Origin: Anaeromyxobacter diazotrophicus
GTDB lineage: Bacteria > Myxococcota > Myxococcia > Myxococcales > Anaeromyxobacteraceae
NCBI RefSeq assembly: GCF_013340205.1
Contig: NZ_BJTG01000011.1
Span: 62,001 to 126,000 of the forward strand
Direction of reading: 5' to 3'
DNA length: 64,000 bases
Below the pieces are notes generated by a model. That model did not search any database, was not told the DNA's origin, and saw nothing but the letters and a program-made list of their open reading frames with translations. The stretch's first letter is position 1. Each line of letters opens with the position of its first letter. Positions 1 through 64,000 of the stretch are shown here, in pieces. A program made the position numbers and the translations under genes.

Positions 1-416
<416 letters not shown>

Positions 417-430
417 GGCAGGGCGGGGAG

Positions 431-1537
431 CTACCGCGCCGCCGGCAGCCGGAGCGCGAAGCGCGCGCCGCCGCCCGGGGCGTCCTCGATGGTGATGCTG
501 CCGCCGTGCTGCACCACGATGGCGTGGACGATGGAGAGGCCGAGCCCGGAGCCCTGCGCCTTGGTGGTGAAGAACGGCTCGAAGATGCGGTCGCGCAGCT
601 CCGGCGCGATGCCGGGCCCGGAGTCGTCCACGTAGATCGCCACCTCGCCGGAGGCCGGCTCCTCGACCTGGCAGGAGACGCGCACCGTCCCGCCGCGGCC
701 GACCGCGTCGAGCGCGTTGAGCGCCAGGTTCATCACCACCTGCCGCAGGCGCTCCTCGTCGCCCGCCACCCGCGGCACCGGCTGGAGGTCGCGCTCGAGC
801 GCGATGTGGCGCCGCTCCGCCTCGCCCTCCAGGAGGTCGAGCACCTTGGTGAGGACCGTCGCCACCTCCACCGGGTGCGGCTGGAACTCGCGCGGGCGGG
901 CGAACTGGAGGAAGTCCTCGAGGATGTGGTCGAGCCGCCGGATCTCGTCGCGCACGAGCTGGAGCGGCTCGAGCAGGGGCGGCTGGGTGGCCGCCGGCAG
1001 CCGCTGCAGGCGGCGCTCGAGGACGGTGAGCTGGAGCGCGGCGGCGTTGAGGGGGTTGCGGATCTCGTGGGAGAGCCCGGCCGTCATCGTCCCCACCGCC
1101 GCCAGCTTCTCGGCCATCTGGGCGCGGCGCGACAGCTCGCGCTTCTCGCCGTGCAGCCGCACCTGCCGCATCGCCTGCTCGACGGTGACGAGCAGCTCCT
1201 GGGTGGCGCACGGCTTCACCAGGTAGGCGCAGGCGCCGGCGCGCACCGCCGCCACCGCCGACTCCAGGGTGGCGAAGCCGGTGAGGAGCACCACCTCGCC
1301 GTCGGGGGCCACCTCCTTGAGCTGCGGCGCGAGCGCGGTGCCGTCGCCGTCGGGGAGCCGCAGGTCGACGAGCGCCACGTCGAAGCCCTGCTCGCGCGCG
1401 CCGTGCAGCGCCTCGGCGCAGGTGCCGTGCCCGCGCACGGCGTAGCCGGCCTCCTCCAGGATCTCGGTGAGGTTCTCGACCAGGGTGGCGTTGTCGTCCA
1501 CGACGAGGACGCGCGGGCGGTCGTGCAGCTGGCTCAT
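431..1537 (-). CDS. Hybrid receiver-histidine kinase
   Basis: The 368-residue protein has an N-terminal receiver (DD at 14-15, phospho-acceptor D58, Lys in LVKPC) followed by a HisKA dimerisation domain with the H-box LSHEIRNPLN (H157) and a HATPase_c domain with DSGPGIAP and GSGLGLSIV boxes. There is no membrane segment, so it acts in the cytoplasm. I place the start at MSQLHDRP because the receiver begins there. The ATG overlaps the stop of the preceding double-receiver gene (ATGA), which implies translational coupling. A receiver in front of a kinase suggests a phosphorelay or kinase activity controlled by another kinase, most simply the globin-coupled kinase upstream. Confidence 0.9.
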   Translation of the reverse strand: MSQLHDRPRVLVVDDNATLVENLTEILEEAGYAVRGHGTCAEALHGAREQGFDVALVDLRLPDGDGTALAPQLKEVAPDGEVVLLTGFATLESAVAAVRAGACAYLVKPCATQELLVTVEQAMRQVRLHGEKRELSRRAQMAEKLAAVGTMTAGLSHEIRNPLNAAALQLTVLERRLQRLPAATQPPLLEPLQLVRDEIRRLDHILEDFLQFARPREFQPHPVEVATVLTKVLDLLEGEAERRHIALERDLQPVPRVAGDEERLRQVVMNLALNALDAVGRGGTVRVSCQVEEPASGEVAIYVDDSGPGIAPELRDRIFEPFFTTKAQGSGLGLSIVHAIVVQHGGSITIEDAPGGGARFALRLPAAR

Positions 1538-2244
1538 GCGCGGCTCCCGTGCGGCGAGGCGTGGCGCCGCTCCACCTCGGCCAGCAGGGCGGCGGTGTCG
1601 AACGGCTTCGCGAAGACCGCCGCGGCCGGCACCGGCGGCGGCGCGTCGTAGGCGCTCTGCACGATGAGCGGCAGGCCCGGGTACTTGGCCGCCAGCCGCA
1701 GCATCGCCTCGCCGTCCGGGCCCCCGGGCAGGCGCAGGTCGACGAGCGCGCAGCACGGCACGACCGGGCCGAGCCGGTCGGTCTCCAGCACCGAGGCGGC
1801 GGTGACGGCCGAGAACCCGCGCGCGCGGAGCGCCTCGCACAGGTTGTCGCGCAGCGCCGCGTCGTCCTCGACCACGGCCACCAGGCCCCCGCGGCGCGCC
1901 ACCGCGAGCAGGTCGAGCAGGCGCGCGATCGGGACCGGCTTCGACAGGACCGCCAGCAGCCCCTCCCGCCGCGCCGCCTCGAGCTCGCGGTCCTCCACGT
2001 GCGCCGTCACCACCAGGGCCGGCAGCTCCGGGTCGACGCGGCGGATCCGGTGCACGAGTTCGGCGCCGCCCATGAGCGGCATGCGCATGTCGGTGACGAG
2101 CGCGTCGAAGCGCCGCCGCGCCACCTGCTCCAGGGCCGGCCCGCCGCCCTCCGCCACCGTCACCTCGGCCCCCTGGTCGCGGAGGATCTCGCCCAGGTTC
2201 TCCGCGAAGGCGCGGTTGTCGTCGACGATGAGGTAGTGGCGCAT
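1534..2244 (-). CDS. Response regulator with two receiver domains and no output domain
   Basis: The 236-residue protein consists of two tandem CheY-like receivers: residues about 3-117 (VDDN, D52 in TDMRMP, Lys in SKP) and about 121-232 (VEDD, D169 in VDLRLP, Lys in AKPF). Both keep the phospho-acceptor Asp and the conserved Lys. No DNA-binding or enzymatic domain follows, so it probably shuttles phosphate within the three-gene system. A GTG 21 bases upstream overlaps the kinase stop (GTGA) and is an alternative start. The middle position, between two kinases, fits a phosphorelay intermediate. Confidence 0.85.
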   Translation of the reverse strand: MRHYLIVDDNRAFAENLGEILRDQGAEVTVAEGGGPALEQVARRRFDALVTDMRMPLMGGAELVHRIRRVDPELPALVVTAHVEDRELEAARREGLLAVLSKPVPIARLLDLLAVARRGGLVAVVEDDAALRDNLCEALRARGFSAVTAASVLETDRLGPVVPCCALVDLRLPGGPDGEAMLRLAAKYPGLPLIVQSAYDAPPPVPAAAVFAKPFDTAALLAEVERRHASPHGSRA

Positions 2245-2261
2245 GGCCGTCGAGGCGGAGG

Positions 2262-3398
2262 TCACGCCGGCAGGTGCACCAGGAAGCGCGCGCCGCCGCC
2301 GGCCGGCGGCTCGTAGGCGACCGAGCCGCCGTGCCGCTCCACGATGCGCTTCACGAGCGCGAGCCCCAGGCCGATGCCGCGCTCCTTGGTGGTGATGAGC
2401 GGCTCGAAGAGGCGGCGCGCCACCGCCGGGTCGACCCCCGGCCCGCTGTCCTCCACCGCCACGGTGATCCGGCCGTCCTCGCGGCTGGCCGCGATGGACA
2501 CCGCGCCCGCCGGCGAGGCCGCCTCGACCGCGTTGGAGAGCAGGTTCACGAACACCTGCCGGAGCTGCCCCGGATCGCCCTCCACCTCCAGGCCGGCCAG
2601 CCCCTCGGCGCGGAACCGCATCGCCTCCGGCCGCATCACCGCGTCCACCGCGCCCGCCACCACCTGCTCGAGCCGCACGCGCTCCTTCACCAGCGGCCGG
2701 TTGCGGATCATGTCGAGCAGGTTGGTGATGATGCCGTTCGCCACGCCCAGCTGGTCGCCGATGCGATCGAGGTGCTTCTTCACCCGCTCGTCGGCGCCGA
2801 CCCGGCCGCGCAGGATGAAGAGCGAGGTCTCGATGACGCCGAGCGGGTTGCGCAGGTCGTGGCCGATGGAGCCCACCAGCTGGCCGAAGGTGGCGAGGCG
2901 CTCCGCCCGCGCCGACTGCGCCACCAGGTCCTCCCGGAAGGTGTGCAGCATCACCGCCAGCTCGAGATCGAGGATGCGTCCCAGCGCCTCCCGGACGGTC
3001 TTCAGCGCGTCCGGGGAGGTGCGGTAGGTGTCGTCCACGATGGCGTTGAGCTCGCGCCGGACGACGTTCATGGCGCCGAACATGTAGTGCTGCGGCAGCT
3101 CGATGCGGACGTGGTAGCGGCCGATCCGGGAGCGGTTCTGGTAGTAGGCCTCGTCCCATGGCCCGCGCAGGAGGGTGTCGAGCCAGCGCTGGAGGGTGAT
3201 CTTGAGGTGCCCGACCTGGCTCTCTCCGCCGGTGAGAGAGCGCTTCGCCCCCTCGTGGCCGAGGATGGTGGCGTAGAACACCTCGGCCACGGCAGGGAAG
3301 TGCGGCGCGGCGGACGCGTGCAGCGCACGCAGCGCGCGCTCGTCGACCTCGCTCCAGCCGACGTACCGCTTGAGCTCGTCGAACAGGGTCTCTTCCAT
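2262..3398 (-). CDS. Globin-coupled sensor histidine kinase
   Basis: The 378-residue soluble kinase has an N-terminal protoglobin-type sensor (about 1-155), then HisKA with GHDLRNPLG (H180) and HATPase_c with EDSGPGVDP and GIGLGLALV. The globin part carries the expected proximal-histidine context [16 protein letters not shown] (H96), so it should bind haem and sense O2, NO or CO. I prefer ATG at 3398 over an in-frame TTG at 3437, because a good promoter (-35 at 3432-3437, -10 at 3409-3414) lies between them. The transcript would then be almost leaderless. It heads the operon with the double receiver and the hybrid kinase. Confidence 0.88.
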
Positions 3399-3408
3399 GC
3401 CTGGAAGG

Positions 3409-3437
3409 GTTGTAGGGCTTCGCTTGCCCGAGATCAA
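3409..3437 (-). promoter_or_regulatory. Candidate sigma-70-type promoter of the globin-kinase operon
   Basis: On the minus strand TTGATC (3437-3432) and TACAAC (3414-3409) are separated by exactly 17 bases. The expected transcription start is near 3402, only a few bases before the ATG at 3398, so the mRNA would be leaderless or nearly so. No Shine-Dalgarno sequence is visible before that ATG, which agrees. Confidence 0.45.
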
Positions 3438-3471
3438 TTCAACCGACGGGGCAGGCGCTCGCTTCTCGGGC

Positions 3472-3945
3472 TCAGGCGCGCGTCGAGCCCTGCACCGCCT
3501 CGGCCACCAGGTCGAGGTCCTGCACCATGTCGGCTGCGAACCGGACGAAGTCCGCCTCGGTGATGATCCCGAGGAGGGCGCCGTCGTCGCCGCAGACCGG
3601 CAGGCAGCCGTACTTCCTCTCGAGCATCACGCGCGCGGCGCGGACGAGGGAGGTGGTCGGGCTGACCGTCACCGGCTCGCGGACCATGATCTCGCTCGCG
3701 GCGGTCGTGCGCGCCGGCCGGGTCGCGGAGGCGCGCAGGAGATCGCGCTGGGTGACGAGGCCGACCAGCTTCCCGTCCCGCACCACCGGGAGGTGGCGGA
3801 TCGCGCCCAGGCGCAGCATCTGCTCGGCGAGCGCCAGATCGTCGGTCTCCTTCAGCGTGACGAGCTCGCGGGTCATGAAATCGCCCACGCGGAGCGTGCG
3901 CACCCCGCTCTCCGCCGCCGGCGCCGCCTCATCGGGTTGCTGCAT
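3472..3945 (-). CDS. CBS-domain pair protein
   Basis: The 157-residue cytoplasmic protein consists of two CBS motifs (about 18-75 and 83-145), with recurring features such as [29 protein letters not shown] and [16 protein letters not shown] pairs bind adenine nucleotides and report energy status; free-standing ones have no catalytic part. A perfect Shine-Dalgarno AGGAGG lies just upstream of the ATG. It is followed upstream by a universal stress protein gene on the same strand, a common pairing in stress or hypoxia regulons. The specific target cannot be told. Confidence 0.85.
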
Positions 3946-4005
3946 CGCGCACCTCCTTCGGGCCGGCTCCTGCCCGGAAGGCGCGATGCTGCCACATCCC
4001 GAGCG

Positions 4006-4428
4006 CTACCGCACCACCAGGACCGGCTTCGGGCTGATGTGCACCAGGCGGTCGGTCACGCTGCCGAGCAGCATGCGCGCGACCGCGCCGCGGCCCCGGC
4101 TGCCCGCCACCACCAGGTCGACGTCGCTCGCCTGGGCCGCCTCGGCCAGGCACTCCGCGGGCGCGCCGGACAGGACGAGCGTGTCGGCCTGGACGCCCGA
4201 CTCGGCGAGCTGGCCCTCCGCATGGGCGAGCAGCTTCTCGGCGTAGGCGCGGTGGTCGGCCTCGACGTCGGCGGTGGTCAGTCCGTACGCGTCCGGCGGC
4301 AGGACCAGCCGCGGAACGACGTAGGCGAGCGTCAGCTTCGCCCCGAACCGCATCGCGATCTCCGTCGCCATCTGCGCCGCCTTGGTCGCGGGCTCGGAGC
4401 CGTCGATCCCCACCAGGATGCGCTTCAT
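4006..4428 (-). CDS. Universal stress protein, UspA family
   Basis: The 140-residue protein shows the UspA fold: an N-terminal beta strand with the nucleotide-binding Asp (KRILVGIDGS) and the C-terminal ATP-binding signature G-x2-G-x9-G-S (GSRGRGAVARMLLGS). That places it in the ATP-binding UspFG-type subgroup. The start is ATG at 4428, preceded by AGGAGG with good spacing. It sits 60 bases upstream of the CBS gene on the same strand and is divergent from a second CBS gene, so the three probably form one stress-response group. Confidence 0.9.
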   Translation of the reverse strand: MKRILVGIDGSEPATKAAQMATEIAMRFGAKLTLAYVVPRLVLPPDAYGLTTADVEADHRAYAEKLLAHAEGQLAESGVQADTLVLSGAPAECLAEAAQASDVDLVVAGSRGRGAVARMLLGSVTDRLVHISPKPVLVVR

Positions 4429-4476
4429 GACCTGCCTCCTCTCCACGAGGACTGACGTACAAGGGGGATGCCGAGG

Positions 4477-4490
4477 GCGGTGGCCACCGC
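4477..4490. promoter_or_regulatory. Perfect 14-bp palindrome between the usp and CBS genes
   Basis: GCGGTGGCCACCGC is fully self-complementary and lies in the 293-base region between the divergent universal stress protein and CBS genes. Its position is suited to an operator acting on either promoter. In GC-rich DNA short palindromes also arise by chance, and I saw no second copy nearby. Confidence 0.3.
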
Positions 4491-4721
4491 GGCGCGGCAA
4501 GCCTCTCACGCGCCGTGCGGTCGCCTGCGCCGGTCCCTCCGCCGCACGTCCGGCGCACGGCAGAAGGTGCGGCACCTCCCGGCTCGCCGCAGAATTCGCA
4601 GCTCCCGGTTGGGGCGCGGGTGGTTCGCGCCCCCCCGGAGCGGCGGATGGCCTGGAGCTTGTAGGGAGGGGCTCCGCGCCCGCGTGCCGTGCAAGCCTTT
4701 CGGGCGACCAGGAGAGACGAC

Positions 4722-5411
4722 ATGCCCCAGACCACCCACCCGGCCGGGCGCGGCCGCGACCTCAGCGTGATGACGCTCGAGATCGCGGGCGCCGCGAGCA
4801 CGCGCACCCTGTCCGCCGTGCTCTGCCCGCGCGAGCAGCGCGCCAAGCCCCTCGACGACTGCCTGCCGTGCGTCGACAGCCAGGGCGAGGCGCGCGATCC
4901 GGGCGCGCGCCCGGGATTCGTCGAGTGCCTGGGCGAGGGCCCGGCGCGGGCGGCACCGGCGCGCGAGCCGGGCGATCCCGAGGCCTCGCTCGCGGACCGG
5001 ACGCCGGTGCAGGCCGTGATGACGCGGGTGGTGATCGCCGTCCAGGCCGACCTGCCGCTCGAGCGGGCCCGGGCGCTGTTCCTGGAGCGGGGGATCGGCG
5101 GCGCGCCGGTTGTGGACGACGCCGGCAAGCCGCTCGGGATCCTCTCCAAGACCGACCTGCTGCGCGCGGGCGCCGGGCGCCCGGGGGGGACGGTGGCCGA
5201 CGAGATGAGCCGGAACGTGCTCACCCTGCCGGAGCAGGCGCCCATCTCCGAGGCGGCGGCGCTGCTGGCGGCGGAGGGCGTCCACCGCGCGCCGGTGGTG
5301 GGGCGCGAGGGCCGGGTGGTCGGGATCGTCACCGTCCTCGACCTGCTGCGCTGGCTCGCCCAGCAGGACGGGCAGCTCATGCCCTCCGGCCACAGCCTGC
5401 AGGCACGCTGA
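4722..5411 (+). CDS. CBS-domain pair protein with Cys-bearing N-terminal extension
   Basis: The 229-residue protein has two CBS motifs in its C-terminal half (about 100-155 and 160-220; GGAPVVDDAGKPLGILSKTD and HRAPVVGREGRVVGIVTVLD). The first ~90 residues match no domain I recognise and include CPREQ and DDCLPC; the three cysteines could bind a metal or be redox-active. ATG at 4722 follows an AGGAGA ribosome site; an in-frame start 33 bases upstream has none. It diverges from the usp gene. The strong hairpin after it separates it from tatA. Confidence 0.82.
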   Translation: MPQTTHPAGRGRDLSVMTLEIAGAASTRTLSAVLCPREQRAKPLDDCLPCVDSQGEARDPGARPGFVECLGEGPARAAPAREPGDPEASLADRTPVQAVMTRVVIAVQADLPLERARALFLERGIGGAPVVDDAGKPLGILSKTDLLRAGAGRPGGTVADEMSRNVLTLPEQAPISEAAALLAAEGVHRAPVVGREGRVVGIVTVLDLLRWLAQQDGQLMPSGHSLQAR

Positions 5412-5440
5412 GCCCGGGCGAGCCGGACCCCCGAAGCACC

Positions 5441-5480
5441 GCGGCCCGCCGGACGCCTCGAGGAGGCGCCCGCGGGCCGC
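5441..5480. terminator. Bidirectional terminator-like hairpin between convergent genes
   Basis: An outer perfect 9-bp arm pair GCGGCCCGC (5441-5449) and GCGGGCCGC (5472-5480) encloses an inner 6-bp stem CGCCTC/GAGGCG (5454-5459, 5463-5468). It lies between the CBS gene (ends 5411) and tatA (ends 5507), which converge. There is only a short T stretch after it, so it may stop transcription less tightly than a canonical terminator. Confidence 0.55.
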
Positions 5481-5506
5481 GCGGCGTTTCAGGGACCGGG
5501 CTCGCG

Positions 5507-5701
5507 CTACTTCGCGCGGACGGTCGTCTCTTCCTTGGCGGCCGGCTCGGGCTCGTCGGACTTCGCCTCGCGGAGCGCGCGCCGGAAGCTCCGGACGCTC
5601 TCGCCGAGGCCCTTGCCCAGCTGGGGCAGCTTGTTGCCGCCGAAGAGCAGCAGCACGGCGAGGAGGATGAGGAGCAGCTCTGGGAGTCGGAGACCGAACA
5701 T
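5507..5701 (-). CDS. tatA: Sec-independent translocase subunit TatA/TatE
   Basis: The 64-residue protein has one N-terminal membrane helix (about 3-20), the FG hinge (LLFGGNKLPQLGKGLGESVR) and an amphipathic helix followed by a charged tail, exactly the TatA plan. TatA forms the pore that exports folded, often cofactor-containing proteins across the inner membrane. tatB and tatC are not in the window. The length is normal for TatA and too short for TatB. Confidence 0.92.
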   Translation of the reverse strand: MFGLRLPELLLILLAVLLLFGGNKLPQLGKGLGESVRSFRRALREAKSDEPEPAAKEETTVRAK

Positions 5702-5757
5702 GAAGGGACCTCGGGGTGACGGCGGCCGCGCGCGGCGGCAGCGACCTTATAACCCGG

Positions 5758-6459
5758 TCAGGCGTTCGCGTCTTCCGTCGCGATGGCCGCCAGCCGGCGG
5801 GGGTCGAGGACGCGCACGCCGCGCGAGGCGTCGACCACCCCGTCGCGCTCGAGGCGGGTGAGGCAGCGCGAGAGCGTCTCCGGCCGCATCCCGAGGAGGC
5901 GCGCCACGACCTGCTTGCGGACGGCGTTGGGGCGATCGGCGAGGAAGCGCGCGTGCGCCAGGGCGAAGCGCGCCACCCGCGACAGGCAGTCGCCCTGCCG
6001 GTAGTTCACCTCGTCGCGCTGCAGCTTGCCCTCGGTGAGGAGGAGGTCGAGCACCGCGCGCGCCGGGCTCCGATCGGGGCCGACCCAGCTGCTCATCTGA
6101 TCGCCCGCGATCCCGCACAGCTTCACCCGCGAGAGCGCGCGCACCTCGTAAGGCGAGGGGTCGCCGCGCAGCGACTCGGTGCACAGGAGCGAGGCCGGGC
6201 CGCGGAGCGTGAGGAGCACCTCGCTCCCGCGCGGGCTGACGGCGGAGAGCGAGACGAAGCCCTCCTTCACGAAGTAGACGGTGCGCGGCCGCTCCCCCTG
6301 GGCGCAGAGCGTGGCCCCCGCCTCGCGCGCCGTCGGGGTGAACCGGCAACGCCCTGCCGAGGCTACGCCAAGCGAGCAGACGTTGCAGTCGTTCACCGGC
6401 GCGGTCGAGAGCACGGGAGACCTCCAGGGTAACTTCGCTTGATCGCCGTCGCTTTGCAT
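5758..6459 (-). CDS. FNR-like Crp/Fnr-family transcriptional regulator
   Basis: The 233-residue protein has a cyclic-nucleotide-binding-type beta barrel and a C-terminal winged helix. N-terminal C25, C28 and C38 plus C115 (in ALSRVKLCGI) match the spacing logic of the four ligands of the oxygen-sensing [4Fe-4S] cluster of FNR. The recognition helix reads PETLSRCLTR, keeping the E-x2-S-R residues that read TTGAT half-sites. I infer an oxygen- or NO-responsive regulator. It is divergent from moeA, and an FNR-type box lies between them. A non-cluster DNR-type role is possible, because the cysteine spacing differs from E. coli FNR. Confidence 0.8.
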   Translation of the reverse strand: MQSDGDQAKLPWRSPVLSTAPVNDCNVCSLGVASAGRCRFTPTAREAGATLCAQGERPRTVYFVKEGFVSLSAVSPRGSEVLLTLRGPASLLCTESLRGDPSPYEVRALSRVKLCGIAGDQMSSWVGPDRSPARAVLDLLLTEGKLQRDEVNYRQGDCLSRVARFALAHARFLADRPNAVRKQVVARLLGMRPETLSRCLTRLERDGVVDASRGVRVLDPRRLAAIATEDANA

Positions 6460-6516
6460 GAGCTAGGCCCGCGTAACTACGGAGAATCAGGGGGTGCGAC
6501 ATGCAGGCCTTGCGCT

Positions 6517-6530
6517 TTGGCCCGGATCAA
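6517..6530. promoter_or_regulatory. Candidate FNR-type box
   Basis: TTGGC-CCGG-ATCAA matches the FNR consensus TTGAT-N4-ATCAA at 8 of 10 specified bases with the correct 4-base centre. It lies between the FNR-like regulator and moeA. Autoregulation of the regulator, control of moeA, or both are plausible. Confidence 0.4.
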
Positions 6531-6644
6531 CGCGGGTGTTACGCAACGTTTGCGATCCAGGGAGGGGCTCGCACGGTGAGCGCGAGGGCAGGCGGAGGGC
6601 GACGCGGCCGGCCGCGCGCGGGCCGGATTCACTAAGATGGCGCG

Positions 6645-7814
6645 ATGGACAAGCTGGACCGGATTCGCCTGGCCGTGATGGAGGGCCTCGCGCCCCTCCC
6701 GACCGAGCGCGCCCCGCTCGCGGCGGCGGGGGGCCGCTGGCTGGCGCACCCGGTCGCCGCGGTCCGTCCCGCGCCGCCCGAGACCTGCTCCGCGATGGAC
6801 GGCTGGGCGGTGCGCTCGGCCGACGTCCACGGCGCGGCGCGGCTGCGCGCGGGGCGGACGATCTTCGCGGGCGAGCTCCCGGGGGCGCCGCTCGCCCCAG
6901 GCGAGGCGATCCGCATCTTCACCGGCGCCCCGCTGCCGCCGGGCGCGGACGCGGTGGTGCGCGAGGAGGCGGCGCGCGAGGCCGCGGGCGAGGTCGAGCT
7001 GCGGGACGCGGCGCGCCCGGGGGAGAACGTGAGGCTGGCGGGCGAGGACGTCGCGGCGGGGGGGCTCGCGCTGGACGCCGGGCGGCGGCTCGGTCCGCGC
7101 CAGCTCGCGCTGCTGGCCGCGGTCGGCGTGGAGGAGGTCCAGGTCGTGCGCCGCCCGCGCGTGGCGCTCCTCTCGACCGGCGACGAGGTGCTCTCCGGCC
7201 GCACGCCGGACTCGAACGGCGTGGCGCTGGCGGGCGCGCTCCGCGCCCTGGGCGCGGATGTGGCGCCCGAGCGCGTCGGCGACGATCTCGACCGGCTGGC
7301 GGCGGCGCTCGAGCGCGCGCTCGCGTCGGCCGACGCCGTGGTGACGATCGGCGGCGTCTCGGTGGGCGCTCACGACCACGTCCGGGCCGCCGTGGAGCGG
7401 GCCGGGGGCGAGGTCCGGGTGCACGGGGTGCCGATGAAGCCCGGGAAGCCGTTCCTGTTCGCCCTCGCGCGCGAGAAGCCCGTCTTCGGCATGCCCGGGA
7501 GCCCCTCCGCGTGCCTGGTCGCGTTCGAGGTCTTCGCGCGCCCGGCGCTGCTGGCGCTCGCCGGCGCCGCGCGGCGCTTCCGCCGCGCGCTCGCCCTGCC
7601 GCTGGCCGAGCCCGCCGGGGGCCGCCCGGGCCGCGCGCGCTTCCTGTGGGCGGCGGTGGAGGACGACGGGCGGGTGCGCCCGATCGGCCGCGACGCCGCC
7701 CAGGTGCGGGGGCCCGCGCTGGCCGACGCGCTCGTCCGGCTGCCCGAGGCGACGGGAGAGCTCCCCGCCGGCGCGCCCGTCGAGACGTGGCTGCTCGAGG
7801 AGGAGGCGCGGTGA
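6645..7814 (+). CDS. moeA: Molybdopterin molybdenumtransferase MoeA
   Basis: The 389-residue protein shows the MoeA signatures in order: SAMDGWAVRSAD (about 49-60), FTGAPLPPGADAVV (about 91-104), STGDEVL, GGVSVGAHDHV and GMPGSPSAC, followed by the small C-terminal domain IV. MoeA inserts molybdate into adenylylated molybdopterin to give active molybdenum cofactor for anaerobic reductases and dehydrogenases. The ATG at 6645 has a TAAGAT sequence directly before it, so the transcript may be nearly leaderless. Its stop overlaps the GTG of mobB. Confidence 0.95.
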   Translation: MDKLDRIRLAVMEGLAPLPTERAPLAAAGGRWLAHPVAAVRPAPPETCSAMDGWAVRSADVHGAARLRAGRTIFAGELPGAPLAPGEAIRIFTGAPLPPGADAVVREEAAREAAGEVELRDAARPGENVRLAGEDVAAGGLALDAGRRLGPRQLALLAAVGVEEVQVVRRPRVALLSTGDEVLSGRTPDSNGVALAGALRALGADVAPERVGDDLDRLAAALERALASADAVVTIGGVSVGAHDHVRAAVERAGGEVRVHGVPMKPGKPFLFALAREKPVFGMPGSPSACLVAFEVFARPALLALAGAARRFRRALALPLAEPAGGRPGRARFLWAAVEDDGRVRPIGRDAAQVRGPALADALVRLPEATGELPAGAPVETWLLEEEAR

Positions 7815-8674
7815 AGCGCCCGCCCGTGCTGGCCTTCTCCGGGGCGAGCGGCTCCGGCAAGACGACCCTGCTCGTGAAGCTCATCCCCGCGCTGCGGGCG
7901 CGGGGCCTCGCCGTGGCGGCGCTCAAGCACTCCGGCCATGAGCACCCGTTCGACCGCCCGGGGAAGGACAGCGCCCGCCTGCGCGGGGCGGGCGCGCTGG
8001 CGGTGGCGCTCTCGGGCCCGCGCGAGGTCGCCTACTTCGGGCCACCCCGGCGCGCGCTGGCGGAGCTCGTCGCGCTGCTGCCGCCCTGCGACCTCGTCCT
8101 GGCCGAGGGCTTCAAGCGCGAGCGCGTCCCCCGGGTGGAGGTTCACCGCGAGGCGATCGACCGGGCGTTCCTGTGCGCGCGCGACCGGGGGGTGCTGGCG
8201 GTGGTGAGCGACGTCGAGCCGCCCCGCCCGCTGCCCTGGTTCGCGGCCCGGGAGGTGGAGGCGCTGGCCGAGTGGGTGGCGCGCTGGGCGAAGGGGGGCG
8301 AGCGCGCGCTTGCCCTCCCCAGGAAGCGTGCTCAACGTTCGACTCGCAGCTCAGACGAGGTGCGGGAGAACGGCATGGCGAGGACCACCACCAAGAAGAC
8401 GGGCGCCCGCCGCGGCCGCGCCGGCGCGCGCGCGAGCGGCCCGAAGCGGCGCCGGGCCACGAGCCGCGCCCGGGCGAGCGGGGGCGGCGCCACGGTGCGC
8501 GAGGCGGGACGCAAGGGCGGCCGCCGCACGCTGGAGCGGCGGGGGCCGGAGTTCTACTCCCGCATCGGCCGCAAGGGCGGCAAGTCGAGCGGCGGGTCGC
8601 GCCGCGCCGCCGCCGCGGCGCGCGCGGGGCGCAGCGCGAGCCGCAAGGGCGGCCGCAGCTCGCGCACCCGCTGA
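7811..8674 (+). CDS. mobB: MobB-type molybdopterin-guanine dinucleotide protein, open in frame into a KGG stress-protein domain
   Basis: The GTG at 7811 overlaps the moeA stop (GTGA). Residues 1-170 are MobB: P-loop SGASGSGKTTLL, then KHSGHEHPFDRPGKDS and LVLAEGFKRE. MobB is a GTP-binding partner of MobA in making the MGD form of the cofactor. MobB proteins normally stop here, but this frame has no stop and continues through a low-complexity junction (about 171-188) into a basic KGG-repeat protein, giving 287 residues. The junction uses codons with A or T in the third position (GCT CAA CGT TCG ACT), unlike the flanking coding sequence. This looks like former intergenic DNA that lost its stop codon. 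Confidence 0.8.
   Translation: MKRPPVLAFSGASGSGKTTLLVKLIPALRARGLAVAALKHSGHEHPFDRPGKDSARLRGAGALAVALSGPREVAYFGPPRRALAELVALLPPCDLVLAEGFKRERVPRVEVHREAIDRAFLCARDRGVLAVVSDVEPPRPLPWFAAREVEALAEWVARWAKGGERALALPRKRAQRSTRSSDEVRENGMARTTTKKTGARRGRAGARASGPKRRRATSRARASGGGATVREAGRKGGRRTLERRGPEFYSRIGRKGGKSSGGSRRAAAAARAGRSASRKGGRSSRTR
8375..8674 (+). CDS. KGG-repeat stress protein (internal start within the mobB frame)
   Basis: ATG at 8375 is preceded by GGGAG with six-base spacing, so this part can be translated alone as a 99-residue, very basic protein. It has the KGG (YciG/GsiB-like) signature: three KGG repeats, one in the context RRGPEFYSRIGRKGG, within Lys/Arg/Ala-rich sequence. Proteins of this type are linked to desiccation and general stress and may bind nucleic acid. 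It could be made separately, as the tail of MobB, or both. Confidence 0.5.
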   Translation: MARTTTKKTGARRGRAGARASGPKRRRATSRARASGGGATVREAGRKGGRRTLERRGPEFYSRIGRKGGKSSGGSRRAAAAARAGRSASRKGGRSSRTR

Positions 8675-8701
8675 CGCGCGCGGGGCGAGCGGTACGGGCG
8701 C

Positions 8702-8980
8702 TCAGGGCCGGCGGTAGGCGCTGACCGCGCGCCGGGCCGCGCCCGCCGACTCGAGCGCCTGCTCCAGCGTGGCGCGCGCGCGGGCGGCGCTCTGGCCGCA
8801 GCGGGCGTGGAGCGCCGTCAGCTCCGCGAGCGCCGCGGGCGCGACGCGCTCGCCGCGCGCCTCGGCCTCCTGGCAGGCCCGGCTCGCCTCGCCCATGGCG
8901 GCCGCGGCGCCGGGCGCGTCCCCCGCCTCGAGGGCGGTGGCGGCGCGCTCGAGCGCGCCGGCGAGCGCCTCCGCGATCAC
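8702..8980 (-). CDS. Small helical FliT-like protein
   Basis: The 92-residue, Ala-rich all-helical protein is the last gene of the flagellar operon. It starts inside the fliS stop (ATGA overlap). Its position directly after fliD-fliS, its size and its helical character fit FliT, the export chaperone of the filament cap FliD. Sequence similarity is too weak to be sure. It could also be an unrelated regulatory partner of FliS. Confidence 0.5.
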   Translation of the reverse strand: MIAEALAGALERAATALEAGDAPGAAAAMGEASRACQEAEARGERVAPAALAELTALHARCGQSAARARATLEQALESAGAARRAVSAYRRP

Positions 8981-9372
8981 GGCCTCGCCGCCCCGGCCTG
9001 CTCGGCCTGGAGCTGCTGGACCGCGCGCGCGAAGCCGTCGGCCACCGGCGCGAAGACGCGCTCCGCCTCGCGCGCCAGCCCGGCGTCGCGCCGCGCGTTG
9101 GCGAGCAGGAGCCGCTCCGAGACGAAGGTGTAGATCTGGCCCAGCTGCTCGCCCAGCTTCGGGTGGCGCGCGGCGTCGAAGGTGGAGTCGAGCTCGGCGA
9201 CGATGTCGCCCGCCCGCGCCAGCGCCTGGTTCGCGTCGGCGTGCCGGCCCTGGTCGAGCGCGGTGGCGCCGCTGCGCATGTGGCGCAGCGCCGCCTCGAA
9301 GAGGAGGACCATCAGGCGCTCGGGGGAGGCGGTCTCGGTCTGGGCCTGGGCGTAACGGCGGGTCGGGTTCAT
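8977..9372 (-). CDS. fliS: Flagellar export chaperone FliS
   Basis: The 131-residue protein carries FliS hallmarks: an N-terminal YAQAQTETASPERLMVLLFEAALRHM segment interrupted here only by normal variation, and a four-helix bundle with IYTFVSERLLLAN. FliS binds the C-terminal helix of flagellin, prevents premature polymerisation and delivers it to FlhA. It follows fliD by 8 bases and overlaps the FliT-like gene by 4. Confidence 0.92.
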   Translation of the reverse strand: MNPTRRYAQAQTETASPERLMVLLFEAALRHMRSGATALDQGRHADANQALARAGDIVAELDSTFDAARHPKLGEQLGQIYTFVSERLLLANARRDAGLAREAERVFAPVADGFARAVQQLQAEQAGAARP

Positions 9373-9380
9373 GAGGGGGC

Positions 9381-10754
9381 TCACTTGGAGGTGCTCTGAG
9401 AGGCCTGGGAGGAGAGGAAGCTGCCGACGGTCTTCCACTGGCTGACCACCGACTCCATGGCGGTGAACTGCGCCTGGAGCGTCGCGTGGTAGGCGTCGAG
9501 CCGGCTCTGCAGCGTGGCGGCCTGGTCGTCCATCTGCTTCACGCGGTCCTGCAGGCCGGACTGCGCCAGCGAGAGGAGGCCGCTCGCCGGCAGCGTGTAC
9601 TGGTCCACCGCGGCGCCCACCACCGCCGCGAGGCCGGTGGAGGCGGTCGAGAAGAGGGCGTCCACCGAGGAGGGCGAGCGCGCCACCGCGGCCGCGAGCG
9701 CCGTCGAGTCGAGCGTGAGGGTGCCGTCCCGGTTGGTCTTGATCCCCAGGTCGGACAGCGTCCGCACCGTGCCGAGCCCGGCGACCTGCTGGCTGCCGAG
9801 CCCCTGCAGGCGCTGCTGCAGCCCGCGGACGGTGGCGTCGCCGGCCAGCGTCTGGGCGCGGTCGGTGTTCGCCGCCGGGGAGAGCTCGGTCTGCACGATC
9901 TGGATGACCGCGTTGTAGGCGTCGACGTAGCCCTGGAGCTTCCTGGCGGTGCCCGAGACGTCGTTGGCGAGCGTGAGCGTCTCGGCGGAGCCCTTCGAGG
10001 CGAGCGCGAGGGTGACGCCGGGGAGCGCGTCCGAGACCGTGTTGGAGGTGCGGGTGAAGGGGAGGCCGTCGAGGGTGAAGCTCGCGTTGGCGGGGTCCTG
10101 CGTGGCCGCGAGGCCCAGCGCGTGGCCCTGGGTCCCGGTGGAGGTCTCGGTGAGGACGAGCGCCTGCTTCGGATCCGAGCCGACCGCGTAGCCGGTGTCG
10201 CGCTTGGTGACCGAGAGGTACCTGTTCGTGCCGTCGTCGAGCACCACCGCCGTCACGGGCGCGCCGGAGGCCTGGATGGCCGCCGCGACGTCGGCCAGGC
10301 TGGCGCCGTCCTTCCACGCGGCGGTGGGGTAGTGCTTCCCGTCCACGGCCAGGTCGAGCGAGCCGCCGGTCACGGTGACAGCGCTGGCGAAGCCCGCCGA
10401 GCGCGCCTTGGCCGCCGCGGCGAGCCCGGTCACCTGGAGGTCGTAGGAGCCGGCCGCGGCCCCCGCGCCGGTGGTGGCGGTGAAGGAGGTGTTGGAGCTG
10501 GTGACGCCGACCGCCAGCGCGCCGCCGGTCCCGAGGGCCTGGGCCGCGCTCTTCAGCGCGGACAGCCTGGAGGCGATGCTGCCGAGGGTCGAGATCTGCG
10601 ACTGGTAGGCGGACTGCTGCTTCTGCAGGAGCGTCAGCGGCTGCTGCTGCAGCGCGACCAGCCCGTCGATGATGGAGGCGCTGTCGAGGTTTGAGGCGAG
10701 GCCGCCGGCGGTGAAGCTGGGGCTGGTGCTGCTGCTCGACGTGACGGTGCTCAT
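9381..10754 (-). CDS. fliD: Flagellar hook-associated protein 2, filament cap FliD
   Basis: The 457-residue protein has the typical FliD ends: N-terminal GLASNLDSASIIDGLVALQQQPL with a heptad helix (QQSAYQSQISTLGSIASRL), and a C-terminal coiled coil (DRVKQMDDQAATLQSRLDAYHATLQAQFTAMESVVSQ shortened in view). It forms the distal cap under which flagellin polymerises. The ribosome site GGAGGCAGG precedes ATG 10754. A strong hairpin separates it from fliC upstream, so fliD-fliS-fliT may be transcribed by read-through or from a promoter near that hairpin. Confidence 0.93.
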   Translation of the reverse strand: MSTVTSSSSTSPSFTAGGLASNLDSASIIDGLVALQQQPLTLLQKQQSAYQSQISTLGSIASRLSALKSAAQALGTGGALAVGVTSSNTSFTATTGAGAAAGSYDLQVTGLAAAAKARSAGFASAVTVTGGSLDLAVDGKHYPTAAWKDGASLADVAAAIQASGAPVTAVVLDDGTNRYLSVTKRDTGYAVGSDPKQALVLTETSTGTQGHALGLAATQDPANASFTLDGLPFTRTSNTVSDALPGVTLALASKGSAETLTLANDVSGTARKLQGYVDAYNAVIQIVQTELSPAANTDRAQTLAGDATVRGLQQRLQGLGSQQVAGLGTVRTLSDLGIKTNRDGTLTLDSTALAAAVARSPSSVDALFSTASTGLAAVVGAAVDQYTLPASGLLSLAQSGLQDRVKQMDDQAATLQSRLDAYHATLQAQFTAMESVVSQWKTVGSFLSSQASQSTSK

Positions 10755-10769
10755 CCTGCCTCCATGGAG

Positions 10770-10800
10770 CCGCCCCGCGGCGGGTCGCGCCGCGGGGCGG
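10770..10800 (-). terminator. Strong terminator-like hairpin after fliC
   Basis: A perfect 13-bp inverted repeat, CCGCCCCGCGGCG (10770-10782) and CGCCGCGGGGCGG (10788-10800), with a 5-base loop sits 25 bases past the flagellin stop and before fliD. There is no T run. A stable hairpin at this place would protect or end the abundant flagellin mRNA and lower fliD expression. Confidence 0.55.
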
Positions 10801-10825
10801 GTTCAGCCGAGAGGGTCCGCGGGTG

Positions 10826-11656
10826 CTACCCGAGGAGCTTCAGGGCCATCTGCGGCATCTGGTTCGCCTGGGCGAGGACGGAGACGCCGGCCTGGGCGAG
10901 GATGTTGGCGCGCGTCATGTTGGCCGTCTCCTGGGCCACGTCGACGTCGCGGATGCGGCTGTTGGCGGCGGCCGTCGCCTGGGCGAAGGTCTGCACCGCG
11001 TTGATGGCGCTCTGCAGCCGGTTGCCGACGGCGCCGAAGGTGGCGCGCTTGGTCGAGAGGGTGTCGAGCGCGGAGTCGATGGTGTCGAGCGCGCTGACCG
11101 CGCCGGCCTTCGTGCTGAGGTCGAGGCTGCCGATGGAGAGGCCGCTGGCGGTCACGTCCACCGAGGAGACGCCGATGACGTCGTTCGTGCCGCTGGAGCC
11201 GATGCCGACGTGGAAGTCGAGGGTGGTGGCCGAGCCCGACAGCAGGGCGACGCCGTTGAACTTGGTCGAGTTGGCGATGCGGTCCACTTCGCTCGAGAGC
11301 TGGCTGCGCTCGGTGTCGATCATCGACGAGCGCTGCGAGTCGGTGACGCCGTCCGAGGAGGCCTGCATGGCCAGCTCGCGCATACGGGTCAGGATGTTCG
11401 AGATCTCGTTGAAGCCCGCCTCGGCGGTCTGCCCGACCGAGAGGCCGTCGTTGGCGTTGCGGACGGCCTGGTTGTAGCTCTTGTACTGGGCGTCGAGCGA
11501 GGTGCTGATGCCGAGGCCGGCGGCGTCGTCGCCCGCCTTGGTGATGCGGTAGCCGGACGAGAGCTTCGACAGCGACGAGTCGAGGGAGAGCTGCGTCTGG
11601 GACAGGTTTCGCTGCGCGTCGAGCGAAGCCACGTTGGTGCGAATCGAGAGCGACAT
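10826..11656 (-). CDS. fliC: Flagellin
   Basis: The 276-residue flagellin contains only the conserved D0/D1 parts: N-terminal SLSIRTNVASLDAQRNLSQ and SGYRITKAGDDAAGLGIS, C-terminal SRIRDVDVAQETANMTRANI and ANQMPQMALKLLG. The surface-exposed middle (about 130-190) is very short, so the filament surface is minimal, with several Ser/Thr that could be glycosylated. The start has AGGAG seven bases upstream. Only 36 bases separate it from the preceding gene, so any separate promoter would lie inside that gene. Confidence 0.96.
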   Translation of the reverse strand: MSLSIRTNVASLDAQRNLSQTQLSLDSSLSKLSSGYRITKAGDDAAGLGISTSLDAQYKSYNQAVRNANDGLSVGQTAEAGFNEISNILTRMRELAMQASSDGVTDSQRSSMIDTERSQLSSEVDRIANSTKFNGVALLSGSATTLDFHVGIGSSGTNDVIGVSSVDVTASGLSIGSLDLSTKAGAVSALDTIDSALDTLSTKRATFGAVGNRLQSAINAVQTFAQATAAANSRIRDVDVAQETANMTRANILAQAGVSVLAQANQMPQMALKLLG

Positions 11657-11692
11657 GGGATCTCCTGGTGGCGGGCGACGTTGTGTTCGCCC

Positions 11693-13957
11693 TCACCCCT
11701 CTCTTCGGCGCGTGGCGGCGGTTCGATAAGCGGCGAGCGCGCGGCGGAGGTGGGTGCGCAGGCGACGCCGCGCGAGCCCCGCGGCGTAGAGCGCCAGCAG
11801 CGGCGAGGCGGGGGCGCCGCGCGCCTCGACCGCCACCGCGCTGACGGCGACGAGCCCCTCCGCGCCAGCGGACCAGCGCGACAGGAGCGCCTCCGCCGCG
11901 GCGCCCCAGCCCAGCCTGCTGCGGCCGCCGAACCGCTCCCCCTCGATCTCCACCTCCACCCACGGCAGCGCACCTCGCACCGCGATCGGCGCCTTGCGGC
12001 CGGGCGGGCCGGCCCGCCGCACCGCCGCCTCGAGGTCCTCGGAGAGGCGCACCGCCAGCGAGGCCGGGGGCGTCCCGCCGCGGACGAGCGCGCGCGCCTC
12101 GCGCAGGCGCTCCTCGAGATCGGCCAGCGCCACCTCCTCGCGGAGGTGCCCCCCGCTCGCGTCGGCGTAGAGGAGCGCGGCGCCCCCGTCCTGCGCGAGC
12201 GACACCCGGCACTGCAGCACGCCCGGGTCGCGCGCGCGGAAGGCGCGCCGCTCGCCGGTGGAGATGGAGATGTCCGGCGCGTGCGGGTCGGGCGTGAAGA
12301 CGCGCGGCCGCGCCGCGAAGCGCGCCAGCGGGTACACCCGGACGCCGCGCCCCAGCGTGAGGAGCACCTCGCCGCCCGCCTCGATCGCGGCCGGGCCGGG
12401 GAAGGAGGGATCGCGGAGCAGCGCGGCGACCTGCGCCAGGCGCGCGGCCACCGGCCGGGCGGCGCTGCGGGAGGCCACGATCTCCAGGCTCGCGCCGGCC
12501 TGAGCGCGCGCCAGCACGGCGCGCACGGCCTCGCCGGCCGCCAGCAGCCGGCCGCTGGGCCGGCGCCCGGGGACGGCGCGCACGGCCAGCGCCCCGTCCA
12601 GCTCCAGCGCGCGCCCGGGGCCGCGGTTGAGGAGGTCGAGCGGCGGGCCGGGGCGCGCCGCGCCGCCCGCGATGGGCAGGAGCAGCAGGGCGGGCTCGTC
12701 GCGCGGCCGCACCACCCGCAGCGCGAGCTCGCGCCAGTCCTCGTCGAGCGCCGCGTGGAGCGGCGCCGCGGCGCGGGCGGCGGGCGGGCGCGCCGCGTCG
12801 GCCGCGGCGACGATCGCGACCGCCCGCAGGCGCGCCTGCACCGGCGAGGCGCCGCGGCCCAGCACCTCGCCGCCGCGGAGTCGCACCTCGTACCCGCGGG
12901 CCGCGCGCATCGGCTCGAGCCGCAGCTGGCCCGCCGCCGCCAGCTCGGCGAGGCTGGCCCCGAGGGCCGGCAGGAGCAGGCGCGGCAGGCCGGGGCCGAG
13001 CGCCTCGAGCCAGAGCCGCTGCGAGGAGCGGTCGATGTGGCCGAGGCGCGAGGCGCGGATGGCGCGGGCGCAGGCGAGCGCCAGGGCCCGCCCGTGCTCG
13101 AGCAGGCGCCCGAGCTCCGCGCCGCCCCGCGCGAGCCGCACCGCCTCCTCCAGCGGGGCGCCCAGGCCCGGGAAGAGCCCCGCCCAGCCGAGGCAGAAGG
13201 CCTCGGTGCCCGCCAGCCGCCGCAGCGGCACCCCGTGGGCGAGCAGCGCGACCGCCGCGTCGAGCGGACCGGGACCGCGCGCGCGGGCCATGAGCGAGAG
13301 CGCCAGCGTCGCCGCCGGGAGGTTCGCCTGGACTGCCAGGGCCGAGGCGGTGAGCGCCGGGAGCGGGCGCCGCGTCGTCTCGAGCGAGGCCCAGGCCTCG
13401 GGCGAGAGCCGCCCGCCGAGGAGCGCGCCGAAGGCCATCGCCCGCTGGGCGACCTCCAGGTCGTGCTCCAGGCGGGCCGGATCGTAGATCACCGCCCGCA
13501 CCGCCGCCCCGCCCGCGGCCAGCAGCTGCTCCGCCGCCTCGAGCCGCTCCTGCAGCCGGCCGAGGTCCTCGATGGGCAGGTCCCGCCGGACGAGGACCAG
13601 GGCGTCCAGTCCGGCCGGCCCGGGGAGGGCCAGCAGCGCCTCGGCGGCGCACCGGCCGCGCTGGGCGCGGTGGGGGGGCGGCAGCCCGAAGGCGCGCGCC
13701 AGGCTCGCCCAGCCGCGCCGGTACCGCAGGCCGGCCAGGCCGGGCGCGTCGCCGCGGACCCCCGCGCGCTCGAAGCTGGCGTGGAGGAGCACCGGCAGGA
13801 GCCGGGCGCCGGCGGCCACCCGCGGTGGGAGGACGCGCGGGAGCCGGCGGGCGCGCTCGCGCAGCAGCGCCGACACGGCGCGCCGCGCGTCCTCGCCGAG
13901 CGGGCCGTGCCCGGCGGGCGCGAGGCGCGGCTTCGCCAGGTCGGGACCGCGCGCCAT
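11693..13957 (-). CDS. Large unassigned protein with traces of a class I adenylate cyclase fold, probably inactive
   Basis: The 754-residue soluble protein lies between flgL and fliC. By eye, its N-terminal third aligns in order with enterobacterial class I adenylate cyclase (CyaA): LLPVLLH (53-59) with LLPTLLH; AGLDALVLV (115-123) with the catalytic SDLDIWV; LQERLEAAEQL..VRAVIYDPARL with LQRKCSLLESW..VSFFLIDENRF; LSPEAWASL (184-192) with LTPNEWLDL. LLNRGPG, farther on, resembles LYNRAPN. The first Asp of the D-x-D metal motif is Gly (G116) and the GS motif before it is not recognisable, so cAMP synthesis is unlikely. A regulatory or scaffold role in late flagellar assembly is possible. The homology is my inference. 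Confidence 0.6.
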   Translation of the reverse strand: MARGPDLAKPRLAPAGHGPLGEDARRAVSALLRERARRLPRVLPPRVAAGARLLPVLLHASFERAGVRGDAPGLAGLRYRRGWASLARAFGLPPPHRAQRGRCAAEALLALPGPAGLDALVLVRRDLPIEDLGRLQERLEAAEQLLAAGGAAVRAVIYDPARLEHDLEVAQRAMAFGALLGGRLSPEAWASLETTRRPLPALTASALAVQANLPAATLALSLMARARGPGPLDAAVALLAHGVPLRRLAGTEAFCLGWAGLFPGLGAPLEEAVRLARGGAELGRLLEHGRALALACARAIRASRLGHIDRSSQRLWLEALGPGLPRLLLPALGASLAELAAAGQLRLEPMRAARGYEVRLRGGEVLGRGASPVQARLRAVAIVAAADAARPPAARAAAPLHAALDEDWRELALRVVRPRDEPALLLLPIAGGAARPGPPLDLLNRGPGRALELDGALAVRAVPGRRPSGRLLAAGEAVRAVLARAQAGASLEIVASRSAARPVAARLAQVAALLRDPSFPGPAAIEAGGEVLLTLGRGVRVYPLARFAARPRVFTPDPHAPDISISTGERRAFRARDPGVLQCRVSLAQDGGAALLYADASGGHLREEVALADLEERLREARALVRGGTPPASLAVRLSEDLEAAVRRAGPPGRKAPIAVRGALPWVEVEIEGERFGGRSRLGWGAAAEALLSRWSAGAEGLVAVSAVAVEARGAPASPLLALYAAGLARRRLRTHLRRALAAYRTAATRRREG

Positions 13958-13963
13958 CCCCGG

Positions 13964-14842
13964 TCACTTCAGGTAGTCGACGAGGCTCAGCTGGAATGAC
14001 TTGGCGGTCGCGGCGAGCGAGGCCTGCAGCGCGGTCTGCGTCGCCTGGAGCTGGATCGACGCGTCGACGAGGTCGACCTGCCCGAGCTTGCTCGCCTCGC
14101 CGGTCTCGCCGTCCGAGGCGACCTTGCTGGCGGTCACCGCCGTGTCGAAGGCGTGCATCGAGGCGCCCACCTGCGCGCGGGTGTTCGCGACGGCGTCGGT
14201 GCCGGCGGCCAGCCCGTCGAGGGTGGCGGAGACGGCGGTCGGGTCGTTGGCGGTCAGCGCGGCCTGGAGTGCGCCGAGCACCTGCAGCACCCCGCCGGTG
14301 GTGCCCGCGCCCATCCCGTTCACGAGCACGTTGGCCTGCTGGAGCACGCCGGGTGCGACCTCGACCTGCCGCACGCCGGTGTCCCCCACGTAGTTGCCGG
14401 CGGCGTCGAACGGCGGCGCGTCGTCCTTCGTGCCGCCGAACAGGTAGCGGTTGCCGAAGCGCGTGTTGAGGATGGCGCGGACGTGGTCGGCGAGCTGCGA
14501 GACCTCGAGCGCGCCCCCCGCCCGCTGGGACGCGTCGTAGGTGCCGTTCGAGAACTGGACCGCCAGCTCGCGGGCGCGGGAGAGGGCCGTCCCCACCGAG
14601 TCGAGCGCGCCGTCGGCGGCGTTGAGCTCGTCCGAGGCGAGCCCCGCCGCCTGCCCGATGGCGGCGTAGCGCGCGCCCGCGATCTGGAAAGCGGGGATCA
14701 TGCCGGCGGCGGCCGGGTCGTCGGAGGGGTGGTGGATGCGGGTGCCGGTCGAGGCGACGCGGCTCGCGTCCTCGGCGGCCGCGCGCGCCTGCGCGGTGTC
14801 GCGGGTGGCGTTGTCGAAGATGAGGCGATCCGTGACGCGCAT
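13964..14842 (-). CDS. flgL: Flagellar hook-filament junction protein FlgL
   Basis: The 292-residue protein begins MRVTDRLIFDNATRDT and has STGTRIHHPSDDPAAA near residue 32, the flagellin-like N-terminal helix of FlgL; RFGNRYLFGGTKDD is another family marker. The C-terminal helix pairs with it in the D0 domain. FlgL is the second of two junction proteins between hook and filament and depends on the FlgN chaperone, encoded two genes upstream. It follows flgK by 7 bases. Confidence 0.93.
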   Translation of the reverse strand: MRVTDRLIFDNATRDTAQARAAAEDASRVASTGTRIHHPSDDPAAAGMIPAFQIAGARYAAIGQAAGLASDELNAADGALDSVGTALSRARELAVQFSNGTYDASQRAGGALEVSQLADHVRAILNTRFGNRYLFGGTKDDAPPFDAAGNYVGDTGVRQVEVAPGVLQQANVLVNGMGAGTTGGVLQVLGALQAALTANDPTAVSATLDGLAAGTDAVANTRAQVGASMHAFDTAVTASKVASDGETGEASKLGQVDLVDASIQLQATQTALQASLAATAKSFQLSLVDYLK

Positions 14843-14849
14843 GGGCTTC

Positions 14850-16259
14850 CTACCGGAGGTTGAGCAGCGTCTCGAGCATCTGGTCCGCGGTCTGGATGAC
14901 CTTGCTGATGGCCTCGTAGCCGCGCTGCGCGCGCTGCAGGGCGATCATCTCCTCGTCGATCGAGACGCCGGAGGTGGACTCGCGCATCGTCGCGAGGCTG
15001 TCCTTGAGCGCGCCGTCCTGGGCCGCGAAGGCCTTCGAGGTGGAGGCGGCCGAGCCGAAGCTCGAGACGACCTGCGCCACGGTAGCCTGCACGTCCTTGC
15101 CGCTGGTGGCGAGCGCCGCCTGCCCGGTGGCGAGGAGCGCGTTCGCGTTGCCGGCGTCGCCGGAGGGCGCGGAGGTCCCGCTGGTGGTGGCGGAGAGCGC
15201 CAGGTCGGCGCCGCTCGCGAGCAGGAGGGTGAGGCGCCCGGCGGCCCCGGCGGCGCTCGCCCCAGCGTCGAACACGGGCTGGCCGGCGGTGCCGTCGAGC
15301 TTGAACCCCGCGGCGTGCTGCGCGTTCACCGCCTGCGCCAGGTCGTAGGCGAGGTGGTCGACGTCCTGGCCCGTCTGGGCGAGGGTGCCGTCGCGCGCGG
15401 AGAGGGTGCCGCCCAGCGTCCCGCCCAGGGAGGCGTTCGGCACGGCCGCCGGGCCGCTGCCGTCGGGGAGCCTCATCGTGACGCGGAGGTGCGGCGCGTT
15501 GCCGGGGTCGGGCTCGGTGGCGAGCGACGCGGCCCGGTCGCCCGCGACCAGCGCCACCCCGCCCGGCAGCGCCACGTTGACGTCCCCCGTGGACGTGGGG
15601 ATGGTCGTGGCGCCGGTGAGCTCGGCCAGCCGGTCGAGGTGCTGCTGGCGGAGGTCGAGCAGGTCGTTGGGGGTGCCGCCGTTCGCGCCCGCCTGGCGGA
15701 TCTGGACGTTCAGCGAGGCGACGGCCGACGCCTCGACGTTCACCTCGCCGGCGAGCGCGCCGACCTTCGCGTCCAGGCCGCTGCGCGCCGCCTCGAGGCC
15801 CTGGCTGGTGCGGTTGAAGGTCTGGGCGAGCGAGCGGGCCGCGCCCAGGAAGGAGGAGCGGAGCCCCGCGTCGCTGGGGTTCTGCGCCAGGGACGAGAGC
15901 GCGGAGTAGAAGCCGGAGATGGCGTCGGAGAGGCCGCCGGTGGCGTCGGGATCGAGCCCGTGAAACGCTTGCAGCGCGTCCGACTGGGCGGTGGAGAAGG
16001 CCGCGTTCCCGAACGCGGCCGGGAGCTGCGCCTCGAGGAACCGGTCGCGGGCCTGGGTGACCGTGCCGAGGGTCGCGCCGCGGCCGAGGTAGGCGCCGTT
16101 CACCTGCTCGGCGGGGACGAGCGCCTCGAGCGAGGCCGTCTGCCGCGAGTAGCCGGCGTTGTTGGCGTTGTCGAGGTTGTGGCTGGCGGTGGCGCTGAGC
16201 GCGCGCTGCGCCGAGAGGCTCGTGGCGGCGCCGCTGAGGATGGAGAGGAGGTCGGCCAT
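14850..16259 (-). CDS. flgK: Flagellar hook-associated protein 1, FlgK
   Basis: The 469-residue protein begins with the rod/hook/HAP motif MADLLSILSGAATSLSAQR and ASHNLDNANNAGYSRQ and ends with SGVSIDEEMIALQRAQRGYEA, the matching C-terminal motif. It forms the first junction zone on top of the hook. It is somewhat shorter than enteric FlgK because the central variable domain is small. It lies between flgN and flgL in the usual order. Confidence 0.95.
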   Translation of the reverse strand: MADLLSILSGAATSLSAQRALSATASHNLDNANNAGYSRQTASLEALVPAEQVNGAYLGRGATLGTVTQARDRFLEAQLPAAFGNAAFSTAQSDALQAFHGLDPDATGGLSDAISGFYSALSSLAQNPSDAGLRSSFLGAARSLAQTFNRTSQGLEAARSGLDAKVGALAGEVNVEASAVASLNVQIRQAGANGGTPNDLLDLRQQHLDRLAELTGATTIPTSTGDVNVALPGGVALVAGDRAASLATEPDPGNAPHLRVTMRLPDGSGPAAVPNASLGGTLGGTLSARDGTLAQTGQDVDHLAYDLAQAVNAQHAAGFKLDGTAGQPVFDAGASAAGAAGRLTLLLASGADLALSATTSGTSAPSGDAGNANALLATGQAALATSGKDVQATVAQVVSSFGSAASTSKAFAAQDGALKDSLATMRESTSGVSIDEEMIALQRAQRGYEAISKVIQTADQMLETLLNLR

Positions 16260-16270
16260 GCGTGCTCCTG

Positions 16271-16744
16271 TCAGCCCTTGCTCGAGACGAGCGCCAGCGC
16301 GGGCTGGGCGGCGCGGAGGCCGCGCCGGTCGTAGGCGAGGGGGGCCGGGCGGACCGCCTGGACGTACCCCCGCACGCAGGAGAGGGCGCGCCCCGCCAGC
16401 TGCAGGTTGAGGGCGTCGATCTCCCGCAGCGCGCCGGCCAGCGCGCGCACCTCGGAGAGGACGCGCGCCAGCGCCTCGCCCTCCCGGGGGACGCGCAGGC
16501 GGAGCCGCTCCAGCGTGACCTCGGCGAGGCCGAGGGCGGAGGCGGCCCGGCCCAGCGCGGTCGCGAGCTCGCGCTCGAGCCGCGCCACCTCGGCCAGGAA
16601 CTCGCCGCGCTGCGCGGCCCGGGCGAACAGCCCGGCCGCGTCGAGCGCCCGCAGCAGCCGGCGCTCGTCCCGGGCGCGCTCCACCTCGGCGGCGATCGCG
16701 TCGCGCAGCTGTCCCGCCAGCTCGAGTGCGTGCTCGAGGTCCAT
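16271..16744 (-). CDS. flgN: FlgN-like flagellar chaperone
   Basis: The 157-residue, mostly helical protein has the FlgN plan: an N-terminal coiled coil (about 1-95) and a C-terminal helix with EIDALNLQLAGRALSCVRGYV, where the hook-junction cargo would bind. FlgN keeps FlgK and FlgL soluble before export. Position directly between flgM and flgK supports the assignment; sequence similarity alone is modest. Confidence 0.75.
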   Translation of the reverse strand: MDLEHALELAGQLRDAIAAEVERARDERRLLRALDAAGLFARAAQRGEFLAEVARLERELATALGRAASALGLAEVTLERLRLRVPREGEALARVLSEVRALAGALREIDALNLQLAGRALSCVRGYVQAVRPAPLAYDRRGLRAAQPALALVSSKG

Positions 16745-16777
16745 GAGCCGTCCCCGGCGCCGCCGTGTGCGGGGCGC

Positions 16778-17080
16778 CTACTTGTTGAAGATGACTTGCA
16801 ACCGGGCGGCCAGCTCCGCGTCGTCCAGGATCTGCTGCGCGATCTGCTGCGGGTCGGGCTTGTACGTACCCTGACGCACCGCGGCCGCGATCTCGACCAG
16901 CCTCGCCGACCGGCCGCTCCCGGCGGCCTGGCTCGCGGTGGCGATCGCCGCCGCGACGCGCGCCGACTCTTCGGTCGTCACGCGGTCGGCGACCTCGCCG
17001 TGCTCGCTCGGCGCACGGGACGGCTCGGGCGGCTTGCCCGGGGACAACGCCTTGATCTGACTCGTGTCCGTGACCTTCAT
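16778..17080 (-). CDS. flgM: Anti-sigma-28 factor FlgM
   Basis: The 100-residue protein has the disordered N-terminal half and the helical C-terminal half of FlgM (RLVEIAAAVRQGTYKPDPQQIAQQIL). FlgM holds FliA inactive until the hook is complete and FlgM is exported, which lets flagellin transcription begin. The partner FliA is encoded at 26.5-27.2 kb. A clean AGGAGG precedes the ATG. Confidence 0.92.
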   Translation of the reverse strand: MKVTDTSQIKALSPGKPPEPSRAPSEHGEVADRVTTEESARVAAAIATASQAAGSGRSARLVEIAAAVRQGTYKPDPQQIAQQILDDAELAARLQVIFNK

Positions 17081-17098
17081 GACGGCGCCTCCTCGCGG

Positions 17099-17860
17099 TC
17101 AGGACCTGCTTCCGAGGAGATCATCGGCACGGAGGCGATAATTCTTAAGGGCGCGGGCCGGATCGACCGCCCGGCCGCCCTGGCGCACCTCGAAGTGGAG
17201 GTGGGAGCCGGTGGCGCGACCCGTGTGGCCGACCCGGGCGATCGCCTGACCCGGGGTCACCGTGTCCCCTTCGCGCACCAGGAGCTGGGAGGCGTGGGCG
17301 TAGAGGGTGGTCAGCCCGTCCCCGTGGTCGATCTCCACCGCGTCGCCGTAGCCGCCCCGCGCCCCGGCGCGGACCACGACGCCGCCCGCGGCGGCGCGGA
17401 TCGGCTCGCCGTCGCCCGCCGCCAGATCGACGCCTTCGTGACGCGTCAACCGGCCGTCGAAGGGATCCTGACGCAGGCCGAAGGGGCTCGTGACCGCGTG
17501 CGCCGGGAGCAGGTCGGCGGGCGACGGGGCGCCGCCCTCCGGAGCCCCCGCCGCCGCGGTCGCGATCGAGCTCGCGGTCGAGGTCGCCATCGCGGTCGCG
17601 GTCGGGGTCGGGGTCGGGGTCGCGGTCGGGTCCGCCCCCAGGCTCCGCTCCACCTGCCGCGCGAGCCCGATCCCGCCGCTCTTCACCAGCGCCCCCGCGA
17701 GCGCGTCCGCGAACAGGTCGGCGCGGACCGCGCTGCCCGCGCCCTCGCCGCCGGTGAAGGCCTTGCTGGAGGTGACGAGCTGCTTCAGGAACAGCCCCTC
17801 GAGCTGCTGCGCGGCCTGGTGCAGCCGCGCCGCGTCGGCGCCGGGGGGCTTCACGGGCAC
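17099..17860 (-). CDS. flgJ: FlgJ rod-binding domain fused to an M23 endopeptidase
   Basis: The 253-residue protein has an N-terminal FlgJ rod-binding domain (about 10-72; LEGLFLKQLVTSSKAF), a Thr-Pro/Ala-rich linker from the hexanucleotide repeat (about 78-104), and a C-terminal LytM/M23 peptidase (about 118-245). The zinc and catalytic residues are intact: H141-x3-D145 (HEGVD), H189 and H220-x-H222 (SHLHFEV). In enteric FlgJ the second domain is a glucosaminidase, so here a crosslink-cutting endopeptidase opens the wall for the rod. It starts with GTG one base past the flgI stop. No signal peptide is visible, as expected for export through the flagellar apparatus. Confidence 0.9.
   Translation of the reverse strand: MPVKPPGADAARLHQAAQQLEGLFLKQLVTSSKAFTGGEGAGSAVRADLFADALAGALVKSGGIGLARQVERSLGADPTATPTPTPTATAMATSTASSIATAAAGAPEGGAPSPADLLPAHAVTSPFGLRQDPFDGRLTRHEGVDLAAGDGEPIRAAAGGVVVRAGARGGYGDAVEIDHGDGLTTLYAHASQLLVREGDTVTPGQAIARVGHTGRATGSHLHFEVRQGGRAVDPARALKNYRLRADDLLGSRS
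17558..17630 (-). repeat. Hexanucleotide repeat tract in flgJ linker
   Basis: About twelve imperfect units of GTCG[C/A/G]G (plus-strand view) encode Thr-Ala/Pro/Ser between the rod-binding and peptidase domains of FlgJ. Length changes in units of six bases keep the frame, so the linker can vary without breaking the protein. Confidence 0.85.
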
Positions 17861-17861
17861 G

Positions 17862-19175
17862 TCAGATGACCTCGAGGTCGGCGTCGAGCGCGCCGGCCGC
17901 CTTCATCGCCTGGAGGATGGAGACGAGGTCGCGGGCGCTGGCGCCGAGCGTCGAGAGCGCCTTCGCCAGCTCCTGCACGGTGGTGGTGGCGGGCAGCGCG
18001 ATGGTGCCGCGCGACTCCTCCGTCGCCGCCGGCGTGCCGGCCTGCGACACCACCGTGCGCGCGTTCGGGTTGGGCGCCTGCGAGAAGCTCGCCCCCGGCT
18101 GCGAGACGAGCGGCTGGACCGTGACCGAGACCTGCAGCCCCCCGTGGGAGATGGCCACCGGCCGGATCCGGACCCGCTCGCCGGCGACGACGGTGCCGGT
18201 GCGCTCGGAGACGACCACCTTGGCCCGCTCGTCGGCGTCGACCTCGATGACCTCGAGCTGCGCCATGAGCGCGACCGGGTCGTCCTTGAAGCGCTCCGGG
18301 ACGGTGATCTCGACCGCCGCCGGGTCGAGCGCGCGCGCCGGCGGCTGCGGCGGCGCGGCCCCGGCGGGCGCCGGCTCGGCCGGCGCAGCCCCGCTCTTCG
18401 CGCCGCCCAGGCTGCCGTTCACGGCGGCGGCGATGCGGTGCGCGGTGGTGAAGTCGGGGTGGTGCAGCCCGAGCACGAGCGTCGGGCCGGAGAGCGCGGG
18501 CGTGACGGCCCGCTCGATGGAGGCGCCGGCCGGGACGCGGCCGGAGGTGGGGGTGTTCTTCGAGAGGGAGGAGCCGGCGGCGAAGACGTCGTACCCGCCG
18601 GTCTGGACCGGTCCCTGCGCCACCGCGTACACCTGGCCGTCGGCGGCCGCGAGCGGCGTGAGCAGCAGCATGCCGCCGGCGAGCGACCGGGCGTTGCCCA
18701 GCGAGCCGACGGTGACGTCGAGGTGCTGGCCCGGACGGCTGAAGGCCGGCAGCCGCGCCGTCACCATCACCGCCGCCACGTTGCGCGCGCGCACCTCCTT
18801 GGCGTCCACGCGCACCCCGAGGCGGCCCAGCATGCCGGCCACCGACTGCTGGGTGAAGAGGACGCGCTCGGTGTCCCCGGTGCCGGCCAGGCCGACCACG
18901 AGACCGTAGCCGAAGAGCTCGTTCTCGCGCACGCCCTGGACGTCGGCCAGCTCCTTGAGCCGCACCGCCGCGCGCGCTGGAGCGGCCGCGCCGAGCGCGA
19001 GCAGCGCGACCGCGGCCAGGACCCCGCAGCGGGCCGCGGTCGAGGTCAGGCTCGCAGTCGCGGTCGCGGTCGCGGTCGCGGTCGAGGTCGAGGTCGAGGT
19101 CGCGGTCGCGGTCGTGGTCGAGGTCGCGGTCGCGGTCGCGGTCGAGGTCGAGGTCGCAGTCGAGGTCGTGGTCAT
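17862..19175 (-). CDS. flgI: Flagellar P-ring protein FlgI with repeat-encoded N-terminal extension
   Basis: FlgI forms the ring around the rod in the peptidoglycan layer. The mature part is clear (VRLKELADVQGVRENELFGYGLVVGLAGTG split here as family start motif), but the 437 residues exceed the usual ~370. Residues 2-46 are an uninterrupted Thr-Ser/Ala repeat placed in front of the signal peptide (about 48-69, ending APARA). No ATG, GTG or TTG codon exists between the repeat and the signal peptide, so the repeat must be translated. A Pro/Ala-rich insert (about 284-312) adds further length. Confidence 0.92.
   Translation of the reverse strand: MTTTSTATSTSTATATATSTTTATATSTSTSTATATATATASLTSTAARCGVLAAVALLALGAAAPARAAVRLKELADVQGVRENELFGYGLVVGLAGTGDTERVLFTQQSVAGMLGRLGVRVDAKEVRARNVAAVMVTARLPAFSRPGQHLDVTVGSLGNARSLAGGMLLLTPLAAADGQVYAVAQGPVQTGGYDVFAAGSSLSKNTPTSGRVPAGASIERAVTPALSGPTLVLGLHHPDFTTAHRIAAAVNGSLGGAKSGAAPAEPAPAGAAPPQPPARALDPAAVEITVPERFKDDPVALMAQLEVIEVDADERAKVVVSERTGTVVAGERVRIRPVAISHGGLQVSVTVQPLVSQPGASFSQAPNPNARTVVSQAGTPAATEESRGTIALPATTTVQELAKALSTLGASARDLVSILQAMKAAGALDADLEVI
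19038..19172 (-). repeat. Hexanucleotide repeat tract at the 5' end of flgI
   Basis: About 22 imperfect units of GTCG[C/A/G]G directly follow the flgI start codon and encode the (Thr-Ser/Ala)n extension ahead of the signal peptide. Together with the CheA tract it is one of the two longest in the window. Confidence 0.9.
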
Positions 19176-19182
19176 GGTCGCC

Positions 19183-19866
19183 TCAGAACGGCCACAGCCA
19201 GCCGAGGTGCTTCGCCACCCAGCCCTGCTGCTGGTTGTCGGAGAGGATGCCGCGCCCGGTGAACTCGACCTCCGCCTCCGCGATCATGGAGCTCTTGACG
19301 CTGTTCTCCTGGTCGATGTCGATGGGGCGGACCACGCCGGAGATGTAGAAGTGCTGCTCCTCGCTGTTCACCAGCACCACCCGGTGCCCCTCGATGAAGA
19401 GGTTGCCGTTGGGCAGCACCTTGCGGACCAGCGCCGGGACGGTGGCGGTGAGCCGCTCGGTCCGGCCGGTGCTGCCGGTGCCCTGGAAGCGCCGGTCGAG
19501 GCCGCCCTTGAGGCCGCCCTGCGGCCCCTTCGTCAGGTCGGAGAGCGAGGAGAGGAACTGGGCGGTCGCGGTGGCGCTGGAGTTGTGGGTCACGTCGGTG
19601 TCGGCGCTGCGCTTCGCGTCCGCCACCTCCTCCACCTTCACCACCACCAGGTCGTTCTCGCGCAGCGCGCGGGCGTCGGTGTAGAGCATCGCGGGCGAGC
19701 GCCCGTCGCGCCACAGGCTGCCCGGCGACGGGGCCTCGTCCCCGCGCTGCGACGCGGAGGCGGGCTCGTACTCCCGGTGCTTCGGCACGTACTTCTCGAT
19801 GTGCGTCGAGGTGGCGCAGCCGGCGAGCGCGGCGAGGAGGGCTGCGGCGGGAAGTTGACGCCTCAT
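19183..19866 (-). CDS. flgH: Flagellar L-ring lipoprotein FlgH
   Basis: The 227-residue outer-membrane lipoprotein has a signal peptide with lipobox LAGC (C17) and the FlgH core: GSLWRDG, DARALRENDLVVVKVEE, THNSSATATAQF, LPNGNLFIEGHRVVLVNSEEQ and GVVRPIDID. It forms the L ring, the outer bushing for the rod. Its start overlaps the flgA stop by 4 bases and it precedes flgI, the usual flgA-H-I order for this group. Confidence 0.96.
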   Translation of the reverse strand: MRRQLPAAALLAALAGCATSTHIEKYVPKHREYEPASASQRGDEAPSPGSLWRDGRSPAMLYTDARALRENDLVVVKVEEVADAKRSADTDVTHNSSATATAQFLSSLSDLTKGPQGGLKGGLDRRFQGTGSTGRTERLTATVPALVRKVLPNGNLFIEGHRVVLVNSEEQHFYISGVVRPIDIDQENSVKSSMIAEAEVEFTGRGILSDNQQQGWVAKHLGWLWPF

Positions 19867-20447
19867 GGCTCACCCAGCTCGATGCGCCCGCCGTGCCAGG
19901 GGCCCTCGACGCGCCGGCCCGAGGGCAGGAGCGCGCAGGCGCGGCCGGCGCGGCAGGGGAGGGCGGTGCCGCGCTGCTCGACCGCCAGCGCGCCGGCGCG
20001 GAGCAGCACCGCCACCTCGGCGCCGGGGGCCGGGCCGACGCGGACGTCGCCCTCCTCCAGGCCCGCGGCGGCCGGCAGGGCGCGCGCGGCGCGCGCCCCC
20101 TCCGGCAGGGCGAAGAGGGGCCGCCGTCCCGGGAGGACCTCGCGCCGCACGGTCTCCACCGCGCCCTCGAGCGGCGCGCCGGCCGCGGCGTCGCGAGAGG
20201 TGACGAGCGCCGGGGCGGTGACGCGCACGCGGGCCCAGGCCCAGGCCTCGCAGGGTCGCCCGCCCGCGTCGGCGCCGAAGAGGTGGACCGCGGCGCGCCC
20301 CGACGCGAGCACCGGTCGCGGCACCTCGGCCCGCGCCACCGCGCAGCCCGGCGGCGCCCCCTCGAGCGCGTGCAGCTCGGCGCGCGCGCCGGGGAGCCCC
20401 AGCGCGGCCTGCAGCGCCGCGAGCGCGATGGCGAGGGCGGCCGGCAT
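19863..20447 (-). CDS. flgA: P-ring assembly chaperone FlgA
   Basis: The 194-residue periplasmic protein has a signal peptide (about 1-23, ending GARA) and a C-terminal SAF-type beta-clip domain (about 65-190, with SRDAAAGAPLEGAVE and LEEGDVRVGPAPGAEVAVL as segments). FlgA helps FlgI assemble into the P ring. Four cysteines are present, two of them close together (CRAGRAC), which could form a disulphide. Placement between flgG and flgH confirms the weak sequence match. Confidence 0.85.
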   Translation of the reverse strand: MPAALAIALAALQAALGLPGARAELHALEGAPPGCAVARAEVPRPVLASGRAAVHLFGADAGGRPCEAWAWARVRVTAPALVTSRDAAAGAPLEGAVETVRREVLPGRRPLFALPEGARAARALPAAAGLEEGDVRVGPAPGAEVAVLLRAGALAVEQRGTALPCRAGRACALLPSGRRVEGPWHGGRIELGEP

Positions 20448-20451
20448 CGGG

Positions 20452-21237
20452 TCACCGGATGTTGGTGAGGCGCTGCAGCATCTGGTCGGCGGTGCTGATG
20501 ATCTTGGAGTTGAGCTCGTAGGCCCGCTGGCAGGCGATCATGTCGATCATCTCCTCCACCGCCTTCACGTTCGCGCCCTCGAGCATGCCCTGCGCCAGCG
20601 TCCCGGTACCCTGCTCGCCGGGCTTCACCGACTGCGCCTCGCCGGAGGCGGCGCTCGCGGTGAACAGGTTGTTCCCGACGCTGGTGAGGCCGGCCGGGTT
20701 CGTGAAGCTGGCGAGCTCGAGCTGGCCCAGGGTGGCGGCGTCGGTCCGGCCCGCCACGGTGGCGGTGACCGTGCCGTCGGCGCCGATCGTGACCTGCGTC
20801 GCGTCGGGCGGCACGGTGATGCCCGGCTCGACGATCTCGCCGTGCTGCGTCACCAGCCGCCCGGTGGAGTCGAGCCTGAAGTTGCCGGCGCGGGTGTAGG
20901 CGGGATCGCCGTTCACCTGCTGGACCTTGAAGAAGCCCTGCCCCTGGATGGCGAGGTCGAGCGGGTTGTTGGTGGTGAGCGCGTCGCCCTGACCGAAGGA
21001 CCGGGTGGTGGAGCCGGCGTGCACGCCGAGGCCCACCTGGAGCGGGGCCGGATCGCCGCCGCCGCGCGGGCCGGGCGCGCCCGCGCCCTTGAGCGTCTCG
21101 GAGAGCAGGTCCTCGAACTCCGCCCGCGTCTTCTTGAAGCCGGTGGTGCTGGCGTTGGAGAGGTTGTTCGCGATGACGTCCATCCGGAGCTGCTGGGCCT
21201 CCATTCCGGTGGCGGCCGTGTAGAGCGAGCGGAGCAT
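20452..21237 (-). CDS. flgG: Flagellar distal rod protein FlgG
   Basis: The 261-residue protein begins LRSLYTAATGMEAQQLRMD followed by VIANNLSNASTTGFKKTRAEF and ends NVKAVEEMIDMIACQRAYE, the paired rod motifs at normal FlgG length. It makes the distal rod that crosses the periplasm. It follows flgF and precedes flgA. Confidence 0.97.
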   Translation of the reverse strand: MLRSLYTAATGMEAQQLRMDVIANNLSNASTTGFKKTRAEFEDLLSETLKGAGAPGPRGGGDPAPLQVGLGVHAGSTTRSFGQGDALTTNNPLDLAIQGQGFFKVQQVNGDPAYTRAGNFRLDSTGRLVTQHGEIVEPGITVPPDATQVTIGADGTVTATVAGRTDAATLGQLELASFTNPAGLTSVGNNLFTASAASGEAQSVKPGEQGTGTLAQGMLEGANVKAVEEMIDMIACQRAYELNSKIISTADQMLQRLTNIR

Positions 21238-21260
21238 GCGGGGGTCCTTTCGGTGGGCGG

Positions 21261-21971
21261 CTAGCGGACGCGGCCCGTCTCGGCGGAGCGCTGGTCGAGG
21301 CTGCGGTAGGTCTGGAGGGCCTGCATCGAGGCGTCGAAGTGGCGCTGCGCGGAGATGAGCTGGACCATCCCCTCCAGCGCCCCGGAGTTGCCGAGCTCGA
21401 CCTCGCCCGTGCGCACCTTCGCGTCCGAGGGTAGGGCGCGGCCGCCGGGCGCCGGGGCGAGGAGCGAGGGGCCGATCCGGTCGACGGGGCCGTCGAGCTT
21501 CACGCGCGCGAGCTCGGCGATCGCGGTGTCGCCGGAGCGGATCACGCCGTCCTGGCCGACCTGGGGCGGGGGCCCGGGCGGCACGCGGATGGGCGCGCCG
21601 CTGCGGTCGAGCACGAGCCGACCGGTGGCGGTCGCGAGGCGCCGCTCGGAGTCGACCGAGAGGCGGCCGTCGCGGGTGTAGGCGACCCCGCCGCCGGGCG
21701 CGGCCACCGCCAGGAAGGCGCCGTCCTCCGGCAGCACGTCGAGCGGGGCGTCGGTGCGCGTGGTCGGGCCGGGGCGGAGGTCGAAGCCGGTAGCGACCGC
21801 CGCCGGGTAGGCCTTGTCCTCCGCGCCGCTCGCCGGGAAGAACGCCTCGAACGCGGGGCGGGCCGCCTTGAACCCAGGGGTCTGGGCGTTGGCGAGGTTG
21901 TCGGCGATGGCGTCGAGCTGCTCGCTCCGCGCCGCCGCCCCGTTCATCGTCACGTAAATGCCGTCGGCCAT
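21261..21971 (-). CDS. flgF: Flagellar proximal rod protein FlgF
   Basis: The 236-residue protein has the rod-family N-terminus ADGIYVTMNGAAARSEQLD with ADNLANAQTPGFKAARPAF, and the C-terminal ALEGMVQLISAQRHFDASM. It forms part of the proximal rod and is the first gene of the flgF-to-fliT operon. AGGAG precedes the ATG at 21971. The shape with flgG immediately after it supports FlgF rather than a second FlgG. Confidence 0.93.
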   Translation of the reverse strand: MADGIYVTMNGAAARSEQLDAIADNLANAQTPGFKAARPAFEAFFPASGAEDKAYPAAVATGFDLRPGPTTRTDAPLDVLPEDGAFLAVAAPGGGVAYTRDGRLSVDSERRLATATGRLVLDRSGAPIRVPPGPPPQVGQDGVIRSGDTAIAELARVKLDGPVDRIGPSLLAPAPGGRALPSDAKVRTGEVELGNSGALEGMVQLISAQRHFDASMQALQTYRSLDQRSAETGRVR

Positions 21972-22245
21972 GCGGAGGCTCTCCTCAGCAAGGACGGGGC
22001 CAGCGGCCGCCGGCCGAACGCACCGTCAGGGAAGGCCCGTCTTCACGCGGCCTTGGCGGCGTCGCCGGCCGCGCGCCTCGGCCGCCCCGGCCGATCTTGC
22101 CGGGCGCTGGGCGAGGGCCGCCGCTCCGGCCGGCCGCGGCCGCGCGTCAGGGATCTGGCGGCGCGGCCCGCGCCGGCGCGCCAGGCCGCGTGGCGCGCGC
22201 GGTGCAGCGGGAGGGCTCGCGCCGCGCGGCGCGACGAGGGACGTG

Positions 22246-22665
22246 ATGCCGCCTCCGACACGGGTGGACAAGGTGGTCGAGCTCCGGGAGCGCGCCGAGG
22301 ACCACGCGCTGGCCGGGCTGGCGCGGGCGCAGGCGACCGTGACGAGCGCGAGCGCGCGGCTGGCGCGGGCGGTGGAGGTGACCCGGCGCGACGGGCGCGC
22401 CGGCGGCCCGGTCGAGCTGTGGCAGGTGGACGAGCTGGTGCACCGGCGGGCGCTGCAGGACGTCCGCGCGGCCGAGGCGGCGCTGCGCGAGGCGCGCCAG
22501 CGCGAGGCCCAGGCCCGCGACGGCTACGCCGCCGCGCGCCAGGGGACGAAGATCGTCCAGCGCGTCCAGGAGCGGCGCCGCGCCGAGATCCGGGGCGAGC
22601 GTGAGAAGCGCGAGCGGCGCGAGGTGGACGAGCTCGCGACCCTGCGGTTCAACCTCCCGCGCTGA
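22246..22665 (+). CDS. FliJ-like coiled-coil protein
   Basis: The 139-residue, strongly charged protein is one long coiled coil (VDKVVELRERAEDHALAGLA at the start; QERRRAEIRGEREKRERREVDE as the basic tail). Size and charge match FliJ, the stalk of the FliH-FliI export ATPase. It stands alone on the plus strand, away from fliH and fliI, which are not in the window. ATG at 22246 follows GAGGG; the frame upstream of it has arginine-rich, non-coding character. It converges on cydB with 15 bases between stops. Confidence 0.65.
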   Translation: MPPPTRVDKVVELRERAEDHALAGLARAQATVTSASARLARAVEVTRRDGRAGGPVELWQVDELVHRRALQDVRAAEAALREARQREAQARDGYAAARQGTKIVQRVQERRRAEIRGEREKRERREVDELATLRFNLPR

Positions 22666-22680
22666 GCCCGCCGCCGCGCC

Positions 22681-23712
22681 TCACGCGCGCCGGGCCGGGC
22701 GGCGGTCGACCACCGAGAACGGCCGCTCGCCCTTGAAGATGCGGAAGAGCAGGTAGAGGCTCGGGAAGAGCGTCAGCGCCCCCACCGCCAGCGCGACGAG
22801 CAGCGCCACCTGGGTCGAGCGCGGGCCGCTGGCCGAGGCGAGCGTCACCTCCGGCCCGACCAGGTACGGGTACTGCGCGGCGCCCCAGCCGAGGACGATG
22901 AGCGTCACCTGGGCCGCGGCGCACAGGCGCGCCAGGCGCGGGCGGCGGGCGAGCAGCGCCGCGAACGCGCCCACCGCCGCGGCGGCGGTGGCGAGGTGGA
23001 GCGCCACCGACCAGCCGTGGCGCGTGAGGCCGTCGAAGAGGCGCGGCGCGTCGCGGGCGGAGAGGGCGAGCGACAGCGCGGCGGTGGCGAAGACGGCGAT
23101 CCCGGCGGCGATCGCGCGCCGCCGGAAGTCCTCGCGCAGCTCCCCCTCCGCCTCGACGGTCAGGTAGGTCGCCGCCAGGAACGCGAAGAGCGCGCAGGCG
23201 AACAGGCCGACCGACAGCGCGAAGGTGGAGAAGGGGACGAGCGGGCCGGAGCGCGGGGCCGCGCCGAGCCCGGAGCGCAGCGTGCCCGAGGACAGCGCGC
23301 CCACCGCCACCCCGAGCAGCAGCGGCGCGAGCACGCTGGCGCCGGAGAAGACCGCGCCCCAGCGGCGCTGGACGCGATCGCCGCGGTCGTCGTAGGTGCG
23401 GAAGGTGAAGGCTGCCCCGCGCAGCACGATCCCGATGAGCAGGAGGACGAGCGGCGCGAAGAGCGTGATCGACACGGCGGCGAAGGCGGCCGGGAAGCCG
23501 CTGAAGAGCAGCACCACCGCCAGGATGAGCCAGACGTGGTTCGCCTCCCAGATCGGGCCGATGGCGTGCTCGATGAGGCGCCGCTGGGCCTCGCGCCGCG
23601 GCCCGGAGGCGAAGAGGTCCCAGATCCCGCCACCGAAGTCGGCGCCGGCGAGCAGCGCGTAGGCGACGAGCGCGACGAGGAGGACCGCGCCGAGGAGGTC
23701 GGCAGGGGTCAC
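22681..23712 (-). CDS. cydB: Cytochrome bd ubiquinol oxidase subunit II
   Basis: The 343-residue protein with about eight or nine membrane helices shows CydB signatures: LLAGADFGGGIWDLFA near the N-terminus, EHAIGPIWEANHVWLILA and LRGAAFTFRTY. It pairs with CydA in the inner membrane to reduce O2 with quinol, with very high O2 affinity. GTG at 23712 overlaps the cydA stop (GTGA). No small CydX-type ORF is visible after it. Confidence 0.95.
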   Translation of the reverse strand: MTPADLLGAVLLVALVAYALLAGADFGGGIWDLFASGPRREAQRRLIEHAIGPIWEANHVWLILAVVLLFSGFPAAFAAVSITLFAPLVLLLIGIVLRGAAFTFRTYDDRGDRVQRRWGAVFSGASVLAPLLLGVAVGALSSGTLRSGLGAAPRSGPLVPFSTFALSVGLFACALFAFLAATYLTVEAEGELREDFRRRAIAAGIAVFATAALSLALSARDAPRLFDGLTRHGWSVALHLATAAAAVGAFAALLARRPRLARLCAAAQVTLIVLGWGAAQYPYLVGPEVTLASASGPRSTQVALLVALAVGALTLFPSLYLLFRIFKGERPFSVVDRRPARRA

Positions 23713-25034
23713 GGCGTCACCTCCGGCGCCGCGGCCGCCGCGCCGCCGGCGTGGGCGATCTGCCGCCAGAGCAGGACCCCCACCATGGCGCCCAGGAAGA
23801 CGTACAGCAGCACGAAGGCGAAGAGCGGCAGCGCGAGCTGGCCGACCGGAGTCACCGCCTCCGCCGTCCGCATGACCTCGCGGATGGTGTAGGGCTGTCG
23901 CCCCCACTCGGTGACGAGCCAGCCCGCCTCGAGCGCCAGGAACCCGAGCGGCCCGCACGCCACCACCGCGAGGAGGTAGCGCCGGTGCGTGGGGACGGCG
24001 CGGGCGCGCCAGGCGAGCAGCGCGCCGGTGAGCGACACCAGGGCGAGCAGCGTCCCGAGGCCCACCATCGCGTCGAAGGCGAGGTGGACGTGGAGCGGGT
24101 CCGGCCAGGTGTCGCGCGGGAAGGCGTCGAGCCCCTTCACCTCCGCGTGCGGGTCGTGGAAGGCGAGGAGCGACAGGCCGTAGGGGATCCGGAGCCCGTA
24201 GCGGGTGGTGCGCGCCTCGGCGTCGGGGAGGCCGCCCAGCTGGAGCGGCGCGCCGCGGGAGGTCTCGAAGTGGGCCTCGGCCGCGGCCAGCTTCTCCGGC
24301 TGGGTGACCGCGATCTGGCGCGCCGAGAGGTCGCCCGAGAGCGGCTGCAGGAGCGCGGCGGCGCCCCCCACCCCGAGCGCGATGCCGAGCGCCGCGCGGT
24401 GGAACGCGCTCGCGGGGGCGCGGCGCAGGAAGAAGGCGTGGATGGCGGCGACGGCGAAGCCGGTGGCGGCGTAGGAGGAGAGGAGGACGTGGATGACCTC
24501 GTGGGCCCAGCCAGGCGGGAACATGGCGGTGAAGGGCCGCACGTCCTCGGCGCGCCCGTCGAGGAGGGAGAACCCAGCCGGCCGGTTCATCCAGGCGTTG
24601 GCGAGCGTGACGAAGAAGGCGGAGACCGCCCCGGAGAGCGCCACCAGCGCGCCGGCCGCGAGGTGCAGCCGCGGCCCCACCCGCTCCCAGCCGTACAGGT
24701 AGATGCCGAGGAAGATGGCCTCGGCGAAGAAGGCGAACCCCTCGAGCGAGAAGGGCATCCCGATGACCGGGCCCGCGAACGCCATGAACCGCGGCCACAG
24801 CAGGCCGAGCTCGAACGAGATGACCGTGCCCGAGACGGCGCCCACCGCGAAGAGGATGGCGGTGCCCTTGGCCCACTGCCGGGCCAGCTCGAGGTGGACC
24901 TCGTCGCCCGTGCGCCGCCAGCGCCACTCCGCCAGCACCATGAAGAGCGGCATCGCGACCCCGACGGCCGCGAAGACGATGTGGAAGGCGAGGGAGGTGC
25001 CGAAGAGCCAGCGGGCGGCGAGGAGGTCGGTCAC
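23709..25034 (-). CDS. cydA: Cytochrome bd ubiquinol oxidase subunit I
   Basis: The 441-residue membrane protein carries the haem ligand context SLAFHIVFAAVGVAMP, WAHEVIHVLLSSY, and a short quinol-binding loop, so it belongs to the short-Q-loop (CIO-like) group. The usual GRQPW motif reads GRQPY here. I chose GTG at 25034, which starts directly before the first helix; an in-frame TTG at 25070 would add an improbable 12 residues. This microaerobic oxidase fits an organism with an FNR-like regulator and a globin sensor. Confidence 0.93.
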   Translation of the reverse strand: MTDLLAARWLFGTSLAFHIVFAAVGVAMPLFMVLAEWRWRRTGDEVHLELARQWAKGTAILFAVGAVSGTVISFELGLLWPRFMAFAGPVIGMPFSLEGFAFFAEAIFLGIYLYGWERVGPRLHLAAGALVALSGAVSAFFVTLANAWMNRPAGFSLLDGRAEDVRPFTAMFPPGWAHEVIHVLLSSYAATGFAVAAIHAFFLRRAPASAFHRAALGIALGVGGAAALLQPLSGDLSARQIAVTQPEKLAAAEAHFETSRGAPLQLGGLPDAEARTTRYGLRIPYGLSLLAFHDPHAEVKGLDAFPRDTWPDPLHVHLAFDAMVGLGTLLALVSLTGALLAWRARAVPTHRRYLLAVVACGPLGFLALEAGWLVTEWGRQPYTIREVMRTAEAVTPVGQLALPLFAFVLLYVFLGAMVGVLLWRQIAHAGGAAAAAPEVTP

Positions 25035-25080
25035 GCCGCCCGAGGTAACCGGCGCCGGGCGGTGACGCAACGCGGCGATG

Positions 25081-25101
25081 CCGCGGGGAGTTCACCCGCG
25101 G
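25081..25101 (-). terminator. Hairpin in the glycosyltransferase-cydA gap (distal)
   Basis: CCGCGGG (25081-25087) and CCCGCGG (25095-25101) form a perfect 7-bp stem with a 7-base loop. It lies in the 250-base gap after the fliL-to-glycosyltransferase operon and before cydA, downstream of a second hairpin at 25111-25149. Confidence 0.4.
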
Positions 25102-25110
25102 CGACGCCCC

Positions 25111-25149
25111 CCGCTCTCTGGCCTCTCTCGGTGGGGGAGAGGGGAGCGG
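25111..25149 (-). terminator. Hairpin in the glycosyltransferase-cydA gap (proximal)
   Basis: An outer stem CCGCTC/GAGCGG (25111-25116, 25144-25149) and an inner stem CCTCTC/GAGAGG (25122-25127, 25137-25142) form a bulged hairpin after the last gene of the second flagellar operon. With the hairpin at 25081-25101 it probably ends that operon before cydA. Neither has a clear T run. Confidence 0.4.
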
Positions 25150-25284
25150 GACTCAGTGGTTCCTCGGGCCTCGAAGCGCCTGCGGTCGAGGCATGCCCGC
25201 CGCAGCTTCAGGCGCCGCGACCTGCGCGCCGCGCCACGCTCGAGCCCATTCGCTGCCGGCCCGCACGCGGGGAGAGGGCGCCCA

Positions 25285-26493
25285 TCAGCCCGTCGCCCCG
25301 CCGGCCTCGCGCAGCGCGGCGCGCAGCTCTTCGGAGTCGCCGGCGGCGGCGCGGCGCTCCTCCGCGAAGCGCGCCAGCGCGCCCGGACCGCCGGTGAGGC
25401 GGCGCAGGGCGGCGGCGAGGAGCAGCGCCTCCGGGTCGCGCGGGGCCAGGGCGAGCGCCCGCTCCGCCTCGGCGGCGGCGCCGGCCGCGTCGCCCGCCGC
25501 GAGCGCCAGGCGGGCGAGGCCCATGCGCGGGCGCACCGTGGCGAGCTGGACGTCGTCCGTGACCGCCTCGAGCGCCAGGCAGCGGGCGAAGGCCTCCCGG
25601 GCGCCGGCGGCGTCGCCGGCGAGCTCGCGCAGCTCGCCCCGCCGGAGCTCGAGGGCGGCCGACGGGGGCGCGCGGCCGGCGAGCGGCTCGAGCCACCCGA
25701 GCGCCTCGCGCGGCGGGAGCCCCAGGCCATCCACCGCCAGCGCCAAGAGCTCCCCCGCGAAGTGCGCGCCGCGCAGGCGCTCGGCGCCGCCGCGGCGGAG
25801 CTCGGCGTCGAGGTCGCGGGCGGCCTCGGCGCGGAGCGGCGCGTCGTGCCAGAAGCGCGCCTGCTCGAGCAGCTTGAACCGAGCGTACAGGTCGGCCGGA
25901 TCGGCGGCCAGCGTCCGGCGCAGGATGGCGACGTCCCGGGCCTGCTTGTGGCGCGCCGCGGCGTGGTCGCGGGCGTAGCCGAGGTGGACGAGCGTCCCCG
26001 GCACCTCGGCGCGCGCGAGGCCGCTCGTGGCGAGGAAGGCGGCCACGTCCTCCCCGGCGTCCTCGTGGATGGCGTGCCGGAACCGGACGCCGGCGCCGTT
26101 GCGGAAGAGGCGCAGCAGCCGGGAGCGGCGGACGTGCCCGTGCGGGAGCTCGTTCAGCACCGCCAGCGTCCCCGCGCCGAGGCGGGCATCGGCGGCGACC
26201 TGGCGCAGCCCGGCGCGGAGCTCCGGCGAGACGCGCTCGTCGGCGTCGAGGACGAGCAGCCAGTCGCCGCTGGCGCGCGCCAGGCCGAAGTTGCGCGCGG
26301 CGGAGAAGTCGCCGTCCCACGGCCGGGCCACGACGGTCGCGCCCGCCGCGGCGAGCAGCTCGGGGGTCGCGTCGGCGGAGCCGGTGTCGACCGCCACCAG
26401 CTCGTCCCAGGCGCCGCGCGCCGCCGCCAGGAAGTCCGGCAGCATGGCGGCCTCGTCCCGGACGATCATGCACAGCGAGATGCTCCCGGTCAC
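25285..26493 (-). CDS. Family 2 glycosyltransferase with C-terminal tetratricopeptide-type repeats
   Basis: The 402-residue protein has a GT-A fold glycosyltransferase domain (about 1-230): SLCMIVRDEAAMLPDFLA, AVDTGSADATPELL, FSAARNFGLARASGDWLLVL and the metal-binding DADE. The rest is Ala/Leu-rich helical repeats. This architecture (the SunS-like GT2-TPR type) transfers sugars to proteins or surface glycans. It starts with GTG inside the fliA stop, so it is translated with the flagellar sigma factor. I infer a link to the flagellum, perhaps glycosylation of flagellin; the acceptor is unproven. Confidence 0.85.
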   Translation of the reverse strand: MTGSISLCMIVRDEAAMLPDFLAAARGAWDELVAVDTGSADATPELLAAAGATVVARPWDGDFSAARNFGLARASGDWLLVLDADERVSPELRAGLRQVAADARLGAGTLAVLNELPHGHVRRSRLLRLFRNGAGVRFRHAIHEDAGEDVAAFLATSGLARAEVPGTLVHLGYARDHAAARHKQARDVAILRRTLAADPADLYARFKLLEQARFWHDAPLRAEAARDLDAELRRGGAERLRGAHFAGELLALAVDGLGLPPREALGWLEPLAGRAPPSAALELRRGELRELAGDAAGAREAFARCLALEAVTDDVQLATVRPRMGLARLALAAGDAAGAAAEAERALALAPRDPEALLLAAALRRLTGGPGALARFAEERRAAAGDSEELRAALREAGGATG

Positions 26494-27179
26494 GGCGCGC
26501 CCGGGCCGGCCACCCGCCGCAGGAGCGCCATCGCCTCGCCGTGGAGCTGGCAGACCCGCGGCTCGGAGACGGCCAGCACCTTCGCGATCTCCCGGTAGGT
26601 GAGCCCCTCCACGTAGTGCAGCGAGAGCAGGAGCTGCAGGCGCTCGGGGAGCTCGGCCACCGCGCCCGCGACCGCGCCCAGGAGCTGCCGGCGCTCCACC
26701 TGCTCGTCGGCGGGGACGGCCGGCGACTCCACCGCCTCGAGCACGGCCGGCGTGGGCTGCGCCACGCCCATCACCGCCGAGAGCTCCTCGCCCTCGAGCC
26801 CGACCTCGAGCGAGAGCTCCTCGGTGGTCGGCTCGCGCTGCAGCTGGTGACCGAGCCGCGCCCGCGCCCGCTCCACCTCCTCCGCCTGCGCGCGCAGCCG
26901 CCGCGGGAGGTGGTCGAGCCGGCGCAGCTCGTCGATCATGGCGCCCTGGATGCGGTGGGCGGCGAAGGTCTCGAACTTCACGTCGCGCGCCCCGTCGAAC
27001 CGGCGCGCCGCCTCGATGAGGCCCATGGCGCCGGCCGACCAGAGGTCCTCGGCCGAGACCACGCCCGCCGTGCGCGCGGCCACGCGGCGCGCGGCGCGGT
27101 CGATGAGCGCCGCGTGGCGCGTCACCAGCGCGGCGTCGGAGTCGCCCTCGGCGGCGTAGCGGGCGTGGGCGCGGTGCAA
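26490..27179 (-). CDS. fliA: Flagellar RNA polymerase sigma factor FliA (sigma-28)
   Basis: The 229-residue protein contains sigma-70 region 2 (SAEDLWSAGAMGLIEAARRFD, FETFAAHRIQGAMIDELRRLD), region 3 (LPRRLRAQ) and region 4 (LTYREIAKVLAVSEPRVCQLH), diagnostic of FliA. It directs transcription of late flagellar genes and is inhibited by FlgM. I set the start at TTG 27179 next to the flhG stop, because family N-termini begin about here and no ATG or GTG exists until well inside region 1.2; the true start is uncertain. Confidence 0.9.
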   Translation of the reverse strand: MHRAHARYAAEGDSDAALVTRHAALIDRAARRVAARTAGVVSAEDLWSAGAMGLIEAARRFDGARDVKFETFAAHRIQGAMIDELRRLDHLPRRLRAQAEEVERARARLGHQLQREPTTEELSLEVGLEGEELSAVMGVAQPTPAVLEAVESPAVPADEQVERRQLLGAVAGAVAELPERLQLLLSLHYVEGLTYREIAKVLAVSEPRVCQLHGEAMALLRRVAGPGAP

Positions 27180-27181
27180 GG

Positions 27182-28048
27182 CTAGCCCGGGCCCGCCTCG
27201 CGCTGCAGCCGCTGCCAGAGGAACTTGAGGCCACCCTGGAGCGAGGGCGGCGGCGGGCGCTCGAGCAGGGTCTTGGCGAGGTCCTGCATCGCCCGGCTGC
27301 ACGGCGAGCGCGGGAACAGGTCCACCACCGGCCGCTGCGCCATGAGCGCGCGCTGCAGGTTCTCGTCGCGCGGCACGTGGCCGAGGAACCCGACCCGGGC
27401 GGTGAGGAAGCGCTCGGTGACCCGGGTGAGCTTCCCGTAGACGTCGCGGGCGAGCGCCTCGAGCGGCACCTGGTTCACGATGACGGAGAAGCGCTCCACG
27501 CCCCCCTGCTGCGAGAGCACCTTCACCGCGGCGTAGGCGTCGGTGAGGCTGGTCGGCTCGGGGGAGATGACGAGCAGCGCCTCCTGGGCCGCCCCGGCGA
27601 AGAAGAGGACGTTGTCGCCGATGCCCGCGCCGCAGTCGATGAGGACGAGGTCGAAGCGGTCCTCGATCCCATCGAGCGCCGAGACGAGCCGCAGCTTCTG
27701 CTGGTCGTCGAGCTGGGTGAGCTGCTGGACGCCGGTCGAGGCGGCCAGGACGCGCACCCCCTCCGGCCCCTCGGCCAGGATGTCGTCGAGCGGCACCGAG
27801 CCGTCGAGGACGTGGCCCAGGTGGTAGTGCGGCGCGATGCCGAGGACGATGTCGGCGTTGGCGAGGCCGAGGTCCGCGTCGATCACGAGCACGCGCCGCC
27901 CGGCGCGCGCCGCCAGCACCGCCAAATTGCAGGCGAGGTGCGTCTTGCCCACCCCGCCCTTGCCGCTGGTGACGGCGATGACGCGCAGCGGCGGCGCGGC
28001 GGGGTCGCGGCGGCTCACCAGCTGGCGGAGGCTCTCGGCCTGATCCAC
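27182..28048 (-). CDS. flhG: MinD-like flagellar number regulator FlhG
   Basis: The 288-residue ParA/MinD ATPase has the deviant Walker A SGKGGVGKTHLACNLA, followed by VIDADLGLANADIVLG and LIDCGAGIGDNVLFF. FlhG limits flagellar number, stimulates the FlhF GTPase and binds FliM/FliN. Start GTG 28048 lies two bases past the flhF stop with AAGGAG inside the end of flhF. The flhF-flhG-fliA order is typical of polar flagellates. Confidence 0.94.
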   Translation of the reverse strand: MDQAESLRQLVSRRDPAAPPLRVIAVTSGKGGVGKTHLACNLAVLAARAGRRVLVIDADLGLANADIVLGIAPHYHLGHVLDGSVPLDDILAEGPEGVRVLAASTGVQQLTQLDDQQKLRLVSALDGIEDRFDLVLIDCGAGIGDNVLFFAGAAQEALLVISPEPTSLTDAYAAVKVLSQQGGVERFSVIVNQVPLEALARDVYGKLTRVTERFLTARVGFLGHVPRDENLQRALMAQRPVVDLFPRSPCSRAMQDLAKTLLERPPPPSLQGGLKFLWQRLQREAGPG

Positions 28049-28050
28049 GG

Positions 28051-29271
28051 CTACGCTCCTTCGTGCTGCGGGGTGCGGGGCGCCGGCGGCAGCGCCAGGT
28101 CGACGAGCTCGGCCGCGCCGAGGGCGTGCAGGTCCTCTGGGACGCGCTGCCCGTCGGCGACGCAGCTCACCGGGCGCGGGATGCGGACCGCGGCCGACAG
28201 CACCGCGCCGGGTCCGGCCGCCTCGTCGAGCTTGGAGAAGAGGAGCCGGTCCGGGCGGAGGTCGCGGTAGCGCTCCGCCACCGCCGAGAGCTCGAGCGCG
28301 CCGGTGGCCGCCGAGACCACCAGGTGCAGCTGCACCTTGGGGATGGCGCGCACCAGCTCCGCCTGCCGCGCCACGTCCTCGGGCGAGGAGCGGCCGGCGG
28401 TGTCCACCAGGACCAGGTCGGCGTCCTTCACCCGCTCGTAGGCCTGGACGAGCTCGCCCCGGTCGCGCGCCACCAGCGCCGGGATGCCCATGATCTCGCC
28501 GTAGCGGGCGAGCTGGTCGCAGGCGCCGATGCGGTAGGTGTCGACGGTGAGCAGGGCCACCTTCTTCTTCGCCTCGAGCAGCGCACGCGCGGCGATCTTG
28601 GCGAGGGTGGTGGTCTTGCCGACGCCGGTCGGCCCGATGAGCGCCAGGGCGTGGCGCCCGTCGTGCAGCCAGGGCGCGCGGCAGGGCACGAGCCGCTCGC
28701 CCAGGAGGTCGCGCACCGCGCCCTCGAGCCCGCCGGCCCGCGGCGAGGCGGTGAGCTGCAGCGCCTGGCGCACCAGCTCCTCCGCCAGCACCGGCTCCAC
28801 GCCGCGCGCGATGAGGCGCGCGTGCAGGGCGGCGGCGGCGGGCGGAATCTCCAGCTCGCGGCCGGCGCGCGCCTCGCGCGTGACGGTGGCGAGCGCCCGG
28901 CGCGTCTCCTCGACCGAGCGCCGCAGGAGCTGCACCTCGGAGGCGAGCGCGTCGTCGACGGGGCGGGGCGCCGCGTAGGCGGCGAGGCCCGAGGGGCGCC
29001 GCCCCTCGCCCTGGCCGTCTCCCGCCGCGGGGGCGGTCGCGGAGGGGGCGCGGTCGCCGCGGGGGGAGGAGGGGCCGTCGCCGCGGCGGGGGACCGGCGC
29101 CTCGAGGGCGTCGCCCGCAGCGGCCGTGACCTCCACCTCCGGCCGGCGGAAGAGCCCGCCCTGCACGGTGCGGGTGGAGATGAGGATGGCGTCGGGGCCG
29201 AGCGCCGCCTTCACCGCCGCCAGGGCGGCGGTGGAGTCGGGGGCGCGGAAGGTGCGGACGGTGGCGCTCAT
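28051..29271 (-). CDS. flhF: SRP-type GTPase FlhF
   Basis: The 406-residue protein has an N-terminal basic region (TVRTFRAPDSTAALAAVKA), a low-complexity stretch (about 60-120), then the NG domain with P-loop GPTGVGKTTTLAKIA, LLTVDTYRIGACDQL, VDTAGRSSPED and SKLDEA. FlhF places the flagellum at the cell pole. It is followed by its regulator flhG. Confidence 0.95.
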   Translation of the reverse strand: MSATVRTFRAPDSTAALAAVKAALGPDAILISTRTVQGGLFRRPEVEVTAAAGDALEAPVPRRGDGPSSPRGDRAPSATAPAAGDGQGEGRRPSGLAAYAAPRPVDDALASEVQLLRRSVEETRRALATVTREARAGRELEIPPAAAALHARLIARGVEPVLAEELVRQALQLTASPRAGGLEGAVRDLLGERLVPCRAPWLHDGRHALALIGPTGVGKTTTLAKIAARALLEAKKKVALLTVDTYRIGACDQLARYGEIMGIPALVARDRGELVQAYERVKDADLVLVDTAGRSSPEDVARQAELVRAIPKVQLHLVVSAATGALELSAVAERYRDLRPDRLLFSKLDEAAGPGAVLSAAVRIPRPVSCVADGQRVPEDLHALGAAELVDLALPPAPRTPQHEGA

Positions 29272-29289
29272 GGGGTCGAGGTTTCCTCG

Positions 29290-31371
29290 CTAGGCGGCGG
29301 CGCTCTCGAGCTGCGGGGTGACGGCTTGCACGATCCCGGCCGGCTCGACGGTGGTGCCGGGCACGAGCTCGCGCGCGGCGACCACCCACAGGTCGGACAC
29401 GAACCGCGCCCCGAAGTCGAAGATGGGCCGGCGCAGGTCCGGGGGCGCGAGCAGCACCACCGGCAGGCCGGCGGTGGCGAGCCGCTGCGCGTGCGACTCC
29501 AGGCTGCCGATGAGCCGGCGCGCCGTGTCGACGTCGGGCGCCAGCGCGGCCTCGCCGTCGGAGGCGCCCAGGCTCTGGCGCAGGGCGTCCTCGGTGGCGC
29601 GCTCCAGCGTCAGGGCCTTCACCACGCCGTCGGCGCCCGCCACCCGGGCGGTGATCTGGCGCGCCAGCCGCCGGCGCGCCTGCTCGACCAGCCACGGCGT
29701 CTCCTTGGAGCGCGGGGCGGCGTCCGCCACCGCCTCGAGGATGGTGCGCAGGTCGCGGATGGAGACGCTCTCGCGCAGGAGCCCGCGCAGCACGCGCACG
29801 AGCTCGCCCAGCGAGACCGAGCCCGGGACCACGTCCTCCACCAGCTTGGGCGCCTCCTTGCCCACCACCGCCAGGAGCTCCTGCGCCTCCTGCCGGCCCA
29901 TGAGCTCGTGCGCGTGCCGGCGGAGCAGCTCGGCGAGGTGGGTGGTCATGACGGACGGAGGGTCCACCAGGGTCAGCCCGGCCGCCTCGGCGCGGGCGCG
30001 GTCGGCGGGCACCACCCACACCGCCGGCAGTCCGAAGGCGGGGTCGTGGCCGCGCAGCCCGTCGATGGACGGGGCGCCGCCCGAGGGGTCGAGCGCCATG
30101 AGGCGGTCGGCGTGCGCGACCCCCTTGCCGATCTCGAGCCCGCGCAGGAGCACGCGGTACTGGTTCGCCTCGAGCCGCAGGTTGTCGCGCAGGTGCACCG
30201 ACGGGAGCACCACGCCCAGGTCGCCGGCGAGCTGCTTGCGGAGCGCCGTGACGCGCCCGGGGAGCTCGGCGCCCTTGGCGAGGTCGATGAGGGGGACGAG
30301 GCCGAAGCCCACCTCCAGCTCGAGCGCCTCGACCGCCAGCAGGTCCTGCACCCGCTCCGGGCCCTTCGGCTCGGCCGGCGCGCGCGGCTTGGCGGCGGCG
30401 GCCTGCTCGGCCTTCGACGCGCGCCGGGAGAGGAGCCACAGCGCGCCGCCCACGCTCCAGAAGGCGAGGAGCGGCATGCCGGGGAGGAGGCCGAGCGCGG
30501 CCAGCACCGCGGCGGCGGTGGAGAGCGCGCGCGGGCGGCCGAACACCTGCGTCCCGACCTGCGAGCCCAGGTGGTCGCCGCCGGCGCGCGTGACCACCAG
30601 GCCGGCGCTGGTGGAGACGAGCAGGGCCGGGAGCTGGGAGACGAGGCCGTCGCCGACGGTGAGCAGGGTGTAGGTCTCGGCGGCCTGGGCCAGCGAGACG
30701 TGGTCGCGCAGGAGCCCGGCCACCAGGCCGCCCACGATGTTGATGCCGGTGATGGCGAGCCCCGCCACCGCGTCGCCGCGGACGAACTTGGAGGCGCCGT
30801 CCATGGCGCCGAAGAACTCCGCCTCCTTCTCCAGCGAGGAGCGCCGGTTCTTCGCCTCCCGGTCGTCGATGATGCCGGCCGCCAGGTCGGCGTCGATCGA
30901 CATCTGCTTGCCGGGCATGGCGTCGAGGGTGAAGCGGGCCGCCACCTCGGACACGCGCCCGGCGCCCTTGGTGATGACCGAGAAGTTCACCACCAGCAGG
31001 ATGAGGAAGATGACCAGGCCGACCACCAGGCTGCCGCCGACGGCGAACCGGCCGAACGTCTCGATGAGGTGCCCGGCCGCCCCCGGCCCCTCGCCGCCGT
31101 GGAGCAGGATGAGGCGGGTGGTGGCGACGTTGAGGGCGAGGCGGAAGAGCGTGGTGACGAGCAGCAGCGCCGGGAAGACGGAGAAGTCGAGCGCGCGGGT
31201 GAGGCCGAGCGCGGTGAGCAGCATGAGCAGGGCGAGGCCCACCGAGAAGGCGAGCAGCACGTCGAGCGCGGCCGCCGGGACCGGCACGATGAGGATGACC
31301 ACCACCGCCAGGACGGCGACCGCCAGCAGGGTCTCGGCGCGCGCCGCGCCCGGGGCGTTGCTCTCCGCCAT
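29290..31371 (-). CDS. flhA: Flagellar export gate protein FlhA
   Basis: The 693-residue protein has about eight N-terminal membrane helices, the FHIPEP-family signature region (FVRGDAVAGLAITGINIVGG, DGLVSQLPALLVSTSAGLVVTR) and a large cytosolic domain that docks chaperone-cargo pairs. It is the central nonameric ring of the export gate and uses the proton motive force. It lies one gene after flhB in a contiguous export-gate operon. Confidence 0.97.
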   Translation of the reverse strand: MAESNAPGAARAETLLAVAVLAVVVILIVPVPAAALDVLLAFSVGLALLMLLTALGLTRALDFSVFPALLLVTTLFRLALNVATTRLILLHGGEGPGAAGHLIETFGRFAVGGSLVVGLVIFLILLVVNFSVITKGAGRVSEVAARFTLDAMPGKQMSIDADLAAGIIDDREAKNRRSSLEKEAEFFGAMDGASKFVRGDAVAGLAITGINIVGGLVAGLLRDHVSLAQAAETYTLLTVGDGLVSQLPALLVSTSAGLVVTRAGGDHLGSQVGTQVFGRPRALSTAAAVLAALGLLPGMPLLAFWSVGGALWLLSRRASKAEQAAAAKPRAPAEPKGPERVQDLLAVEALELEVGFGLVPLIDLAKGAELPGRVTALRKQLAGDLGVVLPSVHLRDNLRLEANQYRVLLRGLEIGKGVAHADRLMALDPSGGAPSIDGLRGHDPAFGLPAVWVVPADRARAEAAGLTLVDPPSVMTTHLAELLRRHAHELMGRQEAQELLAVVGKEAPKLVEDVVPGSVSLGELVRVLRGLLRESVSIRDLRTILEAVADAAPRSKETPWLVEQARRRLARQITARVAGADGVVKALTLERATEDALRQSLGASDGEAALAPDVDTARRLIGSLESHAQRLATAGLPVVLLAPPDLRRPIFDFGARFVSDLWVVAARELVPGTTVEPAGIVQAVTPQLESAAA

Positions 31372-31372
31372 G

Positions 31373-32443
31373 CTAGGCCTCCGCTCCCTTCGCGCCCGGC
31401 GCGCGGCCGGTGAGGCGGTAGACGAAGGCGAGCACCGCCGCGACCGCCTTGTACGTGCTGGCCGGCACCTCGCGGCCCACCTTCACCTTGCGGTGGAGCA
31501 GGCGGGCCAGCGGGATGTCCTTCACGATGGGGATCCCGTTCTCGCGCGCCAGCTCGCGCATGTAGTCGGCGAGGACGCCCTTGCCCTTGGCGGTGACGCG
31601 CGGCGCCCGGCCCTCGTCGCGGCGGTAGCGCAGCGCGATGGCGATGTGGGTGGGGTTCACGAGCAGCGCGTCGGCGCGGGGGACCTCGACGCGCGCCCGG
31701 CCCCGCGCCAGCTCGCGGTGCCGCTGCTTGCGCTTCCCCTTGAGGAGGGGATCGCCGTCGTCCTCTCGCGCCTCGCGCTTGGCCTCGGCCTTCGTCATGC
31801 GCATTCGCTTGGTGAACCTGAGCCGGACGAGTGCAAGGTCGAGGCCAGCCAGCACCCCGGCCACGAGCAGCATCCGCCAGCCGGCGCGCAGCACGATCCC
31901 GAAGGTCTGCGCCAGCTGGTCGGCGGGGCTGGCGCCGAGGAGGCGCGAGAGCGTCAGGAAGTCGCCGTGGAGGCTGGACCAGGCGGCCCACCCCACCGCC
32001 ACGACCTTGACGGCGGCGAGGCCCAGGTCGGCGCCGAGCTCGCGGCTGAAGAGCCGTCCGAGCTGGGCGCCGCGCATGAGCCGCGACAGGTCCGGGAGCG
32101 GGCGCTCCGCCCACATCCGCCCCTGCGTCTGCGCCAGCGTGACGAGGGCGCTGGCCGCGGCCGCCGCCGCGCACACCGCCGCCGCCGCCAGCGCCGGGCC
32201 GGCGAGGAGGCCGGGCAGGGTGGAGAAGGGCGCCTCCGCCACCGCGCTCATGGCCTGGGCGCAGGCGCGCACGAGGCCGCCGCGCACGGCGCCGCCCAGC
32301 GCCACCAGGGCGGTCACCGCGCCCGCCAGCCCCGCCACCAGCGGCAGGTCGCGGCCGAGCGGGACGTCGCCCTCCTCCCAGGCGCGCGCCAGCTGGCGCC
32401 CGCTGGGCGCCTCGGTCTTGCTCTCCTGGTCCTCGCCGGCCAT
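31373..32443 (-). CDS. flhB: Flagellar export switch protein FlhB
   Basis: The 356-residue protein has four membrane helices and a cytosolic domain with the self-cleaving motif NPTH (LLVNPTHIAIALRYRRDEG), which switches export from hook to filament substrates. KSEAPS-type N-terminal context (SKTEAPSGRQLARAWEEGDV) is normal. It starts 6 bases after fliR and ends 1 base before flhA. Confidence 0.96.
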   Translation of the reverse strand: MAGEDQESKTEAPSGRQLARAWEEGDVPLGRDLPLVAGLAGAVTALVALGGAVRGGLVRACAQAMSAVAEAPFSTLPGLLAGPALAAAAVCAAAAAASALVTLAQTQGRMWAERPLPDLSRLMRGAQLGRLFSRELGADLGLAAVKVVAVGWAAWSSLHGDFLTLSRLLGASPADQLAQTFGIVLRAGWRMLLVAGVLAGLDLALVRLRFTKRMRMTKAEAKREAREDDGDPLLKGKRKQRHRELARGRARVEVPRADALLVNPTHIAIALRYRRDEGRAPRVTAKGKGVLADYMRELARENGIPIVKDIPLARLLHRKVKVGREVPASTYKAVAAVLAFVYRLTGRAPGAKGAEA

Positions 32444-32449
32444 GGCCCG

Positions 32450-33193
32450 TCACCTCGCGAAGGCGGTGACCGCCGCGCGGGCGGCCAGCTCGGCCGCGGC
32501 GGGCGCGACGAGGTAGAACGCGCCGCCGCCGGCCAGGATCGCGACCGAGAAGCCCAGCGTGCCGAGGCTGAGCTGAGGGGCGGTGCGCGCCAGCCCGGCC
32601 ATCACCACGTGGCCGAGCAGCACCGCCGCCAGCATGGGGAAGGCGAGGCGCACGCCGAGCGCGGTGGCGCCGGTGGCCTGCCAGACCACCTCCACCGCCC
32701 GCGCGCGCAGCGAGAGGGCGGCGCCGGGGGGAAAGGCCACGGCGGAGCGCGCCAGCCAGGCGATCGCCTCGCGGTGCAGCCCGAGCGCCACCGCGCCCGC
32801 CTGGGCGGACATGTAGACGAGCTCGGGCAGCGCCGAGGACTCGGCCCCGCTGTTCGGGTCGAGGATGGCCCCCATGCCGAAGCCCATCGCCTGCGCCGCG
32901 AGCTGGCCCGCCATGAGGGCGGCGAGAAGCACGAACCGGGCCGACAGGCCGGCCACGAGGCCCAGCGCGCTCTCGGTCGCCACCGCGCCGGCGAGGCTCC
33001 CCAGCTCGAGCGGCGGCGCGGCCGAGGGCGCGCCGGCGCCGCTCCAGGCGGCGAAGGCGACCAGCAGCGCCAGCCCGAGCCGCACCCGCGCCGGCACCGT
33101 CCGCGCCGAGAGGATGGGGGCCGACACGACGAGCCCCGCGGCGCGGAAGGCGAGCAGGGCCAGCGCCCAGGCCTCGCCCAGCGGGATCGTCAT
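32450..33193 (-). CDS. fliR: Flagellar export gate protein FliR
   Basis: The 247-residue protein with about six hydrophobic helices has FliR features, including SAPILSARTVPARVRLGLAL, MGFGMGAILDPNSGAESSAL and LPELVYM. It belongs to the FliPQR core complex through which substrates enter. Its start overlaps the fliQ stop by 4 bases. Confidence 0.94.
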   Translation of the reverse strand: MTIPLGEAWALALLAFRAAGLVVSAPILSARTVPARVRLGLALLVAFAAWSGAGAPSAAPPLELGSLAGAVATESALGLVAGLSARFVLLAALMAGQLAAQAMGFGMGAILDPNSGAESSALPELVYMSAQAGAVALGLHREAIAWLARSAVAFPPGAALSLRARAVEVVWQATGATALGVRLAFPMLAAVLLGHVVMAGLARTAPQLSLGTLGFSVAILAGGGAFYLVAPAAAELAARAAVTAFAR

Positions 33194-33459
33194 CCGCCGT
33201 GCCCGGACATGCGCGCGATGGAGCTGGCGAGGAAGCCGGAGAGCCGCTCCGCCATCCAGGGGCCGGCCACCCAGACCACCAGCGCCGCCGCGAGCGCGCG
33301 GGGCAGGAAGCCGGTGGCGGGGTCGTTGATCTGCGTCGCCGCCTGCAGCACGCCGACGAGGAGCCCCACCGCCAGCGCCGCCGCGAACATGGGCGCGCCG
33401 ACCGTCCCGAGCAGCACGAGCCCTTCGCGCAGCAGGCTCGACGGGAGCTCGGGGCTCAC
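33190..33459 (-). CDS. fliQ: Flagellar export gate protein FliQ
   Basis: The 89-residue protein has two membrane helices with GAPMFAAALAVGLLVGVLQAATQIND, abbreviated here as the family-typical GLLVGVLQAATQI segment, then FLPRALAAALV. It is a four-copy component of the FliPQR gate. The GTG start overlaps the fliP stop (GTGA), and its own stop overlaps fliR. Confidence 0.94.
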   Translation of the reverse strand: MSPELPSSLLREGLVLLGTVGAPMFAAALAVGLLVGVLQAATQINDPATGFLPRALAAALVVWVAGPWMAERLSGFLASSIARMSGHGG

Positions 33460-34154
33460 TGGAACGACCTCGCCAGGCTGGCGACGACGAGCCGCCAGCC
33501 GTCGGCCATGAGGAAGACGCCCACCTTGAGCGGCAGGGCGATCATCGCCGGCGGCACCATCATCATGCCCATCGACATGAGCATGGCCGCGACGAGGACG
33601 TCGACGAGGAGCAGCGGCACGTACAGGAACAGGCCCATGCGGAAGGAGGTGGTGAGCTCCGAGACCATGAAGGCGGGCATCGCCACCGTCATCGGGATCT
33701 CGTCGCCGCGGGCCGGCCGGGGGCGGTGGGAGATCTCGTAGAAGAGCCGCAGGTCCTGCTCCCGCGTCTGCCGCAGCATGAACTCGCGCAGGGGCGCGCT
33801 GGCTTTCTCGATCGCGACCGCCGGGGGCATGCGGTCGTCGAGGTAGGGCCCGAGCGCCTCGCCCCAGACCCGGTCCGCCGTCGGTCCCATGACGAAGAAC
33901 GACAGCATGAGCGACAGGCCGATGATGACCTGGTTGGGCGGGAGCTGCGGCGTCCCCAGCGCCTGCCGCAGGAAGCTGAGGACGATGACGATGCGGGTGA
34001 AGCAGGTCACCGACACGAGCAGCGCGCTCGCGAACGAGAGCACGGTGAAGAGCAGGAACAGCTTCACCGGCGCGGACCCGCCGCCGCCCAGGCTGAGCGA
34101 GAGCGCAGGGTCCGCGGCGGCGAGCGCGAGCCGCAGCGCCGGGGCGGACATCAT
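33456..34154 (-). CDS. fliP: Flagellar export gate protein FliP
   Basis: The 232-residue protein is clear FliP: FTRIVIVLSFLRQALGT, LPPNQVIIGLSLMLSFFVM, PAFMVSELTTSFRMGLFLYV and a final MMVPPAMIALPLKVGVF. A short hydrophobic N-terminus may act as the cleavable signal known for FliP. It starts inside the fliO stop. Confidence 0.96.
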   Translation of the reverse strand: MMSAPALRLALAAADPALSLSLGGGGSAPVKLFLLFTVLSFASALLVSVTCFTRIVIVLSFLRQALGTPQLPPNQVIIGLSLMLSFFVMGPTADRVWGEALGPYLDDRMPPAVAIEKASAPLREFMLRQTREQDLRLFYEISHRPRPARGDEIPMTVAMPAFMVSELTTSFRMGLFLYVPLLLVDVLVAAMLMSMGMMMVPPAMIALPLKVGVFLMADGWRLVVASLARSFQ

Positions 34155-34810
34155 CGCACGCTCCCCCGCTGCCCCTGCGCCAGCTTGCGGCGCAGCTCCA
34201 CGTCCTCGACGCTCTCCGCGAGGGTCGCGTCGAAGGAGCGGCCCGGCGCCCGCCGCTTGAGCCGCGCCAGGAGGTCCACCGCCGCGCCGGCGAGCGGCAC
34301 CGCCCGCGCAAGGCCCGCGGCCGAGGCCCCGTTCGCGTTCGCGTTCGCGGTCGAGGTCGAGGTCGAGGTCGCGGTCGCGGTCGAGGTCGAGGTCGAGGTC
34401 GAGGTCGCCGGCCGGGTCGCGAGCAGCGCGATCCCGCCCTCGGAGCTGCCGAGCACGAGGAGCTCGTCCCCGAGGCGCGCCACGACCAGCGCGCGCTTCG
34501 GCCCGAGGCTCGTCTGCTCCAGGACCTGCACCAGCCGCGGGACGGCGCGCCGCCGGCGCGCCATGACGAAGGCGGCCGCGGCCATCGCCGCGAGCAGCAG
34601 GCCGGCGGCGAACGGGCCGGGCGAGAAGGAGGAGGAGGGCAGGGTGGCGGGGTACCCCGGCAGCGCGGTCAGCGCGCTGCCCGCCGCCTCCGCCGAACCC
34701 GCGGCCTGCCCCGGCGCCTCGCTCGCGGGCGAGGTCGACGTCGGGGTCGCGGTCGCGGTCGAGGTCGAGGTCGGAATCGCGGTCGGGGTCGGGGTCGCGG
34801 TCGAAGCCAT
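34151..34810 (-). CDS. fliO: Flagellar assembly protein FliO with two repeat-encoded segments
   Basis: FliO helps FliP oligomerise. The 219-residue protein has one membrane helix (about 66-84) followed by RRRR and the FliO-type cytosolic domain (RLVQVLEQTSLGPKRALVVA, LLVLGSSEGGIALL). Residues 2-30, in front of the helix, and 134-160, after the FliO domain, are Thr-Ser/Ala/Pro repeats from the same hexanucleotide family as in flgI, flgJ and cheA. Position between fliN and fliP confirms the identity. Confidence 0.88.
   Translation of the reverse strand: MASTATPTPTAIPTSTSTATATPTSTSPASEAPGQAAGSAEAAGSALTALPGYPATLPSSSFSPGPFAAGLLLAAMAAAAFVMARRRRAVPRLVQVLEQTSLGPKRALVVARLGDELLVLGSSEGGIALLATRPATSTSTSTSTATATSTSTSTANANANGASAAGLARAVPLAGAAVDLLARLKRRAPGRSFDATLAESVEDVELRRKLAQGQRGSVR
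34330..34406 (-). repeat. Hexanucleotide repeat tract, 3' part of fliO
   Basis: About 13 imperfect GTCG[C/A/G]G units encode a Thr-Ser/Ala stretch after the FliO domain; the last few units have drifted to GTTCGC and encode Ala-Asn. Confidence 0.85.
34731..34806 (-). repeat. Hexanucleotide repeat tract, 5' end of fliO
   Basis: About 12 imperfect units directly follow the fliO start codon and encode Thr-Ala/Pro/Ser at residues 2-29. As in flgI, the tract sits right behind the ATG and ahead of the first hydrophobic segment. Confidence 0.85.
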
Positions 34811-34812
34811 CG

Positions 34813-35106
34813 CTACCTCAGCCTCGCGATCCGCTCCTGCGGGCTCACGATGTCGGTGATGCGGATGCCGAACTTGTCGTTCACCACCACCGCCTCGCCG
34901 CGCGCGACGAGCCGGTCGTTGATGAGGATGTCGAGCGGCTCGCCGGCCACCTTGTCGAGCTCGATCACCGAGCCCGGCGAGAGCGCCAGCAGGTCCTGGA
35001 TGGTCATGCGGCAGCGGCCCAGCTCGACCGACACGTCGAGCGGGACGTCGAGCAGCATGTCGAGGCGGCGGGTCTGGCCCTCGCTGGGCGTGGTCTCGTT
35101 GCTCAT
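34813..35106 (-). CDS. fliN: Flagellar motor switch protein FliN
   Basis: The 97-residue protein is a single SpoA domain: MLLDVPLDVSVELGRCRMTI, SPGSVIELDKVAGEPLDILI and ARGEAVVVNDKFGIRITDI. It forms the lower C ring with FliM and binds CheY-phosphate and FliH. There is no long N-terminal extension, so it is FliN and not FliY. Confidence 0.97.
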   Translation of the reverse strand: MSNETTPSEGQTRRLDMLLDVPLDVSVELGRCRMTIQDLLALSPGSVIELDKVAGEPLDILINDRLVARGEAVVVNDKFGIRITDIVSPQERIARLR

Positions 35107-35110
35107 CGGG

Positions 35111-36112
35111 TCACCTCGAGAGGAGAGCGGCCGGGGAGGGGGCCGCGAGGGCGCGCTCGACCTTCATGGCCATGGCGCCGCCGGCGACGCTGGGCGAGCC
35201 GAGCAGCTTCAGCCGGCCCTGCACGGAGATGGGGAGCGGGGCGCACTCGTCGCGGTCGAGCAGGAGCACCTCGCCCTGCTCCAGCTCCAGCAGCCGCGAG
35301 AGCGTGATGCGGGTCGCGCCCAGCAGCCCGCGCACGTCGACCTTCACCTGCTCGATCTCGCGCGCCATCATCCGCGCCACCCGGTCGTCGCCGCGCTGGG
35401 AGAGGCGGCGGGGGGCGGCCAGGCGCTGCTTGGCGGGCTCGACCGCGGCGTAGGGGATGACGAGCTGCAGCCGGCCGTCGAGCCCGCCGGTCAGCTCGAA
35501 GGCCGAGACGATGCCGACGTCCGAGGGGGGGGCGATGGACGCCATGCGCGGGTCCAGCTCGAACCGGAGCGGCTCCGGCTTGAACGGCATCACCTGCTCC
35601 CACGCGCTGGCGATGGCGTCGGTGAACACGCCCAGGAGCCGCTTCAGCACGCCCTGCTCGACGGCGGTCAGCTCGCGGCGCGCGTCCGGGACGGCGTCGG
35701 GCTGGCGGGAGCGGCGGTCCCCGAGCGCGGCCGCCAGGAGCTGCTCGGCGACGCCGGGCTCGAGCACCGCCAGCCCGAAGCCGTAGCCGCCGCCCAGCCC
35801 GAGCACGCACACCGCCGCCGGCGGCGCCAGGAGCGGCGTCAGGTCGGCGAACTTGAGCAGCGTCGCGGCCGCCGAGCTGGCGCGGATGGCGAGCCGGGTG
35901 CGGCCGGTGAGCCCCAGGGCGAGCTGCTGCGCGATCTGCTCGTTGATCGCGTCGAGCGTCGGCATCTGCCCGCGGATGATGCGGTCCTGGCTGGTGAGGT
36001 CGTAGTTGGCGACCGGGCCGCGGTGACCGCGCGCGCCCTCGGTCGCGACCTTCCCGTCCTGGATGGCGCTCATCAGCGCCTTGACTTCCTCCGGTGAGAG
36101 CGTGGCGGGCAT
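35111..36112 (-). CDS. fliM: Flagellar motor switch protein FliM
   Basis: The 333-residue protein starts with a CheY-binding peptide (LSPEEVKALMSAI), then the CheC-like middle domain and a C-terminal SpoA domain (EQVKVDVRGLLGATRITLSR). FliM reads CheY-phosphate and sets the rotation direction. It follows fliL by 9 bases and precedes fliN by 4. Confidence 0.95.
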   Translation of the reverse strand: MPATLSPEEVKALMSAIQDGKVATEGARGHRGPVANYDLTSQDRIIRGQMPTLDAINEQIAQQLALGLTGRTRLAIRASSAAATLLKFADLTPLLAPPAAVCVLGLGGGYGFGLAVLEPGVAEQLLAAALGDRRSRQPDAVPDARRELTAVEQGVLKRLLGVFTDAIASAWEQVMPFKPEPLRFELDPRMASIAPPSDVGIVSAFELTGGLDGRLQLVIPYAAVEPAKQRLAAPRRLSQRGDDRVARMMAREIEQVKVDVRGLLGATRITLSRLLELEQGEVLLLDRDECAPLPISVQGRLKLLGSPSVAGGAMAMKVERALAAPSPAALLSR

Positions 36113-36121
36113 GGCGCAGGC

Positions 36122-36676
36122 CTACTGGACGACCAGCTCGGTGACGTAGAGGCCGCGCACCGGCACCCCCGGCGCGAGCTCGCCCAGCTTCTGGGCCAGG
36201 GCGGTCTTCACCTTCATCATGGCCTCGCTCCCGCGCAGGTCCTCGGCGGTGCGGTCGGCGAGGTAGAACAGGAACCCGTCGCGGATCTGCGGCAGCCGCG
36301 CGGTGACGCCCTCCTTCGCCTTCTCGTCCGGCAGCTCCAGCTCGAAGGAGAGCCGGGCGTAGCGATCGGCGTCGGCGTCGCGGAGGTGGACGACGAAGTC
36401 GGGCAGGCGCAGCGTCGGGCCGGGCAGCGCCTCCTTGCCCTTGGCTCCCTTCTCGCCGTGCGGCTTGCCGCCTTCGCCCGCGCCCGCCGCCGCCGCGCCG
36501 TGGTCGCCCTCGGCCGCCTCGGCGTGCTTGAGGCCGCCGGGCTTCAGCACGAGCAGCGCCAGCACAGCCGCGAGCAGCACGCTGTTGACGGCGAGCAGCA
36601 GCGGCACCGCCTTCGAGCCGCCTGCCGCCGCCGGGGCCGCCGGCTTCGCCTCGGTCTTCTGGTCTGCGTCCGCCAT
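36122..36676 (-). CDS. fliL: Flagellar basal-body protein FliL
   Basis: The 184-residue protein has a short cytosolic tail, one membrane helix (about 22-46), a His/Ala/Gly-rich linker (about 50-85) and a periplasmic stomatin-like domain with TLRLPDFVVHLRDADADRYA and ending LYVTELVVQ. FliL rings around the stator and stabilises torque. It is the first gene of the second flagellar operon; AAGGAG precedes the ATG. Confidence 0.92.
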   Translation of the reverse strand: MADADQKTEAKPAAPAAAGGSKAVPLLLAVNSVLLAAVLALLVLKPGGLKHAEAAEGDHGAAAAGAGEGGKPHGEKGAKGKEALPGPTLRLPDFVVHLRDADADRYARLSFELELPDEKAKEGVTARLPQIRDGFLFYLADRTAEDLRGSEAMMKVKTALAQKLGELAPGVPVRGLYVTELVVQ

Positions 36677-36761
36677 GCACGCTCCTTCGTGCCGGAGCCC
36701 CTCGCAAGCGGCGTGCCTCCCGGGAGCGCGCCCAACCCGCCGGAAAGAGGGCGCTTCGCAA

Positions 36762-36817
36762 CGTCAGGCGGCTGGCGCCGGGCTCCCGGGCGCGACAGCC
36801 GCCTGACGGCGCGTCAG
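36762..36817. promoter_or_regulatory. Long inverted repeat with three CGTCAG elements
   Basis: A perfect 13-bp inverted repeat, CGTCAGGCGGCTG (36762-36774) and CAGCCGCCTGACG (36796-36808), is extended inward by GCGCC/GGCGC (36775-36779, 36789-36793). Its right arm also forms a second palindrome, CTGACG-GCG-CGTCAG (36803-36817). It lies between divergent genes, so a plain terminator is unlikely. Operator or RNA-structure roles are both possible. Confidence 0.5.
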
Positions 36818-36942
36818 CGGCGGCCGGCCCGGGCGCGCCGGCGAGGCGCGCGCGACGGCGAGCGGCGACCACCTCCTGCCACCTCCGCCGGCCTCGATCG
36901 CCCGGCGAGCGCCCAGGCGCTCGCGGCGCGGGGCTCCCGCCC

Positions 36943-36971
36943 TTGACGCCGCGGCCCAGGGCCGGTACCAC
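36943..36971 (+). promoter_or_regulatory. Promoter of the AUR1-like gene
   Basis: TTGACG (36943-36948), a 17-base spacer and TACCAC (36966-36971). The spacer end CCAGGGCCGG and the TACC are identical to the promoter of spt at 48071-48099. Transcription would start near 36978, so the mRNA is almost leaderless with ATG at 36981. Confidence 0.65.
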
Positions 36972-36980
36972 GCCCCGGAC

Positions 36981-37967
36981 ATGGAACCGCAGCCCACCGC
37001 GAACGAAGCCGTCGTCCCGCAGCGCCGCTCGCCGACGCTGGCCCAGCGCGTGCGGGACACGCCGCCGGGCGTTCTTTACGGCGCGCTCGGCGGCATGGGC
37101 GCCTACCTCGTCGCGATGAGGCTCTTCCAGGGCGTGAGCCGCCCCGAGCAGCTCGCGCTGTGCACCGCCATGCTGGGGCTCGTGGTGTGGAGCGACGCCA
37201 CGCGCCGCTTCTTCATCGGCATGCTGCCGTTCCTGCTCTTCGGCATCGTCTACGACCTGACGCACATCACCCAGCCGCTCTTCCGCTACCTCCACATCCA
37301 CATCGCCGAGCCGTACGCGTTCGACCGCGCCCTGTTCGGCATCCGGGAGGGCGGGGCGGTGCTCACCCCGAACGAGTTCTTCGCCCGGCACCACTGGCCG
37401 GTCGTCGATCTCTTCACCGGCACCGCGTACATCGTCTTCGTCTACTGGGCGATCGGCTTCGCCGCGTACCTGGCGATCTTCCGGCGCGACGAGGAGGGCC
37501 GCCGGCTGCTGGCGCGCTTCGGGTGGACGTTCCTGCTCATGAACGTGGTCGGGTTCGCGACCTACTACGTCTACCCGGCCGCGCCGCCCTGGTACGTGGC
37601 GGACCACGGCTTCGGGCCGGCCGACTTCTCGGTGCGCTCCTCGGCGGCGGGGGCGGCGCGCTGGGACGCGCTGACCGGCATCCCCTACTTCGCCGGCTTC
37701 TACGGGCGGAGCGCCGACGTCTTCGGGGCCATCCCCTCGCTCCACGTCTCCTACCCGCTGCTCACCTTCCTGTTCGGGATCGAGCTCCGGCGGCGCTGGC
37801 TCGACCTGGCGAGCTTCGCGCTCTTCGCGCTCGTCTCCTTCGCGGCGGTCTACCTCAGCCACCACTACGTGCTCGACGTGCTCCTGGGCGTCCTCTACAC
37901 GGTGGTGGCGTGGGGGATCGACCGGTGGCTCCAGGCGCGGCGGCGGGCCGGCGCCGCGGGGGCGTGA
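36981..37967 (+). CDS. AUR1/PAP2-superfamily membrane phosphotransferase, likely sphingolipid head-group synthase
   Basis: The 328-residue protein has about seven membrane helices and the PAP2_3/AUR1 motifs: YPAAPPWY (about 205-212), GAIPSLHVSYPL (about 253-264) and SHHYVLDVLLG (about 294-304), carrying the catalytic His and the His-Asp pair. Relatives in fungi and Bacteroides move phosphoinositol from phosphatidylinositol to ceramide. A CDP-alcohol phosphotransferase, a phosphatase and a full ceramide pathway lie nearby, and the promoter matches that of spt. I infer phospho-head-group transfer to ceramide; the head group itself is unknown. A general lipid phosphatase is the alternative. Confidence 0.75.
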   Translation: MEPQPTANEAVVPQRRSPTLAQRVRDTPPGVLYGALGGMGAYLVAMRLFQGVSRPEQLALCTAMLGLVVWSDATRRFFIGMLPFLLFGIVYDLTHITQPLFRYLHIHIAEPYAFDRALFGIREGGAVLTPNEFFARHHWPVVDLFTGTAYIVFVYWAIGFAAYLAIFRRDEEGRRLLARFGWTFLLMNVVGFATYYVYPAAPPWYVADHGFGPADFSVRSSAAGAARWDALTGIPYFAGFYGRSADVFGAIPSLHVSYPLLTFLFGIELRRRWLDLASFALFALVSFAAVYLSHHYVLDVLLGVLYTVVAWGIDRWLQARRRAGAAGA

Positions 37968-37971
37968 GCCC

Positions 37972-38937
37972 TCACTCGCCGGAGAGCTCGACCTCGAGGA
38001 TCCCATCCATCGGCGCGCCCGCGCCCTGCTGGGCGGTGGCGCGGTAGACGTAGGTCACCGGCGAGCCGGTGAAGGGCCGCACCAGGGGGCCGAGCAGCCC
38101 GAGGTCCTCGACCGGCGCGTCGCGGTACAGCAGCCGGCCGGCGCGGAGGGTGAGCGGCGCCTCGCCCCGCACCTCCACGACGAAGCTCGTCGCTTGCCCC
38201 TCGCCGCGCCGCGCCGCGGCGAAGGCCTCCTCGTCCTGGCAGCCCTCCTCGCCGCAGGCCCAGACCGGCGCGAAGCGCCCGTCGTGCCCCTCGCGCCCGA
38301 GCACGAGCAGCGCCCGCGGGCCGCGGAGCGCGCGGAACCGGACCCAGCGGCGGGCGAGGTCCTTCGTCGGGACGGCGCTGCGGGTGTGGTCGAGGTAGAG
38401 GGCCCCGGCGACCTGCCGGGCCGCCGCGCCGGGCCGGGCGAGCGTCGCCGCGAGCGGGGCCCGGAAGAGCAGCACCTCGCTCCGGTACGGGCGGCCGTCC
38501 ACCTGGAGCGCCGCCTCGCCTCCTTGCCGGCGCGGGCGCTCGGGCGTGGCGAGGCGGACCGACCCGCCGTCGAGCTTCACCTCGACGCCGCTCCCGTCCT
38601 CGCTCACCCAGGCGGCGCAGGGGCCCACCGCGAGGCGCTCGTCGCCGCCGTCGCGCCAGGTGATCTCTGACCGGGAGAAGCGCTCCTGGACGCGCCACAG
38701 CCGCCCGTCCGGGGCGACCACCAGCGCGCGGCAGATGCCCTTCGTCGAGCCGGGGCCGAGGTTCGTGAAGGAGAGGCCGGCCTGGACGTAGGTCCCGTCC
38801 TCGAGGTCGGCCACGAAGGTGAACGACTCGCCGTAGGTGCCGCGCTCGAGGAGCAGCGGCCGCAGCGCGGCCGAGGCGAGGGCGACGCCGGGCGCGGCGA
38901 GCGCGAGCGCCGCGGCGAGCGCGGCCGCGCGGCGCAT
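37972..38937 (-). CDS. Secreted beta-rich protein, possibly lipocalin/Svf1-like
   Basis: The 321-residue protein has a signal peptide (about 1-20, ending VALAS) and no further membrane helix, so it is periplasmic. The rest is beta-rich; segments such as GESFTFVADLEDGTYVQAGL and GSTKGICRALVVAPDGRLW recall the two-domain lipocalins of the Svf1/CrtC/AttH group, and yeast Svf1 binds ceramide. This similarity is an impression only. It is the last gene of the tolC-mlaC-phosphotransferase operon and overlaps the HAD stop by one base (TGATG). A lipid carrier or lipid-modifying protein would suit the context. Confidence 0.6.
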   Translation of the reverse strand: MRRAAALAAALALAAPGVALASAALRPLLLERGTYGESFTFVADLEDGTYVQAGLSFTNLGPGSTKGICRALVVAPDGRLWRVQERFSRSEITWRDGGDERLAVGPCAAWVSEDGSGVEVKLDGGSVRLATPERPRRQGGEAALQVDGRPYRSEVLLFRAPLAATLARPGAAARQVAGALYLDHTRSAVPTKDLARRWVRFRALRGPRALLVLGREGHDGRFAPVWACGEEGCQDEEAFAAARRGEGQATSFVVEVRGEAPLTLRAGRLLYRDAPVEDLGLLGPLVRPFTGSPVTYVYRATAQQGAGAPMDGILEVELSGE

Positions 38938-39611
38938 CAGGCGGCCCGGGAGAGCGCCGCCACCCGCGCGATGACGGGGGCGAAGGTCTCGAACTCCTCG
39001 CACGCGATCCCCTGCTCCCCGCACCAGGCGTGGAGCCGGCCGCGGGCGAAGAGCACGTCGGCCACGCCGGCCATGCAGCGGTCGGCGTTGCCGTCGCCGA
39101 CCGAGATCACCGTGTGGCCCTCCGCCTGCAGCTCCTTCACGATGGCGCCCTTGCAGGAGCCGCACTGGCCGCAGGCGCCGGGCGCCTCCGCGTAGGGGAA
39201 GGAGAGGGCGAGCCCGCCCGGCACGTGGCGCGCGCCGTTGGCGCGGATCTCGAGGCCGTCGGTGAGCGCCGCCGGGAGCTTGGTCAGCGCCGGCCGGATG
39301 TAGAGGTCGAGGCCGCCCGAGGCCAGCACGAAGCGGACGCCGCGCTGGCGGCAGGTCGCCAGCAGCTCGGCGAACCCCGGCCGGAAGCGCGCGTGGGCGA
39401 GCGCGAAGGCGCGGACCTCGTCGGGCGTGGCCGCCACCGGCTCGAAGATGCGCCGGAGCAGCTCCACGAACGAGATCTCGCCCGCGTGGAAGGCGTCGTT
39501 GGCGGCCTTCCAGCGGTCGTACCCGAGGTGCTGGATGGACAGGGCGTCGGCGAGGTCCTCCACCGTCGCGGTCCCGTCGAAGTCGCACACCACCGCCACC
39601 GAGGGCTTCAC
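38937..39611 (-). CDS. HAD-family phosphatase, PSP/MtnX-like
   Basis: The 224-residue protein has HAD motif I VCDFDGTAT, motif II ASGG, and motif IV VGDGNADRCM. A Cys cluster CGQCGSCK sits in the cap region. It is of the phosphoserine-phosphatase-like subfamily. Because it lies two genes after a CDP-alcohol phosphotransferase, I infer that it removes the phosphate from the phosphatidyl-polyol-phosphate product, as in known inositol-lipid clusters. The GTG start overlaps the GtrA-like stop. Confidence 0.8.
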   Translation of the reverse strand: MKPSVAVVCDFDGTATVEDLADALSIQHLGYDRWKAANDAFHAGEISFVELLRRIFEPVAATPDEVRAFALAHARFRPGFAELLATCRQRGVRFVLASGGLDLYIRPALTKLPAALTDGLEIRANGARHVPGGLALSFPYAEAPGACGQCGSCKGAIVKELQAEGHTVISVGDGNADRCMAGVADVLFARGRLHAWCGEQGIACEEFETFAPVIARVAALSRAA

Positions 39612-40120
39612 GGCCGGCCCCCCGGCGCCGCGCGCCCGGGTGCCTCGAGCGGCGCCGCGAGGCTCGCCCGGCGCTCGGCGTGGCCGAGGATGGGCCCGCC
39701 GCGGCGGTGCGCGGTGCGGAACACGTAGAGCCGGTGCAGCGGGTAGTTCCAGGCGAAGCCGACCACCAGCGAGGCGGCGATGACGCCGGGGACCGCGGGC
39801 AGGTGGAGCCCGTCGACGAGGGCGTAGGCGAGCGCCAGGTTGAGGCCGAGCGAGGTGGCCGAGACCAGCAGGTAGCGCAGCCCCTCGTGGTGCACGGCGC
39901 CCTTGGCGGCGCGGTCGAACGCCCAGTGGCGCTTCAGCGTGAAGTCCACCAGCGCGCCCAGCACCGCGCCCGCGGAGGCCGCGTACAGGTAGTGGAGCCC
40001 GGCGAGGACCAGCCCGGTGACGAGCACGTACTCGGCGCCGGAGGCGAGGGTGGAGGAGAGGTTGGCGCGCACGAAGCGGCCGATCTCGGCCACGAGCCCG
40101 CGCCGGGCGGGCGCCGTCAT
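39608..40120 (-). CDS. GtrA-like membrane protein
   Basis: The 170-residue protein has four membrane helices in the GtrA arrangement (FVRANLSSTLASGAEYVLVT, DFTLKRHWAFDR, WNYPLHRLYVFRTA). GtrA proteins are thought to flip polyprenyl-linked sugars or similar lipids. The C-terminal 25 residues are an extra Arg/Pro tail. ATG overlaps the stop of the phosphotransferase gene (ATGA). In this operon it may flip the head-group donor lipid. Confidence 0.85.
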   Translation of the reverse strand: MTAPARRGLVAEIGRFVRANLSSTLASGAEYVLVTGLVLAGLHYLYAASAGAVLGALVDFTLKRHWAFDRAAKGAVHHEGLRYLLVSATSLGLNLALAYALVDGLHLPAVPGVIAASLVVGFAWNYPLHRLYVFRTAHRRGGPILGHAERRASLAAPLEAPGRAAPGGRP

Positions 40121-40953
40121 CGCTTCCGGAGCTCCTGGCGCGTGTACTGGGTGCGGATCCAGGCGGTCCAGTTGCCGAGCGCGCCGATCATGCCGAGCGC
40201 GAACAGGACCGGCGTGTGGTACGCGAATTCGCCCGACGGGGTGGGGCGCCACAGCTCCCACAGGGCGGAGCCGAGCGTCGAGACCGCGAGCCACACGGCG
40301 CGCTCGTGCCGCTGCATGAGCCCCATGGACGCGTCGATGCCGAACGACTCGCCCTTGGCGCGCGCGTAGCTCACCATCACCGCGCCGGCGCAGGCGGCGC
40401 AGGCGAGGAGGAAGGCCCACCCCTGGCTCCGGTAGTACCAGGCGTAGCCGAAGAACACGGCCATCTCGGCCCAGCGGTCCATCGCCGCGTCGAGCACCTC
40501 GCCCGCGTCGGAGGCGATGCCGCGCGCGCGCGCCACCGCGCCGTCGAGCGCGTCGCAGAAGGCGCCCAGGATGAGCACCCACGCGCCGAGCCCGAAGAAG
40601 CCGCCGGCGATGAGCACCGCCGCGCCCATCTGCAGGACGAGGGAGGTCCAGGAGAAGAAGTCGGGGTGGACGCCGAGGTGGATGGCGGTCCGGGTGAGCG
40701 GCCCGAACACCCACAGGCCGTACTCCATGACGTACTTGCCGAGCAGGATGCTGCCGCCCGCCTTCTCGACGCGCGCCGTGTGGGGCCGCCCCTGGATCGC
40801 GCTCTTGAGCGCGAAGGCGACGAAGGCGGCCAGGAAGCAGGCCGTCAGGACGAGCGGCCCCCAGCGCAGGGTGGGGGTCTCCAGGTAATCGAGGTAATGG
40901 TCGAGCACCGAGAGGGCTTCTACCGTTCCCGAGCGGGGTACATCAAGGGCCAC
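40117..40953 (-). CDS. CDP-alcohol phosphatidyltransferase family enzyme
   Basis: The 278-residue membrane enzyme has the complete CDP-alcohol motif D-x2-D-G-x2-A-R-x8-G-x3-D-x3-D (DALDGAVAR followed by GEVLDAAMD), with all metal ligands. It joins CDP-diacylglycerol to an alcohol or alcohol phosphate. Next to a phosphatase and an AUR1-like transferase, an inositol-phosphate or related polyol-phosphate acceptor is the best guess. No inositol-phosphate synthase gene is in the window. It starts with GTG at 40953, 14 bases after mlaC. Confidence 0.85.
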   Translation of the reverse strand: MALDVPRSGTVEALSVLDHYLDYLETPTLRWGPLVLTACFLAAFVAFALKSAIQGRPHTARVEKAGGSILLGKYVMEYGLWVFGPLTRTAIHLGVHPDFFSWTSLVLQMGAAVLIAGGFFGLGAWVLILGAFCDALDGAVARARGIASDAGEVLDAAMDRWAEMAVFFGYAWYYRSQGWAFLLACAACAGAVMVSYARAKGESFGIDASMGLMQRHERAVWLAVSTLGSALWELWRPTPSGEFAYHTPVLFALGMIGALGNWTAWIRTQYTRQELRKR

Positions 40954-40967
40954 CCGTCACCCCATGG

Positions 40968-41579
40968 TCACCGCGCCGTCGCGCCGGCCTTCGGCGCGGG
41001 TTCGCCGCCGCCCTTCTCCAGGCGCCGGATGAGGCCGTCGACGCCCTCCTTGCCGATGATGCGCGAGAAGGAGGAGCGGTAGTTCTCGACGGTGGACACG
41101 CCGTCCACCGTAATGTCGACGATCCGCCAGCCGGGCGCCTCCCGCTTCAGGGTGTAGGTGATGTCGGTGGGCTCACCCTTCACCACCACCTTGGTGGGGA
41201 CCTGGACCGTCCCCTCGGGCTGCGGCGCCTCGGGCCGGTAGTCGATCTGCGTCGAGCGGTAGGCGTCGAGCTCCCCGCCGCTGGCCTTGCGGAAGCGCGA
41301 CTCGAACGCGCCGATGAGCCGCCGCCGCTGCTTCTCGGGGGTCTCCGCCCAGCGCTTGCCCATGGCGGCCTGCACCATCCCCCGCAGGTCCACCGCCCGC
41401 GTCACGATGGACTCCAGGCGGCGGCGCACCTCGGGGGTCACCTGGCCGCCGGCGGGCGGCAGCGCGGCGCGGATCTCGGCGTCGCGGGCGCGGAGCGCCT
41501 CGGTGGCGGTGCCCTCGGCGGCGAGCGCTCGGCCCCCCAGCAGCAGCGCCGTCAGCGTGAGGGTCAGGGCAGCTCGCAT
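40968..41579 (-). CDS. MlaC/Ttg2D-family periplasmic lipid-binding protein
   Basis: The 203-residue protein has a signal peptide (about 1-21) and the MlaC-type domain: IVTRAVDLRGMVQAAMGKRW, QRRRLIGAFESRF, and GWRIVDITVDGVSTVENYRSSF as the core strand. MlaC carries phospholipid between inner and outer membranes. No mlaA, mlaD, mlaE or mlaF is nearby, so it probably works with the adjacent TolC-like or MMPL proteins. Its start overlaps the tolC-like gene by 16 bases. Confidence 0.85.
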   Translation of the reverse strand: MRAALTLTLTALLLGGRALAAEGTATEALRARDAEIRAALPPAGGQVTPEVRRRLESIVTRAVDLRGMVQAAMGKRWAETPEKQRRRLIGAFESRFRKASGGELDAYRSTQIDYRPEAPQPEGTVQVPTKVVVKGEPTDITYTLKREAPGWRIVDITVDGVSTVENYRSSFSRIIGKEGVDGLIRRLEKGGGEPAPKAGATAR

Positions 41580-42916
41580 TGCACGCCTTTCCTGGGGGCT
41601 TCGCCCGTTACCTGCGCGAGCTTCGCTCGCGCGACGTAGAGGTCATACGCAGCCTGCGCCGCCGCGACCTGGCTCTCGACGTACTGCGTGTAGGCGTCGA
41701 TGAGGCTCTTCGCGTCGATGAGCCCCGCGGCGAAATCGAGCCCGGTCGAGCGGAACAGCGCCTTGCCCGAGCCAAGCGCCGCCTGGGCGGCAACGTGCCG
41801 GGCCTGCGCCGCCCTGAGCTCGGCGAGCCCGGTGTCCACCTGCACCTGTACCAGGCGGGCGAGGCCCTCGCGTTGCTGAGCCAGGGCGTCCCGCTCCGCC
41901 TGCGCCTTCTGCGCGCGGGCGGACATCATGGGCAGCGCCAGGTCCTGGCGGAAGCCGATCAGGGCGCCCAGCGAGAGGGTGTTGAACCAGTCGCTCACCC
42001 AGGGGTTGAGCTGGATGTCGCGGTTGGGCGCGTAGGAGTAGACGAACTGCGCGCCGAGGAAGAACTGCGGCTTGTTGGCGGCGCGCTCGGCCTTCACCTC
42101 CGCGTCGCGCGCCCGGATGGCGTCGCCCAGCGCGCGCAGGTCGGGCCGTTGCCGCTCGGCCGCGTCCAGCGCGGCGGCGCGGTCCGGCACGGCCGCGGCG
42201 GGCGGGTCGAGCGGCGCTTCCTGCAGCGCGAGACGCGCGGGATCGGTCCCGAGCATGGCGGCGAGGGCGACCTGCGCCAGGTCGAGGCCCTTCTGCGCCT
42301 CGGCGGCGCGCCCCTCCACGACGCCGCGGGCGAGATCCACGCGGTAGCGGTCGGCGGGCGAGACGTCCTCGTCGCCGTTCGCCATCGCCTCCTTCACGTG
42401 CTGCGCGGCCTGCGCCAGGGCACCGCGGACGTCGCCGGCGATGGCGAGGAACCGCTTCGCCAGCGCGACCCCCCACCACGTCTGCACCACCCGGAGCTGC
42501 ACCTGCGAGGTCGTGTCCTGTACCAGCAGCTCGCGCGCCTCGAGGCCGGCCTGCGCCGCCTCAGACGCAGCGTCGAGGCGACCCCAGGTGTAGATCGGTT
42601 GCAGTGCCTGGATCTCGACGCGGACGAAAGGCCGGATCCCATAGAGCGACCGGTTGGTGCCGACGATCGTCTCCGGTTTGAGGAAGTCGCCACGCGCCTC
42701 GGGGGCGGGGCCGGTGAGGACGGTCGCGGTGGCCTGCGGGACGATCCTGAGCGCCCTGGCCATCGCCTCGTCCGCCTGGGCGGTGACGACGTCCGCCTGC
42801 TTGATGGCGACCTCGTCGCTGCGTGAGGCTGCGAGGCCGAGCGCGGTGTCGAGGTCGAGCGGCCCGCACGGTGGGCCGGCCGCGAAGAGGAGCGTGGCGA
42901 CGATGTAGGTGGTCAT
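41564..42916 (-). CDS. TolC-family outer-membrane channel protein
   Basis: The 450-residue protein has a short N-terminal signal, and two outer-membrane-efflux repeats with long helices (RPDLRALGDAIRARDAEVKA and a C-terminal YDLYVARAKLAQVTGE). TolC proteins form a trimeric barrel and periplasmic tunnel. It is the first gene of a lipid operon and has its own promoter overlapping the divergent one. It may serve lipid export rather than drug efflux; no adaptor protein gene is adjacent. Confidence 0.87.
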   Translation of the reverse strand: MTTYIVATLLFAAGPPCGPLDLDTALGLAASRSDEVAIKQADVVTAQADEAMARALRIVPQATATVLTGPAPEARGDFLKPETIVGTNRSLYGIRPFVRVEIQALQPIYTWGRLDAASEAAQAGLEARELLVQDTTSQVQLRVVQTWWGVALAKRFLAIAGDVRGALAQAAQHVKEAMANGDEDVSPADRYRVDLARGVVEGRAAEAQKGLDLAQVALAAMLGTDPARLALQEAPLDPPAAAVPDRAAALDAAERQRPDLRALGDAIRARDAEVKAERAANKPQFFLGAQFVYSYAPNRDIQLNPWVSDWFNTLSLGALIGFRQDLALPMMSARAQKAQAERDALAQQREGLARLVQVQVDTGLAELRAAQARHVAAQAALGSGKALFRSTGLDFAAGLIDAKSLIDAYTQYVESQVAAAQAAYDLYVARAKLAQVTGEAPRKGVQCELP

Positions 42917-42939
42917 CAGGGAGAGCCGGTGGCGGCGGC

Positions 42940-42968
42940 AAGCTACTTGGCAATGTCAGGCTTTTCAA
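42940..42968 (-). promoter_or_regulatory. Promoter of the tolC-mlaC-lipid operon
   Basis: Minus strand TTGAAA (42968-42963), 17-base spacer, TAGCTT (42945-42940). The -10 hexamer lies beside the -35 of the opposing promoter, so RNA polymerase cannot occupy both. Confidence 0.55.
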
Positions 42969-42975
42969 GTAACTA
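42947..42975 (+). promoter_or_regulatory. Promoter of the aminotransferase operon
   Basis: Plus strand TTGGCA (42947-42952), 17-base spacer, TAACTA (42970-42975), expected start near 42982. It overlaps the opposing tolC promoter almost completely. The inverted repeat TACTTG (42944-42949) / CAAGTA (42966-42971) covers both -35/-10 junctions and is a candidate operator. Confidence 0.55.
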
Positions 42976-43004
42976 GCGGCCCGCGGGGGGCTCCCAAAAA
43001 ACAC

Positions 43005-44351
43005 ATGAAGAAAAAGAACGTCGTCCTCCGGACCGCCATCCCCGGCCCGCGCTCGCAGCAGATCGTCGCTCAGGAGCAGCGCCACCTCGCGCCCGGCCTG
43101 CAAGGCTTCGCGCTCTGGGCCGGCGTCGCCATGGACCACGGGCGGGGCTCCACGCTGACCGACGTCGACGGCAACACCTACGTCGACCTCATCGGCGGGA
43201 TCGGCGTCAACGCGCTCGGCCACTGCCACCCGGCCTACGTGGCGGCGCTCACCGAGCAGGCGCAGCAGCTCACCGTCGGCAGCTTCACCTCGGCGCCGCG
43301 GGCGGACCTGGTGAACGACGTCTGCGGGATGGCCCCGGCCGGCCTCGACCGGCTGCAGCTCTACTCGTCGGGCGCGGAGGCGGTCGAGTCCGCGCTCCGG
43401 CTCGCCCGCCACGCCACCGGCCGGCAGGAGGTGGTCGGCTTCTGGGGCGGCTTCCACGGCAAGACCGCCGGCGCGGCCGCGCTCATGGGGTCGACCTCCA
43501 AGTACGGCCTGGGGCCGTTCCCGGCCGGCACCACCCTCGTCCCGTACGCCGACTGCTACCGCTGCCCGCTGGCCCTCGAGGAGGCGAGCTGCGGCCTGGC
43601 GTGCATCGAGCTGGCCCGCAAGGCGATGAAGGCGCAGCCGTCCGGCCCGGTGGCGGCGGTCATCGCCGAGCCGATGCAGGGCACGGCCGGCAACGTCATC
43701 CCGCCCAAGGAGTTCCTCCCGGCCATGGCCGACGCGGCCCACGAGCTGGGCGCGCTGTTCATCGCCGACGAGATGATCACCGGCTTCGGCCGGACCGGGA
43801 AGCCGTGGGGCGTGGATCACTCCGGCGCCCGCCCGGACATCGTGACGCTCGGCAAGGGGTTCGGCTCCGGCTTCCCCATCGCCGGCGTGCTCACCCGCGA
43901 CGCCATCTCGCAGGCGAAGCCCTGGGCGAACCCCTCGGGCGCCTCCTCCAGCTACGGCGGCAACGCGCTGGCCGCGGCGGCGGCGCGCGCGTCGGTGCGC
44001 ACCATCCGTGACCAGAAGCTGTGGGAGAACGCCGAGAAGGTCGGCGCGGCCATGCTCGCGGAGCTGCGCCGGATGCAGGAGCGGCACCCCTTCATCGGCC
44101 AGGTCCGCGGAGCGGGCCTGTTCCTCGCCATCGAGATGGTGAAGGACCGCAAGACCAAGGAGCCGGTCGACACGGCGGTCATGAAGGACGTCTACCAGCG
44201 GTGCGTGCGGCGGGGGCTCCTCGCCATGACCTACAGCCCCCACATCCGCCTCCAGCCGGCGCTCACGATCGACGAGGACACGGCGCTCGAGGGATTGTCC
44301 CTGCTCGACGAGGCGTTCCGGGAGCTGGACGAGAGCGGCCGCTGGCGGTGA
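43005..44351 (+). CDS. Class III PLP-dependent aminotransferase
   Basis: The 448-residue protein has the class III core: DVDGNTYVDLIGGIGVNALGH, SSGAEAVESALRLAR, FHGKTAGAAALMG, IADEMITGFGRTGKPWG and LGKGFGSGFPIAGV with the PLP Lys. It moves an amino group between an amine and a keto or aldehyde compound; family members use 4-aminobutyrate, diaminobutyrate, ornithine or glutamate semialdehyde. The substrate cannot be read from the sequence. It heads an operon with a Gfo/Idh/MocA dehydrogenase and an MMPL transporter. ATG 43005 was chosen because the preceding frame lies in the promoter. Confidence 0.88.
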   Translation: MKKKNVVLRTAIPGPRSQQIVAQEQRHLAPGLQGFALWAGVAMDHGRGSTLTDVDGNTYVDLIGGIGVNALGHCHPAYVAALTEQAQQLTVGSFTSAPRADLVNDVCGMAPAGLDRLQLYSSGAEAVESALRLARHATGRQEVVGFWGGFHGKTAGAAALMGSTSKYGLGPFPAGTTLVPYADCYRCPLALEEASCGLACIELARKAMKAQPSGPVAAVIAEPMQGTAGNVIPPKEFLPAMADAAHELGALFIADEMITGFGRTGKPWGVDHSGARPDIVTLGKGFGSGFPIAGVLTRDAISQAKPWANPSGASSSYGGNALAAAAARASVRTIRDQKLWENAEKVGAAMLAELRRMQERHPFIGQVRGAGLFLAIEMVKDRKTKEPVDTAVMKDVYQRCVRRGLLAMTYSPHIRLQPALTIDEDTALEGLSLLDEAFRELDESGRWR

Positions 44352-44400
44352 TCCGCCGGATCGGATCGCGGGCTCCGGACCCCGGAGCAGAGAGGAAGCG

Positions 44401-45513
44401 ATGACCCCCACTCACGGCCCGCGCCTGCGCGGCGCCCTCATCGGCTATGGCTTCATCGGCGCGCAGGGGCACGTCCCGGCGTACCTGAAGCGGAGCGACG
44501 TCGAGCTCGTGGCGGTGGCCGACATCTGCCCGGCCCGCCGGGCGCTCGTCGCGGCGCAGCTCCCCCGGGCGCGCGTCTACGAGTCGGCCGACGCGCTGCT
44601 CGCCGCCGAGCAGGGCCGGATCGACTTCGTCGACGTGGCCACCCCGCCGAGCGAGCACGCGCGCCTCGCGCTGCGCGCGCTCGACCTCGGCCTGCACGTA
44701 TTGTGCGAGAAGCCGCTCGCCACGCGCCTCGCCGACGCGGCGGCGCTGCTCGAGAAGGCGCGCTCGGCCAGGCGGGTGCTCTTCCCCTGCCACAACTACA
44801 AGCACGCGCCGGTGGTGACCGCCATCCGGGAGGTGATCCGCTCCGGCCGGATCGGCAAGGTCCGGGCGGTGTCGCTCTCGACCTTCCGCAACACCCACGC
44901 CAAGGGCGTCACCGAGTGGAACACCCACTGGCGGCGCGAGGTGCGCCACTCCGGCGGCGGCATCGCCATGGACCACGGCAGCCACACCTTCTACCTGACG
45001 TTCGACTGGATGGACGCCTGGCCGACCGCGGTGACGGCCAAGCTGACCAACCAGGAGCCGTCCAAGTGGGACACCGAGGACAACTTCTCGGCCGTGCTCA
45101 CCTTCCCCACCGGCCTCGCCGACGTGCACCTCACCTGGACGGCCGGCGTGCGCAAGGTCATCTACAACGTGCAGGGGGAGCGCGGCGCCCTCACCGTGGA
45201 CGACGACGACCTCCAGATCGCCGTGATGCGGCGCACCGACGGCCCGGACGTGGCGCAGGGCGCGGTCACCTGGGACGTGGAGCGCCGGACCATCGCCTCC
45301 GACTGGATGGACGCCAGCCACACCCGCTGGTTCAACGCCATGTTCGACCAGTTCCTGGCGGCGGTGGCGAGCGACGACTTCGCCGGCAAGGAGGCGCAGG
45401 ACGCCTACCGGTGCATCGAGATCATCACCACGGCCTACCGCTCGTCGGCCGAGGGCTGCCGGGAGCTGCCGCTCGCCGGCGTGCCGCCGGGCGGCGCCGG
45501 GGCGCCGCGGTGA
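44401..45513 (+). CDS. Gfo/Idh/MocA-family NAD(P)-dependent oxidoreductase
   Basis: The 370-residue protein has the Rossmann start RGALIGYGFIGAQGHVPAYL, the HVLCEKPLAT motif with the catalytic Lys of this family, and MDHGSHTFYL with the catalytic His region. Members oxidise or reduce sugars and cyclitols such as myo-inositol and UDP-sugars. With the aminotransferase just upstream (49 bases) it could make a keto sugar or keto-cyclitol and then an amino derivative for a lipid head group. The order dehydrogenase plus aminotransferase is common in amino-sugar pathways. AGAGAGG lies before the ATG. Confidence 0.87.
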   Translation: MTPTHGPRLRGALIGYGFIGAQGHVPAYLKRSDVELVAVADICPARRALVAAQLPRARVYESADALLAAEQGRIDFVDVATPPSEHARLALRALDLGLHVLCEKPLATRLADAAALLEKARSARRVLFPCHNYKHAPVVTAIREVIRSGRIGKVRAVSLSTFRNTHAKGVTEWNTHWRREVRHSGGGIAMDHGSHTFYLTFDWMDAWPTAVTAKLTNQEPSKWDTEDNFSAVLTFPTGLADVHLTWTAGVRKVIYNVQGERGALTVDDDDLQIAVMRRTDGPDVAQGAVTWDVERRTIASDWMDASHTRWFNAMFDQFLAAVASDDFAGKEAQDAYRCIEIITTAYRSSAEGCRELPLAGVPPGGAGAPR

Positions 45514-48074
45514 ACGATCGCGATCTCCCCGGGGCCGGCGGCGCGGTGCGCGCCGGGCCGGGGGCGCCCGGGCCGCGGCGGGAGCCCGGGCAGCCGGGCC
45601 CGTGCTGCCGCGCGCTCGTCCCGTGGCTCGTGCGCGAGCGGCGGGTGGTGCTGCTCCTCGCGCTGCTCGCCTTCGTCCTCGGGTCGATCTACGCGGTCCG
45701 CCTCTACTCGAACCTGCGGTCCGGGTTCGAGGAGCTGCTCCCCGACAACGCGGCCAGCGTCAAGGTGGCGCGCACCGTGGCGAAGAAGCTCCACAACGTC
45801 ACCCACCTCTCGGTCGTGTTCGAGGGGAAGGACGGCGACGCCCTGGAGCGGCTGGCCGACGACCTGGCCCGGCGCCTCCGCACGCTGCCCGGCGACATCG
45901 TGGACCGGGTCGAGTACCGCACCGACGAGCAGGAGGCCTTCTTCCGCCGCTTCGGCGGCCTGTACCTGTCGAACGAGGACCTGGCCGAGATCCAGCGCCG
46001 GCTCGACGCTCGCGTCGCGTGGGAGAAGCAGAAGCAGAACCCGTTCCTCGGCCTGCTCGGCGAGGACACGCGCGAGCTCGGCCCCGAGCCGTCGCTCGAC
46101 TTCTCCGACATCGAGCGGAAGTACGGCGCGGTGACCGGGGCGCTGGCGCAGTTCCGGAACGGCTACTTCCAGACCCCCGACGGCAAGCTCCTCGTGATGC
46201 TGGTGCGGCCGCCCGAGTCGGCCACCGGCCTCGCCGCGAACCAGCGCGTGCTCGACGCGGTGAAGCGCGAGGTGGAGGCGCTCCAGCCGACCCGGTACGA
46301 CCCCGCGGTGCGCGTCGGCTACGACGGCGAGGTGGGCACGCTGGTCGAGGAGCAGGCGGCGCTCGAGGCCGACCTCGTCTCCTCGACGGTGGTGGTGCTG
46401 GTCCTGGTGCTGGCCGTCCTCTACGTGTACTTCCGGCGCTGGACGGCCATCCTCTCGATCCTGGGCGCGCTGGCGGTCGGCTGCGCGCTCACGTTCGGGC
46501 TCTCCTGGGTCCTGGTCGGCTACCTCAACGCCAACACCGCCTTCCTCGGCTCGATCGTGGTCGGGAACGGCATCAACGTCTCGATCATCTTCGTGGCGCG
46601 CTTCCTGGAGGAGCGGCGGCGCGGCCTCCCGCTGGTGGAGGCGATGCAGGTGACCTGGGCCGGGACGCTGGCCGCCACCTTCGTCGCCTCGTTCGGCGCC
46701 GGGCTCGCGTACCTGTCGCTCGCCGTGACCGACTTCCGCGGGTTCAGCCAGTTCGGGGTCATCGGCGGCCTCGGCATGGCGATCTGCTGGGCCGTGGCCT
46801 ACCTGACGCTGCCGGCGCTCCTGGCGGCGCTCGACTCGCGCAGCAAGCGGGCCGTCGACCCGGGGCAGCGCTCGATCGTCGGCGTGCTGGTGAACCGGAT
46901 CGACACCCGGCACGGCCGGCTGGTGCGGGTGGTCTCCCTGGCGCTGGCGGCGGTCGCGCTGGCGGGCGTCGCGACCTACCGCGGCGAGATCATCGAGTAC
47001 GACCTCGACCAGCTCCGGGCCGCCAAGAGCGCGCGCGAGGGGGCGCAGTACTGGGGCGGCAAGGTGGACCAGGTCTTCAAGGCCTACCTCACGCCCATCA
47101 TGATCCGCGCCGACAGCCCGGAGGAGCTGAAGAAGGTGGTGGCGGAGCTCGACCGCGAGCGCGCCCGGCGCGGCCCGGCCGACCCCATCCGCGAGGTGCG
47201 CACCCTCGAGACGGTGGTGCCGCCGGACCAGGAGCAGAAGCTCCCGCGGCTGCGGCGCCTCCGCGAGTCGCTCAGCGACGCGCGCCTCGCCCAGCTCGAC
47301 CCGGAGGTGCGGCGCAAGGCGCTCCTCTTCCGCCCGCCGCCCGACCCGCGGCCGGTCACGATCGACGACCTGCCGCTCACGTTCCGGCTGCCGCTCGTGG
47401 AGCGCGACGGGACCACCGGCCACATCGGCCTCGCCTTCCCGAAGCGCGTCGGCTGGATGAGCGCCCGCGAGACGCAGGACATCGTGGACCTCATCCGCGG
47501 CGCGATCGCGCGCGCCGGCGGCCACGCCCAGGCGGTCGGGCAGCCGCTGCTCTTCGCCGACATCGCGCGGGCCATCGTGCGCGACGGGCCCAAGGCCACC
47601 GCGCTCGCCTTCGCGGCGGTGGTGCTGCTGGTGTTCGCCGCCATGCGGCGCCTGCGGCCCGCGCTGCTGGTGCTGGGGAGCCTGGTGCTCGGCGTGGTCT
47701 GGCTGGTGGGGCTCGCCGCCTGGGCCCGGGTGAAGCTCAACTTCCTCAACTTCGTGGTGTTCCCCATCACCTTCGGGATCGGCGTGGACTACGCCGTCAA
47801 CATCGTCCAGCGCTGGCGCCTCGAAGGGCCCGACTCGCTCCACCGCGTGCTGCGGGAGACAGGTGGCGCGGTCGGGCTGTGCTCGCTCACCACCATCATC
47901 GGCTACGCCTCCCTCCTCGTCGCCGACAACCGCGCGCTGCGCGGCTTCGGCCTGCTCGCCTCGGTCGGCGAGCTCGCCTGCGTCACCGCCGCGCTGCTGG
48001 CGCTGCCGGCGTGGCTCCTCCGTCCGCGGGAGGCGGGCGGCACACCTACACCCACCGACCGGCCCCGCACTTGA
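45510..48074 (+). CDS. MMPL/RND-family lipid transporter, HpnN-like
   Basis: The 854-residue protein has the two-halved RND plan: one helix near residue 45, a large periplasmic domain, five or six helices (about 290-450), and the same again in the second half. Motifs such as SRWTAILSILGALAVGCAL context, GNGINVSIIFVARFLEERRRG and ITFGIGVDYAVNIVQRW match hopanoid/lipid exporters (HpnN, MmpL). GTG at 45510 overlaps the dehydrogenase stop. It probably moves a membrane lipid, here presumably a sphingolipid, toward the outer membrane. Confidence 0.88.
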   Translation: MNDRDLPGAGGAVRAGPGAPGPRREPGQPGPCCRALVPWLVRERRVVLLLALLAFVLGSIYAVRLYSNLRSGFEELLPDNAASVKVARTVAKKLHNVTHLSVVFEGKDGDALERLADDLARRLRTLPGDIVDRVEYRTDEQEAFFRRFGGLYLSNEDLAEIQRRLDARVAWEKQKQNPFLGLLGEDTRELGPEPSLDFSDIERKYGAVTGALAQFRNGYFQTPDGKLLVMLVRPPESATGLAANQRVLDAVKREVEALQPTRYDPAVRVGYDGEVGTLVEEQAALEADLVSSTVVVLVLVLAVLYVYFRRWTAILSILGALAVGCALTFGLSWVLVGYLNANTAFLGSIVVGNGINVSIIFVARFLEERRRGLPLVEAMQVTWAGTLAATFVASFGAGLAYLSLAVTDFRGFSQFGVIGGLGMAICWAVAYLTLPALLAALDSRSKRAVDPGQRSIVGVLVNRIDTRHGRLVRVVSLALAAVALAGVATYRGEIIEYDLDQLRAAKSAREGAQYWGGKVDQVFKAYLTPIMIRADSPEELKKVVAELDRERARRGPADPIREVRTLETVVPPDQEQKLPRLRRLRESLSDARLAQLDPEVRRKALLFRPPPDPRPVTIDDLPLTFRLPLVERDGTTGHIGLAFPKRVGWMSARETQDIVDLIRGAIARAGGHAQAVGQPLLFADIARAIVRDGPKATALAFAAVVLLVFAAMRRLRPALLVLGSLVLGVVWLVGLAAWARVKLNFLNFVVFPITFGIGVDYAVNIVQRWRLEGPDSLHRVLRETGGAVGLCSLTTIIGYASLLVADNRALRGFGLLASVGELACVTAALLALPAWLLRPREAGGTPTPTDRPRT

Positions 48075-48099
48075 CGCGCCCCGCCAGGGCCGGTACCTA
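48071..48099 (+). promoter_or_regulatory. Promoter of the spt operon
   Basis: TTGACG (48071-48076), a 17-base spacer, TACCTA (48094-48099); start expected near 48106, ATG at 48140. From CCAGGGCCGG through TACC it is identical to the promoter of the AUR1-like gene 11 kb away. Confidence 0.7.
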
Positions 48100-48139
48100 G
48101 CTCGTTCGACAGCCGCAGGCGCGGAGAACAGAAGAGAAG

Positions 48140-49696
48140 ATGGCCGACCTTTTCGAGAAGTGCGCGCAGTGGAAGCAGGTCCAGCTCATCAAGCTGGCCG
48201 GGCACTATCCGTACTTCCGCGTCATCGAGCAGCACGACGGCACGGAGGTGGTCATCGGCGGCAAGCGCCTGATCATGGCCTGCTCCAACAACTACCTGGG
48301 GTTGGCGCAGGACCCGCGCGTGCGCGAGGCGGCGGCGCAGGCGGCCCGCGACTGGGGCTCGTCCACCTGCGGCTCGCGGCTCGCCAACGGCACCCTGGCG
48401 CTGCACGACGAGCTCGACCAGAAGCTGGCGGCCTTCCTCGGCAAGGAGGCGGCCGCCACCTTCTCGACCGGCTTCACCACCAACCTCGGGACCATCTCGG
48501 CGCTGGTGGAGCGGCACGACCTCGTCTACGCCGACCGCCAGGTGCACGGCTCCATCGTCGAGGGCATCCACGCCTGCTACGGCGAGGCGAAGCGCTTCCG
48601 CCACAACAACATGGAGGACCTCGAGCGGCACCTCGTCGCCGCGCCGCGCGAGGCGGGCAAGCTCATCGTGGTGGACGGGGTCTACTCGGCCGAGGGCGAC
48701 CTGGCCGACCTGCCCCGCATCGTGGAGCTCAAGAAGAAGCACGGCGCCCGCCTGATGGTGGACGAGGCGCACGGCCTCGGCGTCATGGGCCGGAACGGCC
48801 GCGGCACCGGCGAGCACTTCGGGGTCCACGAAGACGTCGACCTCATCATGAGCACCTTCTCGAAGTCGCTCGCCTCCATCGGCGGCGTCATCGCGGGGCG
48901 CGCCGACGTCATCAACTGGGTGAAGCACAAGGCCCGGTCCATGATCTTCCAGGCCTCGATGGTGCCCTCCGCCGCGGCGGGCGCGCTCAAGGCGCTCGAG
49001 ATCATCCAGCAGGAGCCGGAGCGGCGCGAGCGGCTGTGGGACATCTCGGAGCGCGTCCACCGCGAGCTCCGCCTCATGGGCTTCGACACCCGCCCCTCGG
49101 TCACGCCGGTGGTGCCCATCGCGGTCGGCGATCAGGCCCTCAACTTCATCTTCTGGCGCAAGCTCACCGACGCCGGCCTGTTCGTCTCCCCCTTCACCAA
49201 GCCGGCCGTCGAGCGCGACTGCGTCCGCGCCGTCTTCATGGCGACGCACACCGACGAGCAGGTCGAGCGCGCGCTCGAGATCTTCCAGCGCTGCGGCCGG
49301 GAGGTGGGCATCATCCCGTACGAGCGCCCGCACACCCGCGTCGAGGTGAAGATGGCGCGCCCGGGCGCGGACGGCTTCACCTCCTCCTCGGAGGACGCGG
49401 TCGCGACCGCCGCCCGCGCCGAGCAGGCGGAGCCGCTCGAGCTGGGCGCCATCCTGCGCAACCACGCCGACTCGCTGCGCCAGCGGCTGGACGACGCCGC
49501 CGAGCTCCTCACCTGGCGCGCCCTCAACACCGACGGCGACGACGTCCGCCGGCTGGCGCAGCTGCCGGAGCGCATCTGGACGCAGCGGCACCGCATCCAG
49601 AACAAGCTGCTCTCGATGGGCATGAACTGGATGAGCCGCCGCGGGCCGCGCCGGGGCGCCGAAGCGTCCGACGCGACCGAAGCCGACGGCCGCTGA
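48140..49696 (+). CDS. spt: Serine palmitoyltransferase-type alpha-oxoamine synthase
   Basis: The enzyme condenses L-serine with a fatty-acyl thioester to 3-ketosphinganine, the first step of sphingolipid synthesis. The core (about 1-397) has the AONS signatures YPYFRVIE, CSNNYLGLAQDP, VHGSIVEGIHACYG, MVDEAHGLGVMGRNGRG (D208, H211) and STFSKSLASIGG with the PLP Lys K242. Other AONS enzymes (KBL, BioF, HemA) are possible on sequence alone; the adjacent ceramide synthase and reductase candidates decide for Spt. A C-terminal extension (about 398-518), rich in helices and ending in MSRRGPRRG, is unusual. Confidence 0.88.
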   Translation: MADLFEKCAQWKQVQLIKLAGHYPYFRVIEQHDGTEVVIGGKRLIMACSNNYLGLAQDPRVREAAAQAARDWGSSTCGSRLANGTLALHDELDQKLAAFLGKEAAATFSTGFTTNLGTISALVERHDLVYADRQVHGSIVEGIHACYGEAKRFRHNNMEDLERHLVAAPREAGKLIVVDGVYSAEGDLADLPRIVELKKKHGARLMVDEAHGLGVMGRNGRGTGEHFGVHEDVDLIMSTFSKSLASIGGVIAGRADVINWVKHKARSMIFQASMVPSAAAGALKALEIIQQEPERRERLWDISERVHRELRLMGFDTRPSVTPVVPIAVGDQALNFIFWRKLTDAGLFVSPFTKPAVERDCVRAVFMATHTDEQVERALEIFQRCGREVGIIPYERPHTRVEVKMARPGADGFTSSSEDAVATAARAEQAEPLELGAILRNHADSLRQRLDDAAELLTWRALNTDGDDVRRLAQLPERIWTQRHRIQNKLLSMGMNWMSRRGPRRGAEASDATEADGR

Positions 49697-49720
49697 GCTC
49701 AGGAAGAGAGAAGAGAGACC

Positions 49721-50905
49721 ATGACCACCGCCGTGAAGCCCTCCCTCGCCGCCACGCCCGGCGCCAGCGCCAGCGGGAGCGTCGAGGTGACCCGCGTCGT
49801 CGACGCGCTGGAGCGGGACCGCTTCATCAAGTTCCCCTGGAAGATCTACCAGGACGACCTGCACTGGGTGCCGCCGCTCCTCATGGAGCGGCACGAGTTC
49901 CTCGACCCGCGCGGGAACCCGTTCTTCCAGCACGCCGACGTGGCGCTGTTCCTGGCCCGCCGCGGCGGGGAGGTGGTGGGCCGCATCGCCGCCGTCGAGG
50001 ACCGCAACTTCAACGCCTTCCACAAGAGCAAGACCGCCTACTTCGGCCTGTTCGAGTGCGTGAACGACCAGGGCGTGGCCGCCGCGCTCGTCGGGGCCGC
50101 CAAGGACTGGGCGCGCTGGCGCGGGCTCGACGGGATCCTCGGGCCGATGAACCTCTCGACCAACTACGAGATCGGCCTGCTGGTGGAGGGGTTCGACTCC
50201 GACCCCTACATCCAGATGACCTACAACCCCCGCTACTACGGGGAGCTGCTCGAGGGGTGCGGGCTCAAGAAGGCGAAGGACCTCTACGCCTGGGAGCGCA
50301 CCGCGAAGACGCCGCCGCCGGAGCGCTTCGCCCGCATCGCCGACAAGATCCGCCAGCACGAGAACATCGTCGTCCGCAGCGTCAACATGCGCGACTTCGA
50401 CGCGGAGCTGGAGCGCTTCAAGGAGATCTACAACTCCGCCTGGGACAAGAACTGGGGCTTCGTCCCCATGACGGACGGCGAGATCGACAAGATCGCGAAG
50501 GACCTCAAGCACCTCATCGTGCCGGACCTCTGCATCTTCGCGGAGTGCGACGGCGAGCCCATCGCGGCCGCGCTGACCGTCCCGGACTGGAACCAGGCGC
50601 TCAAGAAGCTCGACGGGCGGCTGACGCGGTTCGGCCTGCCCATCGGCCTCGCCAAGCTGCTGTGGCACTCGCGGAACATCGACCGCGTGCGCCTCATGGC
50701 GCTGGGCGTGAAGGCGGGCTGGCGGCGCCGCGGGCTCGACGCGGTGCTGGTGGTGGAGACCATCCGGCGCACCCAGCAGCTCGGGTACGAGGGCGGCGAG
50801 ATCTCCTGGACGCTCGAGGACAACGACCTCGTCAACCGCGCCATCGAGGCGTGCGGCTGCACCCGCACCAAGCTCTACCGCATGTACGAGGCGCCCACCG
50901 GGTAG
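49721..50905 (+). CDS. GNAT-fold N-acyltransferase, candidate bacterial ceramide synthase
   Basis: The 394-residue protein has a GNAT-type fold spread over two halves: an N-terminal part with FIKFPWKIYQDDLHWVPPLL, EVVGRIAAVED and ILGPMNLSTNYEIGLLVEGF, and a C-terminal part with VRLMALGVKAGWRRRGLDAVLV holding the acyl-CoA/acyl-ACP binding turn. Its place directly between spt and a reductase is that of bCerS in Caulobacter, which N-acylates the sphingoid intermediate. I assign this role by gene order and fold. The start has AGAGA ribosome-site sequence; it is 24 bases after spt. Confidence 0.75.
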   Translation: MTTAVKPSLAATPGASASGSVEVTRVVDALERDRFIKFPWKIYQDDLHWVPPLLMERHEFLDPRGNPFFQHADVALFLARRGGEVVGRIAAVEDRNFNAFHKSKTAYFGLFECVNDQGVAAALVGAAKDWARWRGLDGILGPMNLSTNYEIGLLVEGFDSDPYIQMTYNPRYYGELLEGCGLKKAKDLYAWERTAKTPPPERFARIADKIRQHENIVVRSVNMRDFDAELERFKEIYNSAWDKNWGFVPMTDGEIDKIAKDLKHLIVPDLCIFAECDGEPIAAALTVPDWNQALKKLDGRLTRFGLPIGLAKLLWHSRNIDRVRLMALGVKAGWRRRGLDAVLVVETIRRTQQLGYEGGEISWTLEDNDLVNRAIEACGCTRTKLYRMYEAPTG

Positions 50906-50906
50906 C

Positions 50907-51902
50907 GTGCGGGTCCTCGTCACCGGCGCGACGGGCTTCATCGGCGGCGCGCTGACCGCGCTCCTCGCCGCCCGCGGCGACCGGGTGCGGGCGCTGGTGC
51001 GCCCGAGCTCCCGGACCGAGGCGCTCTCCGCCCTGGGCGCCGAGCTGGCGCAGGGCGACGTGGGCGACCCGGCCTCGCTGCTGGCGGCGGTGGAGGGCTG
51101 CGACGCGGTGATCCACCTGGCGGGGGCCGTGAAGGCGCTCCGCGACCGCGAGCTCTTCCAGGCGAACGGCGAGGGCACCCGGCACGTGGTCGCCGCGTGC
51201 GCCGCGTCCGCGGCCCGCCCGCGCCTCGTCTACGTCTCCTCGCTGGCCGCGGCGGGCCCGGCGACCGCCGGCCGCGCGCGCGTCGAGGACGACCCGCCGG
51301 CGCCGGTGAGCCGCTACGGCGAGAGCAAGCTCCTGGGAGAGCGCGCCGTCCGGCTGGCGGCCGGGAAGGTGGCCGCGAGCATCGTGCGCCCGCCGGTGGT
51401 CTACGGCCCGGGCGACAAGGAGCTCATGCCCCAGCTCCTGCGGATGGCGCGCCTGGGCCTGGTGGTGCGCGCGGGCTTCCAGCAGAAGACCTTCAGCGTC
51501 GTGCACGTGGCCGACCTGGGCCAGGGCATCCTGGACGTCCTCGACCGCGGGCGCCCGGTGGGCGAGGCGGGCGGGGAGGGCACCTACTTCTTCGAGGACG
51601 GCGCCGACCGCTCCTGGGACGAGATCGCGCTCGCCGCCTGCGACGCGCTGGGCCGGCGCGCCCGCGTGCTGGCCTTGCCGGAGGCGGTGAGCGCCGCCGC
51701 CGCGGCGGCCTCCTCCGCCCTGGCGGCCGTGACGCGCCGCGCCTCCATCCTCTCCCTCGACAAGCTCCGCGAGATGCGCCAGTCCGCCTGGACCTGCAGC
51801 GCGGCCCGCGCCCGCGCCGAGCTGGGCTGGTCCCCCCGCTTCCCGCTCCCCGAGGGGATGGCGGACGCGGTGCGCTGGTTCCAGGCGCGCGGCCTAGCCT
51901 AG
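50907..51902 (+). CDS. NAD(P)-binding epimerase/reductase, candidate ceramide reductase
   Basis: The 331-residue extended short-chain dehydrogenase has RVLVTGATGFIGGALTALLA (Rossmann), VIHLAGAVKALRD, SSLAAAGPAT, the catalytic SRYGESKLLGE (Y-x3-K) and IVRPPVVYGPGDKELMP. In Caulobacter the corresponding gene (cerR) reduces the 3-keto group of the ceramide precursor. It begins with GTG one base after the acyltransferase stop, so it is co-translated with it. Its substrate here is inferred from position. Confidence 0.75.
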   Translation: MRVLVTGATGFIGGALTALLAARGDRVRALVRPSSRTEALSALGAELAQGDVGDPASLLAAVEGCDAVIHLAGAVKALRDRELFQANGEGTRHVVAACAASAARPRLVYVSSLAAAGPATAGRARVEDDPPAPVSRYGESKLLGERAVRLAAGKVAASIVRPPVVYGPGDKELMPQLLRMARLGLVVRAGFQQKTFSVVHVADLGQGILDVLDRGRPVGEAGGEGTYFFEDGADRSWDEIALAACDALGRRARVLALPEAVSAAAAAASSALAAVTRRASILSLDKLREMRQSAWTCSAARARAELGWSPRFPLPEGMADAVRWFQARGLA

Positions 51903-51904
51903 CC

Positions 51905-51983
51905 GCGGTCGCGGCTCGCGCTCGCGGCTCGCGGCTCGAGGTCGAGGTCGAGGTCGAGGTCGAGGTCGCGGTCGAGGTTCGCG
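51905..51983 (+). repeat. Untranslated hexanucleotide repeat tract after cerR-like gene
   Basis: About 13 units of GTCG[A/C]G, mostly GTCGAG, plus degenerate GGCTCGC units, begin immediately after the stop codon of the reductase gene. Relative to the neighbouring genes the orientation is opposite to that of the coding tracts. Confidence 0.85.
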
Positions 51984-52118
51984 ATCCCCTGTGCTCCGCG
52001 AGTCCTGCCCCCGCCGCCCCGCGCCCGCGCGCGCGTCGGCGCCCGTGCTCCGCGCCGCCCCAAGGGTGCCCTTGGCCGGAACGCGCACGTGGTCCGCGAG
52101 ACGCGGCTGCGGAATCTT

Positions 52119-52146
52119 GCACCGCGGCGCGGGCGCGCCGCGGTGC
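52119..52146 (+). terminator. Perfect 13-bp hairpin, likely terminator of the spt operon
   Basis: GCACCGCGGCGCG (52119-52131) and CGCGCCGCGGTGC (52134-52146) are perfect complements separated by two bases. It stands about 215 bases past the last gene of the operon. The following sequence CTTCGGTC has only isolated Ts. Confidence 0.5.
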
Positions 52147-52354
52147 TTCGGTCAGTCCTCGCCGCGGGCGAGGTCCTGGTGGGCGCGTTCCGGCGAACTT
52201 GGCACCGGGGGCGGCGCTCCGCAATGGCGCCTCGTGCGCGCGCGGGCGCGGTGCGGCAGCGGCCGGGGGCTGCGTGCCTAGGGCGACGTGCCCCAGGGTT
52301 CACCGTCCGAGCGCGCGCGGCATGTGCTTCACCCGGACCGCGAGCGCCCCTCTC

Positions 52355-52422
52355 GCCGTCGCCGTCGCGGTCGCGGTCGCGGCTCGAGGTCGAGATCGAG
52401 GTCGAGGTCGAGGTCGAGGTCG
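52355..52422 (+). repeat. Untranslated hexanucleotide repeat tract before the desaturase
   Basis: About 11 units of GTCG[C/A]G lie 50 bases upstream of the desaturase start, so they would be in its promoter or 5' leader. Together with the tract at 51905-51983 they frame the intergenic region. Confidence 0.85.
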
Positions 52423-52472
52423 TCCCCCTCTCCCTTGCGCCCCCCTCGCCCCGCCGCTAGTTCCCCCTCGTG

Positions 52473-53516
52473 ATGCCCGCGCCCGCCTCCGCGCCCGCGC
52501 CGCCCTCGGAAGGCGCCGCGTTCGTCCGTCAGGCGTACGCCCTCGTCGCCGACCTCGCGGCTCCGCGCCCCGGCGTCTACTACGCCGACCTCCTGCTGAG
52601 CTCCCTCGTGGGTTGGGCCGCGCTGGTGCTCGGCGCCCGCGCCTGGCCGGCGGCGGGCGCCTGGGTGCTCCTCGCCGTCTCGGCGCTCGCCCTCTACCGC
52701 GCCGGGAGCTTCATCCACGAGCTCACCCACCTGCGCCGGGGCGCCGTGGCGGGGCTCTCGCCCGTCTGGAACGCGCTCGTCGGCGTCCCGCTCCTGCTGC
52801 CCTCCTTCCTCTACGTCGGGGTGCACGGGGTGCACCACGCCAAGCCGCACTACGGCACGGTGCGCGACCCCGAGTACCTGCGGCTGACGGGCTGGCCGCG
52901 CTGGAAGATCCTCCTGTGGGTGGCGCAGGGGGCGCTGCTGCCGGTGGCGCTGGGGCTGCGCTTCCTGCTGCTGGCGCCGCTGTCGCTCGTCCACCCGCGG
53001 CTGCGCAGGCTGGTCTGGGAGAAGGCCTCCTCGCTCAGCGTCAACCCGGCCTTCAGCCGCGCGCCGCCGCCGGCCTCGCTGCGCGCCGGCTTCGCGGCGC
53101 AGGAGGCGCTCTGCGCGGGCTGGGCGTGGGCGGTGGTGCTGCTCGCCGCGCTTGGCGCGCTGCCGGCGCGCTATCCGCTGGCGGCGGCGGTGGTGGCGGG
53201 GGCGGTGGGGCTCCTGAACCAGCTCCGGACCGCGGTGGCGCACCGCTTCGCGAACGACGGGCGCACGCTCGACATGGAGGCGCAGTTCCTCGACTCGGTC
53301 AACGTGCCGGGGAGCCCGCTCGCCACCGCGCTGTGGGCGCCGGTCGGGCTGCGCTACCACGCGCTGCACCACCTCTTGCCGGGGCTGCCCTACCACGCGC
53401 TGGGCGCGGCGCACCGGCGCCTCGCGGCGGGGCTCCCGCCGGCGTCGCCGTACCTTCGGGCGTGCGAGCCCAGCCTGGCGGCGGCGTACCGCCGCCTGGG
53501 CCGCCCGGTCGGCTAG
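52473..53516 (+). CDS. Membrane fatty-acid desaturase / hydroxylase
   Basis: The 347-residue protein has about four to six membrane helices and the three histidine boxes of di-iron desaturases: HELTH (H-x3-H), HGVHH (H-x2-HH) and HALHH (H-x2-HH). It introduces a double bond or hydroxyl group in a lipid acyl or sphingoid chain using O2. Directly after the sphingolipid operon, a sphingoid or N-acyl chain substrate is plausible. GTG 52470 and ATG 52473 are alternative starts. The stop overlaps that of the HDOD gene (CTAG, both strands). Confidence 0.88.
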   Translation: MPAPASAPAPPSEGAAFVRQAYALVADLAAPRPGVYYADLLLSSLVGWAALVLGARAWPAAGAWVLLAVSALALYRAGSFIHELTHLRRGAVAGLSPVWNALVGVPLLLPSFLYVGVHGVHHAKPHYGTVRDPEYLRLTGWPRWKILLWVAQGALLPVALGLRFLLLAPLSLVHPRLRRLVWEKASSLSVNPAFSRAPPPASLRAGFAAQEALCAGWAWAVVLLAALGALPARYPLAAAVVAGAVGLLNQLRTAVAHRFANDGRTLDMEAQFLDSVNVPGSPLATALWAPVGLRYHALHHLLPGLPYHALGAAHRRLAAGLPPASPYLRACEPSLAAAYRRLGRPVG

Positions 53517-54382
53517 TCGAACATCCCGGTCACCCGGTCCTTGAGCCCCTTGGTGAGCGTCTTGAGGACGTCGTCGTTCACGCCGATGAGGGAGCGGCCG
53601 ATCATGACGATGGCGTCGACGTCCTCGGGGTCGAACGTCCCCACGTAGACGCCGCTCTTCTTGGCCAGCGCGTTCGCGAACACCACCGCGTTCACGAGCG
53701 AGGCGCGGTCGGCGTTGTCGTAGTCGAGGTCCTGTTGCAGGCAGCGCGCGATGCCCTCGGGGAGCTGCCACTTCTCGGCCAGCGCCAGCCCGACCGGGCG
53801 GTGCGTGCGGGCGATCACCTCCACCCACTCGGCGCAGGGGATCCACCCGCGGTTGTACAGCTCAGTCGTCTGCCGCTCGGCCTCGAGCAGGACCGACGCC
53901 ACCACCGGCTTCCCGATGTCGTGGAGGAGGCCGGCGAGGTAGGCCGCCTCCGAGTCGGCGTGCCCGGAGAGCGCCAGCACGTCGCGGGCGAGCGTCGCCA
54001 CCGCCACCGAGTGCTCCCAGGTGCGGCGCAGCGCGTTCGCGATCTCGCCGTCGCGCGACACGAAGACCTTCTGCGCGCTCGCCTCCACCAGCAGCGCCTT
54101 CACGCCGCGCGGACCGAGCTTGTTCACCACCTCGGAGAGCGTGGTCTTCTTCTGGCCGCCGGCGCCCTTGGTGCCGGCCGCCGCGCGCAGCGAGCGCGCC
54201 GCCAGGAAGGCGTCCTGCTCCAGGATCTCGGGCGCGCGCTTCAGGGCGGCCTGGTCGCCCTCGCGCAGGACCTCCTGCACCCGCTGCACGACCGCCGGGA
54301 TGGTGGGCACGACCAGCTGGTCGGCCTGGATCCGCTTGACCAGGATGCCGTGCAGCTCGGTCGCCAGCTTCTCGGCGGACAT
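53513..54382 (-). CDS. HDOD-domain signalling protein
   Basis: The 289-residue protein has an HDOD domain in its C-terminal two-thirds, with WEHSVAVATLARDVLALSGH and AAYLAGLLHDIGKPVVASV (HD-like residues) and a THRPVG segment. The first ~100 residues hold helical repeats. HDOD proteins act as regulators in chemotaxis and cyclic-di-GMP-related circuits. It is the last gene of the cheX-RR-HDOD operon, which diverges from the chemotaxis operon. Confidence 0.85.
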   Translation of the reverse strand: MSAEKLATELHGILVKRIQADQLVVPTIPAVVQRVQEVLREGDQAALKRAPEILEQDAFLAARSLRAAAGTKGAGGQKKTTLSEVVNKLGPRGVKALLVEASAQKVFVSRDGEIANALRRTWEHSVAVATLARDVLALSGHADSEAAYLAGLLHDIGKPVVASVLLEAERQTTELYNRGWIPCAEWVEVIARTHRPVGLALAEKWQLPEGIARCLQQDLDYDNADRASLVNAVVFANALAKKSGVYVGTFDPEDVDAIVMIGRSLIGVNDDVLKTLTKGLKDRVTGMFD

Positions 54383-54408
54383 GGTCCTCGCGTTCCCCGG
54401 CGCGCCCG

Positions 54409-55581
54409 TCAGGCCGCGGCGGCCGCCCGGGCCTCCTGGACGGAAGCGAAGTACTTCATCCCGCTGGTCTCCTCGAAGGAGGCGAGCACCTTCTTGATCT
54501 CGGCCGGGCCGACCACGGTCATGGTCATCCCGACCTCCTTCGCCTGGCCGGCCACCGACACGAGCAGCTTGGGGAGCCGGTCGCCCTGCGTCGGCACCTG
54601 CGCCAGGTCGAGGACGACCTCCTCGTAGCAGGCGGAGGCGACCTTGTTGAGCACGCCCGGGAAGAGCTGCGCCAGGCGGGCGAAGTAGCGGTCCAGGCGC
54701 TCGGGCTTTCCGAGGAAGGGCGCCACCTTGAGCAGGTTGTCCTCGCTGGTCAGGAACTCCTGGTTGTCGAAGTACTGCACCAGGAAGTCGTCCACGTGGT
54801 CCTGCGTGAACGGCTTGTAGAGCACGTCGCCGAAGCCCTGGTCGCGCAGCTCCTTCGACTGCTCGGGGGCGTTGGTGCGCAGCGCCAGGGCGACGAAGGC
54901 GGCGTGCGGCTGGAGCACCTTGATCTGCTGCGCCAGCACCGCGCTGTTCACGTCGGGGATCTCGGTGTCGACCAGCACCACCCGGTAGACCTTCTCGCGG
55001 GCGCTGGCCAGCGCCGACTGCGCGCTCGTGAACCCGTTCATGCCGAGGTGGTTCGGCAGCATGCCGCGCAGGCGCTTGTGGACGTTCTCCATGTCGTCCA
55101 CCACCATCACGTCGCAGAACTGCTTGGCGGCGCCCTCGCGGGGGGCCGGGGCCGAGGGCGAGATGCCGGCCGCGGGCGCGCCGCCCGGCTGGTCGCTCGC
55201 CACCACGTCCTCCACGCCGCCGCCGCCCTGGAGGACGCTCAGGATCTTGTTGCGCAGCTCCTCGGGCTTGAAGGGCTTCAGGATGTAGTCGGTGATGCCC
55301 GACTTCATGGCCCCGGCGATGATGGACCGCTTCGACTCCGAGGTGAGCATGATGACGGGGGTGAGGTTGCCCGCGTCGCGCATCTTGCCCAGCATGGTCG
55401 GGCCGTCCATGTTCGGCATCGTCACGTCGAGGATGACGAGGTCGAACTGGCACTCGCCCAGCTTCGCGAGGCCCTGGACGCCGTCCTCCGCCTCGACCAC
55501 CTCGAAGCCGAGGTCCTTGACCTGCTTCGAGACGATGGTGCGGACGGCGCGGCTGTCGTCGACGGTGAGAACGGTCGGCAT
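54409..55581 (-). CDS. Response regulator with two receivers and a STAS-like C-terminal domain
   Basis: The 390-residue protein has a complete receiver (about 1-118; VDDSRAVRTI, D52 in VILDVTMPNMDG, KPFKPEEL), a Pro/Ala-rich linker (about 120-150), a second receiver (about 153-275; VMVVDDMENVHKRL, LVDTEIPD, YKPFTQD) and a C-terminal domain with VVLDLAQVPTQGDRLPKLL and MTVVGPAEIKKVL, like a STAS domain. It probably relays phosphate from CheA and controls a partner through protein binding. It lies 11 bases downstream of cheX. Confidence 0.85.
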   Translation of the reverse strand: MPTVLTVDDSRAVRTIVSKQVKDLGFEVVEAEDGVQGLAKLGECQFDLVILDVTMPNMDGPTMLGKMRDAGNLTPVIMLTSESKRSIIAGAMKSGITDYILKPFKPEELRNKILSVLQGGGGVEDVVASDQPGGAPAAGISPSAPAPREGAAKQFCDVMVVDDMENVHKRLRGMLPNHLGMNGFTSAQSALASAREKVYRVVLVDTEIPDVNSAVLAQQIKVLQPHAAFVALALRTNAPEQSKELRDQGFGDVLYKPFTQDHVDDFLVQYFDNQEFLTSEDNLLKVAPFLGKPERLDRYFARLAQLFPGVLNKVASACYEEVVLDLAQVPTQGDRLPKLLVSVAGQAKEVGMTMTVVGPAEIKKVLASFEETSGMKYFASVQEARAAAAA

Positions 55582-55592
55582 GGAAGCTCCTC

Positions 55593-56045
55593 CTACGACG
55601 AGGCGACGCCCTCGTAGATCCAGAGGGCGAGCCCGAGGGCGTCGGCCTTGAGCACGATCACCTGCGGGCTGGCGGACGGCACCGCCGGCGCGCTGGGGCC
55701 CGCGAGGATCTTCGGTAGGCCGAGCGCCTGGTTGAGGGACATGACGCTCTTGAGGAGCCCGGCCGTCATGTTGACGAGCTCGCACAGCGCGTCGTTCATC
55801 ATGTTCTGATCCACCTGCTCGGTGGGGCAGGCGAACATGGCCGCGGACAGCTTCGAGCAGCCGTGCTGGTCGCTCGAGAGGCCCACCGTGAGCGGCCGCT
55901 CGCCGGCGATGGGGAGCACCGCCGTCCGCCACGTCAGCTGCTCGTGGTGCTTGGACGCGTCCGGCACGAAGGTGAAGCCGAGCATGGTCTGGGTGACGCC
56001 CGAGACCAGGGCGGCCATCTTTTCCGGAGGGGGAAGGGGGGTCAT
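55593..56045 (-). CDS. cheX: CheX-family chemotaxis phosphatase
   Basis: The 150-residue protein has the CheX/CheC motif E-x2-N (NDALCELVNMTAG; E89, N92), needed to dephosphorylate CheY-phosphate. It is the first gene of the minus-strand part of the chemotaxis region. The ATG at 56045 follows a GGGAAGGGGG ribosome site. A second CheX-like domain is fused to CheA on the other strand. Confidence 0.83.
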   Translation of the reverse strand: MTPLPPPEKMAALVSGVTQTMLGFTFVPDASKHHEQLTWRTAVLPIAGERPLTVGLSSDQHGCSKLSAAMFACPTEQVDQNMMNDALCELVNMTAGLLKSVMSLNQALGLPKILAGPSAPAVPSASPQVIVLKADALGLALWIYEGVASS

Positions 56046-56407
56046 GTGCGTGTGGGCTCCCGCGTGACGCCCGCAGCGGTCGTGCAAGGCGCAAGCCCGA
56101 CCCGCGATCCCGCGGAAAGCCCGTCGCTTCGCACGTCGGGCCGCCCGCGGTGGTGGCGCGCCGCCGTCCCGGGGGTCCACGGCACCCGCACCCGCGACCC
56201 GCGCCCCGGGGCCGCCGCGGGGTGGCTGCCCGGACCCCCGGGCCCGGATCGACCCGCCGCCGCCCGCGCCGCCACGGCGCCGGGGCCGGCCTTCTCCGCG
56301 CGCGCAGTTCCGCGCCTGGAGGCCTCCCGCGGCCCCCGGACCGGCGGCGGCGGCCGGCCCCCGCGCTGCGGCACACCCGCTGCACGAAGGGGGTCGGCGG
56401 AGGCTGA
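56046..56407. other. 362-base divergent region between cheX and cheY
   Basis: Very GC-rich; no gene and no convincing promoter, repeat or terminator. Both flanking ribosome sites are visible (56046-56055 for cheX, 56399-56403 for cheY). Confidence 0.5.
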
Positions 56408-56770
56408 ATGAACATCCTGATCGTGGACGACAGCAAGGCGATGCGCGGCATCGTGATGCGCGCCGTCAAGGCGGCCGGACTGGCGGAAGCCACCTACCTG
56501 GAGGCCGGGACCGGCGTCGAGGCGCTGGCGTCGATCCGCGGCGCCGAGCCCGACCTCGTCCTCACCGACTGGAACATGCCCGAGATGTCGGGCTTCGAGC
56601 TCATCAAGGCCGTCCGCGCCGAGGGGCGCCAGGTCAAGATCGGGCTCGTCACCTCGGAGAGCGACCCGACGCTGCGCGCCCAGGCCATGGAGGCCGGCGC
56701 GGCCTTCGTCATCTCGAAGCCGTTCACGCCCGACGCCGTCCGGGCGGCGCTGCAGCCCGTGATCTCATGA
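56408..56770 (+). CDS. cheY: CheY-type response regulator
   Basis: The 120-residue single receiver has VDDSKAMRGIV (Asp pair), the acceptor Asp in VLTDWNMPEMSGF, T/S in LVTSES and Lys in SKPF. It carries the phosphate signal from CheA to the motor. It is the first gene of the plus-strand chemotaxis operon with GGAGG upstream, and its stop overlaps the next start (ATGA). Confidence 0.93.
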   Translation: MNILIVDDSKAMRGIVMRAVKAAGLAEATYLEAGTGVEALASIRGAEPDLVLTDWNMPEMSGFELIKAVRAEGRQVKIGLVTSESDPTLRAQAMEAGAAFVISKPFTPDAVRAALQPVIS

Positions 56771-59700
56771 ACGATCTGGCGCCCACCGACTGGCTCCGGG
56801 TCCTGGAGTCGGAGCTCGACGCGCTCGCGCAGGGCACGCTCGGGCTGCCGCCGGTCACCGTGACCGGGCACGGGGTGGCGCCGCCAGGCTCGATGGAGGG
56901 CGCCTACATGGTGCTCCTCTCGAGCGGAGGCTCCTACCAGGTCGGACTCGCCTCCACCAGCGAGGGCTGCCAGGCGCTGGCGCGCGGCCTGCTCGCGGTC
57001 GAGCCGTCCGCGGATCCGCTGCCGGCGCCCGACGTGGCCGACGCGGTGTGCGAGATCGTCAACATGCTCGCGGGCGGCGTGCAGCGCCGCGTCCGCGAGC
57101 GGTCCGGGCTCCAGCTGGAGCTCGGCCTCCCCACCTTCTTCCACGGCCCCGTCCAGCCGACCGAACGCCTGGGCGTGGCCGTGACCGAGGTGCGCGTCGG
57201 CGAGCTGCCCGCCGCGCTGCTCGTGCTGCACCCCGCATTCGCCGCGGCGAGGAGATCCAACGCCATGTCCGACGCGCCCCATGCCTCGAGCGGCCGGCCC
57301 CCCGCCCAGATCCTGGAGGAGCTGGCGGCGGCCGTGATGGCCGCCGATGCCTCCGACGAGGCCGCGGTCACGCGGCTGCTCGCGCTGCTGGACGAGCTCA
57401 CCGCCACCGGGCACGCCGTGGCCGCGATCGCGGGCGCGGCGGCCGAGGGCATCCGCGCTCGCTGCGCCGACGTGCGCGCCCTGGCCGGCGCGCTCGACGA
57501 GGCGAGCGAGGCCGTCGCCCGGATGCAGGAGGAGGTCGCGCGGGGGCCCCAGCCCAGCGCCGCGCCGGCCGCGGCCGCCGCGCCGGGCGCGTTCGTGCTG
57601 CCGGAGTGGGGCGACGAGAAGACCCTCCGCGACTTCCTGGCGGCCCAGCGCGGCTCGCTCGAGGAGCTCGAGGAGGCCATCCTGGGCATGGAGGGCGGCG
57701 ACCCCGAGCGGCTGGCGACCTTCAAGCGCCGCCTGCACACGCTGAAGGGCGAGGCGGGCGTGCTCGGGCTCGAGGATCTCGAGCACGTCTGCCACGCCAC
57801 CGAGGACTTCCTCGAGGGCCACGGCGCCTCGGCCGAGGCGACCGACCGGCTGCTGCGCGTCCAGGACTGGATGGTCAAGGCCATCGACGCGTACGCGCAG
57901 ATGCAGCTGCCGGTGCCCCGGGCGAAGGAGCTGATCGCCGAGGCGCTGACCGGCGGGCAGGCGACCGCGACCGCGACCCCGACCCCGACCCCGACCCCGA
58001 CCGCGACCTCGACCGCGACTGCGACTGCGACTGCGACCTCGACCGCGACCGCGACCGCGGCCGCGACCGCGACTGCGACCCCGACCGCGACCGCGACCGC
58101 GGCCGCGGAGGGCATCAGCGCCGTGGCGCGCGACGCGGAGACGGTCAGCCTGTTCGGCGAGTTCCTCTCGGAGAGCGGCGAGGGGCTGAACCGGGTCGAC
58201 CAGATCCTGATGAACGTCGAGCGGGACGGCGTCAACGACGACACCGTCAACAGCCTCTTCCGCGTCTTCCACACCATCAAGGGCACGGCCGGCTTCCTCG
58301 AGCTGTCCGAGGTCGTGGCGCTCGCGCACGTCACCGAGACGATGCTGAACCGGTGCCGCGAGAAGGCGCTGGCGCTGGAGGGGGCGGTCGTCGACCTGGT
58401 CTTCGACGCGACCTCCGCGCTGCGCGAGATGCTGGAGGAGGTGCGGGTGGCCGTCGAGGCCGGGACCGGCTTCCCCTCCCGCGCGGGCCTCGACGAGCTG
58501 CGCGGGAACATCCAGGCGGCCATCGACGGGCAGACCGGCCCGGAGCGGGAGCTGCCGGCGGCGGTGCCGGGCGACACGCTGGGGCAGGTGCTGCAGCGGC
58601 CGCCGCTCGAGGTCCCGGCGGCGGCCGTGGAGCACGCCGCGGAGCAGCAGGCCTCCACCGGCCGGCGGCTGGGCGAGGAGCTGGTGGCGGAGGGCGCCGC
58701 CGAGCCGGCGCAGGTGGCCGCCGCGCTGCGCGCGCAGGGTCGGGCCGCACCGCGCGAGGAGGCCGCGGCGGTCAAGCTCAAGGAGACCATCAAGGTCGAC
58801 CTGGAGCGCGTCGACAGCCTGGTGGAGATGATCGGCGAGCTGGTGGTGGTCGAGTCGATGGTGGTGAACGCGCCCGAGATCGCGAAGACCTCCTCGGTGC
58901 GCGTCCGCAACTGCCTGGCGCAGCTCGCCAAGGTCACGCGCGACCTGCAGGACGTCGGCATGCGCATGCGCATGGTGCCGGTCTCGGGCGTGTTCCAGAA
59001 GATGGCGCGCCTGGTGCGCGACCTCTCGCGCAAGAGCGGCAAGCAGGTCCGGCTGGTGACCTCGGGCGAGGGCACCGAGATGGACCGCAGCATGGTGGAG
59101 CACATCGCCGATCCGCTGGTCCACATGATCCGCAACGCGGTGGATCACGGGCTCGAGTCGGCCGACGCGCGCGCCGCCGCCGGCAAGCCGCCGGTGGGCG
59201 AGATCCGGCTCAGCGCCTACCACGAGGGCGGCAGCGTCGTCATCGAGATCGCGGACGACGGCCGCGGCCTCGACCGCGACCGGATCGTGAAGAAGGCGAT
59301 GGAGAAGGGCCTCATCGACTCGGCCGACGGCATGACCGAGGCGGAGGTGAACGGGCTCATCTTCGCGCCCGGCTTCTCCACCGCCGCCCAGGTCACGGAG
59401 ATCTCCGGCCGCGGCGTGGGGATGGACGTGGTGAAGCGCAACATCGACGCGCTGCGCGGCCGGGTCGTCATCACCTCCAGGAAGGGGGAGGGGACGAGCT
59501 TCAAGCTGGTGCTGCCGCTCACGCTCGCCATCATCGACGGCATGCTCGTCGCGTGCGGCGAGGAGCGCTACATCATCCCGACCCTCTCGATCGTCGAGTC
59601 GATCCAGCCCGACCGGAAGATGCTCGTCTCGCTGGCGCAGACGAACGAGATGATCAACCTCCGCGGCGAGATCCTGCCGCTGGCGCGCCTCGACAAGCTC

Positions 59701-60012
59701 TTCCGGCTCGAGGGCGCGAAGAGCGATCCCACCGACGCGCTGGTGGTGGTGGTGGAGGGGTTCGGCCGGCGCATCGGCTTGCTCGTCGACGAGGTGGTGA
59801 CGCAGCAGCAGGTCGTCATCAAGAGCCTGGGCGAGGGGATGGGCAAGACGCGCTTCCTCTCCGGCGCCGCCATCCTCTCGGACGGGCACGTCGGCCTCAT
59901 CCTCAACGTCGAGGAGATCGCCACCCTGTTCCACCGGTCGCGTGACTTCTTTCACGAGCGCGGCGAGGCCCTGCCCGCCGCGCTCCCAGCCGCCCAGGAG
60001 GCCCGAGCATGA
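56767..60012 (+). CDS. cheA: CheA histidine kinase with N-terminal CheX-like domain, two Hpt domains and a repeat linker
   Basis: The frame encodes 1081 residues; usual CheA has about 650-700. Residues 1-165 are CheX-like with the E-x2-N phosphatase motif (E96, N99 in DAVCEIVNMLAGG). Hpt1 follows with H324 (RLHTLKGEAG), then a Thr-Ala/Ser/Pro repeat (399-447), Hpt2 with H502 (FHTIKGTAGFL), a ~100-residue linker containing a GEELVAEGAAEPAQVAAAL segment like type II/IV secretion N-domains, the dimerisation and HATPase domains (DPLVHMIRNAVDHGLE) and a CheW-like domain. A GAGGAG and ATG at 57265 (M167) could start a separate CheA; no stop separates the parts. Confidence 0.87.
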   Translation: MNDLAPTDWLRVLESELDALAQGTLGLPPVTVTGHGVAPPGSMEGAYMVLLSSGGSYQVGLASTSEGCQALARGLLAVEPSADPLPAPDVADAVCEIVNMLAGGVQRRVRERSGLQLELGLPTFFHGPVQPTERLGVAVTEVRVGELPAALLVLHPAFAAARRSNAMSDAPHASSGRPPAQILEELAAAVMAADASDEAAVTRLLALLDELTATGHAVAAIAGAAAEGIRARCADVRALAGALDEASEAVARMQEEVARGPQPSAAPAAAAAPGAFVLPEWGDEKTLRDFLAAQRGSLEELEEAILGMEGGDPERLATFKRRLHTLKGEAGVLGLEDLEHVCHATEDFLEGHGASAEATDRLLRVQDWMVKAIDAYAQMQLPVPRAKELIAEALTGGQATATATPTPTPTPTATSTATATATATSTATATAAATATATPTATATAAAEGISAVARDAETVSLFGEFLSESGEGLNRVDQILMNVERDGVNDDTVNSLFRVFHTIKGTAGFLELSEVVALAHVTETMLNRCREKALALEGAVVDLVFDATSALREMLEEVRVAVEAGTGFPSRAGLDELRGNIQAAIDGQTGPERELPAAVPGDTLGQVLQRPPLEVPAAAVEHAAEQQASTGRRLGEELVAEGAAEPAQVAAALRAQGRAAPREEAAAVKLKETIKVDLERVDSLVEMIGELVVVESMVVNAPEIAKTSSVRVRNCLAQLAKVTRDLQDVGMRMRMVPVSGVFQKMARLVRDLSRKSGKQVRLVTSGEGTEMDRSMVEHIADPLVHMIRNAVDHGLESADARAAAGKPPVGEIRLSAYHEGGSVVIEIADDGRGLDRDRIVKKAMEKGLIDSADGMTEAEVNGLIFAPGFSTAAQVTEISGRGVGMDVVKRNIDALRGRVVITSRKGEGTSFKLVLPLTLAIIDGMLVACGEERYIIPTLSIVESIQPDRKMLVSLAQTNEMINLRGEILPLARLDKLFRLEGAKSDPTDALVVVVEGFGRRIGLLVDEVVTQQQVVIKSLGEGMGKTRFLSGAAILSDGHVGLILNVEEIATLFHRSRDFFHERGEALPAALPAAQEARA
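57961..58106 (+). repeat. Hexanucleotide repeat tract in cheA
   Basis: About 24 units of (GACCGC/GACCTC/GACCCC-type) sequence encode Thr-Ala/Ser/Pro at residues 399-447, between the two Hpt domains. It is the longest tract and lies on the plus strand, so again the coding strand reads Thr-X dipeptides. Confidence 0.9.
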
Positions 60013-60551
60013 GCACCGTCGAGAGCACGAACCAGAACGCCGCCGCCCCGAGCCTCTCCGCCGCCGACATCGGGGTGCAGCTGGCCGGCAAGTACATGAC
60101 CTTCAAGCTGGCCGAGGAGGTGTACGGCCTCGAGATCCTGAAGGTGCGCGAGATCATCGGGCTCATGGACATCACCCGGGTCCCGCGCAGCGCCGACTTC
60201 ATCCGCGGCGTCATCAACCTGCGGGGCAAGGTCATCCCGGTGATCGACCTGCGCCTCAAGTTCGCCATGGACGCGTGCCAGGCCACGGAGCAGACCGTCA
60301 TCATCGTGGTCCAGTGCCAGGTGGGCGCGCGCAACCTCACCATGGGCATCCTGGTGGACCAGGTGCTCGAGGTGCTCTCCATCGAGGCGGCCGCCATCGA
60401 GCCCCCGCCGCAGCTCGGCGAGGCGGCGGTCGAGGCGCAGTTCATCCTCGGGGTGGGCAAGGCCGGCGAGCGCGTCATCTTCCTGCTCGACATCGGCAAG
60501 GTGCTGGGCCGCGAGGACGCCGCCGCGGTGGCGAGCGCGGCGGCGGCGTAG
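60009..60551 (+). CDS. cheW: Chemotaxis coupling protein CheW
   Basis: The 180-residue protein has a CheW SH3-like double barrel: GKYMTFKLAEEVYGLEILKV, IREVIGL-type REIIGLMDITRVP, INLRGKVIPVIDLRLKF and GILVDQVLEVLSI. It links CheA with receptors. The N-terminal 30 and C-terminal ~10 residues are Ala/Ser-rich. Its start overlaps the cheA stop (ATGA-type). Confidence 0.95.
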   Translation: MSTVESTNQNAAAPSLSAADIGVQLAGKYMTFKLAEEVYGLEILKVREIIGLMDITRVPRSADFIRGVINLRGKVIPVIDLRLKFAMDACQATEQTVIIVVQCQVGARNLTMGILVDQVLEVLSIEAAAIEPPPQLGEAAVEAQFILGVGKAGERVIFLLDIGKVLGREDAAAVASAAAA

Positions 60552-60596
60552 CGGCCGCGAGCCGGCGCCGACGCATCCCTTTCAACGAAGGACGGC

Positions 60597-60619
60597 CTCG
60601 GGGGCGGCACCGCCCCGAG
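60597..60619 (+). terminator. Hairpin between cheW and the MCP gene
   Basis: CTCGGGGGCGG (60597-60607) and CCGCCCCGAG (60610-60619) pair with one bulged base. It might reduce read-through from cheW to the MCP gene; the loop is short and there is no T run. Confidence 0.35.
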
Positions 60620-60636
60620 CGCCTGGAGAGAGCACC

Positions 60637-62463
60637 ATGGCCGAGCGCACTGTCGTCGTCACCCTGGCCTCCGCTGCCGCACTCGCCGCCGCCGCCGCCA
60701 CCGCGCTCCTCGCGGGGCCCGGCGCCGCGGCGGGGGTGTGCGGCGCCGGGGCCGCCGGCCTGGTGGCCCTCGGGCTCGTGCTCGCCGCGGCCGAGCGCGC
60801 CGAGCGCGCGGCGCGCGCCCGGGCGCTCGCGTCCGTGGCGCTGGCGGTGACGGAGGGGGCGGCCCCGCCCGAGGCGCAGCCGGGCCTCGAGCCGGCGCTC
60901 CGCGAGCTCCACCAGGCGGCCGCGGCCGCGGCGCGCTACTGCGAGCTGGTCCGGGGCTTCATCGCCCAGTTCGAGCAGGGGACGGTCCCGGGGCGCGTCG
61001 AGGGCGCCTACCGGGGCGTGCCCGGGGCCACCGTCGCCAGCATGAACCGCTTCGTCGAGCTCATGCAGCTGCGCAACGCGGACCTGAAGGTGCTGTTCGA
61101 GGCGGGGCAGCAGGGCCGCCTCGCCGTCCGGGCCGACACCAGCAAGTACACGGGCTACAACGGCGCGCTCATCCACGGCGTGCACGGGATCCTGGAGAGC
61201 GTGGCCGCGCCGGTGAAGCAGGCGACGAGCGTGCTCGAGCGCCTGGCGCAGCGCGACCTCACCGCGCGCCTCTCGGGCCAGTACCAGGGCGACTTCGCGC
61301 GCATGGAGGCCGCCCTCAACGCGACCGCCCAGGATCTGCACGACGCCCTGGCGCACGTGGCGCAGTCCTCCGCGCAGGTCTCCTCCGCCGCCGGGGAGAT
61401 CGCCTCGTCCAGCCAGTCGGTGGCGACGGGCGCGGCGCAGCAGGCGAGCTCGCTGGAGGAGTCCTCCGCCTCCCTCGAGTCGATGGCGAGCATGGTCAAG
61501 TCCTCGGCCGACAACGCGCAGCAGGCGAGCGCGCTGGCGCAGTCGGCCAAGGGCGTCGCGGGGCAGGGCGCGGACGCCATGCAGCAGATGGCCGGCGCCA
61601 TGGAGTCGATCCGCGCCTCCGCCGAGGGCACCTCGCAGATCATCAAGGACATCAACGAGATCGCGTTCCAGACGAACCTGCTCGCGCTCAACGCCGCGGT
61701 CGAGGCGGCGCGCGCCGGCGACGCCGGGCGAGGGTTCGCGGTGGTGGCGGAGGAGGTGCGCTCGCTGGCGCTCCGCTCCAAGGAGGCGGCCAACAAGACC
61801 GAGGCGCTCATCCGCGAGTCGGTGCGGCAGACCGGGGAGGGCGACCAGACGGCGAAGCTCGTGGCGGGCAAGCTCTCCGAGATCACGAGCATCGTCGGGA
61901 AGGTGAGCGACATCGTCGGCGAGATCGCCGCGGCCACCCGCGAGCAGGCGACCGGCGTCGAGCAGGCCACCCGGGCGGTCGGGGAGATGAACAAGATCAC
62001 GCAGCAGAACGCGGCCAACTCCGAGCAGTCGTCCTCGGCGGCGATCGAGCTCTCGGCCCAGGCCGAGGAGCTCACGTCGCTCGTGGGCGGCTTCAAGCTG
62101 GCGAGCGCGCCGGCGGCGGCCGCGCCCCGCGCGCCGAAGCCGGCGGCCGGGCTCGAGCCGCGGAAGGCGCTCCTCGCCGCGCCCGGCGCGAGGCCAGCGA
62201 GCGCGAAGCCGCTCCCCAGGCCCGCCGCGGCGAAGCCGGCCGCGCCGAAGCCGGCCGCGGCCGCGAAGCCGCGGTTCGCCGCCAAGCCCGCCGCCAGGCC
62301 CTCCGCCGCCGCCGCGAAGCCCGCCGCCGCGAAGCCTGCCGCCGCAGCCAGCCCCGCGGCCAAGCCGGCCAGGAACGGCGCCCACGGCGGCGCGAACGGG
62401 ATCCCGCTCAAGCCGGAGGAGCTCATCCCGCTCGACGGGGATCCGACCTTCGAGGACTTCTAG
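60637..62463 (+). CDS. Methyl-accepting chemotaxis protein without periplasmic sensor domain
   Basis: The 608-residue protein has two close membrane helices (about 6-27 and 31-53) with no periplasmic loop, then a HAMP-like region (about 170-240), and the MCP signalling domain with hairpin tip EIAFQTNLLALNAAVEAARAG as the classic motif split in view. An Ala/Pro/Lys-rich disordered tail (about 490-585) ends with PTFEDF, resembling the aromatic pentapeptide that tethers CheR and CheB. The input must be internal or come from a partner. It lies directly before cheR. Confidence 0.92.
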   Translation: MAERTVVVTLASAAALAAAAATALLAGPGAAAGVCGAGAAGLVALGLVLAAAERAERAARARALASVALAVTEGAAPPEAQPGLEPALRELHQAAAAAARYCELVRGFIAQFEQGTVPGRVEGAYRGVPGATVASMNRFVELMQLRNADLKVLFEAGQQGRLAVRADTSKYTGYNGALIHGVHGILESVAAPVKQATSVLERLAQRDLTARLSGQYQGDFARMEAALNATAQDLHDALAHVAQSSAQVSSAAGEIASSSQSVATGAAQQASSLEESSASLESMASMVKSSADNAQQASALAQSAKGVAGQGADAMQQMAGAMESIRASAEGTSQIIKDINEIAFQTNLLALNAAVEAARAGDAGRGFAVVAEEVRSLALRSKEAANKTEALIRESVRQTGEGDQTAKLVAGKLSEITSIVGKVSDIVGEIAAATREQATGVEQATRAVGEMNKITQQNAANSEQSSSAAIELSAQAEELTSLVGGFKLASAPAAAAPRAPKPAAGLEPRKALLAAPGARPASAKPLPRPAAAKPAAPKPAAAAKPRFAAKPAARPSAAAAKPAAAKPAAAASPAAKPARNGAHGGANGIPLKPEELIPLDGDPTFEDF

Positions 62464-62521
62464 CCCGGGCCGGAGGGGCCGCGAGCGCGGGGCGCGCGGC
62501 GGGGCGCCCTCGACCCGGGAC

Positions 62522-62538
62522 GGCGACCGCCGGTCGCC
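62522..62538 (+). terminator. Hairpin after the MCP gene
   Basis: GGCGACC (62522-62528) and GGTCGCC (62532-62538) form a perfect 7-bp stem with a 3-base loop, 58 bases past the MCP stop. It may end the cheY-MCP transcript ahead of the cheR promoter candidate. Confidence 0.35.
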
Positions 62539-62589
62539 CGCCACCCACCTCCGGAGGGCCTGAAACCGCCGGTCTGGACGCACTCCCGG

Positions 62590-62605
62590 TGGCACGCACC
62601 GTGCT
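62590..62605 (+). promoter_or_regulatory. Candidate sigma-54 promoter upstream of cheR
   Basis: TGGCACG-CACC-GTGCT has the -24 GG and -12 GC with the required spacing; it differs from consensus TGGCACG-N4-TTGCW at the first base of the -12 element. The expected start near 62616 leaves a leader of about 55 bases before ATG 62671. Confidence 0.4.
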
Positions 62606-62670
62606 CCCCTGGGTCGCCAGAGCGGAGGCCGATGAGGGGTCGGAGTCCGCTGGACACGAGGGTCTCACCC

Positions 62671-63498
62671 ATGGAGCCGCAGCTCTTCCAGCGCTTCGCC
62701 GCGCTCGCCTACGAGAAGGCGGGCATCAGCATCAAGCCGGGCAAGGAGGCGCTGGTCGCGGCCCGCGTGGCGAAGCGGCTGCGCGCCCTGGCCATCCCCG
62801 ACGCCGAGGGCTACCTGCGCTACCTCGAGGAGGACAGCTCCGGCGAGGAGCTGGTGCGCTTCCTCGACGTCATCTCGACCCACTTCACCAGCTTCTTCCG
62901 CGAGCCGGATCACTTCGACCTCCTGCGGGAGGAGCTGACGGAGCTGCTCCTCGCCGGCCAGCGGCGGCTGCGGCTCTGGTCCGCCGCCTGCTCCACCGGG
63001 GAGGAGCCGTACTCCATGGCCATGACGGCGCTGGGGCTCGACGGCGTCGCCGGGGCGGACCTCAAGATCCTCGCCACCGACATCTCGGTGGACACGCTGC
63101 GCCAGGCCACCGAGGGGCGCTACGGCACTCCCCGGCTCGAGCCGGTGCCGGAGGGGCTGCGCCGCCGCTGGTTCAAGCGCCACCCGGACCCGCGCGATCC
63201 CGACGGCGAGCTGTGGGAGGCCGGCCCGGAGCTCAAGGCCCGCGTCGTCTACCGGCGCCTCAACCTGGCCGAGCCGCCGTTCCCCATGAACGGGCCGCTC
63301 GACGTGGTCTTCTGCCGCAACGTGCTCATCTACTTCGACCACCCGACGCGGCAGCGCCTGATCTCGGCGGTGGAGAAGCTGCTCCGGCCGGGCGGGCTGC
63401 TCTGCATCGGGCACACGGAGACGCTGTCGGGCATCGACACCCGGCTCAAGATGCAGCGCCCGAGCGTCTTCCGCCGTCCCACGGAGCGCGCGTCGTGA
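62671..63498 (+). CDS. cheR: Chemotaxis protein methyltransferase CheR
   Basis: The 275-residue protein has the N-terminal four-helix domain and a SAM-dependent methyltransferase domain with STHFTSFFREPDHFDLLREE, LWSAACSTGEEPYSMAM (SAM site), LATDISVDTLRQA and VVFCRNVLIYFD. It methylates Glu residues of MCPs. I chose ATG 62671; an in-frame start 39 bases earlier adds an Arg-rich stretch without family similarity. The stop overlaps the cheD GTG. Confidence 0.95.
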   Translation: MEPQLFQRFAALAYEKAGISIKPGKEALVAARVAKRLRALAIPDAEGYLRYLEEDSSGEELVRFLDVISTHFTSFFREPDHFDLLREELTELLLAGQRRLRLWSAACSTGEEPYSMAMTALGLDGVAGADLKILATDISVDTLRQATEGRYGTPRLEPVPEGLRRRWFKRHPDPRDPDGELWEAGPELKARVVYRRLNLAEPPFPMNGPLDVVFCRNVLIYFDHPTRQRLISAVEKLLRPGGLLCIGHTETLSGIDTRLKMQRPSVFRRPTERAS

Positions 63499-63974
63499 GC
63501 ACGCTCACCGTCGACATCTCGGACCTCAAGGTCAGCGCCGATCCCGACGATCTGATCGTGACCTACGCGCTCGGCTCCTGCATCGCGGTGATGGTGCACG
63601 ACCCGGTGCGGGTGGCGGCCGGCATGATCCACTACATGCTGCCGCTCTCGGAGACCTCCCCGGAGAAGGCGAAGGCGCGGCCGGCCATGTTCGCCGACAC
63701 CGGGATCCCGCTCCTGTTCCAGAGCCTGTACGCCCTCGGCTGCAAGAAGGAGCACCTGGTGGTGAAGGTGGCGGGCGGCGGGGCGCTCTACGACGACAAG
63801 GGGCTGTTCAGCATCGGCAAGCGCAACTACACCATCTTGCGCAAGATGTTCTGGAAGACCGGGGTCATCGTGGCCGCCGAGGACGTCGGCGGCGCGAAGA
63901 GCCGCACCACCCGCCTGCACGTCGGGACGGGCCGGTGTACGGTGGCGTCCCAGGGGCTGGAGGTGGAGCTGTGA
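63495..63974 (+). CDS. cheD: Chemoreceptor glutamine deamidase CheD
   Basis: The 159-residue protein has the catalytic Cys in YALGSCIAVMVHD (C29), His in MIHYMLP (H46) and the GGGALYD and KRNYTILRKMF segments of CheD. It deamidates receptor glutamines and binds CheC/CheX phosphatases. GTG at 63495 overlaps the cheR stop. With two CheX domains nearby, a CheD-CheX feedback loop is likely. Confidence 0.93.
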   Translation: MSTLTVDISDLKVSADPDDLIVTYALGSCIAVMVHDPVRVAAGMIHYMLPLSETSPEKAKARPAMFADTGIPLLFQSLYALGCKKEHLVVKVAGGGALYDDKGLFSIGKRNYTILRKMFWKTGVIVAAEDVGGAKSRTTRLHVGTGRCTVASQGLEVEL

Positions 63975-64000
63975 TCGCGCCGGCGCTGATCCTCTCGCAG
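63971..64000 (+). CDS. First codons of the next chemotaxis gene (cut by window end)
   Basis: GTG at 63971 overlaps the cheD stop (GTGA), as in other junctions of this operon. Only ten codons are present, too few to name it; cheB would be the usual next gene. Confidence 0.35.
   Translation, partial: MIAPALILSQ

Follow-up and report, generated by a model that had tools for sequence, protein, structure and literature searches.

A probable inositol-phosphoceramide synthesis and export locus in an Anaeromyxobacter genome

The closest described systems to the locus presented here are found in Bacteroides and Caulobacter. The Bacteroides thetaiotaomicron locus BT_1522-BT_1526 comprises an AUR1-type synthase, a phosphatidylinositol-phosphate (PIP) synthase, a GtrA protein, a myo-inositol phosphate synthase (MIPS) and a PgpA enzyme (PMC9246714). 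The Caulobacter crescentus ceramide and CPG2 genes CC_1168-CC_1152 include serine palmitoyltransferase (Spt), a GNAT ceramide synthase and CerR, linked to head-group and transport genes that comprise a ceramide kinase, a glycerate head and a second set of Lpt-type genes, together with ACP and acyl-CoA synthetase (PMC11324152). Those Lpt-like genes have been proposed to transport sphingolipids (PMC11324152), and according to one group neither a flippase nor a transporter of bacterial sphingolipids has yet been identified (PMC11087976). In yeast, Svf1 binds ceramide (PMC10583516), and an AUR1 synthase provides the head group, inositol phosphate on ceramide, that the gut Bacteroides lipid and the lipid proposed here would share.

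The locus lies in a window of 64,000 nucleotides, the whole stretch of DNA analysed, to which all positions below refer. The host genome belongs to the Anaeromyxobacteraceae (Myxococcota), and the gene calls place flagellar and chemotaxis genes on the flanks. All the proteins named in a sequence-only reading of this DNA were recovered by family profiles, and every named protein has an intact coding frame, with a third-position GC of 0.93-1.0 for most; that gene list was sound as far as it went, and lacked a class III aminotransferase, a Gfo/Idh/MocA dehydrogenase and a secreted protein without a Pfam match. The gene order is found again in the genomes of relatives, so the arrangement is not due to chance. 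Family assignments, synteny and the two sequence checks that the reading had named as possible refutations, both of which it survives (below), support the earlier proposal that the locus makes and exports a phospho-sphingolipid, and point to a head group that is specifically inositol, which had been missed. We consider it likely that this is a locus for inositol-phosphoceramide synthesis and export. Enzyme families, synteny and phylogenetic co-occurrence were computed, and each reaction is assigned from characterised relatives. Our literature search returned nothing on Anaeromyxobacter sphingolipids and no lipid data for the host organism.

The ceramide core begins with Spt (48140-49696, plus strand), for which SerpalmtaseCFB is the top NCBIfam model with 478 bits, against 368 for the next model and under its own cut-off of 640. 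Its best PDB matches, 8guh and 3a2b, are both Spt (2e-110), it bears a C-terminal extension of ~115 aa, and in the tree it falls with Spt, apart from the host's own KBL and BioF, which rules out either of these identities. The following gene (49721-50905, plus strand; PF00583) encodes a protein whose AF2 model resembles tandem GNATs and which is 36% identical to the GNAT adjoining lptFG in Sphingomonas parapaucimobilis. It sits between Spt and CerR, in an order that recurs in relatives; by modelled fold and gene position it is a predicted tandem-GNAT bacterial ceramide synthase (bCerS). The extended SDR reductase (50907-51902, plus strand; PF01370, 118 bits) has HpnA as its best NCBIfam model (164 bits, cut-off 368) and comes after Spt-GNAT in relatives, and its fold family and synteny suggest the CerR type. 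A fatty acid desaturase/hydroxylase (52470-53516, plus strand; PF00487, 82 bits), a candidate acyl-chain hydroxylase, shares 47% identity over 332 aa with the desaturase encoded next to the GNAT gene of S. parapaucimobilis. In this pathway, serine and a fatty acyl thioester would be condensed by Spt; the tandem GNAT would then attach the second acyl chain and the SDR would carry out the keto reduction, while the desaturase-type enzyme would probably hydroxylate or desaturate a chain. Unlike in Caulobacter, no ACP or acyl-CoA synthetase gene is present among the genes called within the locus. The head-group genes are not adjacent to the ceramide genes in the Myxococcaceae and in the relatives designated f7.

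The first of the head-group enzymes is the AUR1-type inositol phosphoceramide synthase of the PAP2_3 family (36981-37967, plus strand; PF14378, 68 bits). It matches the NCBIfam phosphoinositol dihydroceramide synthase model (PhinosDhcerSyn) at 5e-63 with 213 bits, below the cut-off of 480, and is thus kin to that family rather than a proven equivalog; equivalog scores in this locus are mostly under their curated cut-offs. AUR1 was its sole match in the PDB (5e-13), with no plain lipid phosphatase, and the His/His/Asp catalytic motif of the AUR1 type is present (H255, H294/H295, D299); in the alignment S253, H255, H294, H295 and D299 are kept in all 96 of 96 AUR1-type homologues. The CDP-alcohol phosphotransferase (40117-40953, minus strand; PF01066) is of the PIP synthase (PIPS) type, with archaetidylinositol-phosphate synthase (1e-30), PIPSynth (1e-28) and PIPSynBT1523 (6e-26) as its NCBIfam matches, and its motif, already read as intact, is complete at every position of DX2DGX2AR...GX3DX3D in 40 of 40 sequences. 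GtrA (39608-40120, minus strand; PF04138, 66 bits), the counterpart of BT_1524, is part of one fusion protein with PIPS in the f4 and f7 relatives. No PgpA-type PIP phosphatase is encoded in the locus, which has instead a HAD-IB phosphatase (38937-39611, minus strand; PF12710; MtnX-like subfamily TIGR01489, 88 bits), a candidate PIP-lipid phosphatase that adjoins PIPS in three genomes (G000, G001, G007) and is present in only some relatives. Two copies of MIPS over the cut-off are encoded in the host genome outside the locus, and MIPS adjoins the AUR1-type gene in G007 and in myxobacterial relatives. Host MIPS would supply the inositol phosphate that the PIPS-type enzyme couples to CDP-diacylglycerol. 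The extra phosphate would probably be stripped by the HAD enzyme, and phosphoinositol would pass to ceramide through the AUR1-type enzyme.

This set resembles BT_1522-BT_1526 in its AUR1-type synthase, PIP synthase and GtrA, and also in that the genome encodes MIPS, whose gene is a neighbour in relatives; it differs in its HAD-IB enzyme in place of PgpA, in the position of MIPS outside the locus, and in its additional genes for the ceramide core, for the aminotransferase-dehydrogenase pair and for transport. With Caulobacter it shares Spt, the GNAT ceramide synthase, CerR and the linkage to head-group and transport genes. The union of a Caulobacter-type core with a Bacteroides-type head group had been put forward as a new arrangement; this has to be given up, because at least 12 Bacteroidota/Chlorobiota loci already hold Spt, GNAT, CerR, MIPS, PIPS and an AUR1-like gene within ~20 kb. 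These loci, from Rufibacter/Sabulibacter and Bacteroidales/Chlorobiota (L070, L080, L093, L097, L122 and others), mostly include GtrA as well. In contrast to the locus described here, homologues of the aminotransferase, the Gfo/Idh dehydrogenase, MMPL, MlaC and the lipocalin-fold protein were not found in them (checked in L070), and L070 has PgpA, FA_hydroxylase and DUF5686 proteins in their place.

The aminotransferase (43005-44351, plus strand; PF00202, 320 bits) and the dehydrogenase (44401-45513, plus strand; PF01408, PF22725) appear to be intact enzymes by their residues, with the PLP lysine K284 and D255 kept in 40/40 aminotransferase orthologues, and EKP in 29/29 and D191/H195 in 30/30 aligned dehydrogenases. 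The most likely steps for the pair would be oxidation of the inositol ring by the dehydrogenase followed by its amination; the amino-inositol head group that these sequences suggest is a tentative reading, which we place slightly short of an even chance. Across 79 related genomes the two enzymes are found in an identical set of 18, each of which also has an AUR1-type gene (hypergeometric p of 7e-17 and 6e-6 over the 79 genomes, with shared ancestry ignored), and a phylum-level survey of 117 genomes has both in the same 6. Anaeromyxobacter oryzae Red232 (L074) is one cultured bearer of both enzymes, along with PIPS, GtrA and an AUR1-type gene. Among 45 named non-Bacteroidota loci, the aminotransferase is present in 28 and both enzymes together in 17. 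The dehydrogenase adjoins MIPS in Bdellovibrionota loci (e.g. L068, L076, L090, L114, L124), though not in f7. Alternatively, the product could be a plain inositol-phosphoceramide, with the pair supplying some other amino-sugar, amino acid or polyol, or recycling inositol, an account that we hold to be quite possible and yet a little under even likelihood. In nearly all Myxococcaceae both enzymes are missing while the AUR1-type, PIPS-GtrA and lipocalin genes are retained, and racemases and GABA-type transaminases are the solved structures nearest the aminotransferase. The family does not fix the amination step, since racemase and lyase reactions are also found among class III PLP enzymes. Ceramide phosphoinositol is, moreover, what has been reported in Myxococcus xanthus (as cited in PMC9246714). 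Two observations speak against the plain head group: both enzymes turn up in the same genomes, where in Myxococcota and Bdellovibrionota they are neighbours of PIPS, MIPS and the AUR1-type gene, and either enzyme is present in 0 of 35 Bacteroidota/Chlorobiota loci. A literature search found nothing on amino-inositol sphingolipids.

The secreted protein (37972-38937, minus strand) has a hydrophobic N-terminus and no Pfam or PDB sequence match. Its AF2 model (pLDDT 85) contains two lipocalin domains and has AttH (2ich) as its best Foldseek match (3.8e-11), with 14% identity in the fold alignment. We know of no function for AttH. The gene is near the AUR1-type gene in the Myxococcaceae, and in f7 the protein is fused to PIPS-GtrA; all three of three fused orthologues match Svf1_C (PF17187), at best with 1.6e-4 and below the cut-off, as the window protein does not, and a PF17187 search of the host's own genome gave no match. 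It resembles yeast Svf1 in being a protein of the Svf1/AttH two-lipocalin class beside an AUR1-type synthase, and differs from it in being secreted and in matching Svf1_C through its orthologues only. For this protein, we regard it as possible but rather improbable that it is a lipid-acting enzyme (lyase, hydratase or cyclase) instead of a carrier: its solved structural neighbours are mostly enzymes (pericyclases, kievitone hydratase, 25-phosphosteroid lyase), but the closest single match is AttH, and the fused orthologues match, below the cut-off, a domain of the ceramide-binding Svf1 (PMC10583516), with catalysis compatible with both.

Bacteriovorax makes sphingophosphonolipids, and a phosphonate head group of that kind, or a glycerol derivative like the Caulobacter ceramide phosphoglycerate, would be another possibility, although a very improbable one. 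Class III PLP enzymes do occur in aminophosphonate metabolism, and the PbfA model gives 261 bits (cut-off 525), but a PEP mutase had no match in the genome, on which ground the phosphonate was rejected; no ceramide kinase-like gene was recognised within the locus, and the top models of the CDP-alcohol and AUR1-type enzymes are inositol-phosphate and inositol phosphoceramide synthases.

For the inositol phosphoceramide, a route outward is suggested by an MlaC/HpnM-like predicted periplasmic lipid carrier (40968-41579, minus strand; PF05494, 126 bits), a TolC-like (OEP) outer membrane protein (41564-42916, minus strand; PF02321, 104 bits) and an MMPL/HpnN-like predicted inner-membrane lipid transporter (45510-48074, plus strand; PF03176, 121 bits). 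The MMPL gene is a recurrent transport partner, present in 22 of the 45 named non-Bacteroidota loci, and also adjoins a second AUR1-type copy. In M. xanthus an MMPL gene lies close to the gene for the lipocalin-fold protein. From these sequences, we lean towards an export route in which MMPL, the lipocalin-fold protein, MlaC and TolC would move the ceramide or the finished lipid toward the outer membrane. A hopanoid locus with incidental Spt-like genes, to which we give next to no weight, would share the MMPL and MlaC architecture of HpnN/HpnM, and HpnM, HpnN and HpnA are indeed the best models for MlaC (88.6 bits, cut-off 160), MMPL (260 bits, cut-off 752) and the SDR in a host that encodes a squalene-hopene cyclase, but it was rejected since all three cut-offs are missed by far and the cyclase cluster, not adjacent to this locus, lies on contig C6, where it includes separate HpnA-like and HpnH-like genes and has an MMPL gene ~14 kb off; in relatives MMPL goes with the AUR1-type gene, not with a cyclase.

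The combination of core and head group is therefore known, and what this locus adds is the enzyme pair, the lipocalin-fold protein and the transport set. It is unlikely, taken as a whole, that Myxococcota and Bdellovibrionota make a hitherto unknown amino-inositol-phosphate sphingolipid, formed by the dehydrogenase and aminotransferase as dedicated enzymes and exported by MMPL, with a Svf1-like two-lipocalin periplasmic ceramide carrier in Myxococcota as a counterpart of the AUR1-Svf1 pair of yeast. In MMPL, the lipocalin-fold protein, MlaC and TolC, the locus and its relatives offer a recurrent transport set, distinct from the Lpt-like proposal, that can be tested by deletion. The joint occurrence of the aminotransferase and the dehydrogenase is a pointer to a head group not yet described in myxobacteria and in predatory relatives of Bdellovibrio. 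A two-lipocalin protein next to an AUR1-type synthase hints, in turn, that bacteria may have something related to the Svf1-AUR1 route of yeast.

The window (G000:C11:62001-126000; 75% GC) belongs to a host genome of 4.83 Mb in 17 contigs, and its lipid locus lies between a flagellar operon running from flhA to fliL (28-36.7 kb), a neighbour also kept in the genus sister, and chemotaxis genes (54-64 kb). The flanking stretches are 36122-36981 and 53513-56408. A codon-usage gene call gave a clean gene set here, and family searches recovered every protein that the sequence-only reading had named in proposing a sphingolipid locus. That reading had missed three more: a class III aminotransferase at 43005-44351, a Gfo/Idh/MocA dehydrogenase at 44401-45513 and, on the minus strand at 37972-38937, a secreted protein that matches nothing in Pfam. 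The locus is confirmed, and its pathway is of a known kind.

Judging from the relatives of its enzymes, the locus very probably carries out ceramide synthesis. The AONS-type protein scores 478 bits against the NCBIfam model of Bacteroidota serine palmitoyltransferase (Spt), with the next model at 368; its nearest solved structures are Spt; the genome encodes a KBL (624 bits) and a BioF (455 bits) besides, both above cut-off; and in a tree it clusters with Spt rows, apart from the KBL and BioF rows, which are long branches. These results identify it, as had been proposed, as Spt and neither KBL nor BioF. The protein (48140-49696) carries a C-terminal extension of ~115 residues, present too in three related genomes (G003, G007, G008), which perhaps serves membrane attachment. 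For the GNAT protein a tandem-GNAT fold is predicted (pLDDT 80), which Foldseek matches to tandem GNATs at 1.7e-12; the protein is 36% identical to a Sphingomonas parapaucimobilis GNAT whose gene adjoins lptF, lptG and a desaturase gene. Because the Caulobacter ceramide synthase CC_1154 adjoins the LptF2/LptG2 genes (PMC11324152), the Sphingomonas protein looks like its counterpart; the four Sphingomonas genes are grouped on plasmid unnamed5 (L167:2282-7149). The window desaturase is 47% identical (332 aa) to the one beside that GNAT, and it could plausibly be a hydroxylase, since a DesA-family enzyme of Caulobacter reportedly hydroxylates the acyl chain of the sphingolipid (PMC11324152). A Streptomyces sp. 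NBC_01001 plasmid (L168:4766-9292) has an aminotransferase I/II-GNAT-epimerase triad resembling the ceramide core, and a condensation-domain protein comes next.

For the head group, the PAP2_3 protein (36981-37967, plus strand) matches the NCBIfam phosphoinositol dihydroceramide synthase model at 5e-63 (213 bits, under the 480 cut-off), its motif residues are invariant across 96 homologues, and its placement with AUR1 held up, AUR1 being its sole PDB match. The CDP-alcohol enzyme, with a complete catalytic motif in 40/40 sequences, scores highest against NCBIfam inositol-phosphate synthase models, that of BT_1523 among them; PIPS below stands for its type, phosphatidylinositol-phosphate synthase. 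GtrA corresponds to Bacteroides BT_1524 (PMC9246714); in Myxococcaceae and in relative family f7 it forms a fusion with PIPS. The position of Bacteroides PgpA is taken by a HAD-IB enzyme. Two myo-inositol phosphate synthase (MIPS) genes lie elsewhere in the host genome, and a MIPS-like gene adjoins the AUR1-type gene in Myxococcaceae and in the related genomes G007 (Pfam-confirmed) and G024. The head group with the best support is thus inositol, and ceramide phosphoinositol has been reported from Myxococcus xanthus (as cited in PMC9246714). By analogy with these relatives, the product is likely to be inositol-phosphoceramide. The host genome holds a second AUR1-type gene (42% identical) followed by an MMPL gene (L034:1672-4805, contig C7); the neighbour on its other side also lies beside its Anaeromyxobacter oryzae relative. 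In G007 one fatty acid hydroxylase gene (L053:1410-2027) separates MIPS from Spt, and another (L070:9259-9879) is close to the Rufibacter AUR1-type gene.

The joining of a Caulobacter-type core to Bacteroides-type head-group enzymes, which had been put forward as a new arrangement, already occurs elsewhere. Scanning named genomes with the AUR1-type alignment gave 80 loci, which their record titles divide into 45 non-Bacteroidota and 35 Bacteroidota/Chlorobiota; among the latter we placed L129, labelled Williamsia, since in our judgement its gene order and Spt position fit Bacteroidota. Spt, GNAT and the reductase CerR accompany the AUR1-type gene in 15 of the 35, and 12 of those 15 have PIPS and MIPS in addition.

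The secreted protein has a predicted two-lipocalin fold of the AttH/Svf1 type (pLDDT 85; AttH match 3.8e-11). Nearly every Myxococcaceae genome has one copy, near the AUR1-type gene where compared. In f7 the lipocalin-fold part is the C-terminus of a single polypeptide with PIPS and GtrA (L049:14320-16617; likewise L046, L048 and L051), a fusion linking the secreted protein with the making of inositol lipids; these fused domains match Svf1_C weakly (best 1.6e-4, under cut-off). Yeast Svf1, a two-lipocalin protein, binds ceramide and aids its arrival where complex sphingolipids are made (PMC10583516), and on this likeness the secreted protein could be a carrier, a reading to which we give even weight. 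It may instead be an enzyme: a structure search found enzymatic members in its fold class, so both roles stand.

It is plausible that the locus also holds a transport system. MMPL homologues occur with the AUR1-type gene in 22 of the 45 named non-Bacteroidota loci, and MlaC and TolC are limited to Anaeromyxobacteraceae and family f2 among the loci examined; going by these relatives, export is somewhat more probably MMPL-based than otherwise. The hopanoid genes of the host are apart from the lipid locus. Their squalene-hopene cyclase cluster (G000:C6:344559-352229) includes HpnA-like and HpnH-like genes, with an MMPL gene ~14 kb off.

The aminotransferase and dehydrogenase have intact catalytic residues and travel together. 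Among 79 relatives, orthologues of the aminotransferase were found in 18 (49-81% identity) and of the dehydrogenase in 19 (56-84%); the same 18 carry both, and all 18 have the AUR1-type gene (co-occurrence hypergeometric p 7e-17 and 6e-6, values that ignore shared ancestry). At phylum level, both enzymes occur in the same 6 of 117 genomes. The aminotransferase lies within ~10 kb in 28 of the 45 named non-Bacteroidota loci and the dehydrogenase is present in 17, all 17 with the aminotransferase; neither was found in the 35 Bacteroidota/Chlorobiota loci. In Bdellovibrionales and Oligoflexia loci (L068, L076, L090, L114, L124) the dehydrogenase adjoins MIPS. The simplest reading is that the dehydrogenase would oxidise the inositol ring, its putative substrate, and the aminotransferase would then transaminate it; from the company these genes keep in relatives, an aminated head group is possible, and we suggest it tentatively. 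The pair itself is an undescribed addition to a known kind of pathway.
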